Below are positions 1 through 64,000 of a stretch of 64,000 nt of DNA, piece by piece. The notes below the pieces were generated by a model. The model was not told the origin of the DNA. It searched no databases and saw only the letters and a program-made list of their open reading frames with translations. Source of the DNA: Xanthocytophaga agilis (lineage in GTDB: Bacteria > Bacteroidota > Bacteroidia > Cytophagales > 172606-1); contig NZ_JASJOU010000014.1 of the NCBI RefSeq assembly GCF_030068605.1, positions 62,001 through 126,000 of the forward strand. Reading direction: 5' to 3'. The stretch's first letter is position 1. Each line of letters opens with the position of its first letter. The position numbers were made by a program, and so were the translations under genes.

Positions 1-1670
1 TTTTGAAACAATTCTATAGGGAAGGCAAAAATAATCACCAGAATACATCCAATTACATTATACCACAAGAACGCAATAGGAGTCAGCCAGTATAGCAGAA
101 AAACAGTAATCTGAGCCAGAATAGCTCCATAGAATACTGCATAGCTACGAATGCGGCGTATATAGAAGGCACAAAGGAAAATTCCCAGAATTACACCATA
201 AAACAATGACCCCAGACGGTTAACAGCCTCCAGTAGATTGCCCAATTGGCCTGCATACAAAGCCACAACAATGCTAAATACTCCCCAGCCAACAGTAATC
301 CAGCGAGACGCAGTCAGGTAACGGGCTTCTGATAAGTCGGGGCACAAAATGCGTTTGTATACGTCTATAATAGTAGTAGATGTAAGCGAGTTTAGAGCTC
401 CGGCTACGGAGGACATAGAAGCCAGTAACACAATGGCAATTAGCAAGCCTACCAACCCGGAAGGAAGAAAACGTGTGACAAAGGAGAGAAATACATAATT
501 GGTGTCCTCTACTTTTTCTACCTTCTTATCTTTCTTAATCAGATTAGTAACCTGAGTACGTACCTGCTGCATTTGCGAACGGGTAATATGAAACTTCTGT
601 TCAGCTTCTCCTACTCCTTTATTATCCCGCATGGCTTGTATTAGTGTGCGAAGGTCATGCTGTTGTATCTTGAAAAGGGAATCCTGTTGGTATTGGAGTG
701 CATTTACCTGCTGTGTATACCCATGATCGTGTAGTGCATCCAGTTCTATATGGTTGAAAAACAGAGGCGGTTGTACAAACAAATAGAAGACAAATACCAT
801 AGCCCCGATAAACAGAATGCCAAACTGCATAGGAATCTTCACAATACCATTCATTAACAGGCCTAGACGGCTTTGAGTTACAGAACTTCCGGACAGATAA
901 CGCCCCACCTGTGACTGATCAGCACCAAAGTAGGAGAGAGACAGAAAGAAACCGCCTATAAGCCCTGACCAGATATTATACTGATTATTGGGATCAAACT
1001 TTAAATCTATTACATTGAGCTTGTCAGCTTTGCCTGCTACACGCAATGCATCTGCAAAGGTTATATCCGGCGGCAGTAGCTGCACAGTCAGAAAGCCGGC
1101 CACCGCCATTCCGCTCAGAATAATAATCATCTGGGTAAGTTGGGTATAGCTTACAGCTTTGGTGCCACCACTTACAGTATACAGCAATACCAGTATACCG
1201 TTAAGTACACAGGTCCATTGTACACTCCAACCCAAAATTGATGACAACACAATTGCCGGAGCATAAATACTCACACCTGTAGAAATGCCTCTTTGAATAA
1301 GGAACAAGGCCGCTGCCAGCGTACGGGTTTTCAAGTCAAACCGACTTTCAAGGTACTCATAGGCTGTATAAACATGCAATCGGTGATAGATAGGAACTGC
1401 TGTTATTGACAACACTACCATTGCTAATGGAAGGCCGAAGTAAAACTGCACAAAGCGCATCCCATCACCATACGCCTGACCCGGTGCAGACAGAAATGTA
1501 ATTGCACTGGCCTGAGTGCCCATAATTGACAGACAAACAATATACCAGGGAAGGGAGCGGCTTGCCAGGAGGTAATCCTGCATATCACGATTACGGCGCC
1601 CTTTCCAGATGCCGTATACAACAATAAGAGTGATAGTGGCTATAAGTACCAGCCAGTCAAGTTTGGTCAT
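1..1670 (-). CDS. Sodium:solute symporter (SSS family), C-terminus cut by window edge
   Basis: I translated this from the minus strand starting at the ATG at 1668-1670; it stays open to base 1. The protein begins MTKLDWLVLIATITLIVVYG and has many hydrophobic helices, plus SSS-type stretches such as ASAITFLSAPGQAYGDGMRF and VSGGTKAVSYTQLTQM, the latter typical of the LeuT-fold Na+-coupled transporters. At least 10 membrane segments are visible, with a hydrophilic insert rich in Gln/Lys in the middle (about residues 300-360). The substrate cannot be told from sequence. The gene lies just downstream of a small membrane-protein gene, a common arrangement for Na+ symporters. Confident about the family, not the solute. 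Confidence 0.9.
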   Translation of the reverse strand, partial: MTKLDWLVLIATITLIVVYGIWKGRRNRDMQDYLLASRSLPWYIVCLSIMGTQASAITFLSAPGQAYGDGMRFVQFYFGLPLAMVVLSITAVPIYHRLHVYTAYEYLESRFDLKTRTLAAALFLIQRGISTGVSIYAPAIVLSSILGWSVQWTCVLNGILVLLYTVSGGTKAVSYTQLTQMIIILSGMAVAGFLTVQLLPPDITFADALRVAGKADKLNVIDLKFDPNNQYNIWSGLIGGFFLSLSYFGADQSQVGRYLSGSSVTQSRLGLLMNGIVKIPMQFGILFIGAMVFVFYLFVQPPLFFNHIELDALHDHGYTQQVNALQYQQDSLFKIQQHDLRTLIQAMRDNKGVGEAEQKFHITRSQMQQVRTQVTNLIKKDKKVEKVEDTNYVFLSFVTRFLPSGLVGLLIAIVLLASMSSVAGALNSLTSTTIIDVYKRILCPDLSEARYLTASRWITVGWGVFSIVVALYAGQLGNLLEAVNRLGSLFYGVILGIFLCAFYIRRIRSYAVFYGAILAQITVFLLYWLTPIAFLWYNVIGCILVIIFAFPIELFQ

Positions 1671-1799
1671 TCCGGTTCCGAAAGGTGGTTTTCGAATGTA
1701 TAAAGCTATTTAGACAGGAACAGCTGAAATATCCTGGCTGCAAAAAGATAGCATTTTTGCCACAGTTACAATACTTACGTGGTGAACGGTAAGTATATT

Positions 1800-1940
1800 T
1801 TACTCAAATGCCTTTGTGAACCAGTAAAACAGCAGAATAAGTGCTACCAGATTCAAAAGGACAAAGCTGTACATCCGAGGCCAGGTATTGAGAAAAGGAG
1901 GAAGTTCGTTTGTTGTATCGTTATCCTTAATCGTAAGCAT
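1800..1940 (-). CDS. Small single-pass membrane protein next to symporter (46 aa)
   Basis: A 46-residue reading frame beginning MLTIKDNDTTNELPPFLNTW, followed by one hydrophobic helix (SFVLLNLVALILLFYWF) and a short charged tail. It lies 130 bp upstream of the symporter on the same strand, so the two are probably co-transcribed. Small one-helix partners encoded beside sodium:solute symporters are common in bacteria, and I infer a stabilising or regulatory role. The length fits the gap well, and the coding start is the only ATG upstream of the helix. Confidence 0.6.
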   Translation of the reverse strand: MLTIKDNDTTNELPPFLNTWPRMYSFVLLNLVALILLFYWFTKAFE

Positions 1941-2048
1941 TGAATCAAAACAGAAAGCAGAGTAAATACTAATTTAATTTCAGTTTCAGAATAGCCGGAT
2001 CAATTATAGAGGCTATATAAATTGCATGGTCATAAAAGTATTTACAAG

Positions 2049-2078
2049 CAAAAAGCCCGCCAAAAATAGCGGGCTTTT
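2049..2078 (-). terminator. Rho-independent terminator of superoxide dismutase gene
   Basis: Ten-base stem AAAAGCCCGC / GCGGGCTTTT with an 8-nt loop, 22 bp past the sod stop. Read on the minus strand it ends in a run of T. Confidence 0.85.
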
Positions 2079-2099
2079 GTTATTTTTATAAATTAAAGC

Positions 2100-2711
2100 T
2101 TATTTTTTAGCTGCTTCATAGTGTTGATTTGCTGCATCCCAGTTTACTACGTTCCAGAATGCACCGATATAATCAGGACGCTTGTTCTGATATTTCAGGT
2201 AATAGGCATGTTCCCATACATCCAGACCCAATACAGGAGTTCCTTTTTTCTCAGCTACATCCATCAGAGGGTTGTCCTGATTAGGAGTAGAAGTGATTGC
2301 CAGTTCTCCACTAGGTTCAACAATTAACCATGCCCAGCCAGAACCAAAACGACCTACACCTGCTTTAGTAAATTCTTCTTTGAATGCATCAAAAGAACCA
2401 AATTTTTTGTCAATAGCAGCTGCCAGTGAACCTGTAGGTTTGCCACCTTCATTTTTCTTCAGGATGTTCCAGAAGAAAGTGTGGTTCCAGTGACCTCCAC
2501 CGTTGTTGCGAACAGGTGCTGGGTATTTGCTTATATTCTTAATCAAATCTTCAAGGCTTAGATTGGCCAGGTCAGTCCCATTTACCGCGTTATTTAAGTT
2601 TGTCACATAAGCCTGGTGGTGTTTGCCATGGTGAATTTCCATAGTTGCTTTGTCAATAAATGGTTCCAGCGCATCATGAGCGTACGGAAGGGGAGCTAAT
2701 TCAAATGCCAT
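2100..2711 (-). CDS. sodA: Superoxide dismutase (Fe/Mn family, probably Mn type)
   Basis: 203 aa, the usual length of the Fe/Mn superoxide dismutases, which convert superoxide to H2O2 and O2 in the cytoplasm. All family marks are present: [17 protein letters not shown] at the N-terminus, metal ligands in IHHGKHH (His27 region) and [10 protein letters not shown], and the C-terminal [13 protein letters not shown] motif with the Asp and His ligands. The GGGHWNH context and the Gln in TPNQDNPLM favour Mn or cambialistic metal use over strict Fe; this is an inference. Monocistronic: a terminator follows at once and a 180-bp gap precedes it. Confidence 0.95.
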
Positions 2712-2892
2712 AAAAATAAATAGTTTAAGGTTGAAAGTTGAAAAATAGTATAAGTTGTTAATACTAAAAAAGGGTTATGGATAATCTTTGTTTAGTATTT
2801 TAATTAACACGAGAAAAAACAATTAGTTTCATTGAATTGGCTTTTCTTTCATAAAAGAAGCATTCTTTGACTCCTATTCGCCCGTTGTATGA

Positions 2893-3339
2893 TTAGTTTC
2901 TAAGGCGTTGAAAAAAGGCTTTCATCAGCGATTCGGATTCTGCTGCCAGCACACCTGATACTACCTGTGTTTTGGGGTGAAGCAAGTTAGTGTCTTTGCC
3001 TACATACCCTCTTTTATCATCCGAAGCTCCATAAACCAGTCGTCCTATCTGCGACCAGAATAGTGCTCCTGCACACATTACACAAGGCTCCAGAGTGACA
3101 TACAGCGTACACCGGTTCAGGTATTTGGCATTGAGATGCTGAGCCGCAGCTGTAATCGCCAGCATTTCTGCATGTGCTGTCACATCATGCAGCTTTTCGG
3201 TCTGGTTATATCCTTTGCCAATGATTTTTCCTTCGGCTACAACAATCGCCCCTACAGGTATTTCTCCTTCCTCAAAAGCATAATAGGCAAGTTCAAGTGC
3301 CCGATACATCCATGTCTCATCTGTAGGTTGACCAATCAT
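2893..3339 (-). CDS. tadA: tRNA-specific adenosine deaminase TadA
   Basis: 148 aa, full length for TadA. The zinc-dependent deaminase motifs are both visible: HAEMLAI (ligand His and catalytic Glu) and LEPCVMCAGAL (two Cys ligands). TadA converts A34 to inosine in the wobble position of tRNA-Arg(ACG). Its substrate tRNA gene lies 145 bp away, divergently transcribed (3484-3557). The C-terminal KAFFQRLR ending is typical of TadA rather than other cytidine/guanine deaminases. The start at MIGQPTDETWMYRALELA fits the family N-terminus. Confidence 0.95.
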   Translation of the reverse strand: MIGQPTDETWMYRALELAYYAFEEGEIPVGAIVVAEGKIIGKGYNQTEKLHDVTAHAEMLAITAAAQHLNAKYLNRCTLYVTLEPCVMCAGALFWSQIGRLVYGASDDKRGYVGKDTNLLHPKTQVVSGVLAAESESLMKAFFQRLRN

Positions 3340-3413
3340 TATCTGTGAATCATGTAGTTTTTCTGCAAAAAAAGAGACTTTCCGGAGAAAATTTAAATCT
3401 TTAAAGATTTTTT

Positions 3414-3443
3414 TTGGAGTTTATATTTTTATCTCTACCTTTG
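3414..3443 (+). promoter_or_regulatory. Promoter of tRNA-Arg, Bacteroidota type
   Basis: TTG at 3414-3416, exactly 19 nt, then TACCTTTG at 3436-3443. This matches the Bacteroidota -33/-7 pattern TTG-N19-TAnnTTTG, about 40 bp before the mature tRNA. Confidence 0.75.
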
Positions 3444-3483
3444 CAGCCCGTAAACGATAGAACAACACGTTTTATGTTTATAC

Positions 3484-3557
3484 GGACTCGTAGCTCAATT
3501 GGATAGAGCATCTGACTACGGATCAGAAGGTTTGGGGTTCGACTCCCTACGAGTCCA
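3484..3557 (+). tRNA. tRNA-Arg(ACG)
   Basis: The acceptor stem GGACTCG pairs with CGAGTCC, the D-arm starts TAGCTCAATTGG, and the anticodon stem TCTGA/TCAGA encloses loop CTACGGA, giving anticodon ACG. The T-arm contains GGTTCGACTCC. No CCA is encoded. The 3' end (3541-3557) is the attachment site of the prophage that follows; the gene stays intact because the element supplies an identical 3' end. Confidence 0.97.
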
Positions 3558-3558
3558 C
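3541..3558 (+). repeat. attL core (tRNA 3' end)
   Basis: GACTCCCTACGAGTCCAC, identical to 33930-33947. It covers the 3' half of the T-arm and the acceptor strand of tRNA-Arg, the usual integration site of tyrosine recombinases. Confidence 0.92.
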
Positions 3559-3571
3559 ATCTACAGAATTT

Positions 3572-3605
3572 AGCCCGCAGAATCGCCCCTGACGGGCTTT
3601 TTTGT
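3572..3605 (+). terminator. Terminator after tRNA-Arg inside the element
   Basis: Stem AGCCCG / CGGGCT followed by a run of T. It lies inside the element, so the phage supplies a terminator to the tRNA. The likely original host terminator is now beyond attR at 33957-33993. Confidence 0.7.
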
Positions 3606-3680
3606 TTTCTGCCCTTTCCGATAGCCTTCTGTCAAACCCTGTTTAGACCTGTTTTAACCCGGTTTTTAACCCATTTTGTC

Positions 3681-3698
3681 TGGATTCGCTTGCTCATT
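3681..3698 (+). repeat. Possible integrase arm-type site, left copy
   Basis: TGGATTCGCTTGCTCATT, repeated with one mismatch at 33873-33890 near the other end in the same orientation. The region 3630-3680 before it has further short repeats of CCTGTTTTAACCC type. A direct repeat near both ends but inside the cores suggests integrase or excision-factor binding. Confidence 0.45.
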
Positions 3699-3818
3699 TT
3701 CATTGAAAAATGAAAGATTACGTAAATGCGTAAATAAGCGAATTGCAGTGTAGTTACTTTTTTACAAAAAAGAGATAAAACGGTTTTAACGTTTTTCTCT
3801 TAGTAACATGCTTAAAAA

Positions 3819-4958
3819 ATGACTATTCTCTATTGGCTGCGTAAGAATCAAGCCAATCGCAAAGGTGAGTGCCCTATCTGGTGCAGTATTTCTAAACACC
3901 CTTACAAAGCTGAGTTTTCCTGTAGATGTTCTGTTCATCCTAATGAATGGGATCAAGCTAACCAGCAAGCCACAGGCAAACAGGCAGAATTTCTTAATGC
4001 TCATTTAGAGCAAATAATGGCAAGACTACTTAATATCAGGCTTCAGCTACAGGCACAGGACAAGCCTATACTTCCCCAAGCAATCAAAGACATATTCTTT
4101 GCTAAGCCAGAAAAGATAATTTTTTTGAAAGATTTGCTTACTGAACACTTCAATGAAAAGAAATTGCGTTTGAAGCCAAATTCACTAAAAAATGAAAAGT
4201 CGAGAAGGCAGAATATTATCCGCTTTTTGGCGGAAACTGAACAGGCAAATATTGCAGTTGAAGAAATAGATGAATCATTCATGGATGACCTGGAAATATT
4301 TCTTCAGTATAAAATCACCACAGACCATAATTACAAAATCAAACACTTACGTCTTGTGAAAGAAACGCTGACTTGGGCAAAAAAAAGAAAGAAGATAAAA
4401 GCTAACCCTTTGCAGGATATCACCTGGATAAATGGGGAGGATCAAAGTACCCCCGTACTATCTAGCTATGAGGTCCACAAGATCGAGAGTACTATCTTCA
4501 CATCTGAATCTTTACAGCATGCAGCTGACAGACTATTAATTCAGATATATACAGGCTTCAGTTACATTGATCTGGTGAACTTCAAACCGGATACTGATAT
4601 AGTAGGTAAATGGATAAAGAAGGAAAGGCAGAAAACTAATATAGAAGCCATCATTCCAGTTATGGAAAAGCTTAAACTCATACTGGCTAAATATGAAGGT
4701 ATCCCACCTGTTATTTCCAATGCTAAGTATAACGAACAACTTAAGAGTATAGCCAAGATTTGTGGTATCAGAATGAAGCTATCCAGTAGAGTTGCCAGAA
4801 AGACTGCTGGTCAGTTATGGATTGATGCAGGTGTTAGTATTGAATCTGTTAGCAAGATGCTAGGACATGCTAACATCAAAACCACACAAAAGGCTTATGT
4901 AAAGGTGACTGAAAAACGGATAGAATTGGAACTGAAGAAAACAGGGCTTTGGGAGTAA
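3819..4958 (+). CDS. int: Tyrosine recombinase (phage integrase)
   Basis: 379 aa. The N-terminal part (YWLRKNQANRKGECPIWCSI) is the arm-binding domain seen in Bacteroidota integrases, a SAM-like core-binding domain lies around residues 100-190, and the C-terminal half is catalytic. Visible catalytic residues are Arg in SRVARKTAG, His in SKMLGHANI and the Tyr nucleophile in TQKAYVKV near the end. The position of the first catalytic Arg reads IYTGFSYIDL rather than TGLR; some Bacteroidota integrases also lack Arg here. The box II His is also replaced. It sits 260 bp from the tRNA attachment site and catalyses integration and excision there. The start ATG follows an A-rich stretch. Confidence 0.93.
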   Translation: MTILYWLRKNQANRKGECPIWCSISKHPYKAEFSCRCSVHPNEWDQANQQATGKQAEFLNAHLEQIMARLLNIRLQLQAQDKPILPQAIKDIFFAKPEKIIFLKDLLTEHFNEKKLRLKPNSLKNEKSRRQNIIRFLAETEQANIAVEEIDESFMDDLEIFLQYKITTDHNYKIKHLRLVKETLTWAKKRKKIKANPLQDITWINGEDQSTPVLSSYEVHKIESTIFTSESLQHAADRLLIQIYTGFSYIDLVNFKPDTDIVGKWIKKERQKTNIEAIIPVMEKLKLILAKYEGIPPVISNAKYNEQLKSIAKICGIRMKLSSRVARKTAGQLWIDAGVSIESVSKMLGHANIKTTQKAYVKVTEKRIELELKKTGLWE

Positions 4959-4986
4959 CAATATACTTGATTATACATCTTGGATA

Positions 4987-5028
4987 CGAACAAGTAGCGA
5001 AATAGATATCTATTTCGCTACTTGTTCG
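4987..5028. repeat. 42-bp perfect palindrome containing the AGATATCT core
   Basis: Left arm CGAACAAGTAGCGAAATAGA, centre TA, and the exact reverse complement as right arm; the symmetric core reads AAATAGATATCTATTT. It begins 29 bp after the integrase stop. It could act as a bidirectional terminator, but no T-run follows. The core is the same palindrome that forms the arrays before the late operons, so I favour a regulator-binding site. Confidence 0.75.
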
Positions 5029-5052
5029 CCATTTTGAATAATAATGCTGTAC

Positions 5053-5084
5053 AAATAGATATCTAATGTTAAATAGTATCTTTG
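5053..5084 (+). promoter_or_regulatory. Promoter and operator copy before the sce7726-like gene
   Basis: A palindrome copy AAATAGATATCTAATG (GATATC at 5058-5063) lies just upstream of TATCTTTG at 5077-5084, a full match to the Bacteroidota -7 box. The spacing to the centre of the 42-bp palindrome is 53 bp. Transcription should begin near 5090, which rules out a TTG start at 5082. Confidence 0.6.
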
Positions 5085-5189
5085 TGCCATCTAATCACAT
5101 TAAAATTATTAGAAGATCTTGATATAAAGCAAATTTGTTTGTGTAGCAAACAAATTATTGTTAGTTTGCCAGTGTCAAGCGAACATTTT

Positions 5190-5789
5190 ATGAAAGCAAA
5201 CGATATACTTTTAGCTGTACAAAGTGAATTAAGACACAAAGAAGATAATCATACACGTATTTTAAAAGAGTTACATTTTTGTAATGGAGATAGTATAGCA
5301 GATCTGGCCGTAATAAATGGTTCTCTTACTGCTTTTGAAATAAAAAGTGATGCAGATTCATTAGTTCGACTTCCTAGACAAATCACAAATTATAATAAAG
5401 TATTTGATTATATAACTATAGTTACTGGTAATACTCATTTAAAAAAAGTAAGCTCTCTAGTCCCGGATTTTTGGGGAATTTGGGTTATATCAATAGAAAA
5501 TGGCTCTATTGTTAAAAAAATTGTTCGTGAAGAAAACAGGAATTATGAAATTAATGCTTTTTCTCTCGCACAATTTCTGTGGAAAGAAGAAATAATTGAT
5601 TTGTTGAAAAAGCATAATCTTCATAAGGGTATGACAACTAAGCGTAAATGGTTGCTATGGAAGTTTTTAGTAGAAAAGTTTACACTTGACCAATTATCCA
5701 AAGAAGTAAAATACTATCTACTTAAAAGATCCAATTGGAAAGAAGAGTTTCCTACTACTATTTCTACTACTGATACTCCCATTAGTTGA
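5190..5789 (+). CDS. sce7726 family protein (putative nuclease-like cargo)
   Basis: 199 aa from MKANDILLAVQSEL. The start is chosen because the -7 promoter box at 5077-5084 would place an upstream TTG (5082) before the transcript, and because homologs begin with this kind of helix. The middle segment DLAVINGSLTAFEIKSDADSLVRLPRQ is the signature of the sce7726 family, with a D...EIK pattern resembling PD-(D/E)XK nucleases. Its 3' end overlaps the next gene tail to tail by 76 bp. sce7726 genes are often found beside beta/sce7725-family genes, as here. AT-rich compared with the structural genes. The function is unknown; a defence role is my inference. Confidence 0.8.
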   Translation: MKANDILLAVQSELRHKEDNHTRILKELHFCNGDSIADLAVINGSLTAFEIKSDADSLVRLPRQITNYNKVFDYITIVTGNTHLKKVSSLVPDFWGIWVISIENGSIVKKIVREENRNYEINAFSLAQFLWKEEIIDLLKKHNLHKGMTTKRKWLLWKFLVEKFTLDQLSKEVKYYLLKRSNWKEEFPTTISTTDTPIS

Positions 5790-6928
5790 GTGATCTTAGT
5801 CATATGATGATTAAAAGTGAATTGTACCCACTGACCTGCATTTCCAGTTGGAATTTTTGGTTCAGTTTGATTTGAAGATTTTCTTGTTGAAGTTCTTCTT
5901 GTCAAAGTTTTCCTTGTTTTTACAGGTGGTGTTATTCCATTTGCAATATCATTAATCATCTTGTCTCCCCAACTGAAGTTAGGGCCGGAATAAACGGGAT
6001 TGACTAATAGAGCTTTACTTTTATTAACATATTGTCCATGTCCATCTTCATGCTTATTCGATAACCTTCCTTTGTAGACAAGAAAATCATCTTCGGTTGT
6101 GTATTTAATTGAGCATGTGCCCTGATGGCTCTCCTGTTGTGGATTAAATGTTGGATGAATATTTCCATAATCGGCATATCTCAGTGGAAGATCTGGCAGT
6201 GCAGCTCTTATTTCCTTCCAGATATCCCATTCATGTCTTGCGCTGTATGTTTCTGTATCCTGAACATAACCAGTTAAATCTTCAGGAAAGGAGCCTCCAG
6301 ATATAATTATTGATCTAAACTTTTCCTTATTTGAGATTCCACTAATTATTTGAATTATTCTTTCTGGTAATGTAAAGCCGTCATCAGAGGGGTCAAAATC
6401 GAAATGATCAATGAAATTTAGATCCAATAATATATCTACCATTGATTCATCTATATTAAAATGCTTCATATAACTACTTAGAGCATCATTCAAGTAGTTG
6501 CAAAATATATCAATGGCAACTGTTCTAAGTCTATATTGTGGTGGCTTAACACAGATTCCATGGTGAAGATAATTATCCTTAATTAGTTGAAGATATGCGG
6601 GTGATTCTTGCACAAAGGTTATTACAGGTATAAAACCAATCTGTTGTTGAGACACCATACTTAGGAATTTACTTATATAACTTAAGTCAGAACTACTATC
6701 TGACTCAATCAAGTCAAAATCTGCATAAAATTTCATGTTGCTTCCTATAAATGCCCCTAAAAGTTCTCTTACACGAGTACTTAAATATTTCAATTGCTCA
6801 ATTTCATCCTTAATAGGAAGGAGTTGAATCACAGGAATAATATTTTCTTTAACAGGAGTTGATAGCATTTTTAAAGCTTGCATTTCTGAAGCACGCAGTT
6901 TCATCACAGGCGAATAAATAGCAGTCAT
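5714..6928 (-). CDS. Beta family (sce7725-like) protein
   Basis: 404 aa. The N-terminus (IYSPVMKLRASEMQALKML, then PVKENIIPVIQLLPIK) follows the pattern of the beta-protein family, in which the first strands hold a conserved MK.R..E..AL...... PIIE arrangement. There are repeated TIM-barrel-like strands (FYADFDLI, IGFIPVITF, VDILLDLNFIDH, RSIIISGGSFP). A basic Thr/Arg/Lys linker near residue 340 (KTRKTLTRRTSTRKSS) precedes the last 60 residues. The gene is convergent with and overlaps the sce7726 gene. These two families recur as partners, which suggests one system. The biochemical role is unknown. Confidence 0.7.
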   Translation of the reverse strand: MTAIYSPVMKLRASEMQALKMLSTPVKENIIPVIQLLPIKDEIEQLKYLSTRVRELLGAFIGSNMKFYADFDLIESDSSSDLSYISKFLSMVSQQQIGFIPVITFVQESPAYLQLIKDNYLHHGICVKPPQYRLRTVAIDIFCNYLNDALSSYMKHFNIDESMVDILLDLNFIDHFDFDPSDDGFTLPERIIQIISGISNKEKFRSIIISGGSFPEDLTGYVQDTETYSARHEWDIWKEIRAALPDLPLRYADYGNIHPTFNPQQESHQGTCSIKYTTEDDFLVYKGRLSNKHEDGHGQYVNKSKALLVNPVYSGPNFSWGDKMINDIANGITPPVKTRKTLTRRTSTRKSSNQTEPKIPTGNAGQWVQFTFNHHMTKITQLMGVSVVEIVVGNSSFQLDLLSR

Positions 6929-6955
6929 AATTGTCAGTGAAAATGGTAAATAAAT

Positions 6956-6986
6956 TTTGCGGTTGTAAAAATATTCACTATTTTTG
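6956..6986 (+). promoter_or_regulatory. higBA promoter
   Basis: TTTG at 6956-6959, 19 nt, then TATTTTTG at 6979-6986: an ideal Bacteroidota -33/-7 promoter 54 bp before higB. Confidence 0.75.
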
Positions 6987-7025
6987 TGAAAAGCAAATTT
7001 TATATAAAATCACTGTTTATGTGAA
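6974..7025. promoter_or_regulatory. Two operator inverted repeats for HigA autoregulation
   Basis: TTCACTATTTTTGTGAA at 6974-6990 and ATCACTGTTTATGTGAA at 7009-7025 share the form TCAC-N7-GTGA, with centres 35 bp apart. The first overlaps the -7 box and the second lies just before the start codon. Antitoxins of the HigA type usually repress their own operon through such sites. Confidence 0.65.
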
Positions 7026-7039
7026 TATATTTTTTCGTT

Positions 7040-7363
7040 ATGATAGATGTATATATTGATGATGATGACTTAGCCTTGTTATTTGAGGGGAAAAAACCTA
7101 AGGGTAAACCAAAGTATCAAGAAGCAGTGATAAAGAAATTTAAACAAAAGGTTCAGATTATAGATAGTTGTTCCAAAACTGAAGACTTTTATAGACTTAA
7201 TAGTTTGAACTTTGAAGCGTTACAAGGAGATAAAGCGGGATTATTCTCAATTAGAGTGGATAGCCAATACAGGCTAGAATTTTCAATTGAACGAATCTTG
7301 GAAGGTGAAACGGTTATTCGGGAAATTATTCGAATAATCCGCCTGAGTAATCATTACGCTTAA
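7040..7363 (+). CDS. higB: RelE/HigB-type toxin
   Basis: 107 aa, typical of RelE-superfamily toxins, which cleave mRNA on the ribosome. The C-terminal half holds the diagnostic stretch LNFEALQGDKAGLFSIRVDSQYRLEF, described here in two parts: NFEALQGDKAG and SIRVDSQYRLEF, the latter with the conserved Arg residues. It ends SNHYA, matching the HigB pattern (DYH). The antitoxin follows 31 bp later on the same strand. The N-terminal 30 residues, with an acidic start MIDVYIDDDDLALLF, are longer than in short HigB proteins. Confidence 0.85.
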   Translation: MIDVYIDDDDLALLFEGKKPKGKPKYQEAVIKKFKQKVQIIDSCSKTEDFYRLNSLNFEALQGDKAGLFSIRVDSQYRLEFSIERILEGETVIREIIRIIRLSNHYA

Positions 7364-7394
7364 TATTTATATAAACTGAAAGGAAGAAATAAAA

Positions 7395-8507
7395 ATGGCA
7401 ATTTATTCAAAAAATGAACAAATACTTCAATCTGATGAACCCCTACATCCAGGTGAAGTTCTAAAAGATGAGTTGGAAGCAAGAGGTATTAAGCAAAAGG
7501 ATTTTGCAGGAGATATAGGACTACCTGTAACTCAGTTGAATGAAGTAATTAATGGCAAACGTATAGTAAGTAGTGAATTGGCTGTACTTCTTGAAGCAAG
7601 TTTAAATATAGATGCTTCGTTTTGGACTAGCTTACAGGCTGATTTTGATTTAGCAAAAGCTAGAACAAGTGAAAAAGTTATGGCTAAAACAGAGTCAGTA
7701 CAACTATGGGCTTATATAAAGCAGTTTGTAAATGTTAATTATTTACGAAAAGCCAATGCTTTAGATGATAGTATTGAAGGAAGTATCGAACGTATAAAAT
7801 CAATTTTTAATATTTCTACGTGGGAAGATCTGGAACGACTGATGGAACGTCCTTCTTTGCAATATTATCGTCAGTCAGTTACGTTAAATACAAATGAAGT
7901 TAATCTACTAACGTGGATTAATTATGTTCGTTATTGTGCTAATCAAGAACAAGTAAGTTCATATAAACCTGAATTTATCGATAATTTGATAGGAGAGTTA
8001 AAGGATATATTTTTAGTAAATCAAAATGTCATTGAAAAAACTAAAGGAGCTTTAGGAAAATATGGTATCATTTTTCAGATAAAGGAAAAACCAGAAGGAG
8101 TAAATGTAGATGGTGTGGCATTTTGGGGAACTAAAAATCCAGTAATTACTCTAACTTTAAGACATAAGCGAATAGATAATTTTATATTCACCTTATTTCA
8201 TGAATTGGGGCACGTTCAATTACATTTAGGTAAAAATGAAGTTATATACATAGATGATACAGAAACTGTTATATTAACTGAACAAAACATTATTGAAAAG
8301 GAAGCTGATGTTTTTGCTGCTAACAATCTAATTGCAGAAGATGCTTGGAAATTATTTGTGCGACGTGTTCGTCCTTTTAATGATGATAATATAAGAATAT
8401 ATGCTCATAGATTTGGTGTCTTACCTGCTGTAGTAAGGGGAAGGCTTTGTAGAGAAAGATTAGTAGATTATAAGAGTAAAACAACTATAAATAACTCTAT
8501 TAACTAA
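7395..8507 (+). CDS. higA: HigA-type antitoxin fused to ImmA/IrrE-like zinc protease
   Basis: 370 aa in two parts. Residues 15-95 are a HigA-type XRE helix-turn-helix domain (LHPGEVLKDELEARGIKQKD, then VINGKRIVSSELAVLLEASL). Residues 240-330 are an ImmA/IrrE metallopeptidase: HELGH in FTLFHELGHVQLHLGK supplies two His ligands and the catalytic Glu, and EADVFAANNL supplies the third ligand. Most HigA antitoxins are about 100 aa; this fused form is known in other bacteria. The protease could let the antitoxin respond to a signal and clear itself or another repressor. Co-transcribed with higB. Confidence 0.88.
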   Translation: MAIYSKNEQILQSDEPLHPGEVLKDELEARGIKQKDFAGDIGLPVTQLNEVINGKRIVSSELAVLLEASLNIDASFWTSLQADFDLAKARTSEKVMAKTESVQLWAYIKQFVNVNYLRKANALDDSIEGSIERIKSIFNISTWEDLERLMERPSLQYYRQSVTLNTNEVNLLTWINYVRYCANQEQVSSYKPEFIDNLIGELKDIFLVNQNVIEKTKGALGKYGIIFQIKEKPEGVNVDGVAFWGTKNPVITLTLRHKRIDNFIFTLFHELGHVQLHLGKNEVIYIDDTETVILTEQNIIEKEADVFAANNLIAEDAWKLFVRRVRPFNDDNIRIYAHRFGVLPAVVRGRLCRERLVDYKSKTTINNSIN

Positions 8508-8529
8508 ATATTATTTCTATTGCTTTTAA

Positions 8530-8557
8530 GAAATGCCCAATTTTTAGTTGGGCATTT
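8530..8557. terminator. Terminator after higA
   Basis: Stem GAAATGCCCAA / TTGGGCATTTC with a 7-nt loop, 22 bp after the higA stop, with T-rich flanks on both sides. Confidence 0.8.
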
Positions 8558-8662
8558 CTTGTATTTAAACTAGTTATATCAAAGACTTTATCAGTTGACA
8601 GTAGATACATCTTTCTCAAAAAAGTTTCTTAACATAAATCCACTTATTTCACTATACTGGAC

Positions 8663-8702
8663 AAGTCCTATTTTTTCTATGTTATGATAGATAGTAGGAC
8701 TT
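8663..8702 (-). terminator. Possible terminator of the TPR gene
   Basis: AAGTCCTA / TAGGACTT with a 24-nt loop, about 50 bp beyond the TPR stop on the minus strand. The long loop lowers confidence. The rest of 8558-8754 shows nothing I recognise. Confidence 0.45.
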
Positions 8703-8754
8703 TGTACTTTTTGTGGATTTTATACATGTTGAGAATTTGGTCAAAAGGAATAAT

Positions 8755-11700
8755 TTAATTTGTCGTTTTCTTGAATTGGTTTTTAATGGCTGATTTGTTC
8801 TCTTTTGTCCATGTTTGTAGATTTAGCAGGATTTCTTCTTTGTTATATATGTCTTCTTCTATATCTTCTGCCATAGAATCTAGTACATTTAAAAAGTTTT
8901 CTTTGAATCTTTCGTATGTGACATCTTTTAAATCGCTACTAAGAGCTTTATTAATATAAATGATTATTCCTCTTGAAAATATTGCAGCTGTTCCTACTGT
9001 CACAAAAGAGCCAAATGCTGCTATTCCAGCAGGCAAATGTAAAAGTGTTGCAATATAGGTGCCGAGTGCCGAAACAGGTCCTAAGGCTGTAATATACTCT
9101 ACTAATTTTTTATTGAGATCTATTCCTAATTCTTCCTGATATTCATTGAGTATGGCTTTTCTTGCATTATTTAAATCAATGTAGGTATGCAAAGTAAATG
9201 TAGTATGGATGTCTAGTTGTTGTTGTAAATAGGAGTATTGTATTAGTGTAGTATATATATTATGATCATACTTCCACTCATGTATAAGTAGCCCTAACTC
9301 CTTTTCTAATTTGTCTTTGTTAAACTTTGACAGTCTATCAAACAAAGTCCTTATTTCTTCCTTTTCATGTTCTTGTATTTCTTTTTCTAACTCTTCTTTA
9401 TTCAATTTTTGTATCTGAATTTTTAAGAGTTCCAATAAATCAGCTTTTAATCCTTCTAGATATTTTTTTCTAAAATATTCTCTTATAAGTTTTTCATCAG
9501 ATTCTGATAATTTAAACTTGTAGATTTCATAAAAAGGAAGATCTTGAATTTTATTTATAGAGATGTTTAGGTACTCTCGTACTAATTCTAATGCCTTACT
9601 AATTTCAGAATAATGGGCATATTGATATGTTTTTTCTAAGGAGTTCGATATTTCTTTGGTAAGTTCGGTTTTTTCTAGACCATACAAATATGCTTTATAC
9701 ATATTCTTATCTTTCAGAAAGCTTTGAATATTCTGTTTGAATGTCTCAATATCTGAGCTTTCTTTATGTAGTAGTACTAGCATAAAAGCAGAAGGGGGGA
9801 AGCTTTTTGATTTTTCAAAGCAGACTTTGGCTTTTCCTAAATTGTTTGCCAAATAATAAATCTGGCCACTATAGTATATATCAAAGTTCGAGCATTGCAT
9901 TAAACTATTAAAAATTTTATCTGCATCTATCAATGCTGCTTTTAATATACTCTCTTTTTCTGGACTGAGTATTTCATAAGCAGAACGGACAAAGTAATAC
10001 TGCATTGAGATATTAAGACATTCTAATTGATCTAATTCAAATAATTCATCACATAGTCTATAGGTCATGACTGGATCTCCATTGTAATAATGACTTAATA
10101 AAGTATAATAACAATAAGATATAAAATTTGCCTTATTGTTGGAGTTGTCTGTAAGAGCTTTTGTGTGGATTTTTAGATCTTCTACAGATGGTTCTGCAAT
10201 AGGCAAACTCAATTGATACGCAAAATAGTGTTGAGCTTTATCTATCTCATGTACTTGTTGAATTAAAGCATAGATCTCTTTAGAAGATTGATAATTGGGA
10301 GTATACTGTCTGGCAAGTTGTTTTACTAAATAAGGGGCTTCAATTTTAGAGGTAAAAAAATAGAGAGTTGCTTGTAATTCAATTATATAGATTTTATCAT
10401 TAAAAGAATGTAGATAAATGCCTCTGTAGTAGTTTTCTTGTGCTGATGTAATGTCCTGTAACAAAAGATTGTAGATGTCTCCCTTCAAAAGCCAGTATGT
10501 TATTCCATTTGGGTTAAGATTAATCGCTTGATTGACATCAATTAGAGCTTTATCGTAATTTCCCAAAATAAAATTTACAATTCCTCGATTGTGCCAGTAT
10601 TGGTCATTTTTCTCATCAAGCACAAGTGCTTGAGTGAAATCTTTAATTGCATTTTCGTAATCTTTTATTCTATTGTATGCAACTCCTCGATTGCACCAAC
10701 ATTTGTCATCGTTCTCATCAAGCACAAGTGCTTGAGTAAAATCCTTGATAGCATTTTCATGATCTTCATTTTTATCATATGCAACTCCTCGATTGTACCA
10801 ATAGCTAATATCGTTCTCATTAAGTACAAGTGCTTGAGTGAAATCTTTAATTGCGTTATTATAGTCTTCAATTTTATTATGTGCAACTCCTCGATTATAC
10901 CAACATTTGTCATCGTTCTCATTAAGCACAAGTGCTTGAGTAAAATCCTTGATAGAATTTTCGTAGTCTTTTAAACTACCATATGCAACTCCTCGATTGT
11001 ACCAATAGTTAATATCGTTCTCATCAAGCACAAGTGCTTGAGTGAAATCCTTGATAGCATTTTCATAGTCTTTTATTCCATTATATGCAATCCCTCGATT
11101 CGACCAATATTTATCATTTTTCCCATCAAGCACAAGTGCTTGAGTGTAGTCCTTGATGGCATTTTCGTAGTCTTTTAAATCACTATATGCAACTCCTCGA
11201 TTATACCAATATTGGGCATTTTTCCCATCAAGCACAAGTGCTTGAGTGTAGTCCTTGATGGCATTTTCGTAGTCTTTTAAATCACCATATGTAACTCCTC
11301 GATTGTACCAACATTGGTCATTTTTCCCATCAAGCATAAGTGCTTGAGTGTAGTCCTTGATGGCATTTTCATAGTCTTTTATTCTATTATATGCAATCCC
11401 TCGATTGTGCCAACATTGGACATAGTTCTCATCAAGCACAAGTGCTTGAGTGAAGTCCTTGATGGCATTTTCATAGTCTTTTATTCTATTATATGCAATC
11501 CCTCGATTGTGCCAACATTGGACATAGTTCTCATCAAGCACAAGTGCTTGAGTAAAATCCTTGATAGAATTTTCATAGTCTTTTAAATCACCATATGTAA
11601 CTCCTCGATTATGCCAACATTGGACATCGTTCTTATCAAGCACAAGTGCTTGAGTGAAGTCCTTGATGGCATTTTCATAGTCTTTTAAATCACTATATGC

Positions 11701-11940
11701 AATCCCTCGATTATACCAATAGTCAATATCGTTCTCATTAAGCATAAGTGCTTGAGTGAAATCTTTAATTGCATTTTCGTAATCTTTTAAATAACTATAT
11801 GCAATCCCTCGATTATGCCAGTATTTTTCATTTTTCTCATCAAGTGCAAGTGCTTGAGTAAAATCTTTAATTGCATTTTCGTAGTCTTCTTTTTTATAAG
11901 ATTCTATACCTTGTTTATTCCATTCTTCGGCGGTTAGCAT
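8755..11940 (-). CDS. Large tetratricopeptide (TPR) repeat protein with C-terminal membrane segment
   Basis: 1061 aa. About fourteen 34-residue TPR units fill residues 1-490, thirteen of them nearly identical (consensus YWHNRGIAYSDLKDYENAIK then DFTQALVLDEN). A divergent helical region follows (490-880) with a Lys/Glu-rich coiled coil (ELEKEIQEHEKEEI). Near the C-terminus is a glycine-rich hydrophobic hairpin (ALGTYIATLLHLPAGIAAFG, then FVTVGTAAIFSRGIIIYI) that could insert in a membrane. It is flanked by terminators, so it forms its own transcription unit between the cargo and lysis genes. It is AT-rich and probably a moron gene. TPRs bind proteins; the partner is unknown. A defence or sensing role is speculation. 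Confidence 0.8.
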   Translation of the reverse strand: MLTAEEWNKQGIESYKKEDYENAIKDFTQALALDEKNEKYWHNRGIAYSYLKDYENAIKDFTQALMLNENDIDYWYNRGIAYSDLKDYENAIKDFTQALVLDKNDVQCWHNRGVTYGDLKDYENSIKDFTQALVLDENYVQCWHNRGIAYNRIKDYENAIKDFTQALVLDENYVQCWHNRGIAYNRIKDYENAIKDYTQALMLDGKNDQCWYNRGVTYGDLKDYENAIKDYTQALVLDGKNAQYWYNRGVAYSDLKDYENAIKDYTQALVLDGKNDKYWSNRGIAYNGIKDYENAIKDFTQALVLDENDINYWYNRGVAYGSLKDYENSIKDFTQALVLNENDDKCWYNRGVAHNKIEDYNNAIKDFTQALVLNENDISYWYNRGVAYDKNEDHENAIKDFTQALVLDENDDKCWCNRGVAYNRIKDYENAIKDFTQALVLDEKNDQYWHNRGIVNFILGNYDKALIDVNQAINLNPNGITYWLLKGDIYNLLLQDITSAQENYYRGIYLHSFNDKIYIIELQATLYFFTSKIEAPYLVKQLARQYTPNYQSSKEIYALIQQVHEIDKAQHYFAYQLSLPIAEPSVEDLKIHTKALTDNSNNKANFISYCYYTLLSHYYNGDPVMTYRLCDELFELDQLECLNISMQYYFVRSAYEILSPEKESILKAALIDADKIFNSLMQCSNFDIYYSGQIYYLANNLGKAKVCFEKSKSFPPSAFMLVLLHKESSDIETFKQNIQSFLKDKNMYKAYLYGLEKTELTKEISNSLEKTYQYAHYSEISKALELVREYLNISINKIQDLPFYEIYKFKLSESDEKLIREYFRKKYLEGLKADLLELLKIQIQKLNKEELEKEIQEHEKEEIRTLFDRLSKFNKDKLEKELGLLIHEWKYDHNIYTTLIQYSYLQQQLDIHTTFTLHTYIDLNNARKAILNEYQEELGIDLNKKLVEYITALGPVSALGTYIATLLHLPAGIAAFGSFVTVGTAAIFSRGIIIYINKALSSDLKDVTYERFKENFLNVLDSMAEDIEEDIYNKEEILLNLQTWTKENKSAIKNQFKKTTN
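10570..11900 (-). repeat. 102-bp tandem DNA repeats encoding the TPR units
   Basis: The phrase CAAGCACAAGTGCTTGAGT and near relatives recurs about every 102 bp, and neighbouring units differ by only a few bases. The low synonymous divergence points to recent copy-number change. Assemblies and strains may differ in repeat number. Confidence 0.85.
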
Positions 11941-11990
11941 AAATGTTAAATTTAAAGTGGTTGCTTTAATTTAAATGTTACTGGTAAAAT

Positions 11991-12035
11991 AAAAAAGGTA
12001 TTTGAAATAGATTTTTCTATCAAATACCTTTTTTA
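11991..12035 (-). terminator. Terminator of the lysis operon
   Basis: Stem AAAAAAGGTATTTGA / TCAAATACCTTTTTT, 15 bp and nearly symmetric, 50 bp past the CHAP gene stop. It may also insulate the TPR gene. Confidence 0.8.
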
Positions 12036-12086
12036 TTTTTTTCTTCAGAAATATATTTTCCGGGTAAATACATTTATTAAATGTAT

Positions 12087-12665
12087 TTAGTCAATCCAAT
12101 CTGTAACCAAATGAATCTGTCTTTTCAAACGGATGCGTTCATAGACCCCATTGCCCTCCCGGCTGTTCTGACTGTTGGTATTCCCTTCAGTAGTCGCAGC
12201 ATACGGACTGTCAGCTTTCCATTCTCTTATAAAGCCCACATGCCCGATACGCTTCAAATTGGCATAGTACACCCCAAACACATCCCCACATTTAGGCAGT
12301 CGCTTAATTACTTTACCTTGCATCCACACGCATAAATTCCGTGGTACGGCTGAAGGTGCCCAGGCAGTAATTTTGGTTTTAACATTTACTTTGTCCAGGC
12401 AGTGTTTTACAAAAGCTGCACACCATGCATACCCTTTTGGCAGACCTACTGAAGCCAAGAAGCTTTCTACTATTTCACCGTCATTGTTGCCAGTGAGTTC
12501 TTTGGTACCTACATAGGAAGTGAAAACCTGCTTCAGTTTGAGTCTCACAGAATCTGCAGATAATTTGGCTGGCTTGGATTCACTGTTTAGTATCTGAGCT
12601 GAAGCAAAACAATTACCATAGCAGAGAATAAGGTAAGCAATAATATATAGTAGTATTTTACGCAT
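12087..12665 (-). CDS. CHAP-domain endolysin with signal peptide
   Basis: 192 aa. The N-terminal MRKILLYIIAYLILCYG is a signal peptide or anchor ending near ASA. The CHAP amidase/endopeptidase core follows: catalytic Cys in GYAWCAAFVKHCL (about residue 82), His in RIGHVGFIREW and a later Asn/Glu in TTEGNTNSQNS. CHAP enzymes cut peptidoglycan peptide bonds. It overlaps the upstream holin-like gene by 79 bp, a lysis-cassette arrangement, and a strong terminator follows. A secreted (signal-peptide) endolysin would not strictly need a holin for export. Confident about the family; the lysis role is inferred from context. Confidence 0.85.
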   Translation of the reverse strand: MRKILLYIIAYLILCYGNCFASAQILNSESKPAKLSADSVRLKLKQVFTSYVGTKELTGNNDGEIVESFLASVGLPKGYAWCAAFVKHCLDKVNVKTKITAWAPSAVPRNLCVWMQGKVIKRLPKCGDVFGVYYANLKRIGHVGFIREWKADSPYAATTEGNTNSQNSREGNGVYERIRLKRQIHLVTDWID

Positions 12666-12961
12666 TGGAATATGTGTTTGTATTCTGTTTCTGATAAACC
12701 TGTAATTTCTTCAACTGTCAGTTTAATAAGTACCTTATGAGCATTGTACAGGTATGGAAAACCAAGCCGAACGCCCCAGTATGCCACGAATTCAGCAAAA
12801 ATGATATTAATAGCTGCATAAGGTAGTACCTGAAGTACGGATACATCAAAGCCCATTTGAGCCGAGAAAAGCAGAAACCCGATAAGACCCAATAACAGGC
12901 CGGGTAGTTCATGAAATGTTTCTATAATCAGAGTTACTGTTTTTTGAATTCTTTCTTTCAT
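12587..12961 (-). CDS. Holin-like membrane protein
   Basis: 124 aa with three hydrophobic segments: LPGLLLGLIGFLLFSAQ, VLPYAAINIIFAEFVAYWGV and YYYILLLTLFSAMVIVLLQL. Short charged stretches lie between them. It is the first gene after palindrome array I and overlaps the CHAP endolysin, which fits a holin that permeabilises the inner membrane. The sequence itself matches no holin family I can name, so the role is inferred from topology and position. Confidence 0.65.
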   Translation of the reverse strand: MKERIQKTVTLIIETFHELPGLLLGLIGFLLFSAQMGFDVSVLQVLPYAAINIIFAEFVAYWGVRLGFPYLYNAHKVLIKLTVEEITGLSETEYKHIFQCVKYYYILLLTLFSAMVIVLLQLRY

Positions 12962-12989
12962 AATTGCATCATAGTCGTTTTAAGTAAAA

Positions 12990-13094
12990 GATATCTATTT
13001 TCGGGCGGCTCAGCTCCGGGCCAAGCCAGATCCGGAGAGGAATAGATATCTATTTTGTTCCAGGCGCTGCGTTTCCAGAGGAAAAATAGATATC
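12990..13094 (-). promoter_or_regulatory. Palindrome array I, before the lysis operon
   Basis: GATATC cores begin at 12990, 13045 and 13089 (spacings 55 and 44 bp), each flanked by A/T to read AAATAGATATCTATTT or close to it. GC-rich spacers contain CTCCGG...CCGGAG and CAGCTC blocks. The distal copy contains the TAG stop of the upstream gene; the proximal copy lies 28 bp before the holin ATG and reads TATCTTTT on the coding strand, resembling a -7 box. Confidence 0.8.
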
Positions 13095-14017
13095 TATTTG
13101 CCGTTAATGTGCTTACGCATCAGGACAAGCAATTTTTTATACAGGGGTGCAATAGCCTTAAAATCTTTCTCGGTTGCGTAGGCTACCGATTCAGCATATT
13201 TTCTGTCTGTCAGATACTGATTCTTCAGGTTCAGACGTGAGAGTTCAAAGTGTATGTATTGTTCAAACAGACGGGCAAAGATTTCATTTCGTCTATACCA
13301 GTATTCACCCTTCACTTTTGGTCTCATTCGGGTAATGGTTGTTGTCTCATTCCCTTTTTCATCCCTGTAAAAACGATTTATGATCTGATCACAAACTTTG
13401 CGCATCTGCCCGGTTTGATTCAGGTTTTGGGCTTCGCTTTGACCACCTGATAACCAAGCAGAATAGGGCTGTTGATCGACAAATGAACCAAAGAAATAAT
13501 CCAGCGCATGCCCGTACTCATGTGCAAAAGAACCATAGCCTTTGGTTCTAGTTAGATTGATTGCAAAACTATTAGCCTCAAAATGTGCCATAGCTTTTCC
13601 TCCTAGACCACGTGCCCCAAATGCAATAGAAACTCTGTGATCTAAACCCAGATTTTTAAAGCCTAGAACCTTATGCAGATCTTTCAAGCTTTCACGAGTA
13701 GAGATAAGGAAATTTGCCCTTTCCTCATGAGTGGTCCAGTTTCCAAACTCCAAACCTGCCAGACTGTATTCAGATACCAGCTTGTAGGTATCTGTGTATT
13801 TCTGCTGTTGCTCACGACTTAACAGTTTTTCTGCTGTTTCGGTATGGATGGGAAAATGAACGGCATATCGATGACGACGGCCACCAGCTGCAATATTTCC
13901 AACGTCCGACACTTTGGCATTGACACCACCTGCAGTAATTATTCTCTCCTTGGGGAGATTCTTATTTTTTGCTGCTGGCTTTTTTGCCTTTGTTGTTGGT
14001 TTTCCTTTTGGTGCCAT
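13094..14017 (-). CDS. Zincin-like metallopeptidase with LPD1-type domain
   Basis: 307 aa. A Lys/Pro/Ala-rich basic N-terminus (MAPKGKPTTKAKKPAAKNKN) could bind DNA. Residues 100-190 match the LPD1 domain of polyvalent proteins: LEFGNWTTHEERANFL, then RVSIAFGARGLGGKAMAHFE, then FAINLTRTKGYGSFAHEYGH, with HEYGH as the zinc-binding and catalytic motif. LPD1 is best known in long multi-domain proteins that phages and plasmids inject with their DNA; here it stands alone in a structural operon. I infer a virion-associated protease delivered with, or bound to, the genome. It is the last gene of the operon that starts at 20468. Confidence 0.75.
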   Translation of the reverse strand: MAPKGKPTTKAKKPAAKNKNLPKERIITAGGVNAKVSDVGNIAAGGRRHRYAVHFPIHTETAEKLLSREQQQKYTDTYKLVSEYSLAGLEFGNWTTHEERANFLISTRESLKDLHKVLGFKNLGLDHRVSIAFGARGLGGKAMAHFEANSFAINLTRTKGYGSFAHEYGHALDYFFGSFVDQQPYSAWLSGGQSEAQNLNQTGQMRKVCDQIINRFYRDEKGNETTTITRMRPKVKGEYWYRRNEIFARLFEQYIHFELSRLNLKNQYLTDRKYAESVAYATEKDFKAIAPLYKKLLVLMRKHINGK

Positions 14018-14131
14018 TTTTTTTAATTGAATGTCCTACGTTCATTTCCTTGCTTTTCAGCTTGGCTATAGGGTTTTTTACTTTAATCATAACTTGTTTT
14101 ACTAGGGATGAAACAATGGAAAATGTACAGC

Positions 14132-14338
14132 TTATTTGCCGTATACTTTCTTTACTGCTTGTTTACTAGCTGCTTTCCATGAGGGCATAAGAGCACCCTT
14201 TTTACCAGCCTCATAAATGATTTTGCGGGCTTGGAAATTTACTTCCCCAATTTTCTTTTGAGCTTCTTTCTGCTTAGCAGTAAAAGAGCGTTTTGTAGAA
14301 GTTGTTTTTTTTGACGATGATTTTTTAGTCTTAGCCAT
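14132..14338 (-). CDS. Small Lys-rich basic protein (68 aa)
   Basis: I chose the start MAKTKKSSSKKTTSTKRSFT rather than an in-frame ATG 30 codons upstream, because the latter would run into the preceding gene. The protein is strongly basic with short helices (AQKKIGEVNFQARKIIYEAG). Its composition, like the N-terminus of the neighbouring metallopeptidase, suggests DNA condensation in the virion. No known family recognised. The gap 14018-14131 holds nothing I can identify. Confidence 0.6.
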   Translation of the reverse strand: MAKTKKSSSKKTTSTKRSFTAKQKEAQKKIGEVNFQARKIIYEAGKKGALMPSWKAASKQAVKKVYGK

Positions 14339-14384
14339 AGTTGTATAAAATTGATTGTGAGAGAATTGATAAATTGTTGCGTAA

Positions 14385-14900
14385 TTATTTAAAGAGTCGT
14401 TTTCTTTTGCGGAATGCGGTAGAATCAATATGCAGCCCCTGCGGGGTTATTTCCCACTTTCCCGGCTGTATCCACCTCGCCGGATACTGATTGGTGTTGA
14501 TTTTGCCAATGGGTGAAATGGTTTGAATCACTAGTAAATCCATGACAGGCATAAGAGTGTCTTTCTTTATGCGTCTGGCACGTCTTCTTTCCTTTCTTGA
14601 TGGTTTAGGCAGATGTTTTACTCCTATGATGATATCTTTCTTTTCTAAAGACTTTCTTAGGGCTGTATCGGCCACTAGTGCAATATCTGTTTGTACTGGA
14701 ATCACCAGTTTTCCTGTGGGCTGAATGGGATCAATATGAAGCCTTTTAACTGTATCAGGCATCCACGGAGCACCAGAAACAGAGGTATAGTAATGCCTCC
14801 CATTTTCCCTAAACTGTTTTTTTGTAGCACATTTTTTTACAATCAATCCAGTACCAAACCCTATCAGCATCAATATCAGAATCCAAATAATTAATCTCAT
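14385..14900 (-). CDS. N-terminally anchored virion-type protein, unknown (171 aa)
   Basis: One hydrophobic helix at the very start (LIIWILILMLIGFGTGLIV) followed by a soluble 145-residue part with a very basic patch (KPSRKERRRARRIKKD, about residue 105). No family recognised. The length and layout fit the small anchored proteins of this operon, and it may sit in the internal membrane with its basic part facing the DNA (inference). Confidence 0.6.
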   Translation of the reverse strand: MRLIIWILILMLIGFGTGLIVKKCATKKQFRENGRHYYTSVSGAPWMPDTVKRLHIDPIQPTGKLVIPVQTDIALVADTALRKSLEKKDIIIGVKHLPKPSRKERRRARRIKKDTLMPVMDLLVIQTISPIGKINTNQYPARWIQPGKWEITPQGLHIDSTAFRKRKRLFK

Positions 14901-14920
14901 TTTGTAGTGTAGTAAAGTTT

Positions 14921-15607
14921 TTATCCACGTATTAAAGTTTTTCGTCTTTGTTTCTTTAGCCGTCTGGCTTGCTGACGTTGACGGCGTTTTTGATCTATTG
15001 AACTACTATTTCGCTTCCTCTTTGGGTGAATGGTATTGTCTGAAGATGGTTTTATAGAAAGAGAATCAGCTTGGATAGCCTTATAGATAGAAAGGGTCTT
15101 TTGTGCAAACCTGCTGGAATCAGCTAGTTTTACAGAAAGGGAATAATACCGATCTGCAAGCAATCGGGATTCCATGCGTACAGAATCAACCACTGATCTG
15201 ATATGCTCTTGTCCATCTGCCAGGACTAAAAACATTTGCTGTACATACTTACGGCTTTGCTGTTCCTGCTTGCGTAGATAGGTAGCTTCCTGTTTAATTC
15301 GACGAGTAGAATCTATTTGAATCTGTAAGGCACTATCTAACCGTTGACCGTAATTGAGTAGCTTATAATTTACCTGCTTCTGAAGACGGGAATTAACCAA
15401 AAGACTATCATTTTGCACTTCTAAAGCTGTCAGCTGCTTTGTATGATCACTGGCCTGTGCAATACGTTTGGCTTCAGCTTGTTTTACCTGATTTTGCAGA
15501 TAGATAATATTTTGTTTCTGCTCACAATGTCGTAAACTGCCTAAAGCCAGTAGGACTGCTACCAACGTAAACGCTAGTTGTGAAATAGATAATTTTTTAA
15601 GTCTCAT
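14921..15607 (-). CDS. Anchored coiled-coil protein with basic tail (228 aa)
   Basis: N-terminal helix (LAFTLVAVLLALGSL), then about 130 residues of Gln/Lys/Leu-rich coiled coil, then a tail rich in Arg/Lys/Gln (QKRRQRQQARRLKKQRRKT). It overlaps the next upstream gene by 4 bp (ATGA-type coupling). The anchor plus periplasmic-length coiled coil is reminiscent of i-spanins, while the Arg-rich tail points to nucleic-acid binding. I cannot choose between these. Confidence 0.6.
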   Translation of the reverse strand: MRLKKLSISQLAFTLVAVLLALGSLRHCEQKQNIIYLQNQVKQAEAKRIAQASDHTKQLTALEVQNDSLLVNSRLQKQVNYKLLNYGQRLDSALQIQIDSTRRIKQEATYLRKQEQQSRKYVQQMFLVLADGQEHIRSVVDSVRMESRLLADRYYSLSVKLADSSRFAQKTLSIYKAIQADSLSIKPSSDNTIHPKRKRNSSSIDQKRRQRQQARRLKKQRRKTLIRG

Positions 15608-15924
15608 TCGGAATCTTCGTTTTTGCGTAATAGGAGTTGTTTAAGCTTTTCACCCTTTTCTATTAGCCGGATAGCTTCATCTAATTTTTCTTCGTCTGTT
15701 TTTGCCAGTTCCTTTTCTTTTTCAGCCTGCTTTTCAAAATGCCTTTTGATACCTTCCTTCAGGGCATGGCCTATTGCCAATACAAGTACTATTAAGCAGT
15801 ATTGCCACCACGTACTATTAGCAGGCACAGCGGTAAACTCTGGCAGGGCTTGCAAGAGAATCGAAACCTGAAGGATATCTAAAATGAGGCTGGACACAGT
15901 TGTAGTATTAAAAGGGATGAGCAA
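15604..15924 (-). CDS. Small membrane protein (106 aa)
   Basis: A hydrophobic N-terminal half with two possible membrane segments (SSLILDILQVSILLQALPEF and WWQYCLIVLVLAIGHAL) and a charged helical C-terminus (EKQAEKEKELAKTDEEKLDE). It resembles small holin-like or phage membrane proteins. Its stop overlaps the start of the next gene. No family recognised. Confidence 0.6.
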   Translation of the reverse strand: MLIPFNTTTVSSLILDILQVSILLQALPEFTAVPANSTWWQYCLIVLVLAIGHALKEGIKRHFEKQAEKEKELAKTDEEKLDEAIRLIEKGEKLKQLLLRKNEDSE

Positions 15925-15945
15925 AATGGTTGTCAGATAGGATGC

Positions 15946-16248
15946 CTAGATAAAATACACGTTCTCAGTTCTTACAATCTTTCCATTGCGTTTGATCTCA
16001 AAATGAAGAGTAGAACTGGTAAGGGAAGTTTTAGAAATGTTTAGGGTAAAACTGCCTTGAGTAATAGCACTATTCTGTTCTGATCGGTTGACAGTATAGG
16101 TTTTACCCATAAAGCGGAAGGTGACATTAAACAGCACTTTGTCAACCTGAATAATGGCAAAGTCTACTTTGAAAAACTTCATATACAGCACTACTGCCAG
16201 GGCAGCTACAGACAGTACAGAAAGAAAGATGATGGATGTTTTTTTCAT
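15946..16248 (-). CDS. Anchored small protein, unknown (100 aa)
   Basis: Start taken at MKKTSIIFLSVLSVAALAVV, since the upstream ATG would overlap the preceding gene. One N-terminal helix, then a short beta-rich domain (FNVTFRFMGKTYTVNRSEQ, then FTLNISKTSLTSSTLHFEIK). No family recognised. Confidence 0.6.
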   Translation of the reverse strand: MKKTSIIFLSVLSVAALAVVLYMKFFKVDFAIIQVDKVLFNVTFRFMGKTYTVNRSEQNSAITQGSFTLNISKTSLTSSTLHFEIKRNGKIVRTENVYFI

Positions 16249-16249
16249 G

Positions 16250-16510
16250 TTAGTATACACCAGATTCACGCTGTACTTGTTCGCTTATGTCTTTTACTAC
16301 ATCAGTTACAGCTTGCTTAGTTAATTGATCTATTTTGGTCAGCTGTGCTTCTAATAGTTGCACAAGGTTTTTTACTTGGGGTTGTAAGTCTTCTTGGTGA
16401 AGTAGTTGTACAATGCCTAATGCACTGCAAAGGGGTTGTCTTAAACGGTGATTAATCCAAAACAGGGTTTTGGTTTGGGGACTCTGTGAGTTCATCAGTG
16501 AAGAGTTCAT
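16250..16510 (-). CDS. Small protein resembling a histidine-kinase dimerisation (HisKA) helix pair
   Basis: 86 aa. Residues 19-55 (INHRLRQPLCSALGIVQLL, then KNLVQLLEAQLTKIDQLT) closely follow the HisKA pattern SHELRTPL..I.G...LL with the H-box His. No ATPase domain exists in it or beside it. It is in the structural operon just after the spike gene. A genuine relation to two-component kinases or simple helical resemblance are both possible. Confidence 0.55.
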   Translation of the reverse strand: MNSSLMNSQSPQTKTLFWINHRLRQPLCSALGIVQLLHQEDLQPQVKNLVQLLEAQLTKIDQLTKQAVTDVVKDISEQVQRESGVY

Positions 16511-16548
16511 CAGTGGATCTTCTTTTGTAGAATGGTTTACTTTGGGAA

Positions 16549-16580
16549 AGAATACTACAGTTCACATACCGTAGTATTCT
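16549..16580 (-). terminator. Hairpin after the spike gene
   Basis: AGAATACTAC / GTAGTATTCT, a perfect 10-bp stem with a 12-nt loop, 15 bp after the spike stop, followed by a short T stretch on the minus strand. Probably a partial terminator or mRNA-stabilising hairpin within the operon. Confidence 0.6.
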
Positions 16581-16595
16581 CTAGTGGGTTAGATA

Positions 16596-17801
16596 TCAGA
16601 TATTCCAGGAGCCTTGTATATTGTATGCCAGTGGTAGAGAGAAAGTATAAGGCATAGTACCTGCATTCTCATAGTCAGGTGTATTAATAATACCACCTGA
16701 AATAGTTGTTAAATGGGCTTCTGATCCATCATAAACAGAGAATACATAACGAATATCATATATGAGGTTACCTTCAGTATCTGAACCCAAAAACTCCCTG
16801 TGTAACTCTATTTTAAAGCTTCCTAATGCAACCGCGCTGCCTACACCTTCAGCCGTTCTGTAAATAAGTACATCTACTTGCTGTGAGTAAGGCGCATTCC
16901 CTCCATTATCCATTCTGTCATAGGAACTAACAAAGTCGTCATCTTCGAATTGAAAAGTAGCCTGCGCATGTGCGGAAGTATCAAATTGAAAGTCAATCGG
17001 GGCTAAAGACGCACCCTCAAAACCTGTGTTGCGGAATGACAAACGTGCAGAAAGCCCGTTATATGGCTGCAAATCTGGATTGGAAAGACTTATATTGACA
17101 GAAGTTCCCATACCTAAGTCAAACCCTAACAGCCCGGACAACTGAAATTCACCATCTTGTACGCCTCTGTCTCTTGCTACCCAGAATACACTATTTGACT
17201 CAGTGCCACCCAGAGGAACGATTTTACCAAAGTATTCCTGATCAGGAATTAAACCTGATAGCTCATAGAATGTATCTGTTACTATTTGTCCGTCGACAAT
17301 CTTATTTGTATAATTTTCATCGGTAGCAACAAATACTTCATAGCTTGGAGAATTAGCACCTGTCCAGGCAAGCCGTGCAGACATTCCTGTAATCTGAGTA
17401 GGCATTGTCAGTTGAGAGAAACCCGGATTAGTGTTTTCCGCTGGTGTAATCCAACTAACCACATTGGAATAAGCAGACAAACCACCATCATTGTATAATG
17501 CCCGTGCTCGTGCGTAATACTGAGTTTGTGGATTTACACCCGGTTCAGTATAGCTGATAGTTCCTGTATTTGTCCCTTTATCTACAGTTTGAGAATCTAC
17601 ATACAGATTAGTAAAGGCTGCATCAAAGGCAATATCTACATAATAGATATTCAAATCATTGCGGGAAATAGCAGGCCAAGACAAGATAGATGCAAACGGG
17701 TTTGTGTTCTCAATAGAAAGAACAGGTGCCGGGTAGGTTATCGGTTGTTCACCCTCACCATTTATAATTATTTTGAAGAAAGAGCCAGTAAAGCCACTCA
17801 T
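16596..17801 (-). CDS. Fibronectin-III-containing spike / receptor-binding candidate
   Basis: 401 aa, all beta. After a short N-terminus (MSGFTGSFFKIIINGEGEQP) come two fibronectin-III-like domains, about residues 24-118 and 127-205 (ILSWPAISRNDLNIYYVDIA; LAWTGANSPSYEVFVATDEN), with the expected Trp and Tyr core residues. The C-terminal 190 residues form a distinct beta domain (LSGLLGFDLGMGTSVNISLS). Tailless phages carry receptor-binding spikes at the capsid vertices; its size and position in the operon fit that. No sugar-binding motif recognised. Confidence 0.65.
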   Translation of the reverse strand: MSGFTGSFFKIIINGEGEQPITYPAPVLSIENTNPFASILSWPAISRNDLNIYYVDIAFDAAFTNLYVDSQTVDKGTNTGTISYTEPGVNPQTQYYARARALYNDGGLSAYSNVVSWITPAENTNPGFSQLTMPTQITGMSARLAWTGANSPSYEVFVATDENYTNKIVDGQIVTDTFYELSGLIPDQEYFGKIVPLGGTESNSVFWVARDRGVQDGEFQLSGLLGFDLGMGTSVNISLSNPDLQPYNGLSARLSFRNTGFEGASLAPIDFQFDTSAHAQATFQFEDDDFVSSYDRMDNGGNAPYSQQVDVLIYRTAEGVGSAVALGSFKIELHREFLGSDTEGNLIYDIRYVFSVYDGSEAHLTTISGGIINTPDYENAGTMPYTFSLPLAYNIQGSWNI

Positions 17802-17830
17802 AGACTGTAGTATTTAGAATGAAATGAAAA

Positions 17831-18244
17831 TCACAAATTCGGTTCTTCAGAACCTGAATCACTCGTGTTATCTTGTGGAAGTTCTGTTAGATAGGACACT
17901 ACTGCTATTCCACGTACTGTAATAGTGATCGGCTGCCCATCCACTTCTGGTTTAATCGCAATAGATTCGGGTGTTGCATAACAGATTTTTATTCCTGTGC
18001 TCTGTTTGGCAGGACTCCAATTGATATCAAATTCATCATCTACACTGGCTGGAGCAACAGAAAACCATATTGCATTTAGTGGTAATGCATAGGTTGTATT
18101 CTGGATCGTATCACCAGAAACAGGTTTTCGGGTAGGTCTGACATGTGCTACTAAAAGTCTGTATAACATTTCATCTGTCAGATTCTGAAAATTCCCGTCT
18201 CTGTATTTTTTTTCCGTGTATGGAATACTGTTTTCTGCTGGCAT
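17831..18244 (-). CDS. Unknown beta-rich structural protein, vertex (penton) candidate (137 aa)
   Basis: No membrane helix, unlike most neighbours. The first 45 residues are helical (YRDGNFQNLTDEMLYRLLVA), then short beta strands (NAIWFSVAPASVDDEFDINW; PITITVRGIAVVSYLTEL) of single-jelly-roll length, and an acidic tail. It directly precedes the spike gene in transcription. The combination suggests a penton or spike-base protein, but this rests on size and place only. Confidence 0.55.
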   Translation of the reverse strand: MPAENSIPYTEKKYRDGNFQNLTDEMLYRLLVAHVRPTRKPVSGDTIQNTTYALPLNAIWFSVAPASVDDEFDINWSPAKQSTGIKICYATPESIAIKPEVDGQPITITVRGIAVVSYLTELPQDNTSDSGSEEPNL

Positions 18245-18257
18245 TATTGAAAGAGGA

Positions 18258-18773
18258 TTAAATTAAGTGATAACCATGTTTTAGTTCTGTATCTGACAAT
18301 TCTCTACCTATTTCCACCCGTGCAATAACTTTTGCTAGTGCCTTTAGTGTGTTTTCATTTGCCTGTAAAGGGCTGTCAGGAGAAGTACCCAGACGGGCTG
18401 CAACGGTTTGTATGTAATTGCTGGTGTTATTCTCAGTTGTAGGTGCATATAGAGTAATAATACCTCGTATGGTAGTCGCCCGGCCTGTCTGAATGTATTT
18501 TCTAAGCAGTTTCAGAAGGGCTGCCACACCATAGCGGAACTCTTTAAACTGCTCAAAGGTCTTATCAGTATTTTGAGCCAAAGGAATTTTACCCGTCCAA
18601 TCGTTAGAGGCTACATACTTCAGATTACCCGGATTATTGTTTCTCAGGCCACGAGGTAAAGAGTTTTGCCCTAAATAGGATTTATACTTAGCAAATATCT
18701 GACGGCGAAAAAGCCAGATCATACTAAAAGCAAAACCTAGTATAATGAGCCAGTTTGTTTTTTGCTTTTCCAT
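18258..18773 (-). CDS. Membrane-anchored lytic enzyme with RNNNPGN motif
   Basis: 171 aa. The N-terminal helix NWLIILGFAFSMIWLF anchors it; residues 38-171 hold LPRGLRNNNPGNLKYV, then FEQFKEFRYGVAALLKLL and IRGIITLYAPTTENNTSNYI. These are the marks of a muramidase-like family common in Bacteroidota prophages and often named structural protein P5. It probably opens host peptidoglycan during genome entry. It lies beside two other wall-related genes. Confidence 0.75.
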   Translation of the reverse strand: MEKQKTNWLIILGFAFSMIWLFRRQIFAKYKSYLGQNSLPRGLRNNNPGNLKYVASNDWTGKIPLAQNTDKTFEQFKEFRYGVAALLKLLRKYIQTGRATTIRGIITLYAPTTENNTSNYIQTVAARLGTSPDSPLQANENTLKALAKVIARVEIGRELSDTELKHGYHLI

Positions 18774-18782
18774 CGTAATTCC

Positions 18783-19322
18783 TTACCAGGCAGGAGAAAG
18801 AACTTTTGACAATTGTTTGAAAGTGCCTTTCTGATACAGATAATAGGCACCAAGCCCGATCAATAGGAGAGTGAGAAGGGTAAGACGAATAACAGCCCCG
18901 TTTTTGATCTTCAGTTCGATTGTATCATACCCAGCCAGTTTATCACGCAAATCTTTCCAGGCTGAATCCTTAACCAATTTTCCATTTTTCAAACGAGTAT
19001 AAGAGGCAACTATACAGCCTTCAGTACTTTGTGCTGATACTCCATTGTGTATCCTGATTCCAGAAAAACCGCGAACATTGAGCACTAACAGCATCATTAC
19101 ACCAAACTTGGCAGAATAGGTGTTTTCTATTTTATAGCTACCCTCTGGAATGGCTGTAAGTCCGGGTACCTTCACTAAGGTTATTTCCCCGGTTCTTACC
19201 ATGTCTTCTACTGTATAGCAGAAGAATTTACCATTGACATACAACTTACCAGTTGTATAATCACTGGTGAACTCATCCCGGACCAAAAGCATCTCTGCGG
19301 TCTTCAGCTTCGCCGTTTTCAT
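18783..19322 (-). CDS. DUF5675 family protein with C-terminal membrane anchor
   Basis: 179 aa. Residues 1-140 match DUF5675 (LLVRDEFTSDYTTGKLYVNG; VEDMVRTGE; IPEGSYKIENTYSAKFG; RIHNGVSAQSTEGCIVAS), with the conserved His and Cys. This pattern resembles L,D-transpeptidase folds. The C-terminus has a helix (LTLLTLLLIGLGAYYLY). The family occurs in many phages; catalysis on peptidoglycan is proposed, not shown. Anchoring fits an internal-membrane virion enzyme. Confidence 0.78.
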   Translation of the reverse strand: MKTAKLKTAEMLLVRDEFTSDYTTGKLYVNGKFFCYTVEDMVRTGEITLVKVPGLTAIPEGSYKIENTYSAKFGVMMLLVLNVRGFSGIRIHNGVSAQSTEGCIVASYTRLKNGKLVKDSAWKDLRDKLAGYDTIELKIKNGAVIRLTLLTLLLIGLGAYYLYQKGTFKQLSKVLSPAW

Positions 19323-19339
19323 CTTCCCTTCTCGTTCTC

Positions 19340-19519
19340 TTATTTGGATAAAGCCGAGATTACTTTACCGATTAGCATTATGGCCAGTGCTACTGCAAAG
19401 GCAGCTGCTGCCAGTTCAATAATAGTTTTGGTGTTTACCTGAACTTCTACATTGACTGTAGGTAGCTGATTCTTATTAACCAGATCGGTTACAAACTTGG
19501 ATTGAAAGAAATCTCCCAT
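19340..19519 (-). CDS. Small membrane protein (59 aa)
   Basis: Reading frame starting MGDFFQSKFVTDLVNKNQLP, with one helix near the end (IIELAAAAFAVALAIMLIG). It fills the gap between two structural genes on the same strand with normal spacing, so it is probably real. No family recognised. Confidence 0.6.
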   Translation of the reverse strand: MGDFFQSKFVTDLVNKNQLPTVNVEVQVNTKTIIELAAAAFAVALAIMLIGKVISALSK

Positions 19520-19527
19520 TATGGTAA

Positions 19528-19995
19528 TTAGTCTAAGCCTAATGATTTAAGGCGTGTTACAATTTTGTCTTTGGCACTCATAAACCATTCTCCCTCTATC
19601 CACTGAGTCAATGTTTCTCCTTTTCCATACTGCTTATTGAAGTAGTTGTATAGGGCGGTGCATTGGTCATCTGTCAGTACCATGATTTTATTAAGGGTAT
19701 TCATTTTGGAAATACCAGAAGTAGTGATACCATTCAGCTTGCTGTAGATTTCATCTGCAAGGGCTTTAGGTGACCAGCTACTAACTGTACCATCCGGATT
19801 CTTAACCTGTGGAATACCACTTCCTGAGTTGGGTAGTGGTTTTTCTTTAGCAGCTTCTTCCAGTCCCATTTTCCGGCCTACATACCAGATCACCACAACT
19901 ACAATTATCACAATCAGAAATATCTGAAAGGGTTTGGATGACAAGAGGCTACCCCCTGCCTTACCTGCTCCGGCTGTGAATAGTGACCAAAACAT
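19528..19995 (-). CDS. N-terminally anchored protein, unknown (155 aa)
   Basis: The membrane helix FQIFLIVIIVVVVIWYVG is at residues 23-40, then a soluble domain with annexin-like helices (SPKALADEIYSKLNGITTSG; CTALYNYFNKQYGKGETLTQ; LTQWIEGEWFMSAKDKI). The stretch LADEIY...LNG with GETLTQWI occurs in other small Bacteroidota phage proteins, as far as I recall. Three bases separate it from the gene upstream. Role unknown. Confidence 0.65.
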   Translation of the reverse strand: MFWSLFTAGAGKAGGSLLSSKPFQIFLIVIIVVVVIWYVGRKMGLEEAAKEKPLPNSGSGIPQVKNPDGTVSSWSPKALADEIYSKLNGITTSGISKMNTLNKIMVLTDDQCTALYNYFNKQYGKGETLTQWIEGEWFMSAKDKIVTRLKSLGLD

Positions 19996-19997
19996 GA

Positions 19998-20468
19998 CTA
20001 TAGCGTTTTAGCAGTGATAGGGGCTACAGCTGGGCCAGTCATTAGAATGGCAAATTGAGCATTGGAAAGCGTTTTAGATGTTGTAACGTCTTTAGCTATA
20101 CCAGGAAACCAAACCGCTAGTAAACCCGCTGTTTCCGGCCCCAAATAGCCATCTTCAGCAATCTTGCTTACTTTGGCTTTAGTGGTTGGGTGGGTAAACT
20201 TGGCTGCATACACATTCAACTGCTGCTGAAGGGTTAGCGTATTCGGGTTATATTCGAGCCAGACAATGGGAAAGCGAGGTGTATTATTCTTAGGCTTTGA
20301 TTGAGCCTGTGCCAATGCCTGTGGATTTGGTGCGTATGTTTCCGCTTCTTCTTCCTGCTGCTTTTTGCGACGCATGGGAACAATAATGAAAAACCAGACA
20401 GCAAGCCCAATAGCGATTGTGCCCACTACCAGCATTTGTATTGTTTTTTTAGATAGTTTCTGTTTCAT
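19998..20468 (-). CDS. Anchored peptidoglycan-binding-like protein (156 aa)
   Basis: The first gene after palindrome array II. The N-terminal helix MLVVGTIAIGLAVWFFIIVP is followed by a linker rich in Gln/Pro/Asn and a domain with the peptidoglycan-binding pattern (LTLQQQLNVYAAKF, then IAEDGYLGPETAGLLAVWFP: D/G..G..T...L). It probably targets the virion membrane or entry device to the cell wall. Confidence 0.6.
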   Translation of the reverse strand: MKQKLSKKTIQMLVVGTIAIGLAVWFFIIVPMRRKKQQEEEAETYAPNPQALAQAQSKPKNNTPRFPIVWLEYNPNTLTLQQQLNVYAAKFTHPTTKAKVSKIAEDGYLGPETAGLLAVWFPGIAKDVTTSKTLSNAQFAILMTGPAVAPITAKTL

Positions 20469-20493
20469 TCCAGTACTTTCATAGTTGTAGTTT

Positions 20494-20587
20494 GATATCT
20501 TTTTGACGCTCCGGATTCCAGGTCGTCGCCCAAAAAAGATATCTATTTTGTCAGCTCTAGGTTACCGGCAGCTGCTTAATAGATATC
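20494..20587 (-). promoter_or_regulatory. Palindrome array II, before the second structural operon
   Basis: GATATC cores begin at 20494, 20538 and 20582, exactly 44 and 44 bp apart. Spacers contain CTCCGGATTCC and TTTTGTCAGCTCTAGG, blocks also found in the other arrays. The distal copy sits 2 bp from the TAG stop of the upstream gene; the proximal copy lies 25 bp before the ATG at 20468. Confidence 0.8.
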
Positions 20588-20589
20588 TT

Positions 20590-21174
20590 CTAGCCTGCGG
20601 ATGCTTTGGCAGATTCTTCACCCGAAAGCACATAGAGAATAGCCAGCACACCTACTACCGCTAAACCGATGAGTGTATATTTCATCCATGGTTTAAGCTT
20701 TAATTTCTTTTCCAGTGTATTTGCTTCATATTCTGGCTGTGATTCTTCTGTGGACTCAGATAAAGCAGAAGGCTTTACATTCAAAATCTGAGAGGTGAGC
20801 GTTTTGCTATCATTAGCCAGTTTTGTTGCTGTGTCTGAAAGCTTCTTTTGAAAGCTTTTCTTTACCAGTTCACGTTTTACCTGTGCTTCTTGTGCTTGCT
20901 GTTTAGCTGCATCAATAACAGGCTGAAATGCTTCTTTGAGTAGAAACGGCCTCACTTCAATAGTGCCTGATTTACCAGTACCATTGTTTAAATCATTCGC
21001 CGTTTTATTCTGAACCAGTCGGTTATATACCTGCCGTTTCATTTCGTCCACCTGACCAATGTTGATATTGATTTCAACATCTGCACCGGGTTCTGACTCA
21101 ACCAATACAATACGACCCATGTGATCTACATAGTAATTGGTCGGTTGGTCGGAGAAAATGGGGTTCTTATACAT
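20590..21174 (-). CDS. Tail-anchored helical protein, unknown (194 aa)
   Basis: The soluble N-terminus (YYVDHMGRIVLVESEPGADV) is followed by a helical middle (residues 90-150) and a C-terminal helix (YTLIGLAVVGVLAILYVLSG) with a short tail. The orientation differs from the N-anchored neighbours, as for the next three upstream genes. No family recognised. Confidence 0.62.
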   Translation of the reverse strand: MYKNPIFSDQPTNYYVDHMGRIVLVESEPGADVEININIGQVDEMKRQVYNRLVQNKTANDLNNGTGKSGTIEVRPFLLKEAFQPVIDAAKQQAQEAQVKRELVKKSFQKKLSDTATKLANDSKTLTSQILNVKPSALSESTEESQPEYEANTLEKKLKLKPWMKYTLIGLAVVGVLAILYVLSGEESAKASAG

Positions 21175-21176
21175 GA

Positions 21177-21494
21177 TTATTGCTTTTTGCGTGTGACAAA
21201 AAAGATGATTAAACCTATTAGCAGGAGTGCTCCGGCAGCTATGCCACCATAGAGAAGAATTTTCTTTTTCTTGTTTGCCTGCTCATCCGTGGGCTGCTGT
21301 ATTGCCTGTAGCTGCTGTTGTCCTGATGCTTGGATTTGTGCCAGTTTGGTTTTCTCCATTTCAAAAGCAGCCCGCATAGCGTCTGTCTGTGCTGTAGCAT
21401 TTTTTAACTCAGTCTGTGCAGCCTTCACGGATTGTCCCGATTTTACAACCGAACCAACAACTGAAACGGCTGCTGCTGCAATCAATGGTATCAT
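21177..21494 (-). CDS. Tail-anchored small protein, paralog A (105 aa)
   Basis: Ala/Val-rich N-terminal segment (IPLIAAAAVSVVGSVVKSG), a Gln/Ala coiled coil, and a C-terminal helix (ILLYGGIAAGALLLIGLIIF) ending FVTRKKQ. It shares EKTKLAQIQA and the ending F(V/A)TRK with the neighbour at 21512-21826, so the two are paralogs. Probably virion membrane proteins. Confidence 0.62.
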   Translation of the reverse strand: MIPLIAAAAVSVVGSVVKSGQSVKAAQTELKNATAQTDAMRAAFEMEKTKLAQIQASGQQQLQAIQQPTDEQANKKKKILLYGGIAAGALLLIGLIIFFVTRKKQ

Positions 21495-21511
21495 AGCTTA
21501 TCTAGTGGGGT

Positions 21512-21826
21512 TTATCTTTTACGGGTTGCAAAAAAGATGACCAGACCAGAAAGGATAGTGCCTACTATACCCAAACCCCACCACAAAAGCTGATTAGGCT
21601 TTTTTTCTTCTGTTGTTGTTTTGGGTAGCAAAGCTGCTGCCTGAATCTGTGCAAGCTTGGTCTTCTCAATCTCATTCTGTGCCTGTATGGCTTTTGTCTG
21701 CTCCTGTACAGCCTTCAGGTTGGTATTAGCAACCTTATTGGCCTGTGCTCCTGAGAAGATCCCTCCAATTGTGTTAAGACCTGAACTAATCAGACCTAAA
21801 CCCCCATTATCTACAAATTGACTCAT
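21512..21826 (-). CDS. Tail-anchored small protein, paralog B (104 aa)
   Basis: Glycine-rich start (NGGLGLISSGLNTIGGIFSG), coiled coil with NEIEKTKLAQIQAAALL, and C-terminal helix (LLWWGLGIVGTILSGLVIFF) ending ATRKR. Same plan and shared motifs as 21177-21494, consistent with tandem duplication. Confidence 0.62.
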   Translation of the reverse strand: MSQFVDNGGLGLISSGLNTIGGIFSGAQANKVANTNLKAVQEQTKAIQAQNEIEKTKLAQIQAAALLPKTTTEEKKPNQLLWWGLGIVGTILSGLVIFFATRKR

Positions 21827-21838
21827 AGGATGAAAGGG

Positions 21839-22720
21839 TTATTTTTTGGTCATAAATAGAATAATGATGACAATGAGAAGTGCAGCACCGCCACCACCCA
21901 TAATCCAGTACAGTTTTTTCTTTTCTTTATCACTGGCAGCCTTTAGTTCTGCTTCTTTCACGGCCAGTTGCTGTGCTGCTAATGCATCTTTTTGCTGCTG
22001 CTGAACCAAGGATGTTTGTTGCGCCAGTTCTGCTGCTGCTGTCTGCTGTACAGCTGTTTCCTTTGCTGCCTTTTCCCGGTCTTTGTCGTCAGCTGTTTTT
22101 ATCACCTTATTGGTAAGCCCAAAGGTTGCTACACCTGCCACTGACTTTCCAATATTTCCAAGGGCACGGCCTAACCCTCCTAAGAACATTTCATGCTCTT
22201 GTTCAAAGTTGTGACTGGCATTATACACCCGATTTGGCTGGTATTGCCTGTATAATCTGCCGTTTGCTAATAATGTATTGTTCATTATGCCTGTGTTCAT
22301 TGTAGTTGCCTTTTGTTTTAAAAGCTTTTCAGCTTCAGTAAGACTGATTTTTTTATCATGTGCTAGGGCGCGTACTGTCTGATTATATAATCTTTTGTAG
22401 TGCTCAGGGTTGCTGTTGGGCTGTAGGGTATCTGCTAGTACATTGACAGCGTTTTTCAGGCTGTTTCCTCCCTTTACATACTCGCTAAAAGCTATTTCAT
22501 CGGCTAGTAACTCGTTTTTGGTTTGGGCTGTCAGATGTGCATTTTCATGCTCACGGATAAACTTTTTCTGGTCATCATTCAATGATTCCCAATAGCTACG
22601 CATGACCAGCATTTCCCCGGTTCGCTTGTTGACAGCTGCCGGGCTGTTTCTTGGCAGTTTTTCTACTACTCGAATAGAGGTAATGCCTTTTGCCCAATGG
22701 CTTCGCATGCGCGTATTCAT
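21839..22720 (-). CDS. Tail-anchored putative zinc metalloprotease (293 aa)
   Basis: Residues 40-75 read LNDDQKKFIREHENAHLTAQ then ELLADEIAFSEYV: HENAH is an HExxH zinc motif and the Asp/Glu about 20 residues later fits the third ligand. A Gln/Ala-rich coiled coil (residues 205-265) leads to a C-terminal helix (MGGGGAALLIVIIILFM). I suggest a virion-membrane protease, acting either in capsid maturation or wall penetration. No experimentally known homolog comes to mind. Confidence 0.6.
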   Translation of the reverse strand: MNTRMRSHWAKGITSIRVVEKLPRNSPAAVNKRTGEMLVMRSYWESLNDDQKKFIREHENAHLTAQTKNELLADEIAFSEYVKGGNSLKNAVNVLADTLQPNSNPEHYKRLYNQTVRALAHDKKISLTEAEKLLKQKATTMNTGIMNNTLLANGRLYRQYQPNRVYNASHNFEQEHEMFLGGLGRALGNIGKSVAGVATFGLTNKVIKTADDKDREKAAKETAVQQTAAAELAQQTSLVQQQQKDALAAQQLAVKEAELKAASDKEKKKLYWIMGGGGAALLIVIIILFMTKK

Positions 22721-22722
22721 TC

Positions 22723-22869
22723 TTAAGTTGATTTTGGGTTCTGAAACACGATATAAAGCCCTACCAGTAGCAAAATGACAAGTAAGCCCACGGCTAAAGG
22801 AGTATGATTGGTGCCCTGTGGATTTGAGTTTTTCCCTCCAAACGGATTAGGTAAATTGATAGAAAACAT
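22723..22869 (-). CDS. Very small membrane protein (48 aa)
   Basis: Starts MFSINLPNPFGGKNSNPQGT, then one helix (LAVGLLVILLLVGLYIVF). It lies in register between two structural genes with 2-bp and 34-bp gaps. Gly/Asn/Pro-rich N-termini of this type are common in small membrane proteins of tailless phages. Confidence 0.6.
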   Translation of the reverse strand: MFSINLPNPFGGKNSNPQGTNHTPLAVGLLVILLLVGLYIVFQNPKST

Positions 22870-22903
22870 GGGAATAGCTCCAGATTGATTGTAGCGTATA
22901 TGG

Positions 22904-23497
22904 TTACTTGCTTTTCTTCTTTTTGAGATAGATCACAACGCCAAAAACGATCATAAGAAAAAGCAGTGCAGCCCCGGCCATGAAGTAATACTTTGGCATG
23001 CCTAGAATCTTACTGTTTTCTTCTTCCTCTTTTTTCTTCAGAGCAATATCATAGGCTGATTCTTCCTCTTTGGTAAAAGTCCCGTTTTTGCTGTTTTGGA
23101 TATATTTTACCCCGGTCTGAACTGCCTGTATACCTGTCCAGATGATATTTTTCAACTTCTCCTGTTTGGCTTGCTGCTCTGCATATGCCTTTTCAGCTGC
23201 TGCATTATCAATCGAAGTTTGCACATTGGCAGCCATAGTCTCTTTAGCACCATATTTATCTAAGATATCAGTTGATATACCCGTAAAAGACAGAGTTTCT
23301 ACAGTTGCTACTTCGCTGGATATTGCCACACTCACCAAATCATTCAGAAAACTTTCACCATGTTTTACTATAGCCAGTACCAATACCCTTGGACTAGGGA
23401 CATTAGTTATTTTGTATTTACTCAGAACAGCTTTTACCTCTTCAGGATTAACCTGTATGATTTCGCTTAACAGCTGTTCTAGTGCTTCTTGGCTCAT
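22904..23497 (-). CDS. Tail-anchored helical protein, unknown (197 aa)
   Basis: Mostly helical soluble part (EALEQLLSEIIQVNPEEVKA; ETMAANVQTSIDNAAAEKAY) with a C-terminal helix (YYFMAGAALLFLMIVFGVVI) and Lys-rich end. It is the first gene after the MCP and its hairpin, a place where membrane or vertex proteins are often found. No family recognised. Confidence 0.62.
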   Translation of the reverse strand: MSQEALEQLLSEIIQVNPEEVKAVLSKYKITNVPSPRVLVLAIVKHGESFLNDLVSVAISSEVATVETLSFTGISTDILDKYGAKETMAANVQTSIDNAAAEKAYAEQQAKQEKLKNIIWTGIQAVQTGVKYIQNSKNGTFTKEEESAYDIALKKKEEEENSKILGMPKYYFMAGAALLFLMIVFGVVIYLKKKKSK

Positions 23498-23515
23498 AGT
23501 TCTTTGTCGTTTAGC

Positions 23516-23557
23516 AAAAAAGGGCTACCAAGATAATGCACCCGGCAGCCCTTTTTT
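23516..23557 (-). terminator. Terminator-like hairpin after the capsid gene
   Basis: AAAAAAGGGCT / AGCCCTTTTTT, with loop bases that can pair further. It lies 31 bp beyond the capsid stop with a T-run on the minus strand. Because structural genes continue downstream, it likely lets through only part of the transcripts, giving more capsid message than downstream message. Confidence 0.8.
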
Positions 23558-23587
23558 CTATGGTTAAATACTACCCTTCAGAATAAA

Positions 23588-24397
23588 TTACATTCCTAAT
23601 TGGCGTGCTGCCTGAAGCTGTCCAAGTTGGTTGATTCCATCAGAACCGATGAAATTCATTGTAACTTTTGCTTTTGCACGTTTGCGTTCCAAGGCAACTG
23701 CTGTATCCAATGTTGCACCGATGTAGTACACGATTGTTACAGTTGTTCCAGGCTCAACCGAATATTCAAAACGACGAGAGAAGTCTAATTGCTTTTCAAC
23801 CATGAAGGTTACAACTTTCTCATTGTTAGAATACTGATCCTGCGCATTCTCAGGCTGGATATAATCTGTAGGCAGATCCTGGAAAGGAGAAAGCGTTTTG
23901 ATTGAGATAGGTTTACCGATTTGCTCGATGTTATCAGTACGCAACTTCATCATTACCAGCTGAGAAGGAACATATTTCAACCACTCCAAAAACTCTTCTA
24001 CTGTTTTACCTGGCAGCTGTGCTGAAGCTGTCAAACCATCAGCATTTTCAACGGATTTAAAAGCACCTGTTTTCACAACACCACGATTCAGGTTGTTTGT
24101 AGTTATATCTTCATGATATCCTGCAAACAAAAGGGCAGTCAAAGCAAGTGTTTCGTGTGTGTTTTTCAAGCGAATACCGAACTGGCGAAGTCCATCACCA
24201 GAAGGGAAAGCAGAAGCAAAAGACTTGGTAGAATCTATGGCTGAACCACCAAAGTGTAATAAATCGTCGCCATCCCCAAGGTAGGCTTGTACATCATTGT
24301 TCATAGTTGTTTCTTGAGTATTACCTGTGAAATAAGAAAGTTCTTGATTTGCTATCTCTTGCAATGTGGAAGCAGATAGCTGCTTGTTTGTAAACAT
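23588..24397 (-). CDS. Candidate major capsid protein (269 aa)
   Basis: No signal or membrane helix, beta-rich with several Thr/Val strands (QLPGKTVEEFLEWLKYVPSQ; VVTFMVEKQLDFSRRFEYSV; GTTVTIVYYIGATLDTAV). At 269 aa it has the length of the PM2 double-jelly-roll capsid protein. It sits two genes from the packaging-type ATPase, is followed by a strong partial terminator, and is the only large soluble beta protein of the operon besides the spike. All of this fits a major capsid protein. I cannot see sequence similarity to a named family; structure prediction would settle whether it is a double jelly roll. Confidence 0.65.
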   Translation of the reverse strand: MFTNKQLSASTLQEIANQELSYFTGNTQETTMNNDVQAYLGDGDDLLHFGGSAIDSTKSFASAFPSGDGLRQFGIRLKNTHETLALTALLFAGYHEDITTNNLNRGVVKTGAFKSVENADGLTASAQLPGKTVEEFLEWLKYVPSQLVMMKLRTDNIEQIGKPISIKTLSPFQDLPTDYIQPENAQDQYSNNEKVVTFMVEKQLDFSRRFEYSVEPGTTVTIVYYIGATLDTAVALERKRAKAKVTMNFIGSDGINQLGQLQAARQLGM

Positions 24398-24454
24398 GTT
24401 TTTACCCTTTAGGTGAGAATAGTCATTGTGTTCTTTACCTGAGAGGTAGGGCGA

Positions 24455-24574
24455 TTAAACAGCAGGAGTAGTAGTTTCCTTTTTAGCTTTGTGTTCTTTC
24501 CAGTAATGGAATCCGATCACAACTACAGCCACGGCAACAACTGTTACACCGAAATTGATAAGATGGGCTTTCAT
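24455..24574 (-). CDS. Very small membrane protein (39 aa)
   Basis: Begins MKAHLINFGVTVVAVAVVVI and continues GFHYWKEHKAKKE: one helix and a basic end. It fills the gap between the capsid gene and the helix-turn-helix gene on the same strand. Confidence 0.55.
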   Translation of the reverse strand: MKAHLINFGVTVVAVAVVVIGFHYWKEHKAKKETTTPAV

Positions 24575-24702
24575 GCGGAGATTTGATTAAGTTAGTTTAG
24601 TATGATTCAATTAAAAACGGCTGCTAATCTAAACAGACAGCTTTTGTCAGTGTCCGGCTGTGGTGAGTTATGGTAGGATGTTTCCTGATATGTCGGTTTG
24701 TG

Positions 24703-24933
24703 TCAGTTTCTATCAGTTTCAGGTTCACCCAGAACTGAGAAAATAAAGGTGACAATCTTAGGGTTAAGCGTTCTACAAGTGTGTTTATACCCGATCTGAG
24801 TTAACTGGCTTTGATAGGGTTGTAACCAACGGGTTAAGGTTCTGACAGAGATACTATACATGTCTGCCAGTTCAGATTTCCCGTAAGTCCGTCCTTTGAT
24901 TGTTTCCATAAATGCCAGCATATACCTATGCAC
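24703..24933 (-). CDS. Helix-turn-helix protein (76 aa)
   Basis: The core GKSELADMYSISVRTLTRWL is a helix-turn-helix of MerR/Cro-like type, followed by a basic segment (GYKHTCRTLNPKIVTFIFSV). It lies between the ATPase and capsid genes. It is the best-placed candidate to bind the phage palindromes or the packaging site; both ideas are inference. MLAFMETIKGR offers alternative starts. Confidence 0.65.
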   Translation of the reverse strand: MHRYMLAFMETIKGRTYGKSELADMYSISVRTLTRWLQPYQSQLTQIGYKHTCRTLNPKIVTFIFSVLGEPETDRN

Positions 24934-24940
24934 ATATCAG

Positions 24941-25510
24941 TTACGCATTCGTAGCAACTACTTCGCGGTAAAAGTTACTTTCATGCTTCATTACCCTTTG
25001 CCACACTTTCATAAATTCTTCAGGATTGGGCAACTTTTCCAGATTCTTCAGATACTTTTCTGCATCTCCTGTTTTGCCCACAATGATATAATTACACTTG
25101 TCTAAAACTTTTGGTGGAATTACCCGGAAGGAATGAAAGGTTAGAATCAAATCTACATTGCGGTGTCTTCTGTCAACAAGTAGCCAGTTTAAAGACTCCT
25201 GTATGTTTGAGTTTACATACGCTGTCGCATCTTCTAATACTACACAGGCATTGTAAACATTCGCAGGAATAGCATCAATAAAGCTGTCTGTATCTGGATG
25301 GAATATGCGGTAAACTCCTGTAGATTTCCAACGGGGCAAATTCTTAAATTCCATCTTTGGAAACTGCCTGTATGCATCTTCGTTGTTTACATCATAAATC
25401 AAAACCCCTTTGTTTTTACTGAGAGCTTTAATCAGCTGAAGCATAAAAGTAGTTTTGCCAGTTCGGGGCCGACCTACTGAGAGAATTACACTGTTTGGCC
25501 GAAATTCCAT
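24941..25510 (-). CDS. P-loop genome-packaging ATPase (FtsK/HerA type)
   Basis: 189 aa. Walker A is GRPRTGKT at residues 13-20; Walker B is ACVVLEDA at about 88-95; a later segment RRHRNVDLILTFHSFRVIPP resembles the sensor and Arg region of HerA/FtsK-like viral ATPases. The small size and solitary domain match the packaging ATPases of PRD1/PM2-type viruses, about 200-230 aa, and not large terminase. It pumps DNA into preformed capsids. Neighbouring small genes and the capsid gene support this. Confidence 0.8.
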   Translation of the reverse strand: MEFRPNSVILSVGRPRTGKTTFMLQLIKALSKNKGVLIYDVNNEDAYRQFPKMEFKNLPRWKSTGVYRIFHPDTDSFIDAIPANVYNACVVLEDATAYVNSNIQESLNWLLVDRRHRNVDLILTFHSFRVIPPKVLDKCNYIIVGKTGDAEKYLKNLEKLPNPEEFMKVWQRVMKHESNFYREVVATNA

Positions 25511-25525
25511 TGCTATCTGATACGA

Positions 25526-26197
25526 TTAACGAGTAGGTAAAGTAAAGTTAGATAAGCCAGGGAAGAACGGTAACAGACGCGGGAGCATGACAATAACAAG
25601 GGCAATAGCCAGCTGTGTTTCAGGGCTGCTGCCTCCTGCCTGGTGCTTTTCCAGTACAGCTGCTAACGGTTCAGTTAGTGTCTGCATTTCTTCTTCGGTG
25701 AAAGCAATACTACTGCATGCTGCATCTAGCTGTTCATATCTGTCAAGTGCGTGAAATAACAGGTCATCTTCTGTAATAGCGTCCTCAATTAATAAATTGG
25801 GATTCTTACGCTTTTTCTCCCTCCAATCATTGAGAATTACACTGTCACCCTCTTTTAAGATGCTTTTCTTATAGATGAAAGGCAGGGCTTTTTTCTGAAG
25901 CATATTGAACGTACCAAGCCAGAATTTAGCTTGTTTCGTCCAAAAGTTCTTATCCTTTACAGTGTCAGCGGGTGGCTGTATTGCTTCATCTGCAAAGTCA
26001 TCAGTAGAAAATGAGGGGATATCTGTTTCAGCCGTTTCAGATATGGGATCAGAAGTGTGTGTGCTGTTCGATTCCCCCTCAATTTCAGTAGTATCTGTAG
26101 TAGTTGCAGTATGCCCGGTTACAGGTTCTTCACCCGGTCTATATTTTACCTGTGTAGGTGTTGCTAGTTGCGCTAAAAGTTCGTCTGTAGAAAGCAT
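25526..26197 (-). CDS. Tail-anchored acidic protein, unknown (223 aa)
   Basis: A Thr/Ser/Glu-rich disordered N-terminal third (residues 15-75), a helical middle (FWTKQAKFWLGTFNMLQKKA) and a C-terminal helix (LAIALVIVMLPRLLPFFPG). Four bases separate it from the gene upstream. Similar architecture occurs in small structural proteins of membrane phages; no family recognised. Confidence 0.6.
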   Translation of the reverse strand: MLSTDELLAQLATPTQVKYRPGEEPVTGHTATTTDTTEIEGESNSTHTSDPISETAETDIPSFSTDDFADEAIQPPADTVKDKNFWTKQAKFWLGTFNMLQKKALPFIYKKSILKEGDSVILNDWREKKRKNPNLLIEDAITEDDLLFHALDRYEQLDAACSSIAFTEEEMQTLTEPLAAVLEKHQAGGSSPETQLAIALVIVMLPRLLPFFPGLSNFTLPTR

Positions 26198-26200
26198 AGC

Positions 26201-26536
26201 TTATTTTTTTACAGGTATCTGATTGAAAAATAAGTGCTGGTATTTTTCCAGTACTTCCCCGATTCCGTCAAACATACCGGAAGGATTATTTAAAAGCTTA
26301 GGAAGCATCTGCATTAGTTGCATAGTGCCAGGAGCTTTTCCGGAATCAATACCAAGCATTTTGCAGATGGGCTGCATACCCGTAAGGATTTTATATAGAT
26401 CTGCACTGACAGCATCTCTTTCAGTAATTGCCTGCTGTAGCTGCTCTATTAGTTCATTTTTTTCAGTTACCCATGTAAGCAGTGTTTCGGGCGAAACAGT
26501 TACACTACCATCTTCATTTTTTATTATATCACTCAT
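26201..26536 (-). CDS. Small helical protein, first gene after array III (111 aa)
   Basis: Starts MSDIIKNEDGSVTVSPETLL, then coiled coil (EKNELIEQLQQAITERDAVS) and a Met/Leu-rich helix (GTMQLMQMLPKLLNNPSGMF). The start is chosen over an ATG 15 codons upstream, because the latter overlaps the proximal palindrome at 26544. Unknown function; possible scaffold or assembly factor. Confidence 0.6.
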   Translation of the reverse strand: MSDIIKNEDGSVTVSPETLLTWVTEKNELIEQLQQAITERDAVSADLYKILTGMQPICKMLGIDSGKAPGTMQLMQMLPKLLNNPSGMFDGIGEVLEKYQHLFFNQIPVKK

Positions 26537-26543
26537 TGGGAAA

Positions 26544-26692
26544 GATATCAATGTGAAAGGATGTATATAGCTGATCGGCAAGGAGCCGTGTCGGGTTAGA
26601 TATCTATTTTGTGCAGCTGAGCTGCCTTCAGGATGAAAAATAGATATCTATTTCTATTCCGGAATGCCAGGACTCAGGGCAAAAAAGATATC
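26544..26692 (-). promoter_or_regulatory. Palindrome array III, before the main structural operon
   Basis: Four GATATC cores begin at 26544, 26599, 26643 and 26687, with spacings 55, 44 and 44 bp. The middle copy AAATAGATATCTATTT is perfect. Spacers hold GCAGCTGAGCTGC and ATTCCGGAAT blocks. The distal core ends at the TAG stop of the upstream gene; the proximal one reads TATCTTTC on the coding strand, 8 bp before the ATG. Confidence 0.8.
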
Positions 26693-26952
26693 TACAGAGT
26701 TTCTAGGAATATTGGGCGTACTGGCTTTTTGAAAAGTAGGTAGGCAACAAGTCCAAGCAATAACACAAGCGTAATCAGGGTAAGCATATTGCTTTTTAAG
26801 GATACCTTATTTAATGCCTGTTGATGGATGTTAACCTGCTGTTGCATGATTGCCTGATTAAGTAAAACCACCTGTGCGGTTTCTACCGATTCAAGCCTGC
26901 TTTCTAACTTCTTTCTTCTCTGAAAGAAGGATAATAGTTTAGGAAACTTCAT
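26692..26952 (-). CDS. Tail-anchored coiled-coil protein (86 aa)
   Basis: Basic start (KFPKLLSFFQRRKKLESRLE), Gln-rich helix, and a C-terminal membrane helix (MLTLITLVLLLGLVAYLLF). Its TAG stop lies inside the distal palindrome of array III. Eight bases after the gene upstream; the two form a short operon of their own. Confidence 0.6.
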   Translation of the reverse strand: MKFPKLLSFFQRRKKLESRLESVETAQVVLLNQAIMQQQVNIHQQALNKVSLKSNMLTLITLVLLLGLVAYLLFKKPVRPIFLETL

Positions 26953-26960
26953 AAGCCAGA

Positions 26961-27422
26961 TTAGAAAGTAAGACCTGTTTCCAAATGCTTCAATGAGCCA
27001 AAGTAACCATAGGATTGAGCACGATTAAAACAATGCTTTACCACATCTTTTACACTTATCCGTTCTTTACTCGGAGCAGCTACAGCCTGTTGCATTGCTT
27101 CCAGTTCAGTTTCCAGTTGAGTAATGCGCTCTTGCGCTTCAGCCAGTTTCTGAGCTACACTTTGAGCCTTTTGGAACATGGCCTGTACCTGTTTATCTGC
27201 ATCGATACTCTTTGCAATCAACTCATTTATTATCTTACTATTTGATTTGCCAGTTTCGGCAGCTTCATTTTCAATCAGCTGCCGAATTGCTTGTGTATCT
27301 GGCCGGAATCCCATTGGTCCTTGGGTATCCTTTTTAGTGGCAGGGGCTGCCTGTAAGATTGGATTTTCTTCACCTGCTACGTGCGTAGTATCGGCTGTGG
27401 GAGTAACGGTGTTTCCTTGCAT
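26961..27422 (-). CDS. Coiled-coil DNA-binding-like protein (153 aa)
   Basis: Residues 42-75 (TQAIRQLIENEAAETGKSNS, then KIINELIAKS) have the shape of a ribbon-helix-helix or similar small DNA-binding fold. A long coiled coil follows (AQKLAEAQERITQLETELEA). Expressed apart from the late operons, upstream of array III, so it may regulate them. Inference only. Confidence 0.55.
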   Translation of the reverse strand: MQGNTVTPTADTTHVAGEENPILQAAPATKKDTQGPMGFRPDTQAIRQLIENEAAETGKSNSKIINELIAKSIDADKQVQAMFQKAQSVAQKLAEAQERITQLETELEAMQQAVAAPSKERISVKDVVKHCFNRAQSYGYFGSLKHLETGLTF

Positions 27423-27838
27423 TTGCTTTGTTTTTAGCCTGTTTACAAGACTTTTTCTTTAGTTTGGTAACACAAAGGTCTCAAAGCGAAAATTGTGAAC
27501 ACAACGACATTGAAGCGTTTGCTTACTGAGTGTAAGGAAAGCACAATATTTAGCAAGTTTGCCAAAATTCGTGTTGACATAATAGTTTGATTGTCAGAGG
27601 TTAAAACGGGAAAATGTGCGTGGGCTTACAAAGGCGGGAAACAAAAGTATTTATAAAGAATTATGCAATAATCCCTGAAAATTCACTGTTTACAGGGAAA
27701 TACTACCTAATTGTCCGATCAAAGCCATCTTTCCTTATATAAAGTAATTTATTATATTTAGGTTAGTGCATGAATCAGACTTATCCACAGCAATGAATCA
27801 TCACACTAGTTTCATTGATTAAAAACGAATAAAGATAT
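27423..27838. promoter_or_regulatory. Divergent intergenic region between a late gene and cargo nuclease
   Basis: 416 bp without a gene. On the minus strand a TTG is followed 21 nt later by GACCTTTG (about 27468-27500), a reasonable promoter for 26961-27422. On the plus strand only a weak TATATTTA box is seen before the nuclease gene. No palindrome array is present. Confidence 0.45.
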
Positions 27839-29146
27839 ATGATAAATACAGTCGCAGATCTGCTCCAAGAATTAAAAGATGCTGAGGTAAAGAGACTTGA
27901 CTCATTAAAGATTAAACATAGGCCTACTATAGGAAATATGCATGAAGGATTAGTTGGTAATATTCTTGAAAAGGCATTGTTTAAGGGTTTTAATATCAAC
28001 ATAGTAAAGAATTCCTTTATTCGTACCGCAAATGGAACAAGAAGTGAGGAGTTAGATATTATGATAATTGAAGGACATGGAAAACAGTTGCCTTATACAG
28101 ACCAATATGATGTAGAGTTTGATAAAGTAATTGCAGTAATACAAGTCAAAAAAACCTTAAATACAGCACAACTTGAATCTGCTTATTCGAATCTAAAGAA
28201 TGTCTATGATATTTCCGAATTCAAGTCTTATCCAGATTATTCAAAGAGAATGTTTCGAAATTCCTATAGAGGAATTTGCCAAGAAGATATTTTTGAGAGA
28301 GGCCGAACTCGAAAAACATTTAAAAGCTCAACAACAGAACTCATATATCATATGTCAAGGCTAGAAGCCTTAATGCCCGCTAGAATTGTATTCGGATATA
28401 ATGGCTTTACCTCAGAATATGGACTTAGGCAAGGTTTTGTAAAGTTTCTCTCAGCAAATAAATCAAAAACTCTTAATATGAAACCTGGATTTGGGCCACT
28501 AAACTTTCCTGATTTGATCTTAAATAATCAATTCAGCTTAGTAAAAGCAAATTGTTTACCTTATGCTGGAAGAATGACAGAATATCAGTGGCCATTTTTC
28601 TTATCTAGTTCTGAAAATCCACTATTAAAACTACTTGAGATAATTTGGACAAGACTGTCTTATAAGTATAAATTATCAAGTGAGATTTTTGGTGATGATC
28701 TTGAATTGGAAGGCATGAATGCTTTCCTTTTTGCTAATCTTGTATACATTGATGGAGTACGTGGGTGGAATTATGAATATATTAAGTTAACAAATAATAA
28801 ACTTCAGAAGCAAAAAGGAAATAGTGAATGGCTACCTGTCGCTTTATCAGACGCGCAACATCATATTATTGCTTATTTGTGCAAATATAATTCTATATAC
28901 ATTGGGAAAATAAATCGATCTTTATCATCAATACAAATATCAGTTGATACTGAAGTTTTTGTTAAGGAAATAATTGAAACAGGTTTAGTGTACAAAGATG
29001 GCCCTACGTTAAAACTATTAACTGAACGTTGTTCATGTGTTTATATCCCTAATGAAGGTTATTATGCTGCAGAGAATAAAAGCGAGCAATTAACTAAATG
29101 GTGTGATAAACGATTTCCGAACCAGTGCATAATTACACAAAACTAG
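27839..29146 (+). CDS. DUF6602-like putative nuclease (cargo)
   Basis: 435 aa. The N-terminal 130 residues resemble DUF6602: RPTIGNMHEGLVGNILEKAL, then NGTRSEELDIMIIEGHGKQL and DKVIAVIQVKKTL. The E...LD...QVKK pattern is that of PD-(D/E)XK nucleases, with Asp in LDIMI and Lys in QVKKTL. The rest is unfamiliar. It is on the plus strand inside a minus-strand phage block, and more AT-rich than its neighbours, so it is a late-acquired cargo gene. Its 3' end overlaps the next gene by 14 bp, tail to tail. A role in defence against other phages is plausible but unproven. Confidence 0.65.
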   Translation: MINTVADLLQELKDAEVKRLDSLKIKHRPTIGNMHEGLVGNILEKALFKGFNINIVKNSFIRTANGTRSEELDIMIIEGHGKQLPYTDQYDVEFDKVIAVIQVKKTLNTAQLESAYSNLKNVYDISEFKSYPDYSKRMFRNSYRGICQEDIFERGRTRKTFKSSTTELIYHMSRLEALMPARIVFGYNGFTSEYGLRQGFVKFLSANKSKTLNMKPGFGPLNFPDLILNNQFSLVKANCLPYAGRMTEYQWPFFLSSSENPLLKLLEIIWTRLSYKYKLSSEIFGDDLELEGMNAFLFANLVYIDGVRGWNYEYIKLTNNKLQKQKGNSEWLPVALSDAQHHIIAYLCKYNSIYIGKINRSLSSIQISVDTEVFVKEIIETGLVYKDGPTLKLLTERCSCVYIPNEGYYAAENKSEQLTKWCDKRFPNQCIITQN

Positions 29147-29819
29147 TAACTATTAGATCTGGATGTTTACGCTTTACATGATTATAACGGTTCTGCCGGA
29201 CGTTCGGTCCTGTATAATTGTAGTTGCAATAATCACAATTCCAAGTTTCATTTTCCTTACTGCGATTTTCCAAATTTACATCTTGTTTACCTGCTTTTTT
29301 TAACATTGGTTTACTATTGTTTACTGGAATTGTTGCTAAGTTGTCTATGGTTGTCTCAGATGCGTAAACCAGTTGTTCACTGAGAGTTTCTGAAACAGCA
29401 CTTGTTTCAGTTTCTGTGTAAACTGGCTGTTTACCTGTATTTACTGGTTTTGTTTCAAAATAGGTTTTACCCAGTTCCGAAAAATACCAAAGCAGATACC
29501 CTGACATGCTGTAAACAATCAGTTTGGCAACTGCCATACTATAGGAGTAGTTTGCCATCTGGTTTGCAATTACGTTCACAAGGCAGGAAAGTACAGCCAG
29601 TACAGCTGCCTGTTTCTTTGCACCCTTCAGTACGGATATTAGTACGCCTAATTCAATGCCTACAGCCCACGTAATACCTGCAATCCTTCTAACATCAATG
29701 CCAAAGACAGCCGAATAATCAGGTGAACCAACTGTTAACACATACGCTAGATTATTGATCTGGTTACCAAGGATACAAAGCAGGGCTACTGCCAGAATAA
29801 ATATAAATAGTTTGTTCAT
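29133..29819 (-). CDS. Four-helix membrane protein with C-terminal zinc finger
   Basis: 228 aa from MNKLFIFILAVALLCILGNQ (an upstream in-frame start would add 11 residues). Four hydrophobic segments lie in residues 1-130. The last 40 residues contain WNCDYCNYNYTGPN then NRYNHVKRKHPD: a C-x2-C...H-x4-H zinc finger close to the eukaryote-like C2H2 pattern. A DNA-binding finger on a membrane protein suggests tethering DNA to the membrane. Unusual; no family recognised. Confidence 0.6.
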   Translation of the reverse strand: MNKLFIFILAVALLCILGNQINNLAYVLTVGSPDYSAVFGIDVRRIAGITWAVGIELGVLISVLKGAKKQAAVLAVLSCLVNVIANQMANYSYSMAVAKLIVYSMSGYLLWYFSELGKTYFETKPVNTGKQPVYTETETSAVSETLSEQLVYASETTIDNLATIPVNNSKPMLKKAGKQDVNLENRSKENETWNCDYCNYNYTGPNVRQNRYNHVKRKHPDLIVTSFV

Positions 29820-29878
29820 GTGAACGAATGTAAACAGGGTTGCACAATACAAGTGGTATAATACTTAATCATAACAAT

Positions 29879-30106
29879 TCATTCTAATTCCCATTCCTTT
29901 AGTTTTGTTAACAAGCGTATCATACTGACTGTATCCATTTGAGAAATAGATTCTTCGGCAAGCTTAATATCTACTTCCATTAATAAAGCAGCAAACAAGC
30001 CACCAGGCGCATTGTCTTTGTAAACAGAAACTATTTGGCGAACCCGGTTGCATTCATCTTGTAAGGCTTCTATTAAGTTTCGTGGTTTTTCTCCTTCTTT
30101 TTCCAT
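29879..30106 (-). CDS. Small helical protein, conserved type in Bacteroidota phages (75 aa)
   Basis: Helical throughout: LIEALQDECNRVRQIVSVYK, then GGLFAALLMEVDIKLAEESI and VSMIRLLTKLKEWE. Similar small proteins occur next to phage replication genes in other Bacteroidota, from memory. Part of the operon behind array IV. Confidence 0.6.
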   Translation of the reverse strand: MEKEGEKPRNLIEALQDECNRVRQIVSVYKDNAPGGLFAALLMEVDIKLAEESISQMDTVSMIRLLTKLKEWELE

Positions 30107-30111
30107 AGGTT

Positions 30112-30813
30112 TTATCTTTTAAATAGGTACATACAATTTTTATCAGGATTAACAGCCCGACTAAACAGGATATTAGGGAAGGTCAAAATCTTATAGTCTT
30201 GCCAAGCCTTCAGTAGTGGTTTTTCGCCATGTATATTGTGATTGCCTAAATGGATGTAGCAACGTGCTCCATGATCAAAAAGCTTTTCTTCTATCACCCC
30301 TTTTTCATTGCCAGTTTTCAGACCCTTCTTCCATTTATGAGTAATCCAGCTACCTATAATTACTTTGGGCTTGTAGTGGGCTACAGCTGCCAGTGCATCC
30401 ATTCTTACTACATCTTCCACATAGCTTACTACTGGTTGCTGCAATTCATCATAGATCTGCTTTATGTCTTCATCTTCCTGCTGATAGCTATCTGTCATAG
30501 GTATACCCAATGCGCGGCCTATAGCACCGTTACCAGCTCCTATTTCAATCACATTATCTAGGGAACCATATGTACCCGTAATGAAGCTTCTTAGAACATT
30601 AATAAGTTCTGTAGTAGGTAGCGTGTAAACTCCGTAAACATGCCCGAACTGGCTTAACTGCTTCTGTGTAAACTGAGCATAGAAAGAAGATGGAACTATT
30701 TGTAGCTTTCCATCCTTCCAGGCAATTTTTTCTATCTCAGAAATATCTTCTTTTGGTGCAAATCTGGCATCATTCAGTATTTGTTCTTTATCAAATGGTG
30801 ATTGTCCTCTCAT
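30112..30813 (-). CDS. SAM-dependent methyltransferase-like protein
   Basis: 233 aa. Motif I is VIEIGAGNGAIGRAL (about residues 88-102), the glycine-rich SAM-binding loop; an acidic strand end follows (VEDVVRMDALAA) and then VIIGSWITHKW. No DNA-methylase catalytic motif such as NPPY or PC is seen, so the substrate is unknown. It is 1 bp from the gene upstream, in the same operon. Confidence 0.7.
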   Translation of the reverse strand: MRGQSPFDKEQILNDARFAPKEDISEIEKIAWKDGKLQIVPSSFYAQFTQKQLSQFGHVYGVYTLPTTELINVLRSFITGTYGSLDNVIEIGAGNGAIGRALGIPMTDSYQQEDEDIKQIYDELQQPVVSYVEDVVRMDALAAVAHYKPKVIIGSWITHKWKKGLKTGNEKGVIEEKLFDHGARCYIHLGNHNIHGEKPLLKAWQDYKILTFPNILFSRAVNPDKNCMYLFKR

Positions 30814-30814
30814 T

Positions 30815-31123
30815 TCAGTAGTTCGATTTTATTTTATGATTATTTATCTTTTTTGCATGCTGATTCTGATAGTAGACTGCTTCAGTTTCAGATAATCTTT
30901 CTCTTAACCTCATGATTTCGTGCAATTGGTTTAATTCGGATTGCATTTCGTTCTTTTCCTTCAATAGTTGCTCTATTGTCCTTTGCAGCTTTGAATAGTT
31001 ATTGATTATTTCTTTGATACAGGCTGTGCGAGTGTTAGCATTCATTTTAGTTTCAATAGCCTGTAGTGTATTTTCAGTTTGGTCATCCAGGCGAAGTATA
31101 AAGCCACTCTTTTGATCGGCCAT
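30815..31123 (-). CDS. Ribbon-helix-helix-like regulator with coiled coil (102 aa)
   Basis: Start MADQKSGFILRLDDQTENTL; residues 6-45 have an N-terminal strand and two helices typical of ribbon-helix-helix proteins (ACIKEIINNYSKLQ), followed by a coiled coil (LLKEKNEMQSELNQLHEIMR). It is the first gene behind array IV and 35 bp from the proximal palindrome. A protein of this type bound as dimers could read the arrays. Inference. Confidence 0.6.
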   Translation of the reverse strand: MADQKSGFILRLDDQTENTLQAIETKMNANTRTACIKEIINNYSKLQRTIEQLLKEKNEMQSELNQLHEIMRLRERLSETEAVYYQNQHAKKINNHKIKSNY

Positions 31124-31158
31124 ATGTGAAAAGGTTAGTTGTTTTGGATTGTTTGAAA

Positions 31159-31263
31159 GATATCTTTTTATGCAGCTGAAGAAGGTACTTCCGGAGTGAT
31201 CCGGCAAAGAGTAGATATCTATTTTGTCAGCTCCAGGAAACTGATATCCAGAAAATAGATATC
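31159..31263 (-). promoter_or_regulatory. Palindrome array IV, before the RHH/methyltransferase operon
   Basis: GATATC cores begin at 31159, 31214 and 31258, with spacings 55 and 44 bp. The distal copy AAATAGATATCTATTT is perfect and contains the TAG stop of the HNH gene. Spacers have GTCAGCTCCAGG and CTTCCGGAGTG. The proximal copy reads TATCTTTC, resembling a -7 box. An extra off-phase GATATC lies at 31243. Confidence 0.8.
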
Positions 31264-31550
31264 TATTTTTTAGGTCGTTTTATGGTAAGTTCCTTTAGTT
31301 GCTTTTCTGAAAAGAGGGAATAGGTTACTTTCCCTCTTTTCTTTCCATACTTTTTATCCTGTGAATGGACACGTGCATGACACCTTTCACATAGTACAAA
31401 AACATTACTGTCTTTATTATTCAGACGGTTTCTGTCATCATGATGAACTGACAAGCCAAACGCATTTTTGCAACGCCAGCACTCCTGATACTGTGCTAGT
31501 AGTTCCTTGCTCTTCTTTCTGGCTTTAGGATGGTTGTATTTGATTGGCAT
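31263..31550 (-). CDS. HNH endonuclease-like protein (95 aa)
   Basis: Start MPIKYNHPKARKKSKELLAQ. Contains the HNH pattern with zinc Cys pairs: CWRCKNAFGLSVHHDDRNRL, then VFVLCERCHARVHS. Basic overall. It overlaps the upstream gene by 26 bp. Small HNH proteins in phages act in replication, recombination or packaging; here there is no terminase, so a replication link is likelier. Confidence 0.75.
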   Translation of the reverse strand: MPIKYNHPKARKKSKELLAQYQECWRCKNAFGLSVHHDDRNRLNNKDSNVFVLCERCHARVHSQDKKYGKKRGKVTYSLFSEKQLKELTIKRPKK

Positions 31551-32148
31551 TGGAAACAGTGTTATCAATTAACCAACGGTTTTTATAATCACGGAAAAAT
31601 GCTTCCATCTGGCCTTGTGAGGCACGTTGAGAGTTGACCCATTCTCTACAGAAGTTCTGTAGGTCTTTCACAGTTCTGAATTGGGTTGCAGAACGTAGCA
31701 TACCTTCTAAAAATTTATCGTAAGATTTACCTGCATGGTTGCTTTTGGGTTTCACTTCATACAACTTACCTGCTTTAATCGAATCAAGACATTTTTGGTA
31801 GTAATCCTGTACTCGTTGGCTAACATCTAACATACTGTGTACCTCAATCCCATCCTGATATACACTCATGATAACAGGTGTATTTTCCCACACCAACGTC
31901 TTATTATCCCGTTTGTGAACTTCAATAAACAGTACTTTATTCTCTAAAAACATTTGCTGGTGACGATAAAGCAAGCCTTCTAAAACGGAATCTCTATCAT
32001 TTGATTCAGCCCAATCTTTACGCTTTGAAAATCGAGGTACTTTCAACGCTTCATATGGTTTCGATAGGTGTTCTTGATGAACTGGGTTTAGGTGCAACAC
32101 AAACATGTAGGAAGAATTGTAGGGGTCGTATTCAATCTTTTTTTTCAT
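31525..32148 (-). CDS. Putative replication protein, unknown family (207 aa)
   Basis: No family recognised. Visible features: MKKKIEYDPYNSSYMFVLHL (strand-rich start), FIEVHKRDNKTLVWENTPVI, and a basic C-terminal helix (FCREWVNSQRASQGQMEAFF). It lies immediately downstream of the AAGAAC-repeat region (32189-32313) and upstream of the HNH gene. Replication initiators typically lie beside their origin, so I propose that role from context alone. Confidence 0.5.
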   Translation of the reverse strand: MKKKIEYDPYNSSYMFVLHLNPVHQEHLSKPYEALKVPRFSKRKDWAESNDRDSVLEGLLYRHQQMFLENKVLFIEVHKRDNKTLVWENTPVIMSVYQDGIEVHSMLDVSQRVQDYYQKCLDSIKAGKLYEVKPKSNHAGKSYDKFLEGMLRSATQFRTVKDLQNFCREWVNSQRASQGQMEAFFRDYKNRWLIDNTVSNANQIQPS

Positions 32149-32330
32149 AAAATTCTGGTTTTGAAGGGTTTTGCTAAGATTTTTCGCATTTGCGCAAAGT
32201 TCTTAAGGACTTAAGTCCTAAGAACTTTTAGCTAAGAACTAAGAACATAAAGAACTTAGCATAGCTAGAAAAAGAACGATTCTAAAGAATAGACGCTTTA
32301 AGAGCAGAAGAACGTGTCATTTTGCAAAGG
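32149..32330. repeat. Candidate replication origin / iteron region
   Basis: Six direct copies of AAGAAC (32220, 32234, 32241, 32250, 32272 and 32308) with one inverted copy (32199). A 29-bp near-palindrome at 32198-32226 has one unpaired base, and TTTGCGCAAA lies at 32189-32198. Repeats of this kind next to a putative initiator gene look like an origin or the initiator's autoregulation site. Confidence 0.5.
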
Positions 32331-32504
32331 CATAAAAAAAGGGCATACCCTTACCACCCCTATAAATTTTCGGCTTTTTTGGGCTTTTTAATAGAAAATA
32401 GCTACTTTAGCTACTTACCAAGCCACCGAACACTTACGGCTAACCTTCTTTATTGCGCAATTGGAAGGTTGAGTGATATGTGTATTAACCTAGATTTGCC
32501 TTTC

Positions 32505-32590
32505 TGTCTGTTTAGGTTTAAAGGTGAAACATATATCTATCCACATCAGGGATATTCAAACTAAAGGCTGTCCACTAGACAGCTTTTTTT
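32505..32590 (+). ncRNA. Possible small RNA, about 85 nt
   Basis: A promoter TTG (32469-32471), 19 nt, TAGATTTG (32491-32498) and, about 70 bp further, a terminator GCTGTC-CACTA-GACAGC followed by seven T (32567-32590) bracket a short plus-strand transcript with no convincing reading frame. It converges on the minus-strand gene 32589-32885. Such RNAs can control phage copy number or lysogeny. Confidence 0.45.
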
Positions 32591-32885
32591 ATAGTGGGAG
32601 TATGGAATCTGGAAAGTACTTTTTCACATGATCTCCCAACTTTCTTTCCAGTTCTTCCAACTCCTTTCTCTCTAATTCCAGAGCACCACCCAAACCATTA
32701 TACACCAGTTGCCAAGTGGCATCCCTTCTGAAGCCTGGCACTTTCTTTATATCGTGCCTACGCGGGCTTAAATAGCTTATCCTATCTTTGATCTTTACTA
32801 TTTGATCTAAAAGAGTATGAAGCACATCTAAAGCTTCGGTACGACTCAATTTTTTATCAGTATGTATAGAGGCTGCTTGTTGCAT
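32589..32885 (-). CDS. Small helical protein, unknown (98 aa)
   Basis: Highly charged and helical (LSRTEALDVLHTLLDQIVKI; GGALELERKELEELERKLGD) with a central basic stretch SPRRHDIKKVPGFRRDA. Its upstream region has an 11-bp inverted repeat TAGGGTTGCAA. Probably an early regulatory or replication gene. No family recognised. Confidence 0.55.
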   Translation of the reverse strand: MQQAASIHTDKKLSRTEALDVLHTLLDQIVKIKDRISYLSPRRHDIKKVPGFRRDATWQLVYNGLGGALELERKELEELERKLGDHVKKYFPDSILPL

Positions 32886-32897
32886 ATATGATGAATT

Positions 32898-33031
32898 TAG
32901 GGTTGCAATTTGATTCCGGTTAAGGCTTGCAACCCTACCAGAATTCTATTGTATAGGGAAAAAGACATATTACTGAAAGCCTGTTTGTTGCAACTAATAA
33001 AACTCCTTAGAACACAAATAGGGTTGCATTC
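32898..33031. promoter_or_regulatory. GTTGCAA inverted repeats upstream of 32589-32885
   Basis: TAGGGTTGCAA at 32898-32908 and its perfect complement at 32927-32937, plus further TTGTTGCAACTA (about 32990) and TAGGGTTGCA (about 33020). They probably form the operator of the early operon. Confidence 0.5.
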
Positions 33032-33043
33032 ATAAAAAACAGA

Positions 33044-33319
33044 TCACACCTTTTCTGCTGGTGTGTCTGGTTGAGTTTCTAAACTTGCTTGATATTCTGC
33101 TACTATTTCTTCTAAGATTTCAGTAATCTTCTCATCTGTAGAATACCCTCTATATATATTATTGAAGAAGGTAGCATAATGCAGCCTGTCATATTCAGGA
33201 TACTTAATTACAAGCCTTTCTCTCCAATCAGAGGGTAAGCTCTTTTTCAATAAATTCACTCGCTCTCGCAAGTCTTTCTTAAGTTGTTTTCGTGGCGTAC
33301 CCATCACAATTGTTTGCAT
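33044..33319 (-). CDS. Small Cro-like candidate regulator (91 aa)
   Basis: Start taken at MQTIVMGTPRKQLKKDLRER. Basic, helical, with WRERLVIKYPEYDRLHYATF; no recognised family. It is transcribed away from the repressor gene with CAATTG operators between them, the layout of a lysogeny switch. The proposed role is inferred from place only. Confidence 0.5.
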   Translation of the reverse strand: MQTIVMGTPRKQLKKDLRERVNLLKKSLPSDWRERLVIKYPEYDRLHYATFFNNIYRGYSTDEKITEILEEIVAEYQASLETQPDTPAEKV

Positions 33320-33364
33320 ATTATTTGTGATATGTAAAATTACATGTAAATTTGATGGCAATAT

Positions 33365-33403
33365 AATTCAATTGAATTGTTATTTGCAAACTTTCAATTG
33401 AAA
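33365..33403. promoter_or_regulatory. Divergent operators (CAATTG palindromes) of the lysogeny switch
   Basis: AATTCAATTGAATT (33365-33378) and TTTCAATTGAAA (33392-33403) are perfect palindromes, centres 26 bp apart, between the divergent genes. A third match TTCAATTGAA lies inside the repressor gene at 33639-33648. Confidence 0.6.
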
Positions 33404-33447
33404 AATAATTGAAAAACACGGTAAAACAACTTGTATACATTTCATTC

Positions 33448-33852
33448 ATGGAGCGTACTATTAAACAACTACGAACACAAAAGCGTCTTTCTGTAGCAGA
33501 AACGGCACTTTTTTTAGGAGTTAGTAAGACGGCGGTATATAACTATGAGGCAGGAATTGCAAAACCTACAGATGAGAATAAAAGGAAACTTGCAGAGCTT
33601 TATGATACCACAGTTGAAGATATTGAAAGTAGATTAAATTCAATTGAACAGATCGAAAATTCAAGAGATGGTGATATTGTAGAGTGGCTTAAAACTCAAG
33701 TTTCTAAATTACTTGATGAATTAGCCAGAAAAGATGAGATGTTGGCAAGGAAAGACGAACAGATTAGTATTCTTTTGTCAAAGTTGTCGGCAAGTGAATA
33801 TGCCAATCATTTTGAATCAGAAGAAGAAATTATGCTAGAAGAAGCAGCATAA
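33448..33852 (+). CDS. XRE-family phage repressor (CI-like)
   Basis: 134 aa from MERTIKQLRTQKRLSVAETA. Residues 1-55 are an XRE helix-turn-helix with recognition region SKTAVYNYEAGIAKPTDENK; the C-terminal half is a coiled coil (ARKDEMLARKDEQISILLSK) probably used for dimerisation instead of a peptidase domain. It is the last gene before attR and divergent from a small basic gene, as expected for a lysogeny repressor. Part of its own gene contains a third operator-like palindrome. Confidence 0.75.
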   Translation: MERTIKQLRTQKRLSVAETALFLGVSKTAVYNYEAGIAKPTDENKRKLAELYDTTVEDIESRLNSIEQIENSRDGDIVEWLKTQVSKLLDELARKDEMLARKDEQISILLSKLSASEYANHFESEEEIMLEEAA

Positions 33853-33872
33853 ATTTTTTTGAGGATTTAAAA

Positions 33873-33890
33873 TGGATTCGCTTGCCCATT
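33873..33890 (+). repeat. Possible integrase arm-type site, right copy
   Basis: TGGATTCGCTTGCCCATT, one mismatch from 3681-3698 and in the same orientation, 39 bp inside attR. Confidence 0.45.
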
Positions 33891-33929
33891 CCGGAAATGC
33901 TGGAAATTTGGCTAAATTCGATGATTTCT

Positions 33930-33947
33930 GACTCCCTACGAGTCCAC
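33930..33947 (+). repeat. attR core
   Basis: Identical 18 bp to attL at 3541-3558. Only this fragment of the tRNA lies at this end; beyond it is the host sequence that once followed the tRNA gene. Confidence 0.92.
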
Positions 33948-33956
33948 TTAAGTATC

Positions 33957-33993
33957 AAAGGGTTATAGCTGTAAAAAGCTGTAACCCTTTTTT
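33957..33993 (+). terminator. Probable original host terminator of tRNA-Arg
   Basis: AGGGTTATAGCT / AGCTGTAACCCT with one mismatch, then six T. It lies about 10 bp beyond attR, where the tRNA terminator would have been before integration. The remaining gap to 34374 shows no gene. Confidence 0.7.
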
Positions 33994-34374
33994 CTTGCAC
34001 AACAATTTGCCCAACGCTTCTGGTAATATTGGGTTGTTTTGTCCTTACTAGAATTAATCAATAAAATTTCTTCCTGATACTAAATCACAAGTCAACTGTA
34101 ACCTTTTTGTGTAGATTGATATCTAATGATCGGTAAGAGGATTCTTTTGTTATCAATTTCTGAGATGAAAATCCCATTCGTTTTCTTAATGAATAGAAAA
34201 ATGTAATCATGTTACTATATGAGGCTATTCTTTACTGGATTAGAAGTACAGATATAATTACAAAAAGGTAATCTTTTTGTTAAACGGATACTATTGAAAG
34301 TTTTAAAAGACATTAAATTTCATTCATATTTGTTGTACCAAACCCTTTCGCTACCCGTCCGCAAAATAAACAAG

Positions 34375-35247
34375 ATGACTCTAGTAATTAAAGACCTTAC
34401 CAAACAATACACTAAACAGAAAGCAGGATTAATCGACTATTCTATTACCATTGACAGAGGCATTTTAGGGTTATTGGGGCCTAATGGGGCTGGTAAGTCC
34501 ACATTGATGAAAATAATTGCTACCATCAGTAAACCTACCAAAGGCACTCTATTTCTGGATGGTGAAGATATTGTGAACAATCCCAATTATATCCGTAAGA
34601 TTCTAGGCTACCTTCCACAGGATTTTGGGGTATATCCCAATCTGAATGCCTATGAGTTTCTGGAATATATCGCAGCCATGAAGGGTGTAGGAGGCGCTGA
34701 CTTACGAAAACGGATTGATATATTGCTGGATGGTGTGAACTTAACTGCTGATGCAAAACGACCTATTGGAAGTTATTCAGGTGGAATGAAACAGCGAATA
34801 GGCATTGCACAAGCATTACTAAATGATCCTAAGGTGCTCATATTGGATGAGCCTACAGTTGGGTTGGACCCGGAAGAAAGGGTACGGTTTCGGCACCTGC
34901 TTACTGACCTGGCTTCAGATTGTATTATCATTCTTTCTTCTCATATCGTGTCAGACATCGAAACGATTGCTGATCAGGTTGCCGTTATGCAGAGTGGGAG
35001 ACTGATTACAAAAGGTTTTCTTCCTGATATTATCAAACAGGCGGAGGGTAAAATATTTGAGGTTCAGATAGACAAGTCAGCTCTGTCTGATTTTAAGCAG
35101 AAATATCAGGTCATTGGTACTAGTCGGCAAAATGAGTATACCAGGGTGCGTTATTTGTGTCAACACACTGGTATAGCTCCAAACTCTACGCCAGTAACTG
35201 CTACGTTGGAAGATGCTTATTTGTTTTTAACCCCAAACGTCAAATAA
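34375..35247 (+). CDS. ABC transporter ATP-binding protein
   Basis: 290 aa from MTLVIKDLTKQYTKQKAGLI; an upstream in-frame ATG would add 27 residues without similarity to the family. Walker A GPNGAGKST, signature YSGGMKQR, Walker B VLILDEPTVGLDP and the switch His in IILSSHIVSD are all present. This is the nucleotide-binding half of an ABC-2 type exporter; the C-terminal 60 residues are the usual extension. The permease follows 4 bp later. Confidence 0.93.
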   Translation: MTLVIKDLTKQYTKQKAGLIDYSITIDRGILGLLGPNGAGKSTLMKIIATISKPTKGTLFLDGEDIVNNPNYIRKILGYLPQDFGVYPNLNAYEFLEYIAAMKGVGGADLRKRIDILLDGVNLTADAKRPIGSYSGGMKQRIGIAQALLNDPKVLILDEPTVGLDPEERVRFRHLLTDLASDCIIILSSHIVSDIETIADQVAVMQSGRLITKGFLPDIIKQAEGKIFEVQIDKSALSDFKQKYQVIGTSRQNEYTRVRYLCQHTGIAPNSTPVTATLEDAYLFLTPNVK

Positions 35248-35251
35248 GCCT

Positions 35252-36829
35252 GTGAGATACCTATATAGCATTTTAAAAGCCGACTATCAGCAACGCACCC
35301 GTAGTTATGCTTTTCTGATTACACTGGCAGTGACTATTTATGTTGCCTACTCCTTTGTGCCTGAACCCACTGCTTCTTACACTACATTGAACATGGTAGG
35401 ATACAAACCGATCTATAATGCTGCCTGGGTTGGTTATGTGTCAGCTATAATGACTTCTGTTATGCTGTCTTTGTATGGCTATTTTCTGATAAACAGCGGT
35501 ATTAAAAAGGATATTGAGACAGAAGTAGGGTTAATTATTGCGACTACTCCTATTACCAATTTTGCTTATCTGCTAAGTAAAATGTTGAGTAATTTCATCG
35601 TCTTGCTTACCATTGCGGGGTGCACCTTTATAGTGAGTATAGGAATGTTTTTTCTGCGCACAACCGATCAGCCCTTTATCTTTTCAAACTTCATCTTGCC
35701 TTATCTGTTTTTTCCGATACCTGCCTTGTTTGTCATCTCAGGACTTGCTGTGGTAGGGGAAGTGTTTTTCCGGAAACATCTGTGGATACAATATCTGGTG
35801 TTTTTTTTCTTGTTTAGTATGATAATGACAAGCACGCAAAATCAATCCAATGATTCTCTGACATATGTTATTGATCCATTCGGCCTCAAATGTGTGCTTG
35901 CCAGTATACGGGAGACAGTAGATACACAGTTTCATACACGGGTTGATGATATTTCATTTGGGTTCATCTTTTCCAAACATAAAAAGCCTTTCCAGACGTT
36001 TACATGGGACGGAGTGCATTGGACGTCTATTTTTTTACTGAGCCGTCTGGTATGGATGGGGTTGAGCCTTGGATTGGTTTATGTGTCTTCTTTTTTCTTC
36101 CATCGGTTTGATTTCCGGCAAGTAGCTGCAAAAAAGAAAATGTTTGGTCATCTGCCTTCAATAGAGTCCACTGACATTGTTCCTGTTACTATTAACAGAG
36201 CTTCATTGCCCGCATTGGTGACAAATTATAGTATTATACCGTTTATAAAAACAGAATTACTGTTATTACTCAGAAAGGGGAATCGATGGCTATGGCTCCT
36301 GATTGGAGGACTATGGATTAGTATGCTATTTGTCCCACTGGAGATTAGTCATTCTATTCTGCTGCCTATTATATGGTTTTTGCAGGTAAACAGATGGTCT
36401 GACCTGGCCACAAAAGAGAAAACCAATCGATTGCATTACTTTACGTATTCTTCTTATAAACCATTACAGCGTATGTTGCCTGCTCAGATGCTGGCTGGCA
36501 TTATCCTGGCAATAAGTTTAGCCCTGCCTGTTATTGGACGTTACCTGATAACCAAGGATATGTATGCCGTTAGTACGATTCTTTCCGGGGCTGTATTGAT
36601 TGTTTTGTTATCTGTTTGTTTGGGAATAGTAAGTGGAGGTAAAAAGTTATTTGAGATTTTATTCTTTATCCTTACCTATGCCATTATAAACAAAGTGCCT
36701 ATGCTGGATTATTTAGGAGCTGTAGCTCATGATAACTTACCTCTCTATACCGGACAGTTACTGGTGATAAGCTTTGTATTGGGACTCACCAGTTTTCTGG
36801 TAAGAAGCTACCAGACAAGACATCTCTAA
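35252..36829 (+). CDS. ABC-2 type membrane permease
   Basis: 525 aa, start GTG. About 11-12 hydrophobic helices, with the typical N-terminal pattern YLYSILKADYQQRTRSYAFL followed by a helix and a large exterior loop. It pairs with the preceding ATPase, to which it is translationally close, and ends at a strong terminator. The exported substrate cannot be told. Confidence 0.85.
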   Translation: MRYLYSILKADYQQRTRSYAFLITLAVTIYVAYSFVPEPTASYTTLNMVGYKPIYNAAWVGYVSAIMTSVMLSLYGYFLINSGIKKDIETEVGLIIATTPITNFAYLLSKMLSNFIVLLTIAGCTFIVSIGMFFLRTTDQPFIFSNFILPYLFFPIPALFVISGLAVVGEVFFRKHLWIQYLVFFFLFSMIMTSTQNQSNDSLTYVIDPFGLKCVLASIRETVDTQFHTRVDDISFGFIFSKHKKPFQTFTWDGVHWTSIFLLSRLVWMGLSLGLVYVSSFFFHRFDFRQVAAKKKMFGHLPSIESTDIVPVTINRASLPALVTNYSIIPFIKTELLLLLRKGNRWLWLLIGGLWISMLFVPLEISHSILLPIIWFLQVNRWSDLATKEKTNRLHYFTYSSYKPLQRMLPAQMLAGIILAISLALPVIGRYLITKDMYAVSTILSGAVLIVLLSVCLGIVSGGKKLFEILFFILTYAIINKVPMLDYLGAVAHDNLPLYTGQLLVISFVLGLTSFLVRSYQTRHL

Positions 36830-36903
36830 AAATAATTCCAAAAGCAACATTCTTGTACAAAAGACAAAGAATACTACGTCATAAAACTGTCAGATAGAAT
36901 TGA

Positions 36904-36962
36904 GCGAAAGTTTATTACCGAATTAAAGTAAGGATTTAATCAGGTAATAAACTTTCGCTTTT
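36904..36962 (+). terminator. Terminator after the ABC operon
   Basis: Perfect 16-bp stem GCGAAAGTTTATTACC / GGTAATAAACTTTCGC, then TTTT. Confidence 0.85.
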
Positions 36963-36979
36963 GCCTATTAGCTTCAGAA

Positions 36980-37165
36980 TTATTCCCGTGTAAATTCAAT
37001 CATGGGTATCATTCTCACAGATTCAGTATACAACTTCAAACCAGGTAAATAGTTTTCAAAAAGTGTATATAATATGTGAGACCCGCGCATACCTTCAATC
37101 CTAACCTTTACATTTTCATTGGTAATTTCTTTTTCTATATTTAGTAAACCTTTATAGTTATTAAA
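36980..37165 (-). pseudogene. Possible gene remnant in frame after the SnoaL gene
   Basis: An open stretch of 61 codons without its own start, directly in frame beyond the stop of 37166-37603 (VKVRIEGMRGSHILYTLFEN; LPGLKLYTESVRMIPMIEF). It reads like protein but I cannot name the family. It may be the 3' end of a lost gene, or chance. Confidence 0.35.
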
Positions 37166-37603
37166 TTATCTAACTTCTTTTCTGTCAAAATAGACTGATA
37201 CAATTTTACCATTACTGATTTTATAGGTAACAATAGACTCCAGAATTTTTCCATCAGCTCTGCCCGTAATATATTCGTTCAGGACAACTGTATTTCCTAA
37301 TACAATCTGCCCCTTTATCTGACACTGTACAACAGGGTTTTTGGTAAAGAAATCTGCATAATATTGTTGTAATTCTTTAATAGATCGGAACGCTTTCAGT
37401 GACTTTTGTGGAAAAATAAACAACTGGGTAGTATCGGAATAGGGCATGGCAAATAAAGTAGCATTGTGAGTATTCCAGCCTTCAATCTGCTGGTTAACTA
37501 GTTCCAGGGGACTGAGACCGTTTTGAGTATTCTGAGCTTGAGCTATAAAAAGCCCTGTATAGGAGAGCAAACTATAAAAAAGTAGTATGACTAATGTTTT
37601 CAT
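37166..37603 (-). CDS. Secreted SnoaL-like (NTF2-fold) protein
   Basis: 145 aa. The N-terminal MKTLVILLFYSLLSYTGLFI is a signal peptide ending near AQAQ. The remainder has the cone-fold pattern of SnoaL/DUF4440 proteins: LELVNQQIEGWNTHNATLFA, FRSIKELQQYYADFFTK, VVLNEYITGRADGKI and the C-terminal strand SIVTYKISNGKIVSVYF. Role unknown; often small-molecule binding. Confidence 0.75.
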   Translation of the reverse strand: MKTLVILLFYSLLSYTGLFIAQAQNTQNGLSPLELVNQQIEGWNTHNATLFAMPYSDTTQLFIFPQKSLKAFRSIKELQQYYADFFTKNPVVQCQIKGQIVLGNTVVLNEYITGRADGKILESIVTYKISNGKIVSVYFDRKEVR

Positions 37604-37918
37604 AGTAGTTTGTCCTGTGTAAGAATTCTGATACAGAAAGTAGTAGGTTACCTTCTATCTATTGGTAGAATGTAATCTAATAGGTAAATACGAAAACTTA
37701 CTTATCCTTAATTTTATAACTAAAAAGAATAACTATGAACTAACACCTACTTAAGTTGTTACTATAATAACAGTTCTGAATGATTTCTCTTTTGATGATT
37801 ATATCTATTCTCTCTGACATTTGCACCAGTGTATGAGTAGTCGCAATGTTCACATTACCAAGCTTCATTTATCGAAGCAAAATACAGCTATATAATCAGG
37901 TACCAGAGGAATACCTGT

Positions 37919-37963
37919 CAAAACAGGAGAGAGGATACCCTAAAGTCTATCTCTCCTGTTTAT
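37919..37963 (-). terminator. Terminator of the T9SS protein gene
   Basis: AAACAGGAGAGA / TCTCTCCTGTTT, 17 bp past the stop. The rest of 37604-37918 is non-coding and shows nothing I can name. Confidence 0.7.
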
Positions 37964-37979
37964 TAACTGTTTCTATTCT

Positions 37980-40262
37980 TTATTGCTTAATTACAGGAGT
38001 AGCATGCATTGTTCCTGTTTTATCCTGAAGTAGTATAACATAAGGTCCTGCAGGTAGGTGTCCCAATGATAGTAGAATTGTTTTATCTGCTGGTTGGTAT
38101 AGTTGCTCATATACATTCATACCTAACTGATTAATAACTTTTACAGTTACCTGTTCCGATTCTGGATTTATAGGTATTGTAAGCCAGTCTCTGACTGGAT
38201 TAGGATAAATGGGTAAGTTGGAGATTTCTGTTCTTTTACTGAGTAAAGTTTGTGTATTTGTTCGGGCAGAGGAAATGGACGTAAGCTGTATGGCTGCAAT
38301 CATAGCTTTACTTATCTGACTGGTAAACTCAACAGTGAGAAATCCATCAGTAACGGTTATTGGAAAATGACGGGCTAGTGCCTTATTGGCTCCTCCTGCG
38401 GCTACAAATACATCAAAGTTAACCAGTTCACTAACACCACCTTCAATATTAACAGAAAACACCCGTTGACCGGGAGAACTGAAATACAATTCAGCAAAGT
38501 TAAGTGTAACTATATACTGACCATTGATGACAGGAATGTTGTAGTTGAACATTTCACCACTACGAAAGGCCTGATAGACCAAGTCATTAACTGTGCCTGC
38601 TATCTCTGCTTTCTGGAAGTAGCGTCGATCTGAATATTCGCTGAAAAACTGATCTGGAGCGAATGTGTATCCACCTGAGTGCACAATTTTGCGTGCTCCT
38701 GCATTGAGACGGAATGGGATAGGTGGAGGCACCTGTACGGAAACTGAACTGGTATATGACGAAATGCCTTGTGTAGTAAATGCATACAAACGGAAAGACC
38801 GCAATGAACTATCCAGTAAACGCGCTGCCCGAAAGGTAGTGTGTGTAAGGTCAGCAGGCAGGGTATCTCGGGTTACTTCATTTCCGTTATCAAAAGTACC
38901 GACAACAGACTCAAGTATATAGCCTGTCTCATCTCCGGGATCTTGCCAGGACAAATGAAGAACGGCTGTATCTGCTTTCGTTAATGTTTGACTTAAAGTT
39001 ACTGATAACGGATCTGGGGCGTCCAGTGTAAAGTTCTTTACCTTATACCAATAGGCAACTCCCTGACCAGGATTTCCATTTACCTCAGTTCCTGCAGCGC
39101 CAATTACAAGAACACTGTCTTCAATGATTGTAGAAGAGCCAAATCCATCATAAGGAGATCCACGAAGTATGGCTGTCTGACGCCAGGTATTATTACTCAG
39201 GTTAAAAATGTAAGCAGCTCCAACAATGGTTGCAATCCCTGTATTTCCATCTATTGCTACCGAATTTCCAAAATTTTGTACAGTATTATCTGTAAACTTA
39301 TTCTTTTGTTGCCAAATGCCATTTTCTAACATAAATAGGTAAACGGCTCCCTGATATTCGTGTCCATTCACTGTGGCTACATGTTCACTTACAATGATAT
39401 TGTTTCCAGATATGTCTGTAAAATAACCAAAATAGCCAAATACATCACTTTCGCCATCACTAATCAATTTACCTGTTTGTTGCCAGTTGCCATTCATGAA
39501 TGTAAATACATAAACAGCTCCTATTTTTCCTATCACACACCTATTACCATCAATGGCTATTACACGTCCAAAATACATTCCATAATTTTGATTGTATTCC
39601 TCTGCTTCCTGTGGGTCAATTGTAATTTTTGCGGTTTGCAACCAACTACCATTGTCTTGTGTAAATACATACACTGCACCATGCTCATAGCGTCCGTTTC
39701 CAGCAGCCTGTGGAGCGCCAATCATAAGCGTACTGTCAGACATAGTCACTGCAGAACCAAAATTATCAAGCATATCACTATCCGTAGAAGTAAGCTTGGC
39801 TGACTGCTGCCAGACACCATTCACCAATGAAAAAACATACGCTGCTCCCTGGTAAATACTCCCGTTTATCGTGTGATTCTTTGCTCCTATCACAATTGTA
39901 GCGCCGTTAGTAGCTACAGCATCCCCAAAAAAATCACCAGCTTGCTGGTCTGTCGAGGTCAGTTTAGCAGTTTGTTGCCAGCTACCATTGGTGAATGTAA
40001 ATATGTAAGCAGCTCCATACTCATTATACCTGCCCAGGGTTCCAAACACCAATGTGTTTCCATACAAGGCCATCCGGTAACCAAAGAAATCCATTGTGGA
40101 ACCATTACTAGCTACAATCTTACTAATTTGTTCAGGGGTAGGTTGGGCTAGACAAGATAGTGTAAGAAGGAAGGCCACCATCCATAACCAGCACTTTGCT
40201 GGCAGATTAGTAAAATCGAACAGGTGAAAAAATCTTTTGGGAAAAGGAGTAAGGGTCTGCAT
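37980..40262 (-). CDS. Secreted FG-GAP/malectin protein with T9SS sorting domain
   Basis: 760 aa. After a signal peptide (LWMVAFLLTLSCLAQ) come about seven FG-GAP-like repeats of 50-55 residues (FFGDAVATNGATIVIGAKNH; GAAYVFSLVNGVWQQSAKL), which should form a beta-propeller (residues 45-410). A fibronectin-like stretch and a malectin-like domain (FRLNAGARKIVHSGGYTFAP; YIVTLNFAELYFSSPGQRVF) follow. The final 75 residues (LPIYPNPVRDWLTIPINPES; LPAGPYVILLQDK) are a type A T9SS sorting domain, so it is exported to or through the outer membrane. Possible carbohydrate adhesion. Confidence 0.88.
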   Translation of the reverse strand: MQTLTPFPKRFFHLFDFTNLPAKCWLWMVAFLLTLSCLAQPTPEQISKIVASNGSTMDFFGYRMALYGNTLVFGTLGRYNEYGAAYIFTFTNGSWQQTAKLTSTDQQAGDFFGDAVATNGATIVIGAKNHTINGSIYQGAAYVFSLVNGVWQQSAKLTSTDSDMLDNFGSAVTMSDSTLMIGAPQAAGNGRYEHGAVYVFTQDNGSWLQTAKITIDPQEAEEYNQNYGMYFGRVIAIDGNRCVIGKIGAVYVFTFMNGNWQQTGKLISDGESDVFGYFGYFTDISGNNIIVSEHVATVNGHEYQGAVYLFMLENGIWQQKNKFTDNTVQNFGNSVAIDGNTGIATIVGAAYIFNLSNNTWRQTAILRGSPYDGFGSSTIIEDSVLVIGAAGTEVNGNPGQGVAYWYKVKNFTLDAPDPLSVTLSQTLTKADTAVLHLSWQDPGDETGYILESVVGTFDNGNEVTRDTLPADLTHTTFRAARLLDSSLRSFRLYAFTTQGISSYTSSVSVQVPPPIPFRLNAGARKIVHSGGYTFAPDQFFSEYSDRRYFQKAEIAGTVNDLVYQAFRSGEMFNYNIPVINGQYIVTLNFAELYFSSPGQRVFSVNIEGGVSELVNFDVFVAAGGANKALARHFPITVTDGFLTVEFTSQISKAMIAAIQLTSISSARTNTQTLLSKRTEISNLPIYPNPVRDWLTIPINPESEQVTVKVINQLGMNVYEQLYQPADKTILLSLGHLPAGPYVILLQDKTGTMHATPVIKQ

Positions 40263-40503
40263 CTGAGTAGAAGTTTGTGAGTAAAAAAATAGCTAAAAAA
40301 TAATCTTATAAAAGATATGCAATTGCTTGTTAAACAGCAAGTTAAATTTTGGTGTTTACTAGATTAATCCTATGTGGCTTGTAAAACGCTACATTTGAGA
40401 GAGTCGTTCTTTAGCTTATCTTTCAAACAGACAGACTACATTTCCTTTGTCTATATCTGATAGTAAGACAGAACGTGTCTGAATCATATAAAAAGCTTGG
40501 TTT

Positions 40504-41019
40504 ATGAATAACAACAAAATAGAAATTCGTCCGGAAGAACCTGAGGACTGGGACGCAATAGATCAATTAACACAAGCTGCGTTTGCTGATGAACTGCATT
40601 CGTCGCATACGGAACACTTTATCATTCGGGCTTTGCGAGAAGCCAGGCAACTGACGATATCATTGGTGGCATTAGAGGCAGGGCAAGTAGTAGGTCATGT
40701 AGCTGTTTCACCTGTGTCTATTTCTTCAGGAGAGATGGGTTGGTATGGATTAGGGCCTGTTTCTGTAGAAACTACCCGGCAGCGTCAGGGTATTGGTTCA
40801 AGTTTGGTAAATATGGCATTAACTAAATTGCAGCAGTTAGGCGCTGCTGGATGTGTTGTACTAGGTGAACCTGCGTATTATGGGCTTTTTGGGTTTAAAG
40901 CGGATCCTGAATTAGTACTGCCTGACATACCACCAGAATATTTTCAGGCTATTGCCCTCAAAGGGGATGTCCCCTGCGGTATAGTGCGCTATCATCAGGC
41001 GTTTGAGGCAACTGGCTGA
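40504..41019 (+). CDS. GNAT acetyltransferase (YhbS-like)
   Basis: 171 aa. GNAT acetyl-CoA motif: GLGPVSVETTRQRQGIGSSL. The C-terminal GAAGCVVLGEPAYYGLFGFK is characteristic of the YhbS-type N-acetyltransferases. The substrate is unknown. The 240 bp before it hold no gene. Confidence 0.88.
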   Translation: MNNNKIEIRPEEPEDWDAIDQLTQAAFADELHSSHTEHFIIRALREARQLTISLVALEAGQVVGHVAVSPVSISSGEMGWYGLGPVSVETTRQRQGIGSSLVNMALTKLQQLGAAGCVVLGEPAYYGLFGFKADPELVLPDIPPEYFQAIALKGDVPCGIVRYHQAFEATG

Positions 41020-41050
41020 TGCTTTGGGGTAGTAATAAATTATATTCTAA

Positions 41051-41713
41051 TCAATCCTCGTCCGTACCTGGTAGAGGAATGTTTCGTTCGATTATCGTTT
41101 CTGTAAAACTTTGGGCTACCACATACGGTTGGCCAAAATTGTAATCATCCGGACTGATCACTGGGTTGCCAAAAATAAGTACTCTGTCATTCTCATTCCT
41201 GTTCTGATGCCCCTCTTCAATAGAGTATAATAAGTTATGTTTTTCAATAATAGTAATATAAATATCCAGCAATGGTTCTGGAACAGAAATGCTTGCTCCT
41301 TTTGTATTTAAATATTCAGGGATGCTGTTAGCTATCCAATGAAAGTCCACCCAGTTGCCACAAGCTTTATCATGTGCAATAAATAAATCTCCCAGTAATT
41401 CGGAAACATTGGCAGATTGGCGCTCAAGTTTTATAATAAGGCTATTTGCGTAATTCCATAACAAAGGATGATTTGTATAGAGATTGATCTGATTATAGGG
41501 TCTTTTGTAAGTATGTAAGTCCTTTGCGTCAACTCCCCAGCCTTCACAAAAAATCTCACCTTCATAGCGCAGGATTGTGGTTAATGAATAGGTGTCGTGG
41601 ATCTCGAATCCTATCTTTATACTCTCCTCTTTTGCAACTACTTCCTTAATGAATAAATGGCCATTTTCAACAAAGTTTCTGGAGTTTGTAATTTTAATAA
41701 GCTTCTTTAACAT
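41051..41713 (-). CDS. Hypothetical soluble protein (220 aa)
   Basis: Mixed alpha/beta without signal or membrane helix: IKIGFEIHDTYSLTTILRYE; NYANSLIIKLERQSANVSEL; WVDFHWIANSIPEYL. I do not recognise the family. The high Trp/Tyr content and size resemble immunity or SMI1-like proteins, but no motif supports that. Convergent with the acetyltransferase gene, 31 bp apart. Confidence 0.6.
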   Translation of the reverse strand: MLKKLIKITNSRNFVENGHLFIKEVVAKEESIKIGFEIHDTYSLTTILRYEGEIFCEGWGVDAKDLHTYKRPYNQINLYTNHPLLWNYANSLIIKLERQSANVSELLGDLFIAHDKACGNWVDFHWIANSIPEYLNTKGASISVPEPLLDIYITIIEKHNLLYSIEEGHQNRNENDRVLIFGNPVISPDDYNFGQPYVVAQSFTETIIERNIPLPGTDED

Positions 41714-41836
41714 GAATTTGGTTTGTTTTCAGGTAATGTAAGATACAAAAACAGTGAGAAATAGGAATGTTGGTTTATACGTTAATTTTTCCTTGTGATA
41801 GTACATAATTGGCATGCAAACAGTATAGCTAAATAA

Positions 41837-42356
41837 ATGGTTTTGGTACTTACTTTTAATAAACCCAAGATATCAATAGATGTATTTATCAGAAAAAATT
41901 ATCTGTTGATTCCAATGGGCAGAATCTATCTTTATAAAATTTGGTTTACCAGTACCTGTATTAACCCATTTTTGCTTCTATTCCTGAATGGTGTGTTTTC
42001 TAGCAAGCATGGGCAGTACAAAATAGAAAAATGTCCTTTGGCTCTGAAATTATTTATACAAGGATTGATACAAATGATGGCAGGTCTGTTTTGGGTGCCT
42101 ATTATAGTAATATGTTCTTTACCCATAACTATGGATATGTAGAGTTGCACAGTATTATTTAGCTCAAACAATACACTCGGAGATTTGGGGAAGAATTTGG
42201 ATTTTACTTATTGTTGTTATTCTATCACTTAGTTTAGGTTTAGGCATTGGCAGATCTATCTCAGATGGGGTACGATTTTCTGTCATGTGCTCTTGTAATG
42301 TCTTTTTTGCAAGCATATATCATAGTTTCAGAGATAGATTAGATAGTTATGCCTAA
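41837..42356 (+). pseudogene. Small membrane protein gene broken by a frameshift
   Basis: Frame 1 from the ATG at 41837 ends at a TAG at 42140-42142 (LFIQGLIQMMAGLFWVPIIV). Another frame continues across that point with convincing coding text (QTIHSEIWGRIWILLIVVIL; LGLGIGRSISDGVRFS) to the TAA at 42354. Together they would make a membrane protein of about 170 aa. Either a real frameshift or a sequencing error near 42135. Confidence 0.5.
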
Positions 42357-42438
42357 AGTATATTTGAATCCTCAAATAAGTAATTCTGTTATGGGAGTAA
42401 TACCAGCTTTAGAAAACCAAATTCTATTTTTCTGTTTT

Positions 42439-42702
42439 CCTGAAAGGAATACATCCTTGTCTCCCGCTTTTGTTCTTCCAGAAGGACTACTCAGAAACAC
42501 TTTCTGAAAAGAACACTCTACCCTTTTATCCTTCTGGAAGAAACTTCCCGTTCACAGCAAGACGTGGTAGGCTGTTGTCGGGACAGATGTGACAAGACTG
42601 GCGGCCTTTCCAACTGTAGTATATTTTTTCTCTCAGAAGCCAAGCAGGGCTCTATTTGTCACACCTGTCCCGCTGTGGTGGGAAGTTTCTTTCAGAAGGA
42701 CA
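42439..42702. repeat. Fold-back repeat, copy A (with smaller adjoining copy)
   Basis: The outer arms of 42527-42702, TCCTTCTGGAAGAAACTTCC and the complement of GGAAGTTTCTTTCAGAAGGA, are inverted repeats extending inward to GGGACAGATGTGACAA / TTGTCACACCTGTCCC. The interior GACTGGCGGCCTTTCCAACT is shared with copy B. A shorter relative lies at 42439-42486. No gene is seen in 42357-42903. Confidence 0.7.
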
Positions 42703-42840
42703 GGGAAGGACGAGTTTCTTGCATGATTTTAAGAGGGACAAGGGGAGGACATACTGAGAATAGATACTTTCAACGCCACAAAAAAGAAATACTAATCTTT
42801 TCAGGAGGATACAAAGGATGCATGTCTTTCAGAAAGAGAA

Positions 42841-42886
42841 AGATAACTCACTAAGTTGACTGAGTTAAAAACTTAGTGAGTTATCT
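42841..42886 (-). terminator. Hairpin after the beta-propeller lipoprotein gene
   Basis: AGATAACTCACTAAG / CTTAGTGAGTTATCT, perfect 15-bp stem, 18 bp past the stop; no strong T-run. Confidence 0.6.
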
Positions 42887-42903
42887 GTAACTGCCTGAAT
42901 AAT

Positions 42904-43884
42904 CTACTGAGCCTGATACTGCTTTATGGTAAATGTTTTGCTGGAAGCCGTAGCTGGGTTGTTGATCATCTCCAGTACCTTTGCATTCAGAACATACGTT
43001 TTGCCTTCGGCTATGGTGGCAGCTGTAGGGCCTTCGTAGCCAATGGTATCTGTAGCCACAACAGTAGCTGTTTGCCAGTTATCAGTACTTTTTAGTTCTG
43101 AGATCACTCCTGAACTGTAGCCTACTATATACAGGCTTTCTCCATTTAAAGCGAGTCCGTCAGCACCTTCTATAGTAGAAGGTAAAGTTACTTCTGATAC
43201 AGATTTATTGCTTAGATTCACTTTCAGAATTTTGCCTGTATTGGTCTTATCAACCAGTAAATAACCTCCCTTGTGAAAGACAATTCCATTAAGGTTAAAT
43301 CCTTCTCCTTTGAATAGTTCGTTTTCCAGGAAAATGCTGGTTTTACCTGACTTATCTATTTTGTAAAGGAAGCCTTGAAAGGATTCGGTTACATAGATAT
43401 TTTCTGCATCATCTATCGCCAAATCATTCGGAAAAACAGCCCCGGTAACTAACGAACTCAGGTCATAGGTTTGCACAAGCCGTTTCTGGCTCAGATCAAT
43501 TTTTAATACCTTGGCTACCTTGCCTGTAGTCGCACTGCTGGACTTTGCCCCATTTCCAATATCTCCGGTACATACATACGCAAAGTTGCCAGACACTTTG
43601 ATTCCATATGTAGAGATCAGTGAAGGATCATTGACAAGTAGGGTATACTTACCTGTAAAATCTACTGTGCCTATAGTACCTTGTTTAATAGAGCTTATAA
43701 CAAAAGTTTGTGACTGACTATGATAGGCGATGCCTTCCGGATAGAGGGCGCCACTGAAAAAGGTTAGGGTTGACGGAACTTCTTTGACTGGTTTTTCGTC
43801 GTCGTTTTTACAGCTACCTAATAGAAAAAGAGAAGAGGTAAACATTACTGTACCGAGTACTACAGATTTTATAACACGTTTCAT
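42904..43884 (-). CDS. SMP-30/NHL-type beta-propeller lipoprotein
   Basis: 326 aa from MKRVIKSVVLGTVMFTSSLF. The lipobox LLGSC at residues 23-27 marks a lipoprotein; an ATG 66 codons upstream would bury the signal peptide. Blade motifs include GIAYHSQSQTFVISSIKQGT, LAIDDAENIYVTESFQGFLY, LNGIVFHKGGYLLV and GADGLALNGESLYIVGY, as in SMP-30/gluconolactonase-like proteins. The divergent AraC gene probably regulates it. The substrate is unknown. Confidence 0.82.
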   Translation of the reverse strand: MKRVIKSVVLGTVMFTSSLFLLGSCKNDDEKPVKEVPSTLTFFSGALYPEGIAYHSQSQTFVISSIKQGTIGTVDFTGKYTLLVNDPSLISTYGIKVSGNFAYVCTGDIGNGAKSSSATTGKVAKVLKIDLSQKRLVQTYDLSSLVTGAVFPNDLAIDDAENIYVTESFQGFLYKIDKSGKTSIFLENELFKGEGFNLNGIVFHKGGYLLVDKTNTGKILKVNLSNKSVSEVTLPSTIEGADGLALNGESLYIVGYSSGVISELKSTDNWQTATVVATDTIGYEGPTAATIAEGKTYVLNAKVLEMINNPATASSKTFTIKQYQAQ

Positions 43885-44001
43885 ACGGTTGTTGTTTATG
43901 TTGATTAATGGTACAAAGTAACGGCAATGCGTCGCTCTGTAACTTGTATGAAATGAGGTATCGTCTGTATATTCGGTGGAAGTTAATGTAAGCAAGTAGA
44001 A

Positions 44002-44883
44002 ATGAAAACAGAACAGCCTGTCCAGCCTTTCGAGGTACTTGTTTTTGAAGTAGATGATTGGGAGAACCCTCCACACAAGCATAATTTCTTTGAATTACTC
44101 TGTATTCAGGCAGGTTCTGTTCTGCAACGGATCAATGAACATAGCCGCGAATATCCAAAGGGCCAGCTGTTCCTGCTTACTCCTCAGGATAGTCATTCGT
44201 TGTATGTAAAAGGACATTCCAAATTCTGCTTTGTACGGTTTAACGAATTGTTTTTTCATGAGCAGAAAAATCCAGCTGAGCAATTGCTTCTAAAGGAATG
44301 GCTTCAGAAGCTGGAATTTATCTTTCACAACCATAACCAATATGGAGGACCTCTGGTGAAAGATGATAACGATAGTATGATGGTGTGTGCATTGATGAGC
44401 AATATGCTCAATGAATATACCCGAAAGAGCCCTTACTATCAGGACAACCTGAGGAATACATTACTGATTATACTGAATATTATAGTCAGGAATGTAGAAA
44501 ATGAAGTTTCAGCAGAGGTGATTACCAAGCCTTCGGCAGTTATATTTAATAAGATGGTCAATTATATCCATGCCAATATTCATAATCCTACACTGTTGAC
44601 CCGTGAACATCTGGCCGAACAGTTTGCTATTTCACCAACCTATATCGGAGAGTATTTTAAAAAGCACACAGGTGAAAGCATTCACCAGCACATTATTCAG
44701 TATAAACTCAAACTGGTACAAACGCGATTGGAATTCAGTGACCTCACTGTATCCGAGATTGCCTACGAACTGGCATTTACAGATGAAAGCCATTTGAGTA
44801 AATTGTTCAAAAAATATGTAGGCGTTAGTCCAAGAGACTACCGGCTTCAGAAGAAAGCAGAGCCTGAGGGTATAAATCTATAG
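44002..44883 (+). CDS. AraC-family transcriptional regulator
   Basis: 293 aa. N-terminal cupin sensor (HKHNFFELLCIQAGSVLQRI; GQLFLLTPQDSHSLYV), C-terminal double HTH of the AraC/XylS type: LTREHLAEQFAISPTYIGEY, KHTGESIHQHIIQYKLKLVQ, VSEIAYELAFTDESHLSKLF and GVSPRDYR. Divergent from the lipoprotein gene across 117 bp, the likely target. Confidence 0.92.
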   Translation: MKTEQPVQPFEVLVFEVDDWENPPHKHNFFELLCIQAGSVLQRINEHSREYPKGQLFLLTPQDSHSLYVKGHSKFCFVRFNELFFHEQKNPAEQLLLKEWLQKLEFIFHNHNQYGGPLVKDDNDSMMVCALMSNMLNEYTRKSPYYQDNLRNTLLIILNIIVRNVENEVSAEVITKPSAVIFNKMVNYIHANIHNPTLLTREHLAEQFAISPTYIGEYFKKHTGESIHQHIIQYKLKLVQTRLEFSDLTVSEIAYELAFTDESHLSKLFKKYVGVSPRDYRLQKKAEPEGINL

Positions 44884-45079
44884 ATAAATATAGTATAGGG
44901 TATATTTACCATGTTTGCGGAAGTTATAGAAGAGTGAATTGATATTTGTCTGTGCATACTTACAGGCAGGTTTTTAGTTGAGCATAGTTTGTTTCATGAT
45001 TGGATCCTGTGCATAGTTCTATGCAAACGGCAAATGGAAGAAGTGGTTTGGTTTATCTGGAAGAAAATAGTTTTGCCTG

Positions 45080-45195
45080 GAGTTTACCGCAAATTTGCCG
45101 ATGAGTTGAATTAACCGCAAAAAAGTTTTTGCATAGAATTAACCGCAAGTTTTGTGTTTGATCGGAATTCACCGCAAAAAGTTTCATGCGCATAG
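45080..45195 (+). repeat. Four ~28-bp direct repeats (GAATTAACCGCAA)
   Basis: Units begin at 45080, 45108, 45136 and 45165 (28, 28 and 29 bp apart) with the shared block GA(A/G)TT(T/A/C)ACCGCAA. GCATAG follows several of them and also occurs at about 44985, 45010, 45132 and 45190. Could be a transposon end with multiple transposase-binding sites, or operators of the next gene. The rest of 44884-45338 shows no gene. Confidence 0.6.
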
Positions 45196-45344
45196 TTCAG
45201 GTCAAAGCAACAACACTGGCTTAACTATGTGCAGAGTGAAGCAATTTCAGGCCTATATAAGAAATCCTCTGCACTATGCAGAAAAATTAGTTAATTTTCC
45301 CATACCCTTTAAGATCTGTTATAGATACAACAACTACCATGCAT

Positions 45345-45824
45345 ATGAATACAAACAATCACTCATTTTATAGCTTGCTGAAAAGTCTCCTTCAACGAAT
45401 TGTTGATCTTATACGAGGCAAGAAGAAATCAAGTACGCAGGATCAGCAAGTTGCACCCACAAATTCCGAAGCAGATTTTACGTTTGTTCAGTATGATGTG
45501 GCAGAAACAAGTTATCTGATAGATGCAGGAGAGCAACTAGGGGTACAAATATACACTAATGAACAGGATACTTTGCATAGTAATAGTATATCTGATGTGG
45601 CAGAAAACAATCCTACAATTGATCACCAGCAACATAGCTCTGAAATGGATCATACCCATAAGATGACGCATGATCACGAAGTAAATACTAATTTTGATAC
45701 ATCTTATAGTCACGAGACAACTCATGATTTTGGAACAACGTATGATTCGTTTAGTAATGATGATCACAACACGAGTCATGATCATGGGATAAGTAATAAT
45801 TCTGGAACAAATTCCGATTATTGA
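45345..45824 (+). CDS. His/Asp-rich low-complexity protein (159 aa)
   Basis: Starts MNTNNHSFYSLLKSLLQRIV (an ATG two codons earlier is also possible). The first 30 residues are amphipathic and basic; from residue 90 on, His, Asp, Asn, Ser and Thr dominate (HQQHSSEMDHTHKMTHDHEV). Metal binding is plausible. No family recognised; tandem His-rich motifs make functional inference weak. Confidence 0.5.
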   Translation: MNTNNHSFYSLLKSLLQRIVDLIRGKKKSSTQDQQVAPTNSEADFTFVQYDVAETSYLIDAGEQLGVQIYTNEQDTLHSNSISDVAENNPTIDHQQHSSEMDHTHKMTHDHEVNTNFDTSYSHETTHDFGTTYDSFSNDDHNTSHDHGISNNSGTNSDY

Positions 45825-45896
45825 TATAGTATCCGGAAACGTTGATATGTTAATCACAGAAATCATAATCGTTTATTCCCACAAAGTCGCTACAGA

Positions 45897-46460
45897 ATGG
45901 ATATAGACGCAATTCTGGATAAAATCTATCAAATACCCGAAAAGTCAAAGAAGGCTTTAAAAGAAAGCGTTGGCAGTGTGAGCTATCCCAAAGGATATAT
46001 TTTATTAAAAGCAGATAAGGTTGAGTCGAATATCTATTTTATACAGAAAGGTATTGCCAGGGCTTATGCCAGTTTGGAAAATACGGAGATAACGTTCTGG
46101 TTTGGAAAGGAAGGAGATACGGTTATTTCCATGAAAAGTTATGTAGAGGATCAGAAAGGATATGAAAATATAGAACTGCTGGAAAAATCCGATTTGTATG
46201 AACTCAATACACAACGACTGAGGCACCTGTTTGATGAAGACATCCATATTGCCAATTGGGGAAGAAAGTTTGCCGAACAGGAATTGGTTAAGACAGAGGA
46301 AAGGCTCATCTCCAGACAGTTTAGAACGGCTCTGGAGCGGTATAAAGAATTGATGAAACACAGTCCTGATTTATTGCAGAGAGTACAGTTAGGGCATATC
46401 GCTTCGTATCTGGGAATCACGCAGGTTACATTAAGCAGAATTCGGGCAGAGCTTAGATGA
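45897..46460 (+). CDS. Crp/Fnr-family transcriptional regulator
   Basis: 187 aa. N-terminal cyclic-nucleotide-binding-like barrel (SYPKGYILLKADKVESNIYF; GIARAYASLENTEITFWFGK) without the canonical cAMP-binding Arg, as in many Bacteroidota members, and a C-terminal HTH (LGHIASYLGITQVTLSRIRA). The effector and targets are unknown; the Gdx/SugE exporter lies 550 bp downstream. Confidence 0.85.
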   Translation: MDIDAILDKIYQIPEKSKKALKESVGSVSYPKGYILLKADKVESNIYFIQKGIARAYASLENTEITFWFGKEGDTVISMKSYVEDQKGYENIELLEKSDLYELNTQRLRHLFDEDIHIANWGRKFAEQELVKTEERLISRQFRTALERYKELMKHSPDLLQRVQLGHIASYLGITQVTLSRIRAELR

Positions 46461-46691
46461 TGTGTTCTCATGATAAATCTCAGTATACAAACAGCGTCTT
46501 TCCAAATTTGTTAAATTAAGGTTTTCTCTTTTCTGTTTTTCAAAGCAACCGCCCTTTCTTGTACCATTTTTTCTGGAAATGAAGAACGTTTCTGGCACGG
46601 TGGACATTCGAACCAGTTACTTTCTATTTAGTTATGCACCTTCTTATCTAACACCAAAAACTGAAAAGCATAGTACAAGTAAACCCCTCGT

Positions 46692-46805
46692 TGTCCTCCT
46701 GAAAGGAACTCGTGACAAGACCGGCGGCCTTTCCGATTGGAGCATATTCTTTCTCTTAGAAACGAAACATGGCTCTATTTGTCACAAGATTCTTTCAGAA
46801 GGACA
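46692..46805. repeat. Fold-back repeat, copy B
   Basis: Outer arms TGTCCTCCTGAAAGGAACTC and the complement of the final GATTCTTTCAGAAGGACA, extending to GTGACAA / TTGTCAC. About 64 of 75 central positions match copy A. No gene is seen in 46461-47012. Confidence 0.7.
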
Positions 46806-47012
46806 ATAACGGAGAGAGATGTAAGGATGGAGAAACCCTTTCAGGAGAGAACAGAGGTGCAGAGTTTATTTTTCTTACATTTACCACTCTACACTGATGT
46901 TCAAATCAGTAGCTTTCTTTTCTTTCAAAAAGCAACACACTGCATTTTTTATCATTTGTAAAATTATTGCTCAATCCGATTTGTGACCTTTGCAGAAAAA
47001 AACAGCAAAACT

Positions 47013-47339
47013 ATGAATTGGATTATATTGATTGTTGCAGGTATGTTTGAAGTGGTATTTGCTTCCTGTTTGGGGAAAGTGAAGGAGACAGAGGGAGCTG
47101 AGATGTATTACTGGTTTGGAGGTTTTCTGTTATCCATGGTGATTAGTCTGGGCTTACTGATGAAAGCAATACAAACCTTGCCCATCGGTACTGCGTATGC
47201 TGTATGGACAGGGATTGGAGCTGTGGGTACTGTGCTGGTTGGAATCATTGTCTTTAAAGATCCTGCAAACTTTTGGCGATTATTTTTTATTTGTACGCTG
47301 ATTGGTTCTGTGATAGGACTGAAATATGTATCTCATTGA
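47013..47339 (+). CDS. sugE: Gdx/SugE-type small multidrug resistance exporter
   Basis: 108 aa, start MNWIILIVAGMFEVVFASCL, ten codons after an upstream ATG. Membrane Glu in GMFEVV and PIGTAYAVWTGIGAVGTVLV match Gdx/SugE, whose E. coli member exports guanidinium. Four helices fill the protein. I see no guanidine riboswitch upstream. Confidence 0.88.
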   Translation: MNWIILIVAGMFEVVFASCLGKVKETEGAEMYYWFGGFLLSMVISLGLLMKAIQTLPIGTAYAVWTGIGAVGTVLVGIIVFKDPANFWRLFFICTLIGSVIGLKYVSH

Positions 47340-47503
47340 TTAGAAGTCATGTGATTGGCAATTTTTCGTATTTTTGGATACAACCAAACGGGGTTCGGCT
47401 ACTTTTTACTGGATTCTTTCTCTCACCTTTGTCATATCCATTCAACCAGCATGGAACGTGGATATATACAATGTGTGTTATATAGTAATCCAAAGCTCTT
47501 TCA

Positions 47504-48142
47504 ATGACAATACAAACTTTACCCCTTACACAAAGTACATTTTATTCAGATAGTCCGGAATTGTCGGTTGTACGAGATGGGCTTATCCTAATCCCTGATA
47601 TAAGTGGCTATTCTGAATTTGTGTCCCAAACAGATATCCGATTAGGACAGTCGATTGTATATCGTTTGCTTTCTGCTATTATTCAGGCTAATGAACTGGA
47701 TATGAAAATAGCAGAAGTAGAAGGGGATGCTGTCCTTTTCTATAGGTATGGACCGCCTCCTTCTGTCTCTATGATTCTGAAGCAGTTTGAACAAATGCGC
47801 AATGCATTTAATGAGGTGTTGTCTCATCTGGAGATAGAACATACAGCTCTTTCCTTAAAGATGATAGCCCATTATGGCACGATCAGTGAATTTAAAATTG
47901 GAGGATTCGTAAAACTATATGGCGAGTCTGTCGTTGTTGCCCATCGACTGCTTAAAAACCATATAGAAAGCCATAGTTATGTCGTGATTACAGACGAACT
48001 TACACAGGCTGCTACCTTGCCTGCAATACAGACAGACACATTGGTAGAGTTGTCTGCCAATAGTATTACAGAAAGTAAATTATGTGAAGTATATGGCAAC
48101 CTGAGGGAAGTTTGCTTTTCGTACTTTAATTATGAACTGTAA
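47504..48142 (+). CDS. DUF2652 (nucleotide-cyclase-like) protein
   Basis: 212 aa. The segment LILIPDISGYSEFVSQTDIR, then AEVEGDAVLFYRYGPPPS, is the class III cyclase-like core used to define DUF2652. The two metal Asp residues of true cyclases are present in part (PDISG; EGDAV), but activity is not established. Start ATG at 47504 follows a long AT-rich gap. Confidence 0.78.
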   Translation: MTIQTLPLTQSTFYSDSPELSVVRDGLILIPDISGYSEFVSQTDIRLGQSIVYRLLSAIIQANELDMKIAEVEGDAVLFYRYGPPPSVSMILKQFEQMRNAFNEVLSHLEIEHTALSLKMIAHYGTISEFKIGGFVKLYGESVVVAHRLLKNHIESHSYVVITDELTQAATLPAIQTDTLVELSANSITESKLCEVYGNLREVCFSYFNYEL

Positions 48143-48371
48143 ACAGAGTTTACTTTAGCTTATCTCCCTGTTATACGTTTTATGTTAGCCATAAGAATAT
48201 GTAGAAACAGAATTCTGGAAATATAACAGGAATGTATAAGAGTCAACAGACCATCTGTTAAGGGATGTCAGGAGAGCAAGGTAAATACAGAAACTATGTA
48301 TAGTGAGCGTAATCGTTAATGATCTGGATATAAGTCAAGAGGAGTAATACGGATAATGGGTAAACATACTC

Positions 48372-48881
48372 TCAATGCTTAGTAAGAACAAAGTAATTCA
48401 TCGGCCAGTTTGCTGACATAATTGTTTTTTCCAGACGAAAACCTGCCTTTTCCAGTACACGTATAGATGCATAGTTATTCCGATTGGTTGTCGCTGCAAT
48501 CCGGTCAAGATGCAATTGTAAGAAGCTGTACTCTACCAGCCCTTTTGCTATTTCAGTAGCATAACCTTGTCCCCAGTAGTGTTCTTGTAGCCGATAGCCT
48601 ATCTGGAATTCATTTGTTTCTGCCAAAGGTGTAATGCCAGCAGCGCCTATAAAAAGATTGTTGTTACGTTTTACAACAGCCCAGATACCCAAGCCTGTTC
48701 CCGTATGGTAGTTTTGCAGGATTCTGGTAAAGCCTGTTCTTTCTTCTATCTCTGTTTTTATTTTTCCGTCACCTATCAGCCGCATTACTTCGGGACTCGT
48801 ATTCATCTGAAATACATTTGTCCAGTCTTCTTCACACATCTCTCTTAGTTGTAGTCTTTCCGTTTCAAACAGTATTTTCAT
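48372..48881 (-). CDS. RimJ/RimL-type GNAT acetyltransferase
   Basis: 169 aa. Starts MKILFETERLQLREMCEEDW, the standard N-terminus of the RimJ/L group; acetyl-CoA motif LQEHYWGQGYATEIAKGLVE and TNRNNYASIRVLEKAGFRLE complete it. The substrate is unknown. No gene is seen in 48143-48371. Confidence 0.88.
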   Translation of the reverse strand: MKILFETERLQLREMCEEDWTNVFQMNTSPEVMRLIGDGKIKTEIEERTGFTRILQNYHTGTGLGIWAVVKRNNNLFIGAAGITPLAETNEFQIGYRLQEHYWGQGYATEIAKGLVEYSFLQLHLDRIAATTNRNNYASIRVLEKAGFRLEKTIMSANWPMNYFVLTKH

Positions 48882-48911
48882 TGGGTGATAGAATTGAGTT
48901 TGCAGATAGGA

Positions 48912-49562
48912 TTAGGAAGCGGTGATTCTCCATTTCTTTTTTTGTATCTTAAAATCATCCCACCATTGTACTCTGTGTTGTACATATCTTGCTGCTCCAT
49001 AACACACCACTGCCATGCCAAGCATTACATACGTTACTTCACTTCCATTGATGGCAGAAATGATAGCTCCTCCGGCAGAAATGGCTGAAAATAGATACAA
49101 TCCGGCAATACCAAATCCTCCTCCTGCAGGTTGTTTGGTCTGAACCTGCATTTCTGTAATATCCGCTAGTGCAAAATGAAAAGAAGTGTCTTTGCGAATG
49201 GCTTTTATAGATCGTGTTGCGTATAATTTATATTTGCTTGCCTCAGATACGGTATATTTCTGGCCTGTAAGTGTATCCTGATACGAATCTAGTAATCGTA
49301 CATTCATATAGAGGCTATCACTTTTTAGCTCAAAACTGTTAACAGATGAAACAAGATATTTATCATAGCCTACATACTTTTTTTTGCGTATGTGAGAGTT
49401 GTAGTCGTACCATGACAAAAGCAATGTATGGGTGGTTTTGACTTCCAGGAGATGAGCAGCATCTACCTTCTGTATTTTATCTTTTTTAGTCAGTGTGATC
49501 TGAGCAGTTGTAAGCAGAGGAAATAGGAAAGCTGATAACAGAAGTAAATACTTTTGTTTCAT
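48912..49562 (-). CDS. Secreted/membrane protein, unknown (216 aa)
   Basis: Signal peptide MKQKYLLLLSAFLFPLLTTA, then a beta domain (LLSWYDYNSHIRKKKYVGYD; LADITEMQVQTKQPAGGGFG) and one or two C-terminal membrane helices (SAISAGGAIISAINGSEVTY; VMLGMAVVCYGAARYV). It resembles other Bacteroidota proteins with a DUF-like domain plus GG helices, but I cannot name the family. Confidence 0.65.
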   Translation of the reverse strand: MKQKYLLLLSAFLFPLLTTAQITLTKKDKIQKVDAAHLLEVKTTHTLLLSWYDYNSHIRKKKYVGYDKYLVSSVNSFELKSDSLYMNVRLLDSYQDTLTGQKYTVSEASKYKLYATRSIKAIRKDTSFHFALADITEMQVQTKQPAGGGFGIAGLYLFSAISAGGAIISAINGSEVTYVMLGMAVVCYGAARYVQHRVQWWDDFKIQKKKWRITAS

Positions 49563-50366
49563 TTAACTAGTTTTTAAGTTAATCAAGTTGTAGTTGTAAA
49601 TATGTATTAAGATTGTGAAATATTGGTTCATATGCAATATAATGAAAAAGAGTAGCTATGCTACAAAGGAATGTAAATGAAAATTGTAGATGAGAAAACG
49701 CATTCTGTATTTGCAACGAAAGATTTTTGGGTTGGCTTGGTAGGTTTGAGTGACATCCAGGGTAGGTTTAACTTACTGATAACCAAATGAGGTAAGATGT
49801 ACAGGATTTTTTCGACAAAAACCCTCCTGACAGGCAGGAATGATGGGAAACGTATACTATATATACTATTTTTTATAATAAATTATCTAAATATATATAA
49901 GAGATCTTACCCTTCTTACCTAACTACATTTTCAATTAGTTAAGTCTATCCAAAATTTTACCCGCATCTTACCCGAACTTTAACTCTGTTACACCTGGTA
50001 ACACTTGGTTACATTTGTGGTTACACAGATAAGTCTCTATAAACAAGGGTAGTTACACGGGTTACACTTATCTCTCATATACGTGTATTTATTATAATAT
50101 AATACTATATATAGAAGGGAGTATAGCTATTGCTTTATAGTTCCTGGGAACTTTTGCGAAAAATGGCAAAAATGTGTATTCGGTGTTACTTGTTTCATTA
50201 TCAAATAATTATGCTGTAACCGCAAGTGTAATCAAGTGTAGAAAGTGTAAACTACCTGAGCTTCTACTATTATTAAAGGTATCCTGCTAAATGGGAGTTC
50301 CATCAAAATAGAGTTAATAGATGTTCTGGATACAAAGTGGTCGCAAAATGCATCAGCCCCATCTCT
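49563..50366. other. 800-bp AT-rich intergenic region
   Basis: No gene recognised. It contains runs of TTACAC-type repeats (about 49990-50075, including GGTTACAC several times) and CTTACC repeats (49900-49980); also GTAACCGCAAG at about 50217, similar to the 45.1-kb repeats. Possibly remnants of a mobile element. Confidence 0.4.
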
Positions 50367-51110
50367 TTAACGAATCCAGTGGAAATACATCATACCAACG
50401 GTACTGGCAAAAAGGATATAGACAATATAACTCAACACAGAGGTAATAACTCCTTTCAGAGTACCCAATAAACGATTCACAGGCTGATGAAAATCGACAA
50501 GTGACCAGGATAGATAGACGATTGTAAATAGATACAGACAGTAATAAAGGGAAGGGTGAATATAACTTAGAAATATGGCTATAGTAGGAAAAATTGTATA
50601 GGTACCTGCTATATAAAAGGCAAAGACAACATTTTCAGTATAAGTAAACTTAGACTTTCGAAAGAAGAGCCAGGAAAAGAAAGCAAAAATAAATACCAGG
50701 ATAAAGAAGAAGTTGTTTAGATTTTCTGAAATAAAGTGTCCAACAGATTCTCCTCTTTGGATTGCTTTATCTGTAGGTGGTTTGGTGCCCATAGCCTTGT
50801 ACTGGTTGGCAATAGGATCAAATTTAGTGAGTACCCGAACCAGCAAATGCAAGCCAGCCATAATCAGAAAATACTGGATAGGCGAGGTATAGGGCTTACG
50901 TTTTCCTCGTATATATTCTGCACAAAACCGTCCAGGCCGGGTTAGCAACTGCTGTATGGTGTGAAGTAAAGGCAGTTCAAATGTAAATACCTGTGCAATA
51001 AAGTCTCCTGCTAATTCCTTTCCGGTAAAACGACCATTGTTTTCCTGCTGACCACATTGGTCACAAAACAATCCATTAAATGTATGGGTACAGTTCTTAC
51101 AGACAGGCAT
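50367..51110 (-). CDS. DUF3667-type membrane protein with zinc ribbon
   Basis: 247 aa from MPVCKNCTHTFNGLFCDQCG; the ATG 34 codons upstream is unlikely because the family begins with this zinc ribbon. Then FTFELPLLHTIQQLLTRPGR (DUF3667 pattern HT...LL..PG) and about five hydrophobic helices. Found widely in Bacteroidota; function unknown. Confidence 0.82.
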   Translation of the reverse strand: MPVCKNCTHTFNGLFCDQCGQQENNGRFTGKELAGDFIAQVFTFELPLLHTIQQLLTRPGRFCAEYIRGKRKPYTSPIQYFLIMAGLHLLVRVLTKFDPIANQYKAMGTKPPTDKAIQRGESVGHFISENLNNFFFILVFIFAFFSWLFFRKSKFTYTENVVFAFYIAGTYTIFPTIAIFLSYIHPSLYYCLYLFTIVYLSWSLVDFHQPVNRLLGTLKGVITSVLSYIVYILFASTVGMMYFHWIR

Positions 51111-51299
51111 AGAGGCTTGTAGATGGATAATTGGTTGATGGAAAATACAACTATTTGTGTGTATTAATGGCAATGACCAAAAGAGAAATATTGAAAATAT
51201 ACCTTCTGACAAGCTACTTTATAAAATCTTATCTCGATAATAGTGTTTTTTGAAAACATTCTGCAGAGAATCATGCTTTGATTTTCGTAATATTGCAGA

Positions 51300-52193
51300 A
51301 TGACACAAACGCTGGAAGACTTTTATCAGGAGAAATTTAACTGGGTGCCCGATACACTCAGAAAGGATATCGGACATTTTAATGTATTCCGTATAGAAGA
51401 TGTTATAAGCAAAAAAGTTTCCCTGTTGCCTTTTAGTCGCAGAGATTACTTTAAAGTGAGCCTGATCATTGGTAGACGTAAGATTCACTATGCAGATCAG
51501 AGCATAGAAATAAAAAAGCAGGCATTGTTGTTTTCCAGTCCACAGATCCCCTATAGTATGGAAATGCTGGACGATCAGCAGACAGGATATATTTCCATAT
51601 TTACTTCTGCATTCTTTCATCACTTTGGCAATCCACAAGGCTACAAAGTATTTCAACCGGATGGCAACCATATCTTTGAATTATCAGATGAAGAATGTAT
51701 GAAGGCATGTGCTATTTATGAAAAAATGCAGGATGAACTGGTTGCAGAATATCTGGAAAAATATGATGCGTTACGGGTTCTGGTGTTTGAGCTTCTGCTT
51801 AGCGCGATGAAGATGCATCCTGCTCCAAAAATAAAAAAGACAGAACCCAACGCTGCCCAGAGAATAGCTCTTCTGTTTCTGGAGCTATTAGAACGCCAGT
51901 TTCCTATTGATAACCCAAATCAAAGAGTAGCCTTACATACCCCTGCTGATTTTGCCGGGCAGATGTCTGTCCATGTGAATCATCTGAATAAGGCCTTACG
52001 GGAGACGACCGAAAAAACTACCTCTGGTATCATTGCCGAACGCATTTTGCAGGAAGCCAAGATACTTCTGAAAGGTACTCATTGGAACGTTTCAGAAATA
52101 GCCTATACACTAGGATTCAATGAGGCTACACATTTTAATAACTTCTTTAAAAAGCATCTTCAGATAAGCCCAACTCAATTTCGGATTGATTGA
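51300..52193 (+). CDS. AraC-family transcriptional regulator
   Basis: 297 aa. N-terminal cupin (YFKVSLIIGRRKIHYADQSI; ALLFSSPQIPYSMEM), C-terminal AraC HTH pair (FAGQMSVHVNHLNKALRETT; NVSEIAYTLGFNEATHFNNF; LQISPTQFR). It precedes an SDR oxidoreductase on the same strand by 82 bp, a common regulator-target pair in Bacteroidota. Confidence 0.9.
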   Translation: MTQTLEDFYQEKFNWVPDTLRKDIGHFNVFRIEDVISKKVSLLPFSRRDYFKVSLIIGRRKIHYADQSIEIKKQALLFSSPQIPYSMEMLDDQQTGYISIFTSAFFHHFGNPQGYKVFQPDGNHIFELSDEECMKACAIYEKMQDELVAEYLEKYDALRVLVFELLLSAMKMHPAPKIKKTEPNAAQRIALLFLELLERQFPIDNPNQRVALHTPADFAGQMSVHVNHLNKALRETTEKTTSGIIAERILQEAKILLKGTHWNVSEIAYTLGFNEATHFNNFFKKHLQISPTQFRID

Positions 52194-52275
52194 ATTTCGT
52201 AAGCTTTGCTTTGAATTGTATTAGGTGCTCCCCTGTCTGAAGAATTACCTTTGTCATACATAAAACAACTAAACA

Positions 52276-53037
52276 ATGACAACGCGAAAAATAGCATTGG
52301 TCACAGGTGGTAGCCGTGGCCTGGGAAAAGACATGGCATTGGCTCTGGCCGGCAAAGGAATAGATGTAGTACTTACCTACCTTTCCAATAAAGCAGAAGC
52401 AGATAAGGTAGTGGCTGACATAACGCAATCAGGTGGTAAAGCGGTAGCGCTACAGTTCGATGTTGCCCAAATATCTGCCTTTGATGGGTTTCTGCAACAG
52501 GTGAAGGAAACACTAAACACAATCTGGTCAACTGATACGTTTGACTTTCTAATCAACAATGCAGGTATTGGAGCCTCTATTCCGATTGATCAGTTAACAG
52601 AAGATACCTTTGATGAGTTTGTAAACATCCATTTCAAAGGCGTATTTTTTCTGACACAAAAGGCTTTACGCATGATGAACAACAAGGGAGGCGTGGTATT
52701 TATTTCCTCTGGTGCTGCTCGTTTCTATGTTCCCGGTTATGCTGTATATGCAGCCAGCAAAGGAGCTGTTGAAGTATTTACCCGATATATTGCCAAAGAA
52801 TACGGACAACGTGGTATTCGGGCTAATGTGGTAGCTCCCGGACCTATCGAAACGGACTTCAATAATGCTACTATCCGAAACAACCCACAAACAAAAAATT
52901 TCCTCGCATCACAGACTGCTCTAGGAAGAGTAGGTAATGCTGATGACATTGGCAGTGTGGTTGCCTTTCTGTGCTCAGAAGATGCAAAATGGGTAAATGG
53001 TCAGCGGATAGAAGTTGCCGGTGGAATAAATCTGTAA
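52276..53037 (+). CDS. Short-chain dehydrogenase/reductase
   Basis: 253 aa. Cofactor loop TGGSRGLGKDMA, NNAGIGAS, catalytic Ser in FISSGAARF and YAASKGAVEVF with Tyr and Lys. The classical SDR ending VNGQRIEVAGGINL suggests a FabG-like oxidoreductase. It probably uses NADP(H), since SRG follows TGG. Substrate unknown. Confidence 0.92.
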   Translation: MTTRKIALVTGGSRGLGKDMALALAGKGIDVVLTYLSNKAEADKVVADITQSGGKAVALQFDVAQISAFDGFLQQVKETLNTIWSTDTFDFLINNAGIGASIPIDQLTEDTFDEFVNIHFKGVFFLTQKALRMMNNKGGVVFISSGAARFYVPGYAVYAASKGAVEVFTRYIAKEYGQRGIRANVVAPGPIETDFNNATIRNNPQTKNFLASQTALGRVGNADDIGSVVAFLCSEDAKWVNGQRIEVAGGINL

Positions 53038-53188
53038 GAGTCTTGATGTATATGCCTTATTCTAACGAGGATGAGGTATATACATCCAATACTGAGTACA
53101 GTCTAACAAAAGAAATGGAAATAATACATAACATACACTTTATGCAAATGTCTTCTTAATTTTACAGAATCGTTATATTCGATTACTT

Positions 53189-53452
53189 ATGCAAAGTGAA
53201 GATGACGAAGATCTTGTTACTATTCAGGATCTTACTGGAAAAACAATAACCAATATTTATATACTTTTTGGAATGGAAGATGGCTGGTTAGATACTGCCG
53301 AATGTTTTCTTGAAATTGAGAAAGAAATTATAATTGAAATTCCTACTGGCACTACAGGAAACACATGGATAAAAGAGTTAGACCCAAAGGCGGAAAGCAT
53401 ATTTAAGGATTTATCAGATATTCCAGTTTATCATGTAAATAAAGAACAATAA
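53189..53452 (+). CDS. Small acidic hypothetical protein (87 aa)
   Basis: Acidic start (MQSEDDEDLVTIQDLTGKTI), beta-strand-rich centre (NIYILFGMEDGWLDTAECFL) and no membrane segment. It could be an immunity protein, given the decaying toxin-like text just downstream, but no motif supports this. Confidence 0.5.
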   Translation: MQSEDDEDLVTIQDLTGKTITNIYILFGMEDGWLDTAECFLEIEKEIIIEIPTGTTGNTWIKELDPKAESIFKDLSDIPVYHVNKEQ

Positions 53453-53786
53453 TCGACTCCTTCCTATCCGCAGCAAAAGCAGAACGTTTTTAATAGAATA
53501 CGAGAAAAATTCTTTGTGTATAAAGGCCAGATGAAACAATATGACCCCGATAAAGTAGAGGTTCTGGAGAACAAACTGAAATATATTCAGAATAGGATGA
53601 TTATTGACTATTTATGGTATAAGGGGGAGATAGTGGCTGTTTCGAATTAGATAACGGCTATCTTATTACTGAAAAGAGTGTAGCTCCTAGTGGAACCGGG
53701 CTAGCTGGCTTGCATTATTATGAGAATGTTGAAGCATTACAAAAAGATAAAAAAACAACTCTCTTTCGGTTCTCTGCCAATAGCTA
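53453..53786 (+). pseudogene. Frameshifted small gene with G5 run
   Basis: Codes in one frame for KFFVYKGQMKQYDPDKVEVL, then IQNRMIIDYLWYKGEIVAVS before a TAG at 53648. In another frame the reading continues from the same point: DSGCFELDNGYLITEKSVAP, ending TTLFRFSANS. The shift lies at the G5 run at 53623-53627: one more G would join both parts. Upstream codons also stay open to the preceding stop. Either a pseudogene, a phase-variable tract or a sequencing error. Confidence 0.55.
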
Positions 53787-53866
53787 AGATCCTTATAAAT
53801 TTAGTTGGAATTCATCCTAATACTACTACTTTTTCAACTTAACAGATTAGAGTATCAATGTTCTAT

Positions 53867-54649
53867 ATGAAGCACTTGTTTGTCATTTTTGGATTGCTTT
53901 TGGGTAGTGTTGCTTATGCACAACAAGTTCCTGCTATTATTCTTCAGTTTCAAAGAGCAAATGAACCCCCTGCTATTCCTGAACCACTTATCTATTTAAT
54001 AGAATTTGTGCAACAAAAGACAGGTGATTATGTAGCTTGTTACTATATGGAAAATAGTAAAAGAATACAATTGAAGAAGATATGTCGTATAGAGAAATCA
54101 AACATTGATGTGGTAGCTCAGTGGCTTAAAAATTCTGAGAAAAGCTTTTCTCTATCTGTATTGAATGTCACTGTTGATGAAATAAAACAAAAAATGAAAG
54201 ATAGTTCCTATCATCTGCATGCGCCTATTCCTGATGATTCTCTGATTAGAACAGATACATTTATGTTTTGTCAGCCTTATGTGTTTACCAGGAAGATATC
54301 AACCGGAGGATTTCATTTTACTCTGAAGTGGCTGACAGAAACGGGAGTAAGAGTACACTATCAGTTTGATTCTAATGCTATGGGAATGGCAGCTTTTCCT
54401 TTAGCTAACTACTTGTGTGCTTATACTCTTTTGAGAGATAGGTTACCATCAGCATTTCCAGAGTCGACGTTTTTTTCTAAAAATAATCTGATGGATATTC
54501 TACCATATTATTATCAAACAATTGAATGCGAGGGTTTCTATTACAAGGAGTTTATACAGAAAAATACAGGAAGAACTACCAAGGAAAATAATCTGAGGAC
54601 TGGATGGAATTATGCAGATTATCTTGAACAGCGAAAGCACACCCATTAA
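53867..54649 (+). CDS. Secreted hypothetical protein (260 aa)
   Basis: Signal peptide MKHLFVIFGLLLGSVAYAQQ (start chosen three codons after another ATG). The mature part is alpha/beta with no family I know (PEPLIYLIEFVQQKTGDYVA; FHFTLKWLTETGVRVHYQFD). It precedes the leucine-rich repeat gene by 23 bp, perhaps in one operon. Confidence 0.65.
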   Translation: MKHLFVIFGLLLGSVAYAQQVPAIILQFQRANEPPAIPEPLIYLIEFVQQKTGDYVACYYMENSKRIQLKKICRIEKSNIDVVAQWLKNSEKSFSLSVLNVTVDEIKQKMKDSSYHLHAPIPDDSLIRTDTFMFCQPYVFTRKISTGGFHFTLKWLTETGVRVHYQFDSNAMGMAAFPLANYLCAYTLLRDRLPSAFPESTFFSKNNLMDILPYYYQTIECEGFYYKEFIQKNTGRTTKENNLRTGWNYADYLEQRKHTH

Positions 54650-54672
54650 ATGAGTAGGAAAGTCATTTACAT

Positions 54673-56333
54673 ATGCAAAGTGAAGAGGAAAATATACATA
54701 GGTTAGTAAGGTCTACTCAGATAGAAAGCATCAATTTGGGATTAGAAATAGCAGAGGCATTATGTGTTGATCTACAAAGATTTAAAGAAGATGTCGAAAT
54801 ATTGGACAAATGGCTCTCTCCATGGGCTTATTTTGGTGAATCGTCGGAAAAACATTACCAGAAAAGATATATGGAATTAATACACTTGAAGAATTATATA
54901 TAGAAAAGCAACAAGATATTATCGTTCCATTCCAGATTGCATATTTACAATCCTTAGAGAAATTAACAATAGAAGAATGTGGTTTATTGGCGCTTCCACC
55001 TGCTATTGGAAAATTAGACAGACTGAAAATACTTAATCTGCCAGATAATAACCTTAGTGTATTACCTGAAGAAATAGGAAATCTTATTCAATTAGAAGTA
55101 TTGAATCTGAATGGAAATAAGTTTCAATGTTTTCCCGATGAACTTCAGAAGTTGGTGCAATTGCAGGAACTAGATCTGTCTAGAAATAAGATAATGAGCT
55201 TCCCCTCATGGATCGGTAAGATGTCAACGCTTACTAAGTTGAATGTTGGTGTAAATAGATTGTTATGCTTACCTGTTGAGATTGGGAGTTTACTAAAATT
55301 AGAGACTTTGGATGTTGAAGATAATTATATAGGAAGTATACCAGAGGAGATAGGGCATCTGACTTACCTTACTTCCTTAAATGTAGCAGAAAATGATCTG
55401 AATTCTCTTCCTGCTACGATAAGCAAACTCCATGCTTTACAGATTCTGTGGTTGGGGATAAATCAATTTGTTTCTTTTCCCTCTGTGATCAAAGAATTAA
55501 CTCAACTAAAAAAATTAGGTCTCCCAAATAATGCAATTAAGGATATTCCTGAGGAGATTAGGAATTTAAAGGATTTGCAGATTTTGGATTTATCTGCAAA
55601 TCAGCTAACATATCTGGACGATTGGATTAAAGAGTTGTTATCTTTGGAAGCTTTGAGACTAAAAAAGAATCAATTGCAATATATTTCTCCTGCTATTGGC
55701 ATACTGAAAAATATTCAGGAACTGGATTTGTCAGAAAATCAGTTACCTAATTTGCCTGATACGATACGTACATTCCCCAAGCTTTCTCGTTTACCATTGT
55801 ATGGAAACCCAATATCAGACGAAACTTTTGCAGAGATTGAGTCCTGGTTTGCCGAAGGTATTGTAAGAACAAAACCAATCCTATACCATGTGCCACGACC
55901 AGCTCCAGATGTTTATAGGCTCAATGAGTTGTTCCATTCCGGTAAACTGGAAGATGTTCGGTTAGGTATAAAAATTGCTCAGACTCATAATCTTGAAGTT
56001 CAATCCTTTCTGGATGATCTCGTTTTACTTTTTGAATGGATGTTTCCTGAGGAACATATTTTCAGAGTTTATCTTTACGAACAATTAGATCGCATTTTTA
56101 CAATAGATGAATTGGATCTTAGCCATTGTGGGTTAACTTTTATTCCAACTCAAATAGAATATCTTACACACATAAAGAAATTGTATTTGTCTAATAATAA
56201 GGTTTATACATTGCCAGCAGAGATAAAGGCATTAACCCAGCTGGAGTTTCTAGACCTGTCGCAGAATCCTGTCACAGATATTGTTCTCATTGAATTACAA
56301 TCCTGGCTTCCTTATTGCAAAATTATACATTGA
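54673..56333 (+). pseudogene. Leucine-rich repeat protein gene with a frameshift
   Basis: The first frame (54673-54903) ends YMELIHLKNYI, but a second frame begins to read at about 54868 (GINTLEELYIEKQQDIIVPF, then LQSLEKLTIEECGLLALPPA) and continues through 56333 with about 13 leucine-rich repeats of 23 residues (LPEEIGNLIQLEVLNLNGNK). The first frame's motif IESINLGLEIAEALCVDLQR resembles VRLGIKIAQTHNLEVQSFLD later in the same protein, showing both belong to one gene. A 2-base change near 54867 accounts for it. LRR proteins of this kind bind proteins; the gene may be inactive. Confidence 0.65.
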
Positions 56334-56434
56334 TGTATTTTAGTATTATGTATTTTAGATGAGAGCACGGTTTATATCCTTATCTTGTCCTAGAACTTCG
56401 ATTTTAGAAAAAGCTCTCTCTTTTACCCTCACTG

Positions 56435-56505
56435 TGCTCCTAAAAGGATCTTTCCACCACACCAAGTCATGACAGGCATGGTGGAAAATTTCTTTCAGAA
56501 GGACA
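56435..56505. repeat. Fold-back repeat, copy C (short)
   Basis: TGCTCCTAAAAGGATCTTTC and the complement of AAATTTCTTTCAGAAGGACA flank a short centre; the right end TTTCTTTCAGAAGGACA is identical to copy A. The central segment of copies A/B is missing. Confidence 0.6.
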
Positions 56506-56664
56506 AAAAATAAATACATTTTTTTAGTCGTTAGCACTCTCAAGGATTGTCTTATCGAGACGAACTATATAGATATTTTACCAAGAATGAAAGTTGCATA
56601 TAGTATTCTATTATCTGCTTGACTCATGTAGAATACTCTGTCAGGAAGCTGTTGAGCAATGTAT

Positions 56665-57402
56665 TTAAGGATTCATTGCTTTAAATCGGGCATCGATTTC
56701 AGGCCGGGACGCATTTCGTATTTGTTCTGATGTGCCGAAGCCAATTTCTTGTTCGTCAGTGGCTAGTCGCTGAAAGATCGAGTCTGCAAATTCATCAAGA
56801 TTTACACCAAAGGTGTGTAAGCCTATACCTCCCAAATCTGTATTTACGGCAGGGGGCACTACTTCGATCACGTTAATTGCTGTGTCTTTTGCCAGTTGGT
56901 AACGTAGCGATTGAGTAAATGAATGCAAGGCCGCTTTTGTCGCACAGTAGATCGGTACATTCGCCAGTGCGGCAAATGCCAGCCCGGAAGTGACATTAAT
57001 AATCACAGCATCTGCTTTGGTTCGTAAGTGAGGTATAAATAAAGTCGATAAATGAATAGGCGCATCCAGATTAATAGCCAGTTCGTTATGAGTAGTTGAC
57101 CAGTCTTCCTGTAGGTTCGTTAGTGAAAGGCGGCGTTGTATACCCGCATTGTTTACCAACACGTTTACTTCCGGATACTCTTGTTTTATCCATTCCAGTA
57201 GAGCCAGGCGATCACTTTCACTGGCTACGTCTGCAACTTTGGTTATCAGTTGTGGATATTGTTGCCGGACTTCCTGTAGCTTGTCTTCCCGACGACCACA
57301 AATAATAACCTGGCTACCCGCTTTTAAAAATCGTTCTGCAAACGCAAAGCCAATGCCCGAGGCTCCTCCTGTGATCAATACGGTATTTTGAGATAATTTC
57401 AT
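56665..57402 (-). CDS. Short-chain dehydrogenase (DltE-like)
   Basis: 245 aa. TGGASGIGFAFAERF, NNAGIQRR, INVTSGLAF with the catalytic Ser, and YCATKAALHSFTQSL with Tyr and Lys. The string VEVVPPAVNTDLGG with a C-terminal NP ending resembles the DltE group of SDRs. Substrate unknown. Confidence 0.9.
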   Translation of the reverse strand: MKLSQNTVLITGGASGIGFAFAERFLKAGSQVIICGRREDKLQEVRQQYPQLITKVADVASESDRLALLEWIKQEYPEVNVLVNNAGIQRRLSLTNLQEDWSTTHNELAINLDAPIHLSTLFIPHLRTKADAVIINVTSGLAFAALANVPIYCATKAALHSFTQSLRYQLAKDTAINVIEVVPPAVNTDLGGIGLHTFGVNLDEFADSIFQRLATDEQEIGFGTSEQIRNASRPEIDARFKAMNP

Positions 57403-57548
57403 ATAAATGAAGAGTAAAGTAAAAGATGAATCTTAAAAATAAAGGAAACTTTTATACCTGATCAGGGAGACTTCTATATGTGTTATGTTGTAATCCTTTG
57501 AGGTATTCTCTTGTGCTGGCATAGATTTAGTACCTTCTTTATTGAAAA

Positions 57549-57800
57549 ATGTCTCACCTAACTATTAGTTATATGCAAAATCAGAGAGATAAAGGTGATT
57601 ATGGTATTACACCAACAGACGAAGAAAAAGAACGCCTGAGTGGTAAAGACCAGAGTGGTCCTACTGCCTTAAATAACGATAAGAAACAAAATGGTACAGA
57701 CGAAGAAGAAGGTACTGAGAGAGATTCTGACAATACGGAAGAGCGAAATAAAGATGCTTCTAAAAAGGTACACACCCCTTATCAGGAAGGCGGACGCTAA
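57549..57800 (+). CDS. Disordered acidic small protein (83 aa)
   Basis: No hydrophobic core: QNQRDKGDYGITPTDEEKER, then NDKKQNGTDEEEGTERDSDN. Start ATG at 57549, or at MQNQRDK eight codons later. Followed 26 bp later by a strong terminator, so it is expressed. Resembles small stress or surface-associated hydrophilic proteins; function unknown. Confidence 0.55.
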   Translation: MSHLTISYMQNQRDKGDYGITPTDEEKERLSGKDQSGPTALNNDKKQNGTDEEEGTERDSDNTEERNKDASKKVHTPYQEGGR

Positions 57801-57826
57801 TAATAAGTAAGTGTATTTACTTCACC

Positions 57827-57856
57827 GCCCTTATCAGTAATGATAAGGGCTTTTTT
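57827..57856 (+). terminator. Terminator after the acidic small protein
   Basis: GCCCTTATCA-GTAA-TGATAAGGGC followed by six T: a textbook rho-independent terminator. Confidence 0.9.
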
Positions 57857-57964
57857 ATGTTTATATATACCTATAAGGAATGAGAAGTCATCAATAAAAA
57901 CAGGAAAATACTTATATTCTCCCTCCTCAAAATATTATGATATTTTGTTATCTTTCAGTAAACT

Positions 57965-59251
57965 ATGAACCAGCTTTTGGTGTTAATACAAAAGCATAAA
58001 TTCCCTATAGGAATGTCTGAAAAAATACTGAAGAAACTACAGATACTGGCAGATTCTGCCAAGTATGATGTCTCCTGTTCATCGAGCGGCAGCAAGCGTA
58101 AGAATACACAGAGAGGGCTTGGCAATACCAATGGAATGGGCATATGCCATTCTTTTACAGAAGATGGACGTTGTGTCTCCCTACTAAAAATACTACTCAC
58201 CAACCATTGTATCTATGATTGTGCCTACTGTGTTTCGCGACGCAGTAATGATGTACAGCGGGTTGCTTTCACGGTCGAAGAAGTTGTTTCCCTGACCATG
58301 CACTTCTATCGTCGTAATTATATTGAGGGTCTTTTTCTGAGCTCCGGTATTTTTAAAAATTCGGATTATACCATGGAACGGTTGGTAAGGATTGCCAAAA
58401 CACTACGTACCGAGCACAAATTCAATGGCTACATCCATCTGAAAACCATTCCGGGTGCCAGTGATGAACTGGTACGCGAAGCTGGTTTGTATGCAGATCG
58501 CCTTAGTGTAAATGTTGAGTTACCTACCGAACAGAGTTTGGTCAAGCTGGCTCCTGAGAAAAATACCGCTGATATAGTAAAACCCATGTCGTTTATCCGG
58601 CATACCATAGAAGAAAATCGCCAGGAGATACAACTCTACAAACATGCGCCAGCTTTTGTCCCAGCCGGGCAAAGTACCCAGATGATTATAGGGGCTAGTC
58701 CGGAGTCAGACTGGCAGATTATGCAACAGGCAGATTCGCTCTATAAGAACTTTCATCTCAAACGGGTATATTATTCAGCGTATGTACCCGTACAGCAGGA
58801 TCAGCGATTACCTGACTTGCATTCCCTACCACCCGTGCAGCGGGAAAATCGTCTGTATCAGACAGATTGGCTATTGCGATTTTATGGATTCTCTGTCAAT
58901 GAGATTTTCAACCCATCTGCTCCTAATCTGGAAACAGACGTTGATCCAAAACTCGCATGGGCTTTGCGTAACCTGCATCTGTTTCCAGTTGATATTAACC
59001 GGGCTGACTATGAGATGATTCTGCGTATTCCAGGACTTGGCGTTAAATCAGCTAAAAAGATTGTGGCAGGTCGGAAGTTTCATCACCTGACTTTAGATCA
59101 TTTGCGTCAGTTTGGTGTTGCCTTAAACCGAGCCCGCTATTTTCTGATTTGTATCGGTTGGAACGGATATCGACGCGATTGGAATGCTACTGAAATCAAA
59201 CGACAGATCATAGCAGGCAACGCACAATCTACTCAGTTATCCTTATTTTAA
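57965..59251 (+). CDS. Putative DNA repair/modification radical SAM protein (TIGR03916-like)
   Basis: 428 aa. The iron-sulfur cluster motif C-x3-C-x2-C is CIYDCAYC (residue region about 80), in a radical SAM barrel (EGLFLSSGIFKNSDYTMERL). The C-terminus has a helix-hairpin-helix DNA-binding motif (LRIPGLGVKSAKKIVAGRKF). Such proteins are encoded as a pair with a second gene, which is the next one here (TIGR03915-like), as seen in many bacteria. Biochemical activity is not established. Confidence 0.9.
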   Translation: MNQLLVLIQKHKFPIGMSEKILKKLQILADSAKYDVSCSSSGSKRKNTQRGLGNTNGMGICHSFTEDGRCVSLLKILLTNHCIYDCAYCVSRRSNDVQRVAFTVEEVVSLTMHFYRRNYIEGLFLSSGIFKNSDYTMERLVRIAKTLRTEHKFNGYIHLKTIPGASDELVREAGLYADRLSVNVELPTEQSLVKLAPEKNTADIVKPMSFIRHTIEENRQEIQLYKHAPAFVPAGQSTQMIIGASPESDWQIMQQADSLYKNFHLKRVYYSAYVPVQQDQRLPDLHSLPPVQRENRLYQTDWLLRFYGFSVNEIFNPSAPNLETDVDPKLAWALRNLHLFPVDINRADYEMILRIPGLGVKSAKKIVAGRKFHHLTLDHLRQFGVALNRARYFLICIGWNGYRRDWNATEIKRQIIAGNAQSTQLSLF

Positions 59252-59268
59252 CTGGCTACAAGCATTAT

Positions 59269-60033
59269 ATGGTACATTTTGTTTATGATGGTTCGTTCGA
59301 GGGACTGCTTACGGCTGTATTTGACGTATATGAGGATAAAGCACAGAGAGCACAACTATTTTCCGTAAAAAACTATCAGCCTGATGCTTTTGCCGAACGG
59401 AGAGACGTACTTACTGACTCAGTAAAAGCCAATCGTGTTTGGAAAGGTCTTTTCCGAAAATTATCTCCACAGGGTTTGCTGAATGTCTATTCTGTGTATT
59501 TATCTGAAAGGGATGATCGTGAAACTCTTTTGCTAGCCTTCTTTCGTCGTGTATTTGCAGAAAGCGTTTCGATTGAAGACGACTTTAGTTCTCCACTCAT
59601 CGTGCAGATCTCTCAGATTAGCCGGCAAATACATCGGGAGAAGCACCGCTTTGAAGCATTTGTGCGTTTCATTCATCTTAAAGGGGATGTCTACTTTGCC
59701 TCTATTGAACCAGATTTTAATATACTACCTTTAATTGGACCTCATTTTACAGAACGTTATGCTGATCAACGATGGATCATCTATGATACCCGAAGGCAGT
59801 ATGGTTTATATTATGATCTGAAACAGGTGCAGGAAGTATATTTTGAGGAAGTTCCTGATAGTTCTGTATTAGATTTATCTTCAGATCAAATAGAAGAAGG
59901 AGAAGAATTGATGCAAAAGCTCTGGCAAGTGTATTTCCAAAGCGTCAATATAGTAGAACGTAAAAATATGAAACTACATCGCAAGCACTTACCTATACGC
60001 TACTGGAAGTATCTGATTGAGAAACAGATTTGA
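59269..60033 (+). CDS. Putative DNA metabolism protein (TIGR03915-like)
   Basis: 254 aa. Starts MVHFVYDGSFEGLLTAVFDV, a stretch typical of this family, and continues RQIHREKHRFEAFVRFIHLK and YFASIEPDFNILPLIGPHFT. It ends IRYWKYLIEKQI. It is 17 bp from its partner. Thought to act with the radical SAM enzyme in DNA repair; partner choice is known, chemistry is not. Confidence 0.88.
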   Translation: MVHFVYDGSFEGLLTAVFDVYEDKAQRAQLFSVKNYQPDAFAERRDVLTDSVKANRVWKGLFRKLSPQGLLNVYSVYLSERDDRETLLLAFFRRVFAESVSIEDDFSSPLIVQISQISRQIHREKHRFEAFVRFIHLKGDVYFASIEPDFNILPLIGPHFTERYADQRWIIYDTRRQYGLYYDLKQVQEVYFEEVPDSSVLDLSSDQIEEGEELMQKLWQVYFQSVNIVERKNMKLHRKHLPIRYWKYLIEKQI

Positions 60034-60129
60034 GCTAAGTCAATTGGGATTGAAGAATATGAAGTAAGAAAGAGGATGTTATTGTTATTTCTAGAATGAA
60101 AACAAAGATGCCACAAAAAGAATTGTGAT

Positions 60130-60330
60130 AATTTTAAACGCGAGTGGTAGTGTAGGTGCGTTGGCCTTCTCCTGTGGCGAGGTTAGCCTTTAGCCTTACG
60201 GGCGGAAGCATCGCTGGAGGTGTCTTTTTTGCTTCATTTTTTGAGCAAGCAAAAATGAAGAGGTTGGTGGAAGAGAAAAGTTTAGGAACTTGAAAAAAAC
60301 AAAATTGAAAAACAATCAAAAGAAAAACAG
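60130..60330. other. GC-rich intergenic segment resembling a dispersed repeat
   Basis: Within the 430-bp gap 60034-60462, a GC-rich segment (GCGTTGGCCTTCTCCTGTGG; CTTACGGGCGGAAGCATCGC) stands out from its AT-rich surroundings. The complementary strand can read LATGEGQRTYTTTR, a text I recall in spurious small ORFs in several Cytophagales genomes. I treat it as a non-coding dispersed repeat. Confidence 0.4.
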
Positions 60331-60462
60331 GACTTGTGCTTTTTCAGATCAACAAACTGATATTGAAAATAGAAATGATTCATAGTGATCTTGAATTGTG
60401 CCTGTTTTCTCTTTAGGCTGGTATATAGTGAATTCTATCTATTTAATTAGTACAGACTTTTG

Positions 60463-60663
60463 TTAGTTGAGCCGAGGATTCGGTTCTGCCCAATGATGAT
60501 AGTCAGGATAGGTGTTATTCAGTTCTCTGACTGAGTTATCCGCTTCATCTTTGGTACAGGTATACGAACCTACGGCAGATATATCACTTGTTTTAGATTT
60601 CCAGACAATACGATAGAGATTAGGATTCTCTACATTGAAGTCGATGATAGCTTCTCGTTTCAT
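60463..60663 (-). CDS. Small conserved hypothetical protein (66 aa)
   Basis: Coding-like sequence EAIIDFNVENPNLYRIVWKS then TCTKDEADNSVRELNNTYPD, ending AEPNPRLN. No membrane segment, no known family. Stands alone between non-coding regions. Confidence 0.55.
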   Translation of the reverse strand: MKREAIIDFNVENPNLYRIVWKSKTSDISAVGSYTCTKDEADNSVRELNNTYPDYHHWAEPNPRLN

Positions 60664-60770
60664 AGGATCAGTTGTTTAGGACTACTAAGTAGGCTTAAAA
60701 CTCTATGCCTGAGGTAGGTTATAGATTTGATCCCTGCAAAATAAAGAAAGTATGTATAGTCTATTCCAAC

Positions 60771-61616
60771 TCAGGCTGCTCCTTGTCCAATTCCTTCAAC
60801 ACGTGCTTCTACAGCTTCTTCACTATTGTGGAATAAATGCGAATTTAGCTGCGTGCGTAGTTCCTGTATAGAGAGGTTATGCATCAGATTGCCGCTTTTT
60901 ACCATTGAGATCTGCCCGGTTTCTTCTGAAACAACTACTACCAGTGCATCAGTCGTTTCGGTAAGTCCAATAGCAGCCCGATGGCGCAGGCCAAATCGAG
61001 CCGGAATATCCTGCCGTTCGGATACAGGTAAAATACAGCGGGCCGCACAAATACGGTTATTGGCAATTAATACAGCTCCATCATGTAGAGGACTCACTTT
61101 GCTGAAAATAGAGACCAGCAATCGTTTGGAGATAGCAGCATCCAATAAGTCGCCTGAATCTGCATATAGTTTTAGATCAGCACGTTGCTCGAATACAAGC
61201 AATGCCCCTGTCTGTGAAGAAGAAAGTGTTTTTACTGCATCCACGATAGGTACAATGTCCATTCTTCTGTGGATAGTCAGATTCTGACGCAGGCGATTCA
61301 GGATAATGTTCTCGTTATTGAATACAGTTGTTTGACCTATCAACAACAGAAATTTCCGAATCTCCTGCTGAAACAAAATCAATACTGCTATAACACCCAC
61401 CCCCATAAACTGTCCCAAAATCTCTGTCAGAAGCTTCATTTCCATGGCTTTCACCAGAAGATAAAAGAAGTACACAGACAGAAATCCCAGAAAGATGGTA
61501 ATGGCTACACTTCCTTTCAGTAATCGATATAGTTGGTACAATAGGAAGGCTACCAGTGCGATGTCCAATGCATCCACCCAGGTAATTTCCAAGAATCCTA
61601 TTGTAAATCCAAGCAT
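60771..61616 (-). CDS. cdaA: Diadenylate cyclase CdaA
   Basis: 281 aa. Three N-terminal helices (VDALDIALVAFLLYQLYRLL, then AITIFLGFLSVYFFYLLV, then LGQFMGVGVIAVLILFQQ) precede the DisA_N cyclase domain, with the DGA and RHR motifs in SPLHDGAVLIANNR and ARFGLRHRAAIG. It makes c-di-AMP, which controls osmotic balance and the cell wall. Downstream of folP on the same strand by 98 bp, a common pairing in Bacteroidota. Confidence 0.95.
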   Translation of the reverse strand: MLGFTIGFLEITWVDALDIALVAFLLYQLYRLLKGSVAITIFLGFLSVYFFYLLVKAMEMKLLTEILGQFMGVGVIAVLILFQQEIRKFLLLIGQTTVFNNENIILNRLRQNLTIHRRMDIVPIVDAVKTLSSSQTGALLVFEQRADLKLYADSGDLLDAAISKRLLVSIFSKVSPLHDGAVLIANNRICAARCILPVSERQDIPARFGLRHRAAIGLTETTDALVVVVSEETGQISMVKSGNLMHNLSIQELRTQLNSHLFHNSEEAVEARVEGIGQGAA

Positions 61617-61714
61617 ATCCTTTCGTTACTGATTTATTGTAAAACTGATTTATTGTAAATCAGATTTTTGTGCATTTGCAAAAAGTAAGCCAGATGACTA
61701 ATACCAGCTTATCT

Positions 61715-62572
61715 TTAGCTACTCGCCATTAAGTTATACAATTTTACGGAATCTACCGCTTCCTTTACATCATGCACACGCAATAATTGTGCTCCTTTGC
61801 TCAAAGCGAGTGTATTTAGTACAGTAGTACCATTCAAAGATTCTTCTGGCGTTATATTTAATCTTTTATAAATCATTGATTTTCTGGATATCCCCACCAG
61901 CATAGGCAATTCCAGTATGTGGAAATGTTCCAGATTTTTTAACAAAAAATAATTTTGTTCAATGGTCTTGGCAAAGCCAAAACCAACATCCAGTATCACA
62001 TCTTTTATTCCTGATTTGCGTATCATATGCAATCGGGTGATAAAAAATGTCAGCATTTCGCTAAGCATATCTGTATAGTGTGTCAGTTGCGTCATGGTTT
62101 GTGGTGTGCCTTTACTATGCATAAGTATATAAGGAACATCCAATCGGGACACTGTTTCAAACATGCGTTCGTCAGCCCCTCCTGAAACATCGTTAACCAT
62201 GACAGCTCCGGCTCGTACGGCGGCCTCAGCTACACTTGCCCGGAATGTATCTACCGATACGATAGCTTCGGGAAAATGTTTCACAATGGCCTCAATTACA
62301 GGTGCTACCCGATCTGCTTCTTCCTGCTCCTCAACCTCTGCCGCACCTGGCCGGGTTGAATACCCACCAATATCCAGAATGGTTGCGCCGTCGGCTAACA
62401 TCCGTTCAGCCTGATGCAAGGCTGCATCTGTAGACGACATCCGGCTATTGGCATAAAATGAATCTGGAGTACTATTGATAATTCCCATTACTACGGGCTG
62501 TTCCAGCGTCCAGAGCCTGCCCCGCAGGTTAAAAGTTTTCTTTGTGCGAAATAAAAGGTTTTTTGCTTCCAA
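61715..62572 (-). CDS. folP: Dihydropteroate synthase
   Basis: 285 aa. MGIINSTPDSFYANSR (family start motif), ILDIGGYSTRPGA, VSVDTFRASVAEAAVRAGAV, MVNDVSGG, YILMHSKGTPQTM, VILDVGFGFAKT and LMLVGISRKSM-like text (PMLVGISRKSMIYKRLN) are all present. It joins p-aminobenzoate with hydroxymethyl-dihydropterin diphosphate in folate synthesis; sulfonamides target this enzyme. Confidence 0.96.
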   Translation of the reverse strand: MEAKNLLFRTKKTFNLRGRLWTLEQPVVMGIINSTPDSFYANSRMSSTDAALHQAERMLADGATILDIGGYSTRPGAAEVEEQEEADRVAPVIEAIVKHFPEAIVSVDTFRASVAEAAVRAGAVMVNDVSGGADERMFETVSRLDVPYILMHSKGTPQTMTQLTHYTDMLSEMLTFFITRLHMIRKSGIKDVILDVGFGFAKTIEQNYFLLKNLEHFHILELPMLVGISRKSMIYKRLNITPEESLNGTTVLNTLALSKGAQLLRVHDVKEAVDSVKLYNLMASS

Positions 62573-62800
62573 AAGATATTATTTTTGTGCCAGTAGTACT
62601 CTGGAGGTCGTTATATAATAAGGTAACTTTCCCGGTTTCAAATTAGTTTTTGAAACAACGGTTTATTGTTAATATTCTTCAGTGAAATAAAATAAACACT
62701 TGTCCATCAAATTTTTACAAATAAATATTTTTTCAGGGCGATGGATAACCCTGATTACTAGGAAAAATAGATACTGATCATTTCGCTTATTATTAGATTC

Positions 62801-63340
62801 ATGTCTGACAAAACCATTAATGAATACCAGCAGGTAATGCAACGCTGCAAGGATGTCTTTGCCAAGAAAACCCGTGATTACGGTACTGCCTGGCGTATAC
62901 TCCGTCTTCCTTCTATTACCGACCAGATTTTTATTAAGGCACAACGCATTCGTTCTATTCAGGAAAAAGGTACCCAGAAAGTGGCTGATGATATAACCGG
63001 AGAGTTTGTTGGCATTATCAACTATTGTCTTATGGCACTTATTCAGATGGAATTACCTGCTGATGCACCTATGGAAATTCCGTATGAAGAACTGGAAAAA
63101 TACTACGATCAGGAAGTAACAAAGACACTGGATCTACAAATCAACAAAAACCATGATTATGGAGAGGCATGGCGCGATATGCGGGTAAGCAGCATGACAG
63201 ATATTATTCTGATGAAGCTATACAGGACCAAGCAAATTGAAGATAATCAGGGTGTAACACTTATCTCAGAAGGAGTAGATGCCAACTATAGGGATATGAT
63301 TAACTACTCGGTTTTCTGTCTGATTAAACTTTGGTTGTAA
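62801..63340 (+). CDS. DUF1599 protein (nucleotide-modification associated)
   Basis: 179 aa with two related halves: VFAKKTRDYGTAWRILRLPS (start) and QINKNHDYGEAWRDMRVSSM (residues 115-135). The DYG-AWR core with preceding Lys is the DUF1599 signature. Divergent from folP, and next to a DoxX/BT_3928-like gene, a conserved order in Bacteroidota. Confidence 0.88.
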   Translation: MSDKTINEYQQVMQRCKDVFAKKTRDYGTAWRILRLPSITDQIFIKAQRIRSIQEKGTQKVADDITGEFVGIINYCLMALIQMELPADAPMEIPYEELEKYYDQEVTKTLDLQINKNHDYGEAWRDMRVSSMTDIILMKLYRTKQIEDNQGVTLISEGVDANYRDMINYSVFCLIKLWL

Positions 63341-63540
63341 GCATAAAGCTTCCTACTGATGATTATTTGTTCATCCCCTTCAATGGTGTTATCACAAACC
63401 TGAATGAGGGAAAGCAGATCGTTGATGATAACACCAACGAGGCGAATAAACTCAGCGAACATTACTTTCAAAATAAATACAAGTTTACACTTGCACCAGT
63501 AACTTTACCTATTGACTGTATCTGTTATTTTACCTGCTGA
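63331..63540 (+). CDS. Doubtful small reading frame (69 aa)
   Basis: Overlaps the DUF1599 gene end by 10 bp with a TTG start; reads SIKLPTDDYLFIPFNGVITN, then NTNEANKLSEHYFQNKYKFT. The amino-acid composition is protein-like but there is no family and no good start. Could be part of the next operon's leader. Confidence 0.25.
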   Translation: MVVSIKLPTDDYLFIPFNGVITNLNEGKQIVDDNTNEANKLSEHYFQNKYKFTLAPVTLPIDCICYFTC

Positions 63541-63561
63541 TACTATTGACAAATCATACAC

Positions 63562-64000
63562 ATGAAACTTATTAATAACCTTATCCGCATTTTTGTTGGC
63601 GTACTGTTCATTTTCTCAGGACTGATCAAACTCAATGATCCTGTTGGAACCAAAATTAAGCTGGAAGAGTATTTTGAAGTCTTTGCTGACGATCTTTCAT
63701 GGGCGGCAGGCTTGTTTCATTTTCTCATTCCGATAGCATTGGTACTAGCTGTAGTTTTATGTGTGCTGGAGGTTGTATTGGGAATCGCACTACTGCTTCG
63801 GTATCGTCTCAAAAGTACTGTGTGGGTGCTGCTGGGTATTATCGTCTTCTTTACTTTTCTGACATTTTACTCTGCTTATTTTAATAAAGTCACTGACTGC
63901 GGTTGTTTTGGCGATGCAATCAAACTATCACCATGGCAATCGTTTGGAAAGGATATTTTGTTGCTACTATTGATTCTGGTGCTATTCTTCCAGCGTAATA
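63562..64000 (+). CDS. DoxX family membrane protein (BT_3928-like), C-terminus cut by window edge
   Basis: Open from the ATG at 63562 to the window end. Starts MKLINNLIRIFVGVLFIFSG, with LIKLNDPVGTKIKLEEYFEV, then helices (LVLAVVLCVLEVVLGIALLL; VWVLLGIIVFFTFLTFYSAY) and the motif KVTDCGCFGDAIKLSPWQSF with its CxC. These match the DoxX/BT_3928 group next to DUF1599 in many Bacteroidota. At least four membrane helices. Possibly linked to thiol chemistry through the CxC; unproven. Confidence 0.85.
   Translation, partial: MKLINNLIRIFVGVLFIFSGLIKLNDPVGTKIKLEEYFEVFADDLSWAAGLFHFLIPIALVLAVVLCVLEVVLGIALLLRYRLKSTVWVLLGIIVFFTFLTFYSAYFNKVTDCGCFGDAIKLSPWQSFGKDILLLLLILVLFFQRN

Follow-up and report, generated by a model that had tools for sequence, protein, structure and literature searches.

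Four arrays of GATATC-centred palindromes head minus-strand operons of an element integrated in the genome of Xanthocytophaga agilis. Their position, common motif, fixed spacing and near-exclusive occurrence in this element are apparent across the analysed 64,000-nucleotide stretch of DNA (the window). Judged from sequence, the arrays are probably operator/promoter modules through which one sequence-specific DNA-binding protein, encoded by the phage, would jointly control several operons of the element (probability about 0.6). Regulatory arrays heading operons fit the intergenic position, the fixed spacing, the near absence of the motif elsewhere, the recurrence at a second locus in the same genome and the different likely operators of the candidate lysogeny repressor. 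All 13 GATATC starts listed for the four arrays in a sequence-only reading of this DNA are present, and each of the nine internal spacings is 44 or 55 bp, as it had claimed. The arrays are thus confirmed as an observation, and their interpretation as operators is partly supported.

Table 1. Coordinates of the palindrome arrays, the repeats and the genes of the integrated element.
Feature	Coordinates	Strand	Details
Array 1	12985..13100	(-)	Palindromes at 12990, 13045, 13089 (spacing 55, 44); before membrane-protein/CHAP-like (lysis) genes
Array 2	20489..20592	(-)	Palindromes at 20494, 20538, 20582 (44, 44); ahead of gene 19998-20468 and those that follow it
Array 3	26539..26694	(-)	Palindromes at 26544, 26599, 26643, 26687 (55, 44, 44); before 26201-26536, 25526-26197 and the packaging-type ATPase
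Array 4	31154..31268	(-)	Palindromes at 31159, 31214, 31258 (55, 44); before the RHH/coiled-coil gene
Fifth pair	4987..5070	(+)	AGATATCT at the centre of a perfect 42-bp palindrome (4987-5028), with a second copy at 5057; between integrase and cargo genes
10-bp direct repeats GAAACTGATA GAAACTGACA CAAACCGACA	24691..24720	(-)	TRF score 39; before small-membrane-peptide/putative capsid genes
Integrated element (prophage)	3541..33947	.	18-bp direct repeat at both ends; 30.4 kb
Tyrosine integrase	3819-4958		Within the integrated element
Putative major capsid protein	23588..24397	(-)	Kept beside the ATPase in relatives
DUF4248 helix-turn-helix (HTH) protein	24703..24933	(-)	Pfam DUF4248 3e-10; flanked by the packaging-type ATPase and the putative capsid gene
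Packaging-type ATPase	24941..25510	(-)	PHROG terminase large subunit 1e-8; Pox_A32 weak, below cut-off
Second RHH-like/coiled-coil protein	26961..27422	(-)	Syntenic with a relative's protein matching Pfam RHH_1
Ribbon-helix-helix-like (RHH-like) and long coiled-coil protein	30815..31123	(-)	First gene behind array 4
Cro/CI-type repressor candidate	33409..33852	(+)	HTH_3 9e-11

Each array occupies the whole gap from the stop codon of one gene to the start codon of the next, and the distal copy of array 1 contains the stop codon of gene 13094-14017. The consensus palindrome is AAATAGATATCTATTT. The gene-proximal copy is an imperfect palindrome in array 2 and in array 3, and array 4 carries an extra GATATC at 31243, off the 11-bp grid, which was absent from the earlier description. 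The distance from the proximal copy to the start codon varies from 10.5 to 38.5 bp, leaving array 3 almost without a leader. With a fixed modulus, the chance of nine out of nine intervals falling on 0 mod 11 is about 4e-10, a value tempered by the order 55-44 common to three arrays, so that the intervals are possibly not independent. With a helical repeat of 10.5 bp, the 44- and 55-bp intervals span 4.2 and 5.2 turns; for all sites to share one DNA face, the helix would have to turn about every 11 bp or be wrapped. No -33/-7 promoter pair is established, and the -7-like TATCTTT, present in three of the four gene-proximal copies versus two of the nine others, is too weak for use. Of the claim that the arrays stand before four late operons, the heading of operons holds; the operon behind array 4 is non-structural, and the fifth pair lies by cargo genes. 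Gene content suggests that operons 1-3 are late, with the lysis call behind array 1 drawn from a CHAP match below the Pfam cut-off and a PHROG endolysin match. The putative major capsid gene is preceded by a different kind of array, composed of 10-bp repeats that overlap the stop codon of the DUF4248 HTH gene.

Within the element, AGATATCT occurs 13 times (two at 5004 and 5057, the others being 11 of the 13 array copies), against a first-order Markov mean of 0.77 and a maximum of 4 in 60 simulations; the rest of the window contains none. Genome-wide, TAGATATCTA is found 16 times on one strand, eight of them in the element. Because the reversed letters are commoner (24 vs 16), the motif is enriched in the element only and not genome-wide. 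The spacing of the fifth pair (5004/5057) is 53 bp, off the grid, so nine of the element's ten close intervals follow the rule. Outside the element, contig C29 of the same genome carries a sixth array (G000:C29:42933/42977/43021, spacing 44, 44), which has an integrase fragment nearby and adjoins two non-structural genes. It shares 75% identity with A2 over 95 bp, and its spacers have largely diverged. This locus, the one that has the motif in common with the element, retains the 44-bp spacing. Across the five arrays with three or more copies, C29 included, 11/11 intervals equal 4 or 5 times 11 bp.

Shared CAGCTG and TCCGGA blocks in the spacers had also been proposed, and this stands in part. 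TCCGGA falls in arrays in 4 of 7 cases, and of 22 flanks, counting those of the C29 array, 4 have CAGCT at a constant outward distance from GATATC (p=0.0005); CAGCTG lies mostly outside the arrays, with only 3 of its 23 copies in the element (Markov 6.6) inside them. The six 44-bp spacers do not resemble one another significantly in a plain ungapped comparison (p=0.23). Among the 18 spacer pairs compared, the majority show no greater likeness than shuffled sequences do, and the spacer lengths are nevertheless kept; the best of the 18 is formed by the A2 and A4 44-bp spacers (16/26, p=0.0004).

The att repeats of the element lie at 3541-3558, the 3' end of a tRNA-Arg (ARAGORN), and at 33930-33947 (repeat search). 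The AlphaFold2 model of the putative major capsid protein is poor (pLDDT 44.5, four-row alignment), too poor for comparison with the capsids of tailless double-jelly-roll viruses; Foldseek gives no match at E<=0.001, profile searches are uninformative, and the phage collection holds no match to the protein. The likely operators of the Cro/CI-type repressor candidate are TTCAATTGAA palindromes at 33367-33376 and 33393-33402. The gap before its gene thus holds TTCAATTGAA and lacks AGATATCT, the palindrome that a CI-type reader of the arrays would carry at its own promoter. A different regulator is implied for the arrays, since the candidate lysogeny repressor has these other likely operators. 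Elsewhere in the element, 29133-29852 matches a BED-type finger very weakly (E=0.09), and the idea of a methyltransferase target was dropped, 30112-30813 having reached no Pfam family.

The candidate favoured as reader of the arrays is the RHH-like/coiled-coil protein 30815-31123. Its single-sequence AlphaFold2 model (mean pLDDT 85.3) contains helices at 14-26 and 29-100, while residues 1-13 form neither helix nor strand in the modelled monomer; this helix-turn-helix-plus-coil model fits the expectation for an RHH monomer. Pfam has no family that its N-terminal piece matches, the RHH models included, and a sequence search of solved structures gives the piece no RHH match. The protein has no match in the phage collection, and the 389 other genomes sampled from the order yield no convincing homolog. 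For the second RHH-like protein, the R381 counterpart scores 24.5 bits against RHH_1 (cut-off 20.5; alignment A4), and the window piece itself only 12.3 bits (E=0.17). The DUF4248 HTH protein has relatives in both Fibrella prophages.

Relatives were sought with the packaging-type ATPase as query, and the three closest ones compared have ATPase identities of 36-46%. None of 12 regions of relatives carries close GATATC pairs, hence none lies before homologous operons. Such absence had been named beforehand as evidence against the switch reading, and it counts against it in part; yet the closest relatives carry other helically phased repeats at these places, and C29 keeps 44 bp. Paired sites are found in 0/7 other genomes of the family and in 0/394 other sampled genomes of the class, the 390 order genomes and 395 class genomes being samples of larger groups. 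In relatives, virus-specific 10-11-bp direct repeats precede the putative capsid and RHH genes in 7 of ten stretches vs 0.2 expected, an expectation that overstates independence, as the stretches were chosen partly post hoc, after some repeats were known, and the five viruses represent about three lineages. Control periods occur in 0/10 of these stretches. Before the RHH gene, the repeats are present in three of the five viruses and not in the window. Of eight more distant ATPase regions, six have at least one period-10/11 array within 33-40 kb, which by itself shows nothing against a background of 24 such arrays in 529 kb. Among viral contigs, the ATPase query yields five partial matches of 33-56% (L002-L006), and neither alignment A1 nor 30815-31123 has a match. 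The sole pattern match there, L033, is a 13-bp tandem repeat on a contig with terminase-/portal-like ORFs and no tblastn match to element proteins, and was judged a coincidence. Rfam returned nothing for L041-L043, a set apart from the L023-L028 stretches, and a search for tRNA-like noncoding regions in relatives (ARAGORN, six loci) gave only a tRNA-Leu at L025:36-133.

The pattern of shared palindrome sets before four gene blocks looks like a common on/off switch with a candidate binder; as the sequence-only reading proposed, it may be a single cooperative switch. Dimers would bind each AAATAGATATCTATTT palindrome and may contact one another along the helix, since the sites lie 4 or 5 whole turns of about 11 bp apart. 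The favoured binder, 30815-31123, would be made from array 4 and would thereby autoregulate. Once the CI-like repressor permits expression of the early operon, 30815-31123 would rise and the operons behind arrays 4, 3, 2 and 1 would turn on; the cargo genes behind the 53-bp pair are possibly under the same control. Between activation and repression, we lean somewhat towards activation (about 60:40), as the lysogeny repressor seems to own separate operators.

Were the arrays instead stoperator-like repressor operators, a reading we consider unlikely, the operons would be silenced in the lysogen, with the proximal copy over the promoter and the upstream copies providing cooperativity. A dimer bound 10.5-38.5 bp from the start codon would block initiation, and the 53-bp pair beside cargo genes fits silencing; that multi-site operators are usual for repressors also counts for it. 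However, the CI-like repressor gene has other palindromes at its own promoter, and the favoured binder itself would sit in a repressed operon. A sizeable minority chance is given to reading of the arrays by 26961-27422 or the DUF4248 HTH protein, which is compatible with the operator modules and changes the binder only. Both proteins have relatives or syntenic counterparts, and, according to the consulted sections of PMC9426499, ParR-type RHH proteins bind direct repeats of 10-11 bp, the sort that precedes the RHH gene in 3/5 viruses. Both are conserved, but AGATATCT is not, and the conserved 10-11-bp repeats seem the better match for them.

The 44/55 pattern might also be inherited, one array having been duplicated and moved with a spacing that has no function. 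The order 55-44 in three arrays, the likeness of the A2 and A4 44-bp spacers and the 75% identity of C29 to A2 agree with this, yet most other spacer pairs differ like shuffles at exactly kept lengths, which drift alone would not preserve, so that this origin appears improbable. Least probable are centromere-, packaging- or DNA-organising sites spread across the element in place of promoters: iterated sites with RHH proteins resemble parC/ParR, and a packaging-type ATPase is among the neighbours, but exact stop-to-start placement at four operons, the separation of the arrays by kilobases and the single C29 array beside two non-structural genes speak against it.

As operator modules of one phage protein, the arrays would work like the four-late-promoter regulon of P2 and are not a member of it. 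In the P2 regulon, the zinc-finger activator Ogr acts on TGT-N12-ACA at four late promoters, as given in the portion of PMC3931495 consulted. In both, one phage protein is expected to act on four operons, each preceded by a dyad-symmetric site, with the non-structural operon of array 4 and the presumed lateness of operons 1-3 as provisos here. In contrast to P2, the host belongs to another phylum and the arrays consist of three or four AAATAGATATCTATTT palindromes at 44/55 bp, not TGT-N12-ACA. No Ogr-like C4 zinc-finger is matched in the Pfam/PHROG scans made, which covered part of the small ORFs in both. PM2 (Corticoviridae), whose late control by the phage-encoded activators P13/P14 is described in the consulted parts of PMC1950889 and PMC5656799, is likewise a small phage with its packaging ATPase close to the capsid gene; it differs in having one late operon in a 10-kb genome, those parts mention no arrays, and the capsid here is only putative. 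On plasmids R1 and pB171, the RHH protein ParR binds direct repeats of 11 or 10 bp at parC (PMC9426499, same sections), which agrees with the repeats of the relatives; it serves a partition system with ParM, and the arrays of the window consist of palindromes at 44/55 bp instead. Where parC has an RHH protein beside tandem direct repeats, the window has RHH-like proteins but no 10-11-bp repeats before the RHH gene, which 3/5 viruses do have, and no actin-like protein of the ParM type appears in the Pfam scans made. The stoperator and conserved-inverted-repeat systems of mycobacteriophage L5 and phiC31 similarly place many copies of one repressor site across a phage genome. Those sites are mostly single, without fixed spacing. 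No description of such arrays was found in the open-access literature at the level of titles and abstract beginnings, and the consulted part of PMC5894146 contains neither 'palindrom' nor 'Spirosoma'.

A broader picture is speculative: an integrated, probably tailless virus family of bacteria around Fibrella and Spirosoma may keep its structural operons under helically phased, iterated operators whose sequence varies by virus while the helical period stays constant, with 10-11-bp direct repeats in the Fibrella/Spirosoma prophages and 44/55-bp palindrome arrays in the window. On these operators, an RHH/coiled-coil protein encoded by the virus would form polymers or bridges, ParR-like, as a cooperative all-or-none late switch. 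The arrays offer a directly testable gene switch in a little-studied virus group, and the related viruses, in which the repeat sequence changes and period and position persist, provide material on the co-evolution of regulator and site. Helical phasing of regulator sites is usually demonstrated with engineered promoters; here a natural genome seems to have repeated the phasing experiment several times, in 11 of 11 intervals, with the 53-bp pair as the exception.

All 13 palindromes named in the sequence-only reading are present at their positions, with the claimed spacings of 55 and 44 bp (array 1, from 12990), 44 and 44 bp (array 2, from 20494), 55, 44 and 44 bp (array 3, from 26544) and 55 and 44 bp (array 4, from 31159). 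AGATATCT is the top palindromic 8-mer of the integrated element (n=13), followed by TTATATAA (n=7); 0.77 copies are expected for a first-order Markov sequence, and the remaining 33.6 kb of the window contain none. Across the whole 9.77-Mb genome, one strand carries TAGATATCTA 16 times, 8 of them inside the 30-kb element; with 24 occurrences of its letters reversed, TAGATATCTA is not enriched genome-wide. The own genome contains pairs of the form AGATATCTATTT...AGATATCT at 43-55 bp, and a sample of 394 other genomes of the class has none; a looser form of the pair, set at 40-51 bp, is absent from the seven other genomes of the family. On one strand of the own genome, all seven looser pairs are exactly 44 bp apart among 12 spacings allowed, a range outside which 53 and 55 bp fall.

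The pair 5004/5057, spaced by 53 bp, is an exception to the 44/55 rule, a GATATC at 31243 in array 4 lies off the grid, and in arrays 2 and 3 the copy next to the gene is an imperfect palindrome. In arrays 1, 3 and 4 the preceding gene ends inside the distal copy, which supplies its TAG stop codon; in array 2 the stop codon lies 3 bp beyond that copy. A perfect 42-bp palindrome (4987-5028), centred on copy 5004, lies between the integrase and the cargo genes.

The spacers are GC-rich, at 0.59 compared with 0.35 for 12 other intergenic stretches. When the six 44-bp spacers were compared without gaps, similarity was at chance level (p=0.23); among 18 single pairs, the best was array 2 with array 4 (16/26, p=0.0004), two others reached p 0.02-0.04 and the remainder exceeded 0.1. 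The shared CAGCTG block proposed earlier is real in that CAGCT recurs at one offset outward from the palindrome in 4 of 22 flanks, with the C29 array counted in (p=0.0005, optimistic because flanks of one interval overlap). It is a partial feature; the number of CAGCTG copies (23 in the element, 3 of them in arrays) says little by itself.

The observation is extended by a sixth array, found beyond the element's bounds on contig C29 of the same genome, with copies at 42933, 42977 and 43021. Both intervals are 44 bp and fit the rule, identity to array 2 is 75% over 95 bp, and this is the only locus found to share the arrays. It is flanked by a PLD-domain protein and by a 235-residue protein whose first 140 residues gave no Pfam match; about 0.8 kb away, an integrase fragment matches that of the element at 65% identity over 34 residues. 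The locus (G000:C29:42928-43890; L072, L073) is likely a remnant of a related element. A Roc-COR/LRR protein is also encoded near this array, PLD-domain gene and integrase fragment. One spacer (L072, ~42946 on the contig) contains TGGTAGCCA, an exact half-site of the Fibrella arrays, which may be coincidence.

The arrays are most likely operators of a phage-encoded regulator. Their position, specificity and spacing point that way; the earlier interpretation, a single cooperative switch, is supported in part. The favoured reader would be the protein encoded at 30815-31123: its gene follows array 4 directly, and its model (pLDDT 85.3; helices 14-26 and 29-100, non-helical N-terminus) shows helices ordered as in an RHH monomer, the strand itself being absent from the model. 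Its coiled coil could join dimers. The role is a tentative guess, at somewhat under even odds, because no Pfam family matches the protein and 389 other genomes of the order yielded no credible homolog. Two weak matches (residues 20-93 and 21-77) were rejected, as they belong to open frames 880 and 901 residues long. Better evidence exists for the second RHH-like protein, whose counterpart in the relative G381 scores 24.5 bits to RHH_1, but this protein is conserved in viruses without the motif.

AGATATCT is probably not the site of the CI-like repressor candidate, since two copies of TTCAATTGAA, 26 bp apart, lie between that gene and the early genes. Activation is somewhat preferred to repression, as separate operators seem to serve early control. 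The methyltransferase-like protein behind array 4 has no Pfam match and is labelled from what reads as a SAM-binding motif. The gene content suggests, but does not prove, a tailless element. In the noncoding gap 32160-32260, upstream of gene 31525-32148, AAGAAC/GTTCTT repeats occur together with an almost perfect palindrome around GGACTTAAGTCC.

Features of the element and of the Fibrella repeat arrays
Feature	Position	Description
Element ends	in tRNA-Arg; 33930-33947	18-bp repeats; tyrosine integrase at one end
CI-like repressor candidate	33409-33852	faces early genes
Leftward order, part 1		early genes, array 4, RHH-like/coiled-coil protein, methyltransferase-like protein, second RHH-like/coiled-coil protein, array 3
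Leftward order, part 2		ATPase, DUF4248 HTH, putative capsid protein, array 2
Leftward order, part 3		further structural or lysis-like genes, array 1, membrane protein, CHAP-like endolysin
Cargo	5082-8507; 8755-11940	Beta-protein family, HigB-like toxin with HTH/IrrE-type protein, 1061-aa TPR protein with 102-bp repeats
Long arrays of 11-bp repeats, TGGTAGCCA type, G226	L023 14915-15090	early noncoding region
Long arrays of 11-bp repeats, TGGTAGCCA type, G283	L025 13385-13516	early noncoding region

The arrays would belong among multi-operon phage regulons, as a variant of that type; no description of 44/55-bp palindrome arrays in such an element was found among the open-access titles and abstract openings searched. 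In P2, TGT-N12-ACA stands in four Ogr-dependent late promoters (PMC3931495), a plan like that of the element, but site and copy number differ. The PM2 late operon is activated by P13 and P14 (PMC1950889).

Of 390 genomes of the order, the ATPase search picked out 12 with relatives, own genome counted; with an ATPase-based alignment it picked out 9 among the 222 genomes of the family to which Fibrella aquatilis HMF5036 (G226) belongs. This species, Fibrella forsythiae HMF5405 (G283), a Spirosoma MAG (G901) and G381 are the close relatives. Close GATATC pairs are missing from the relatives: in all 12 regions read, no two GATATC lie within 30-70 bp of each other, and five AGATATCT copies are scattered over three of these regions.

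The close relatives carry phased repeats of other kinds. The early noncoding regions of F. aquatilis and F. forsythiae hold 14 and 13 GGTA half-sites, respectively, in steps of 11-12 bp (best periods 11.1 and 11.4); the long TGGTAGCCA-type arrays in these regions could mark an origin or control region. ParR binds repeats of 11 bp (R1) and 10 bp (pB171) (PMC9426499). The F. forsythiae array lies upstream of a gene linked via G381 to window gene 31525-32148.

Ahead of the putative capsid gene and the RHH gene in the window, both Fibrella, G381 and G901 (five viruses, ten stretches), Tandem Repeats Finder detected period-10/11 arrays in 7 stretches, against 0.2 expected; the stretches were picked after some repeats were already known, and the viruses are partly kin, G381/G901 and the two Fibrella being close pairs. 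Shuffled stretches gave 1/1000, and periods 8, 9, 12 and 13 occurred in none of the ten. Stretches without such an array were those before the F. aquatilis capsid gene and the RHH genes of the window and G381. A GAAACTGAYA-like 10-bp direct repeat occurs three times at 24691-24720 before the putative capsid genes, overlapping the DUF4248 HTH gene stop codon, the same place as the relatives' 10-11-bp repeats. Among eight more distant regions, six have at least one period-10/11 array, with the number of arrays near background. In G360, a more distant virus, three 11-bp arrays of similar sequence lie near the ATPase; around that ATPase (L032 ~13772-14058), CRISPR-array-like repeats lie 65-67 bp apart. 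In G381 (L028 ~5336-5458) and the Spirosoma MAG (L043 5168-5298), a strongly conserved noncoding stretch carries three GTGTATACAC-like palindromes at distances of 35 and 86-87 bp.
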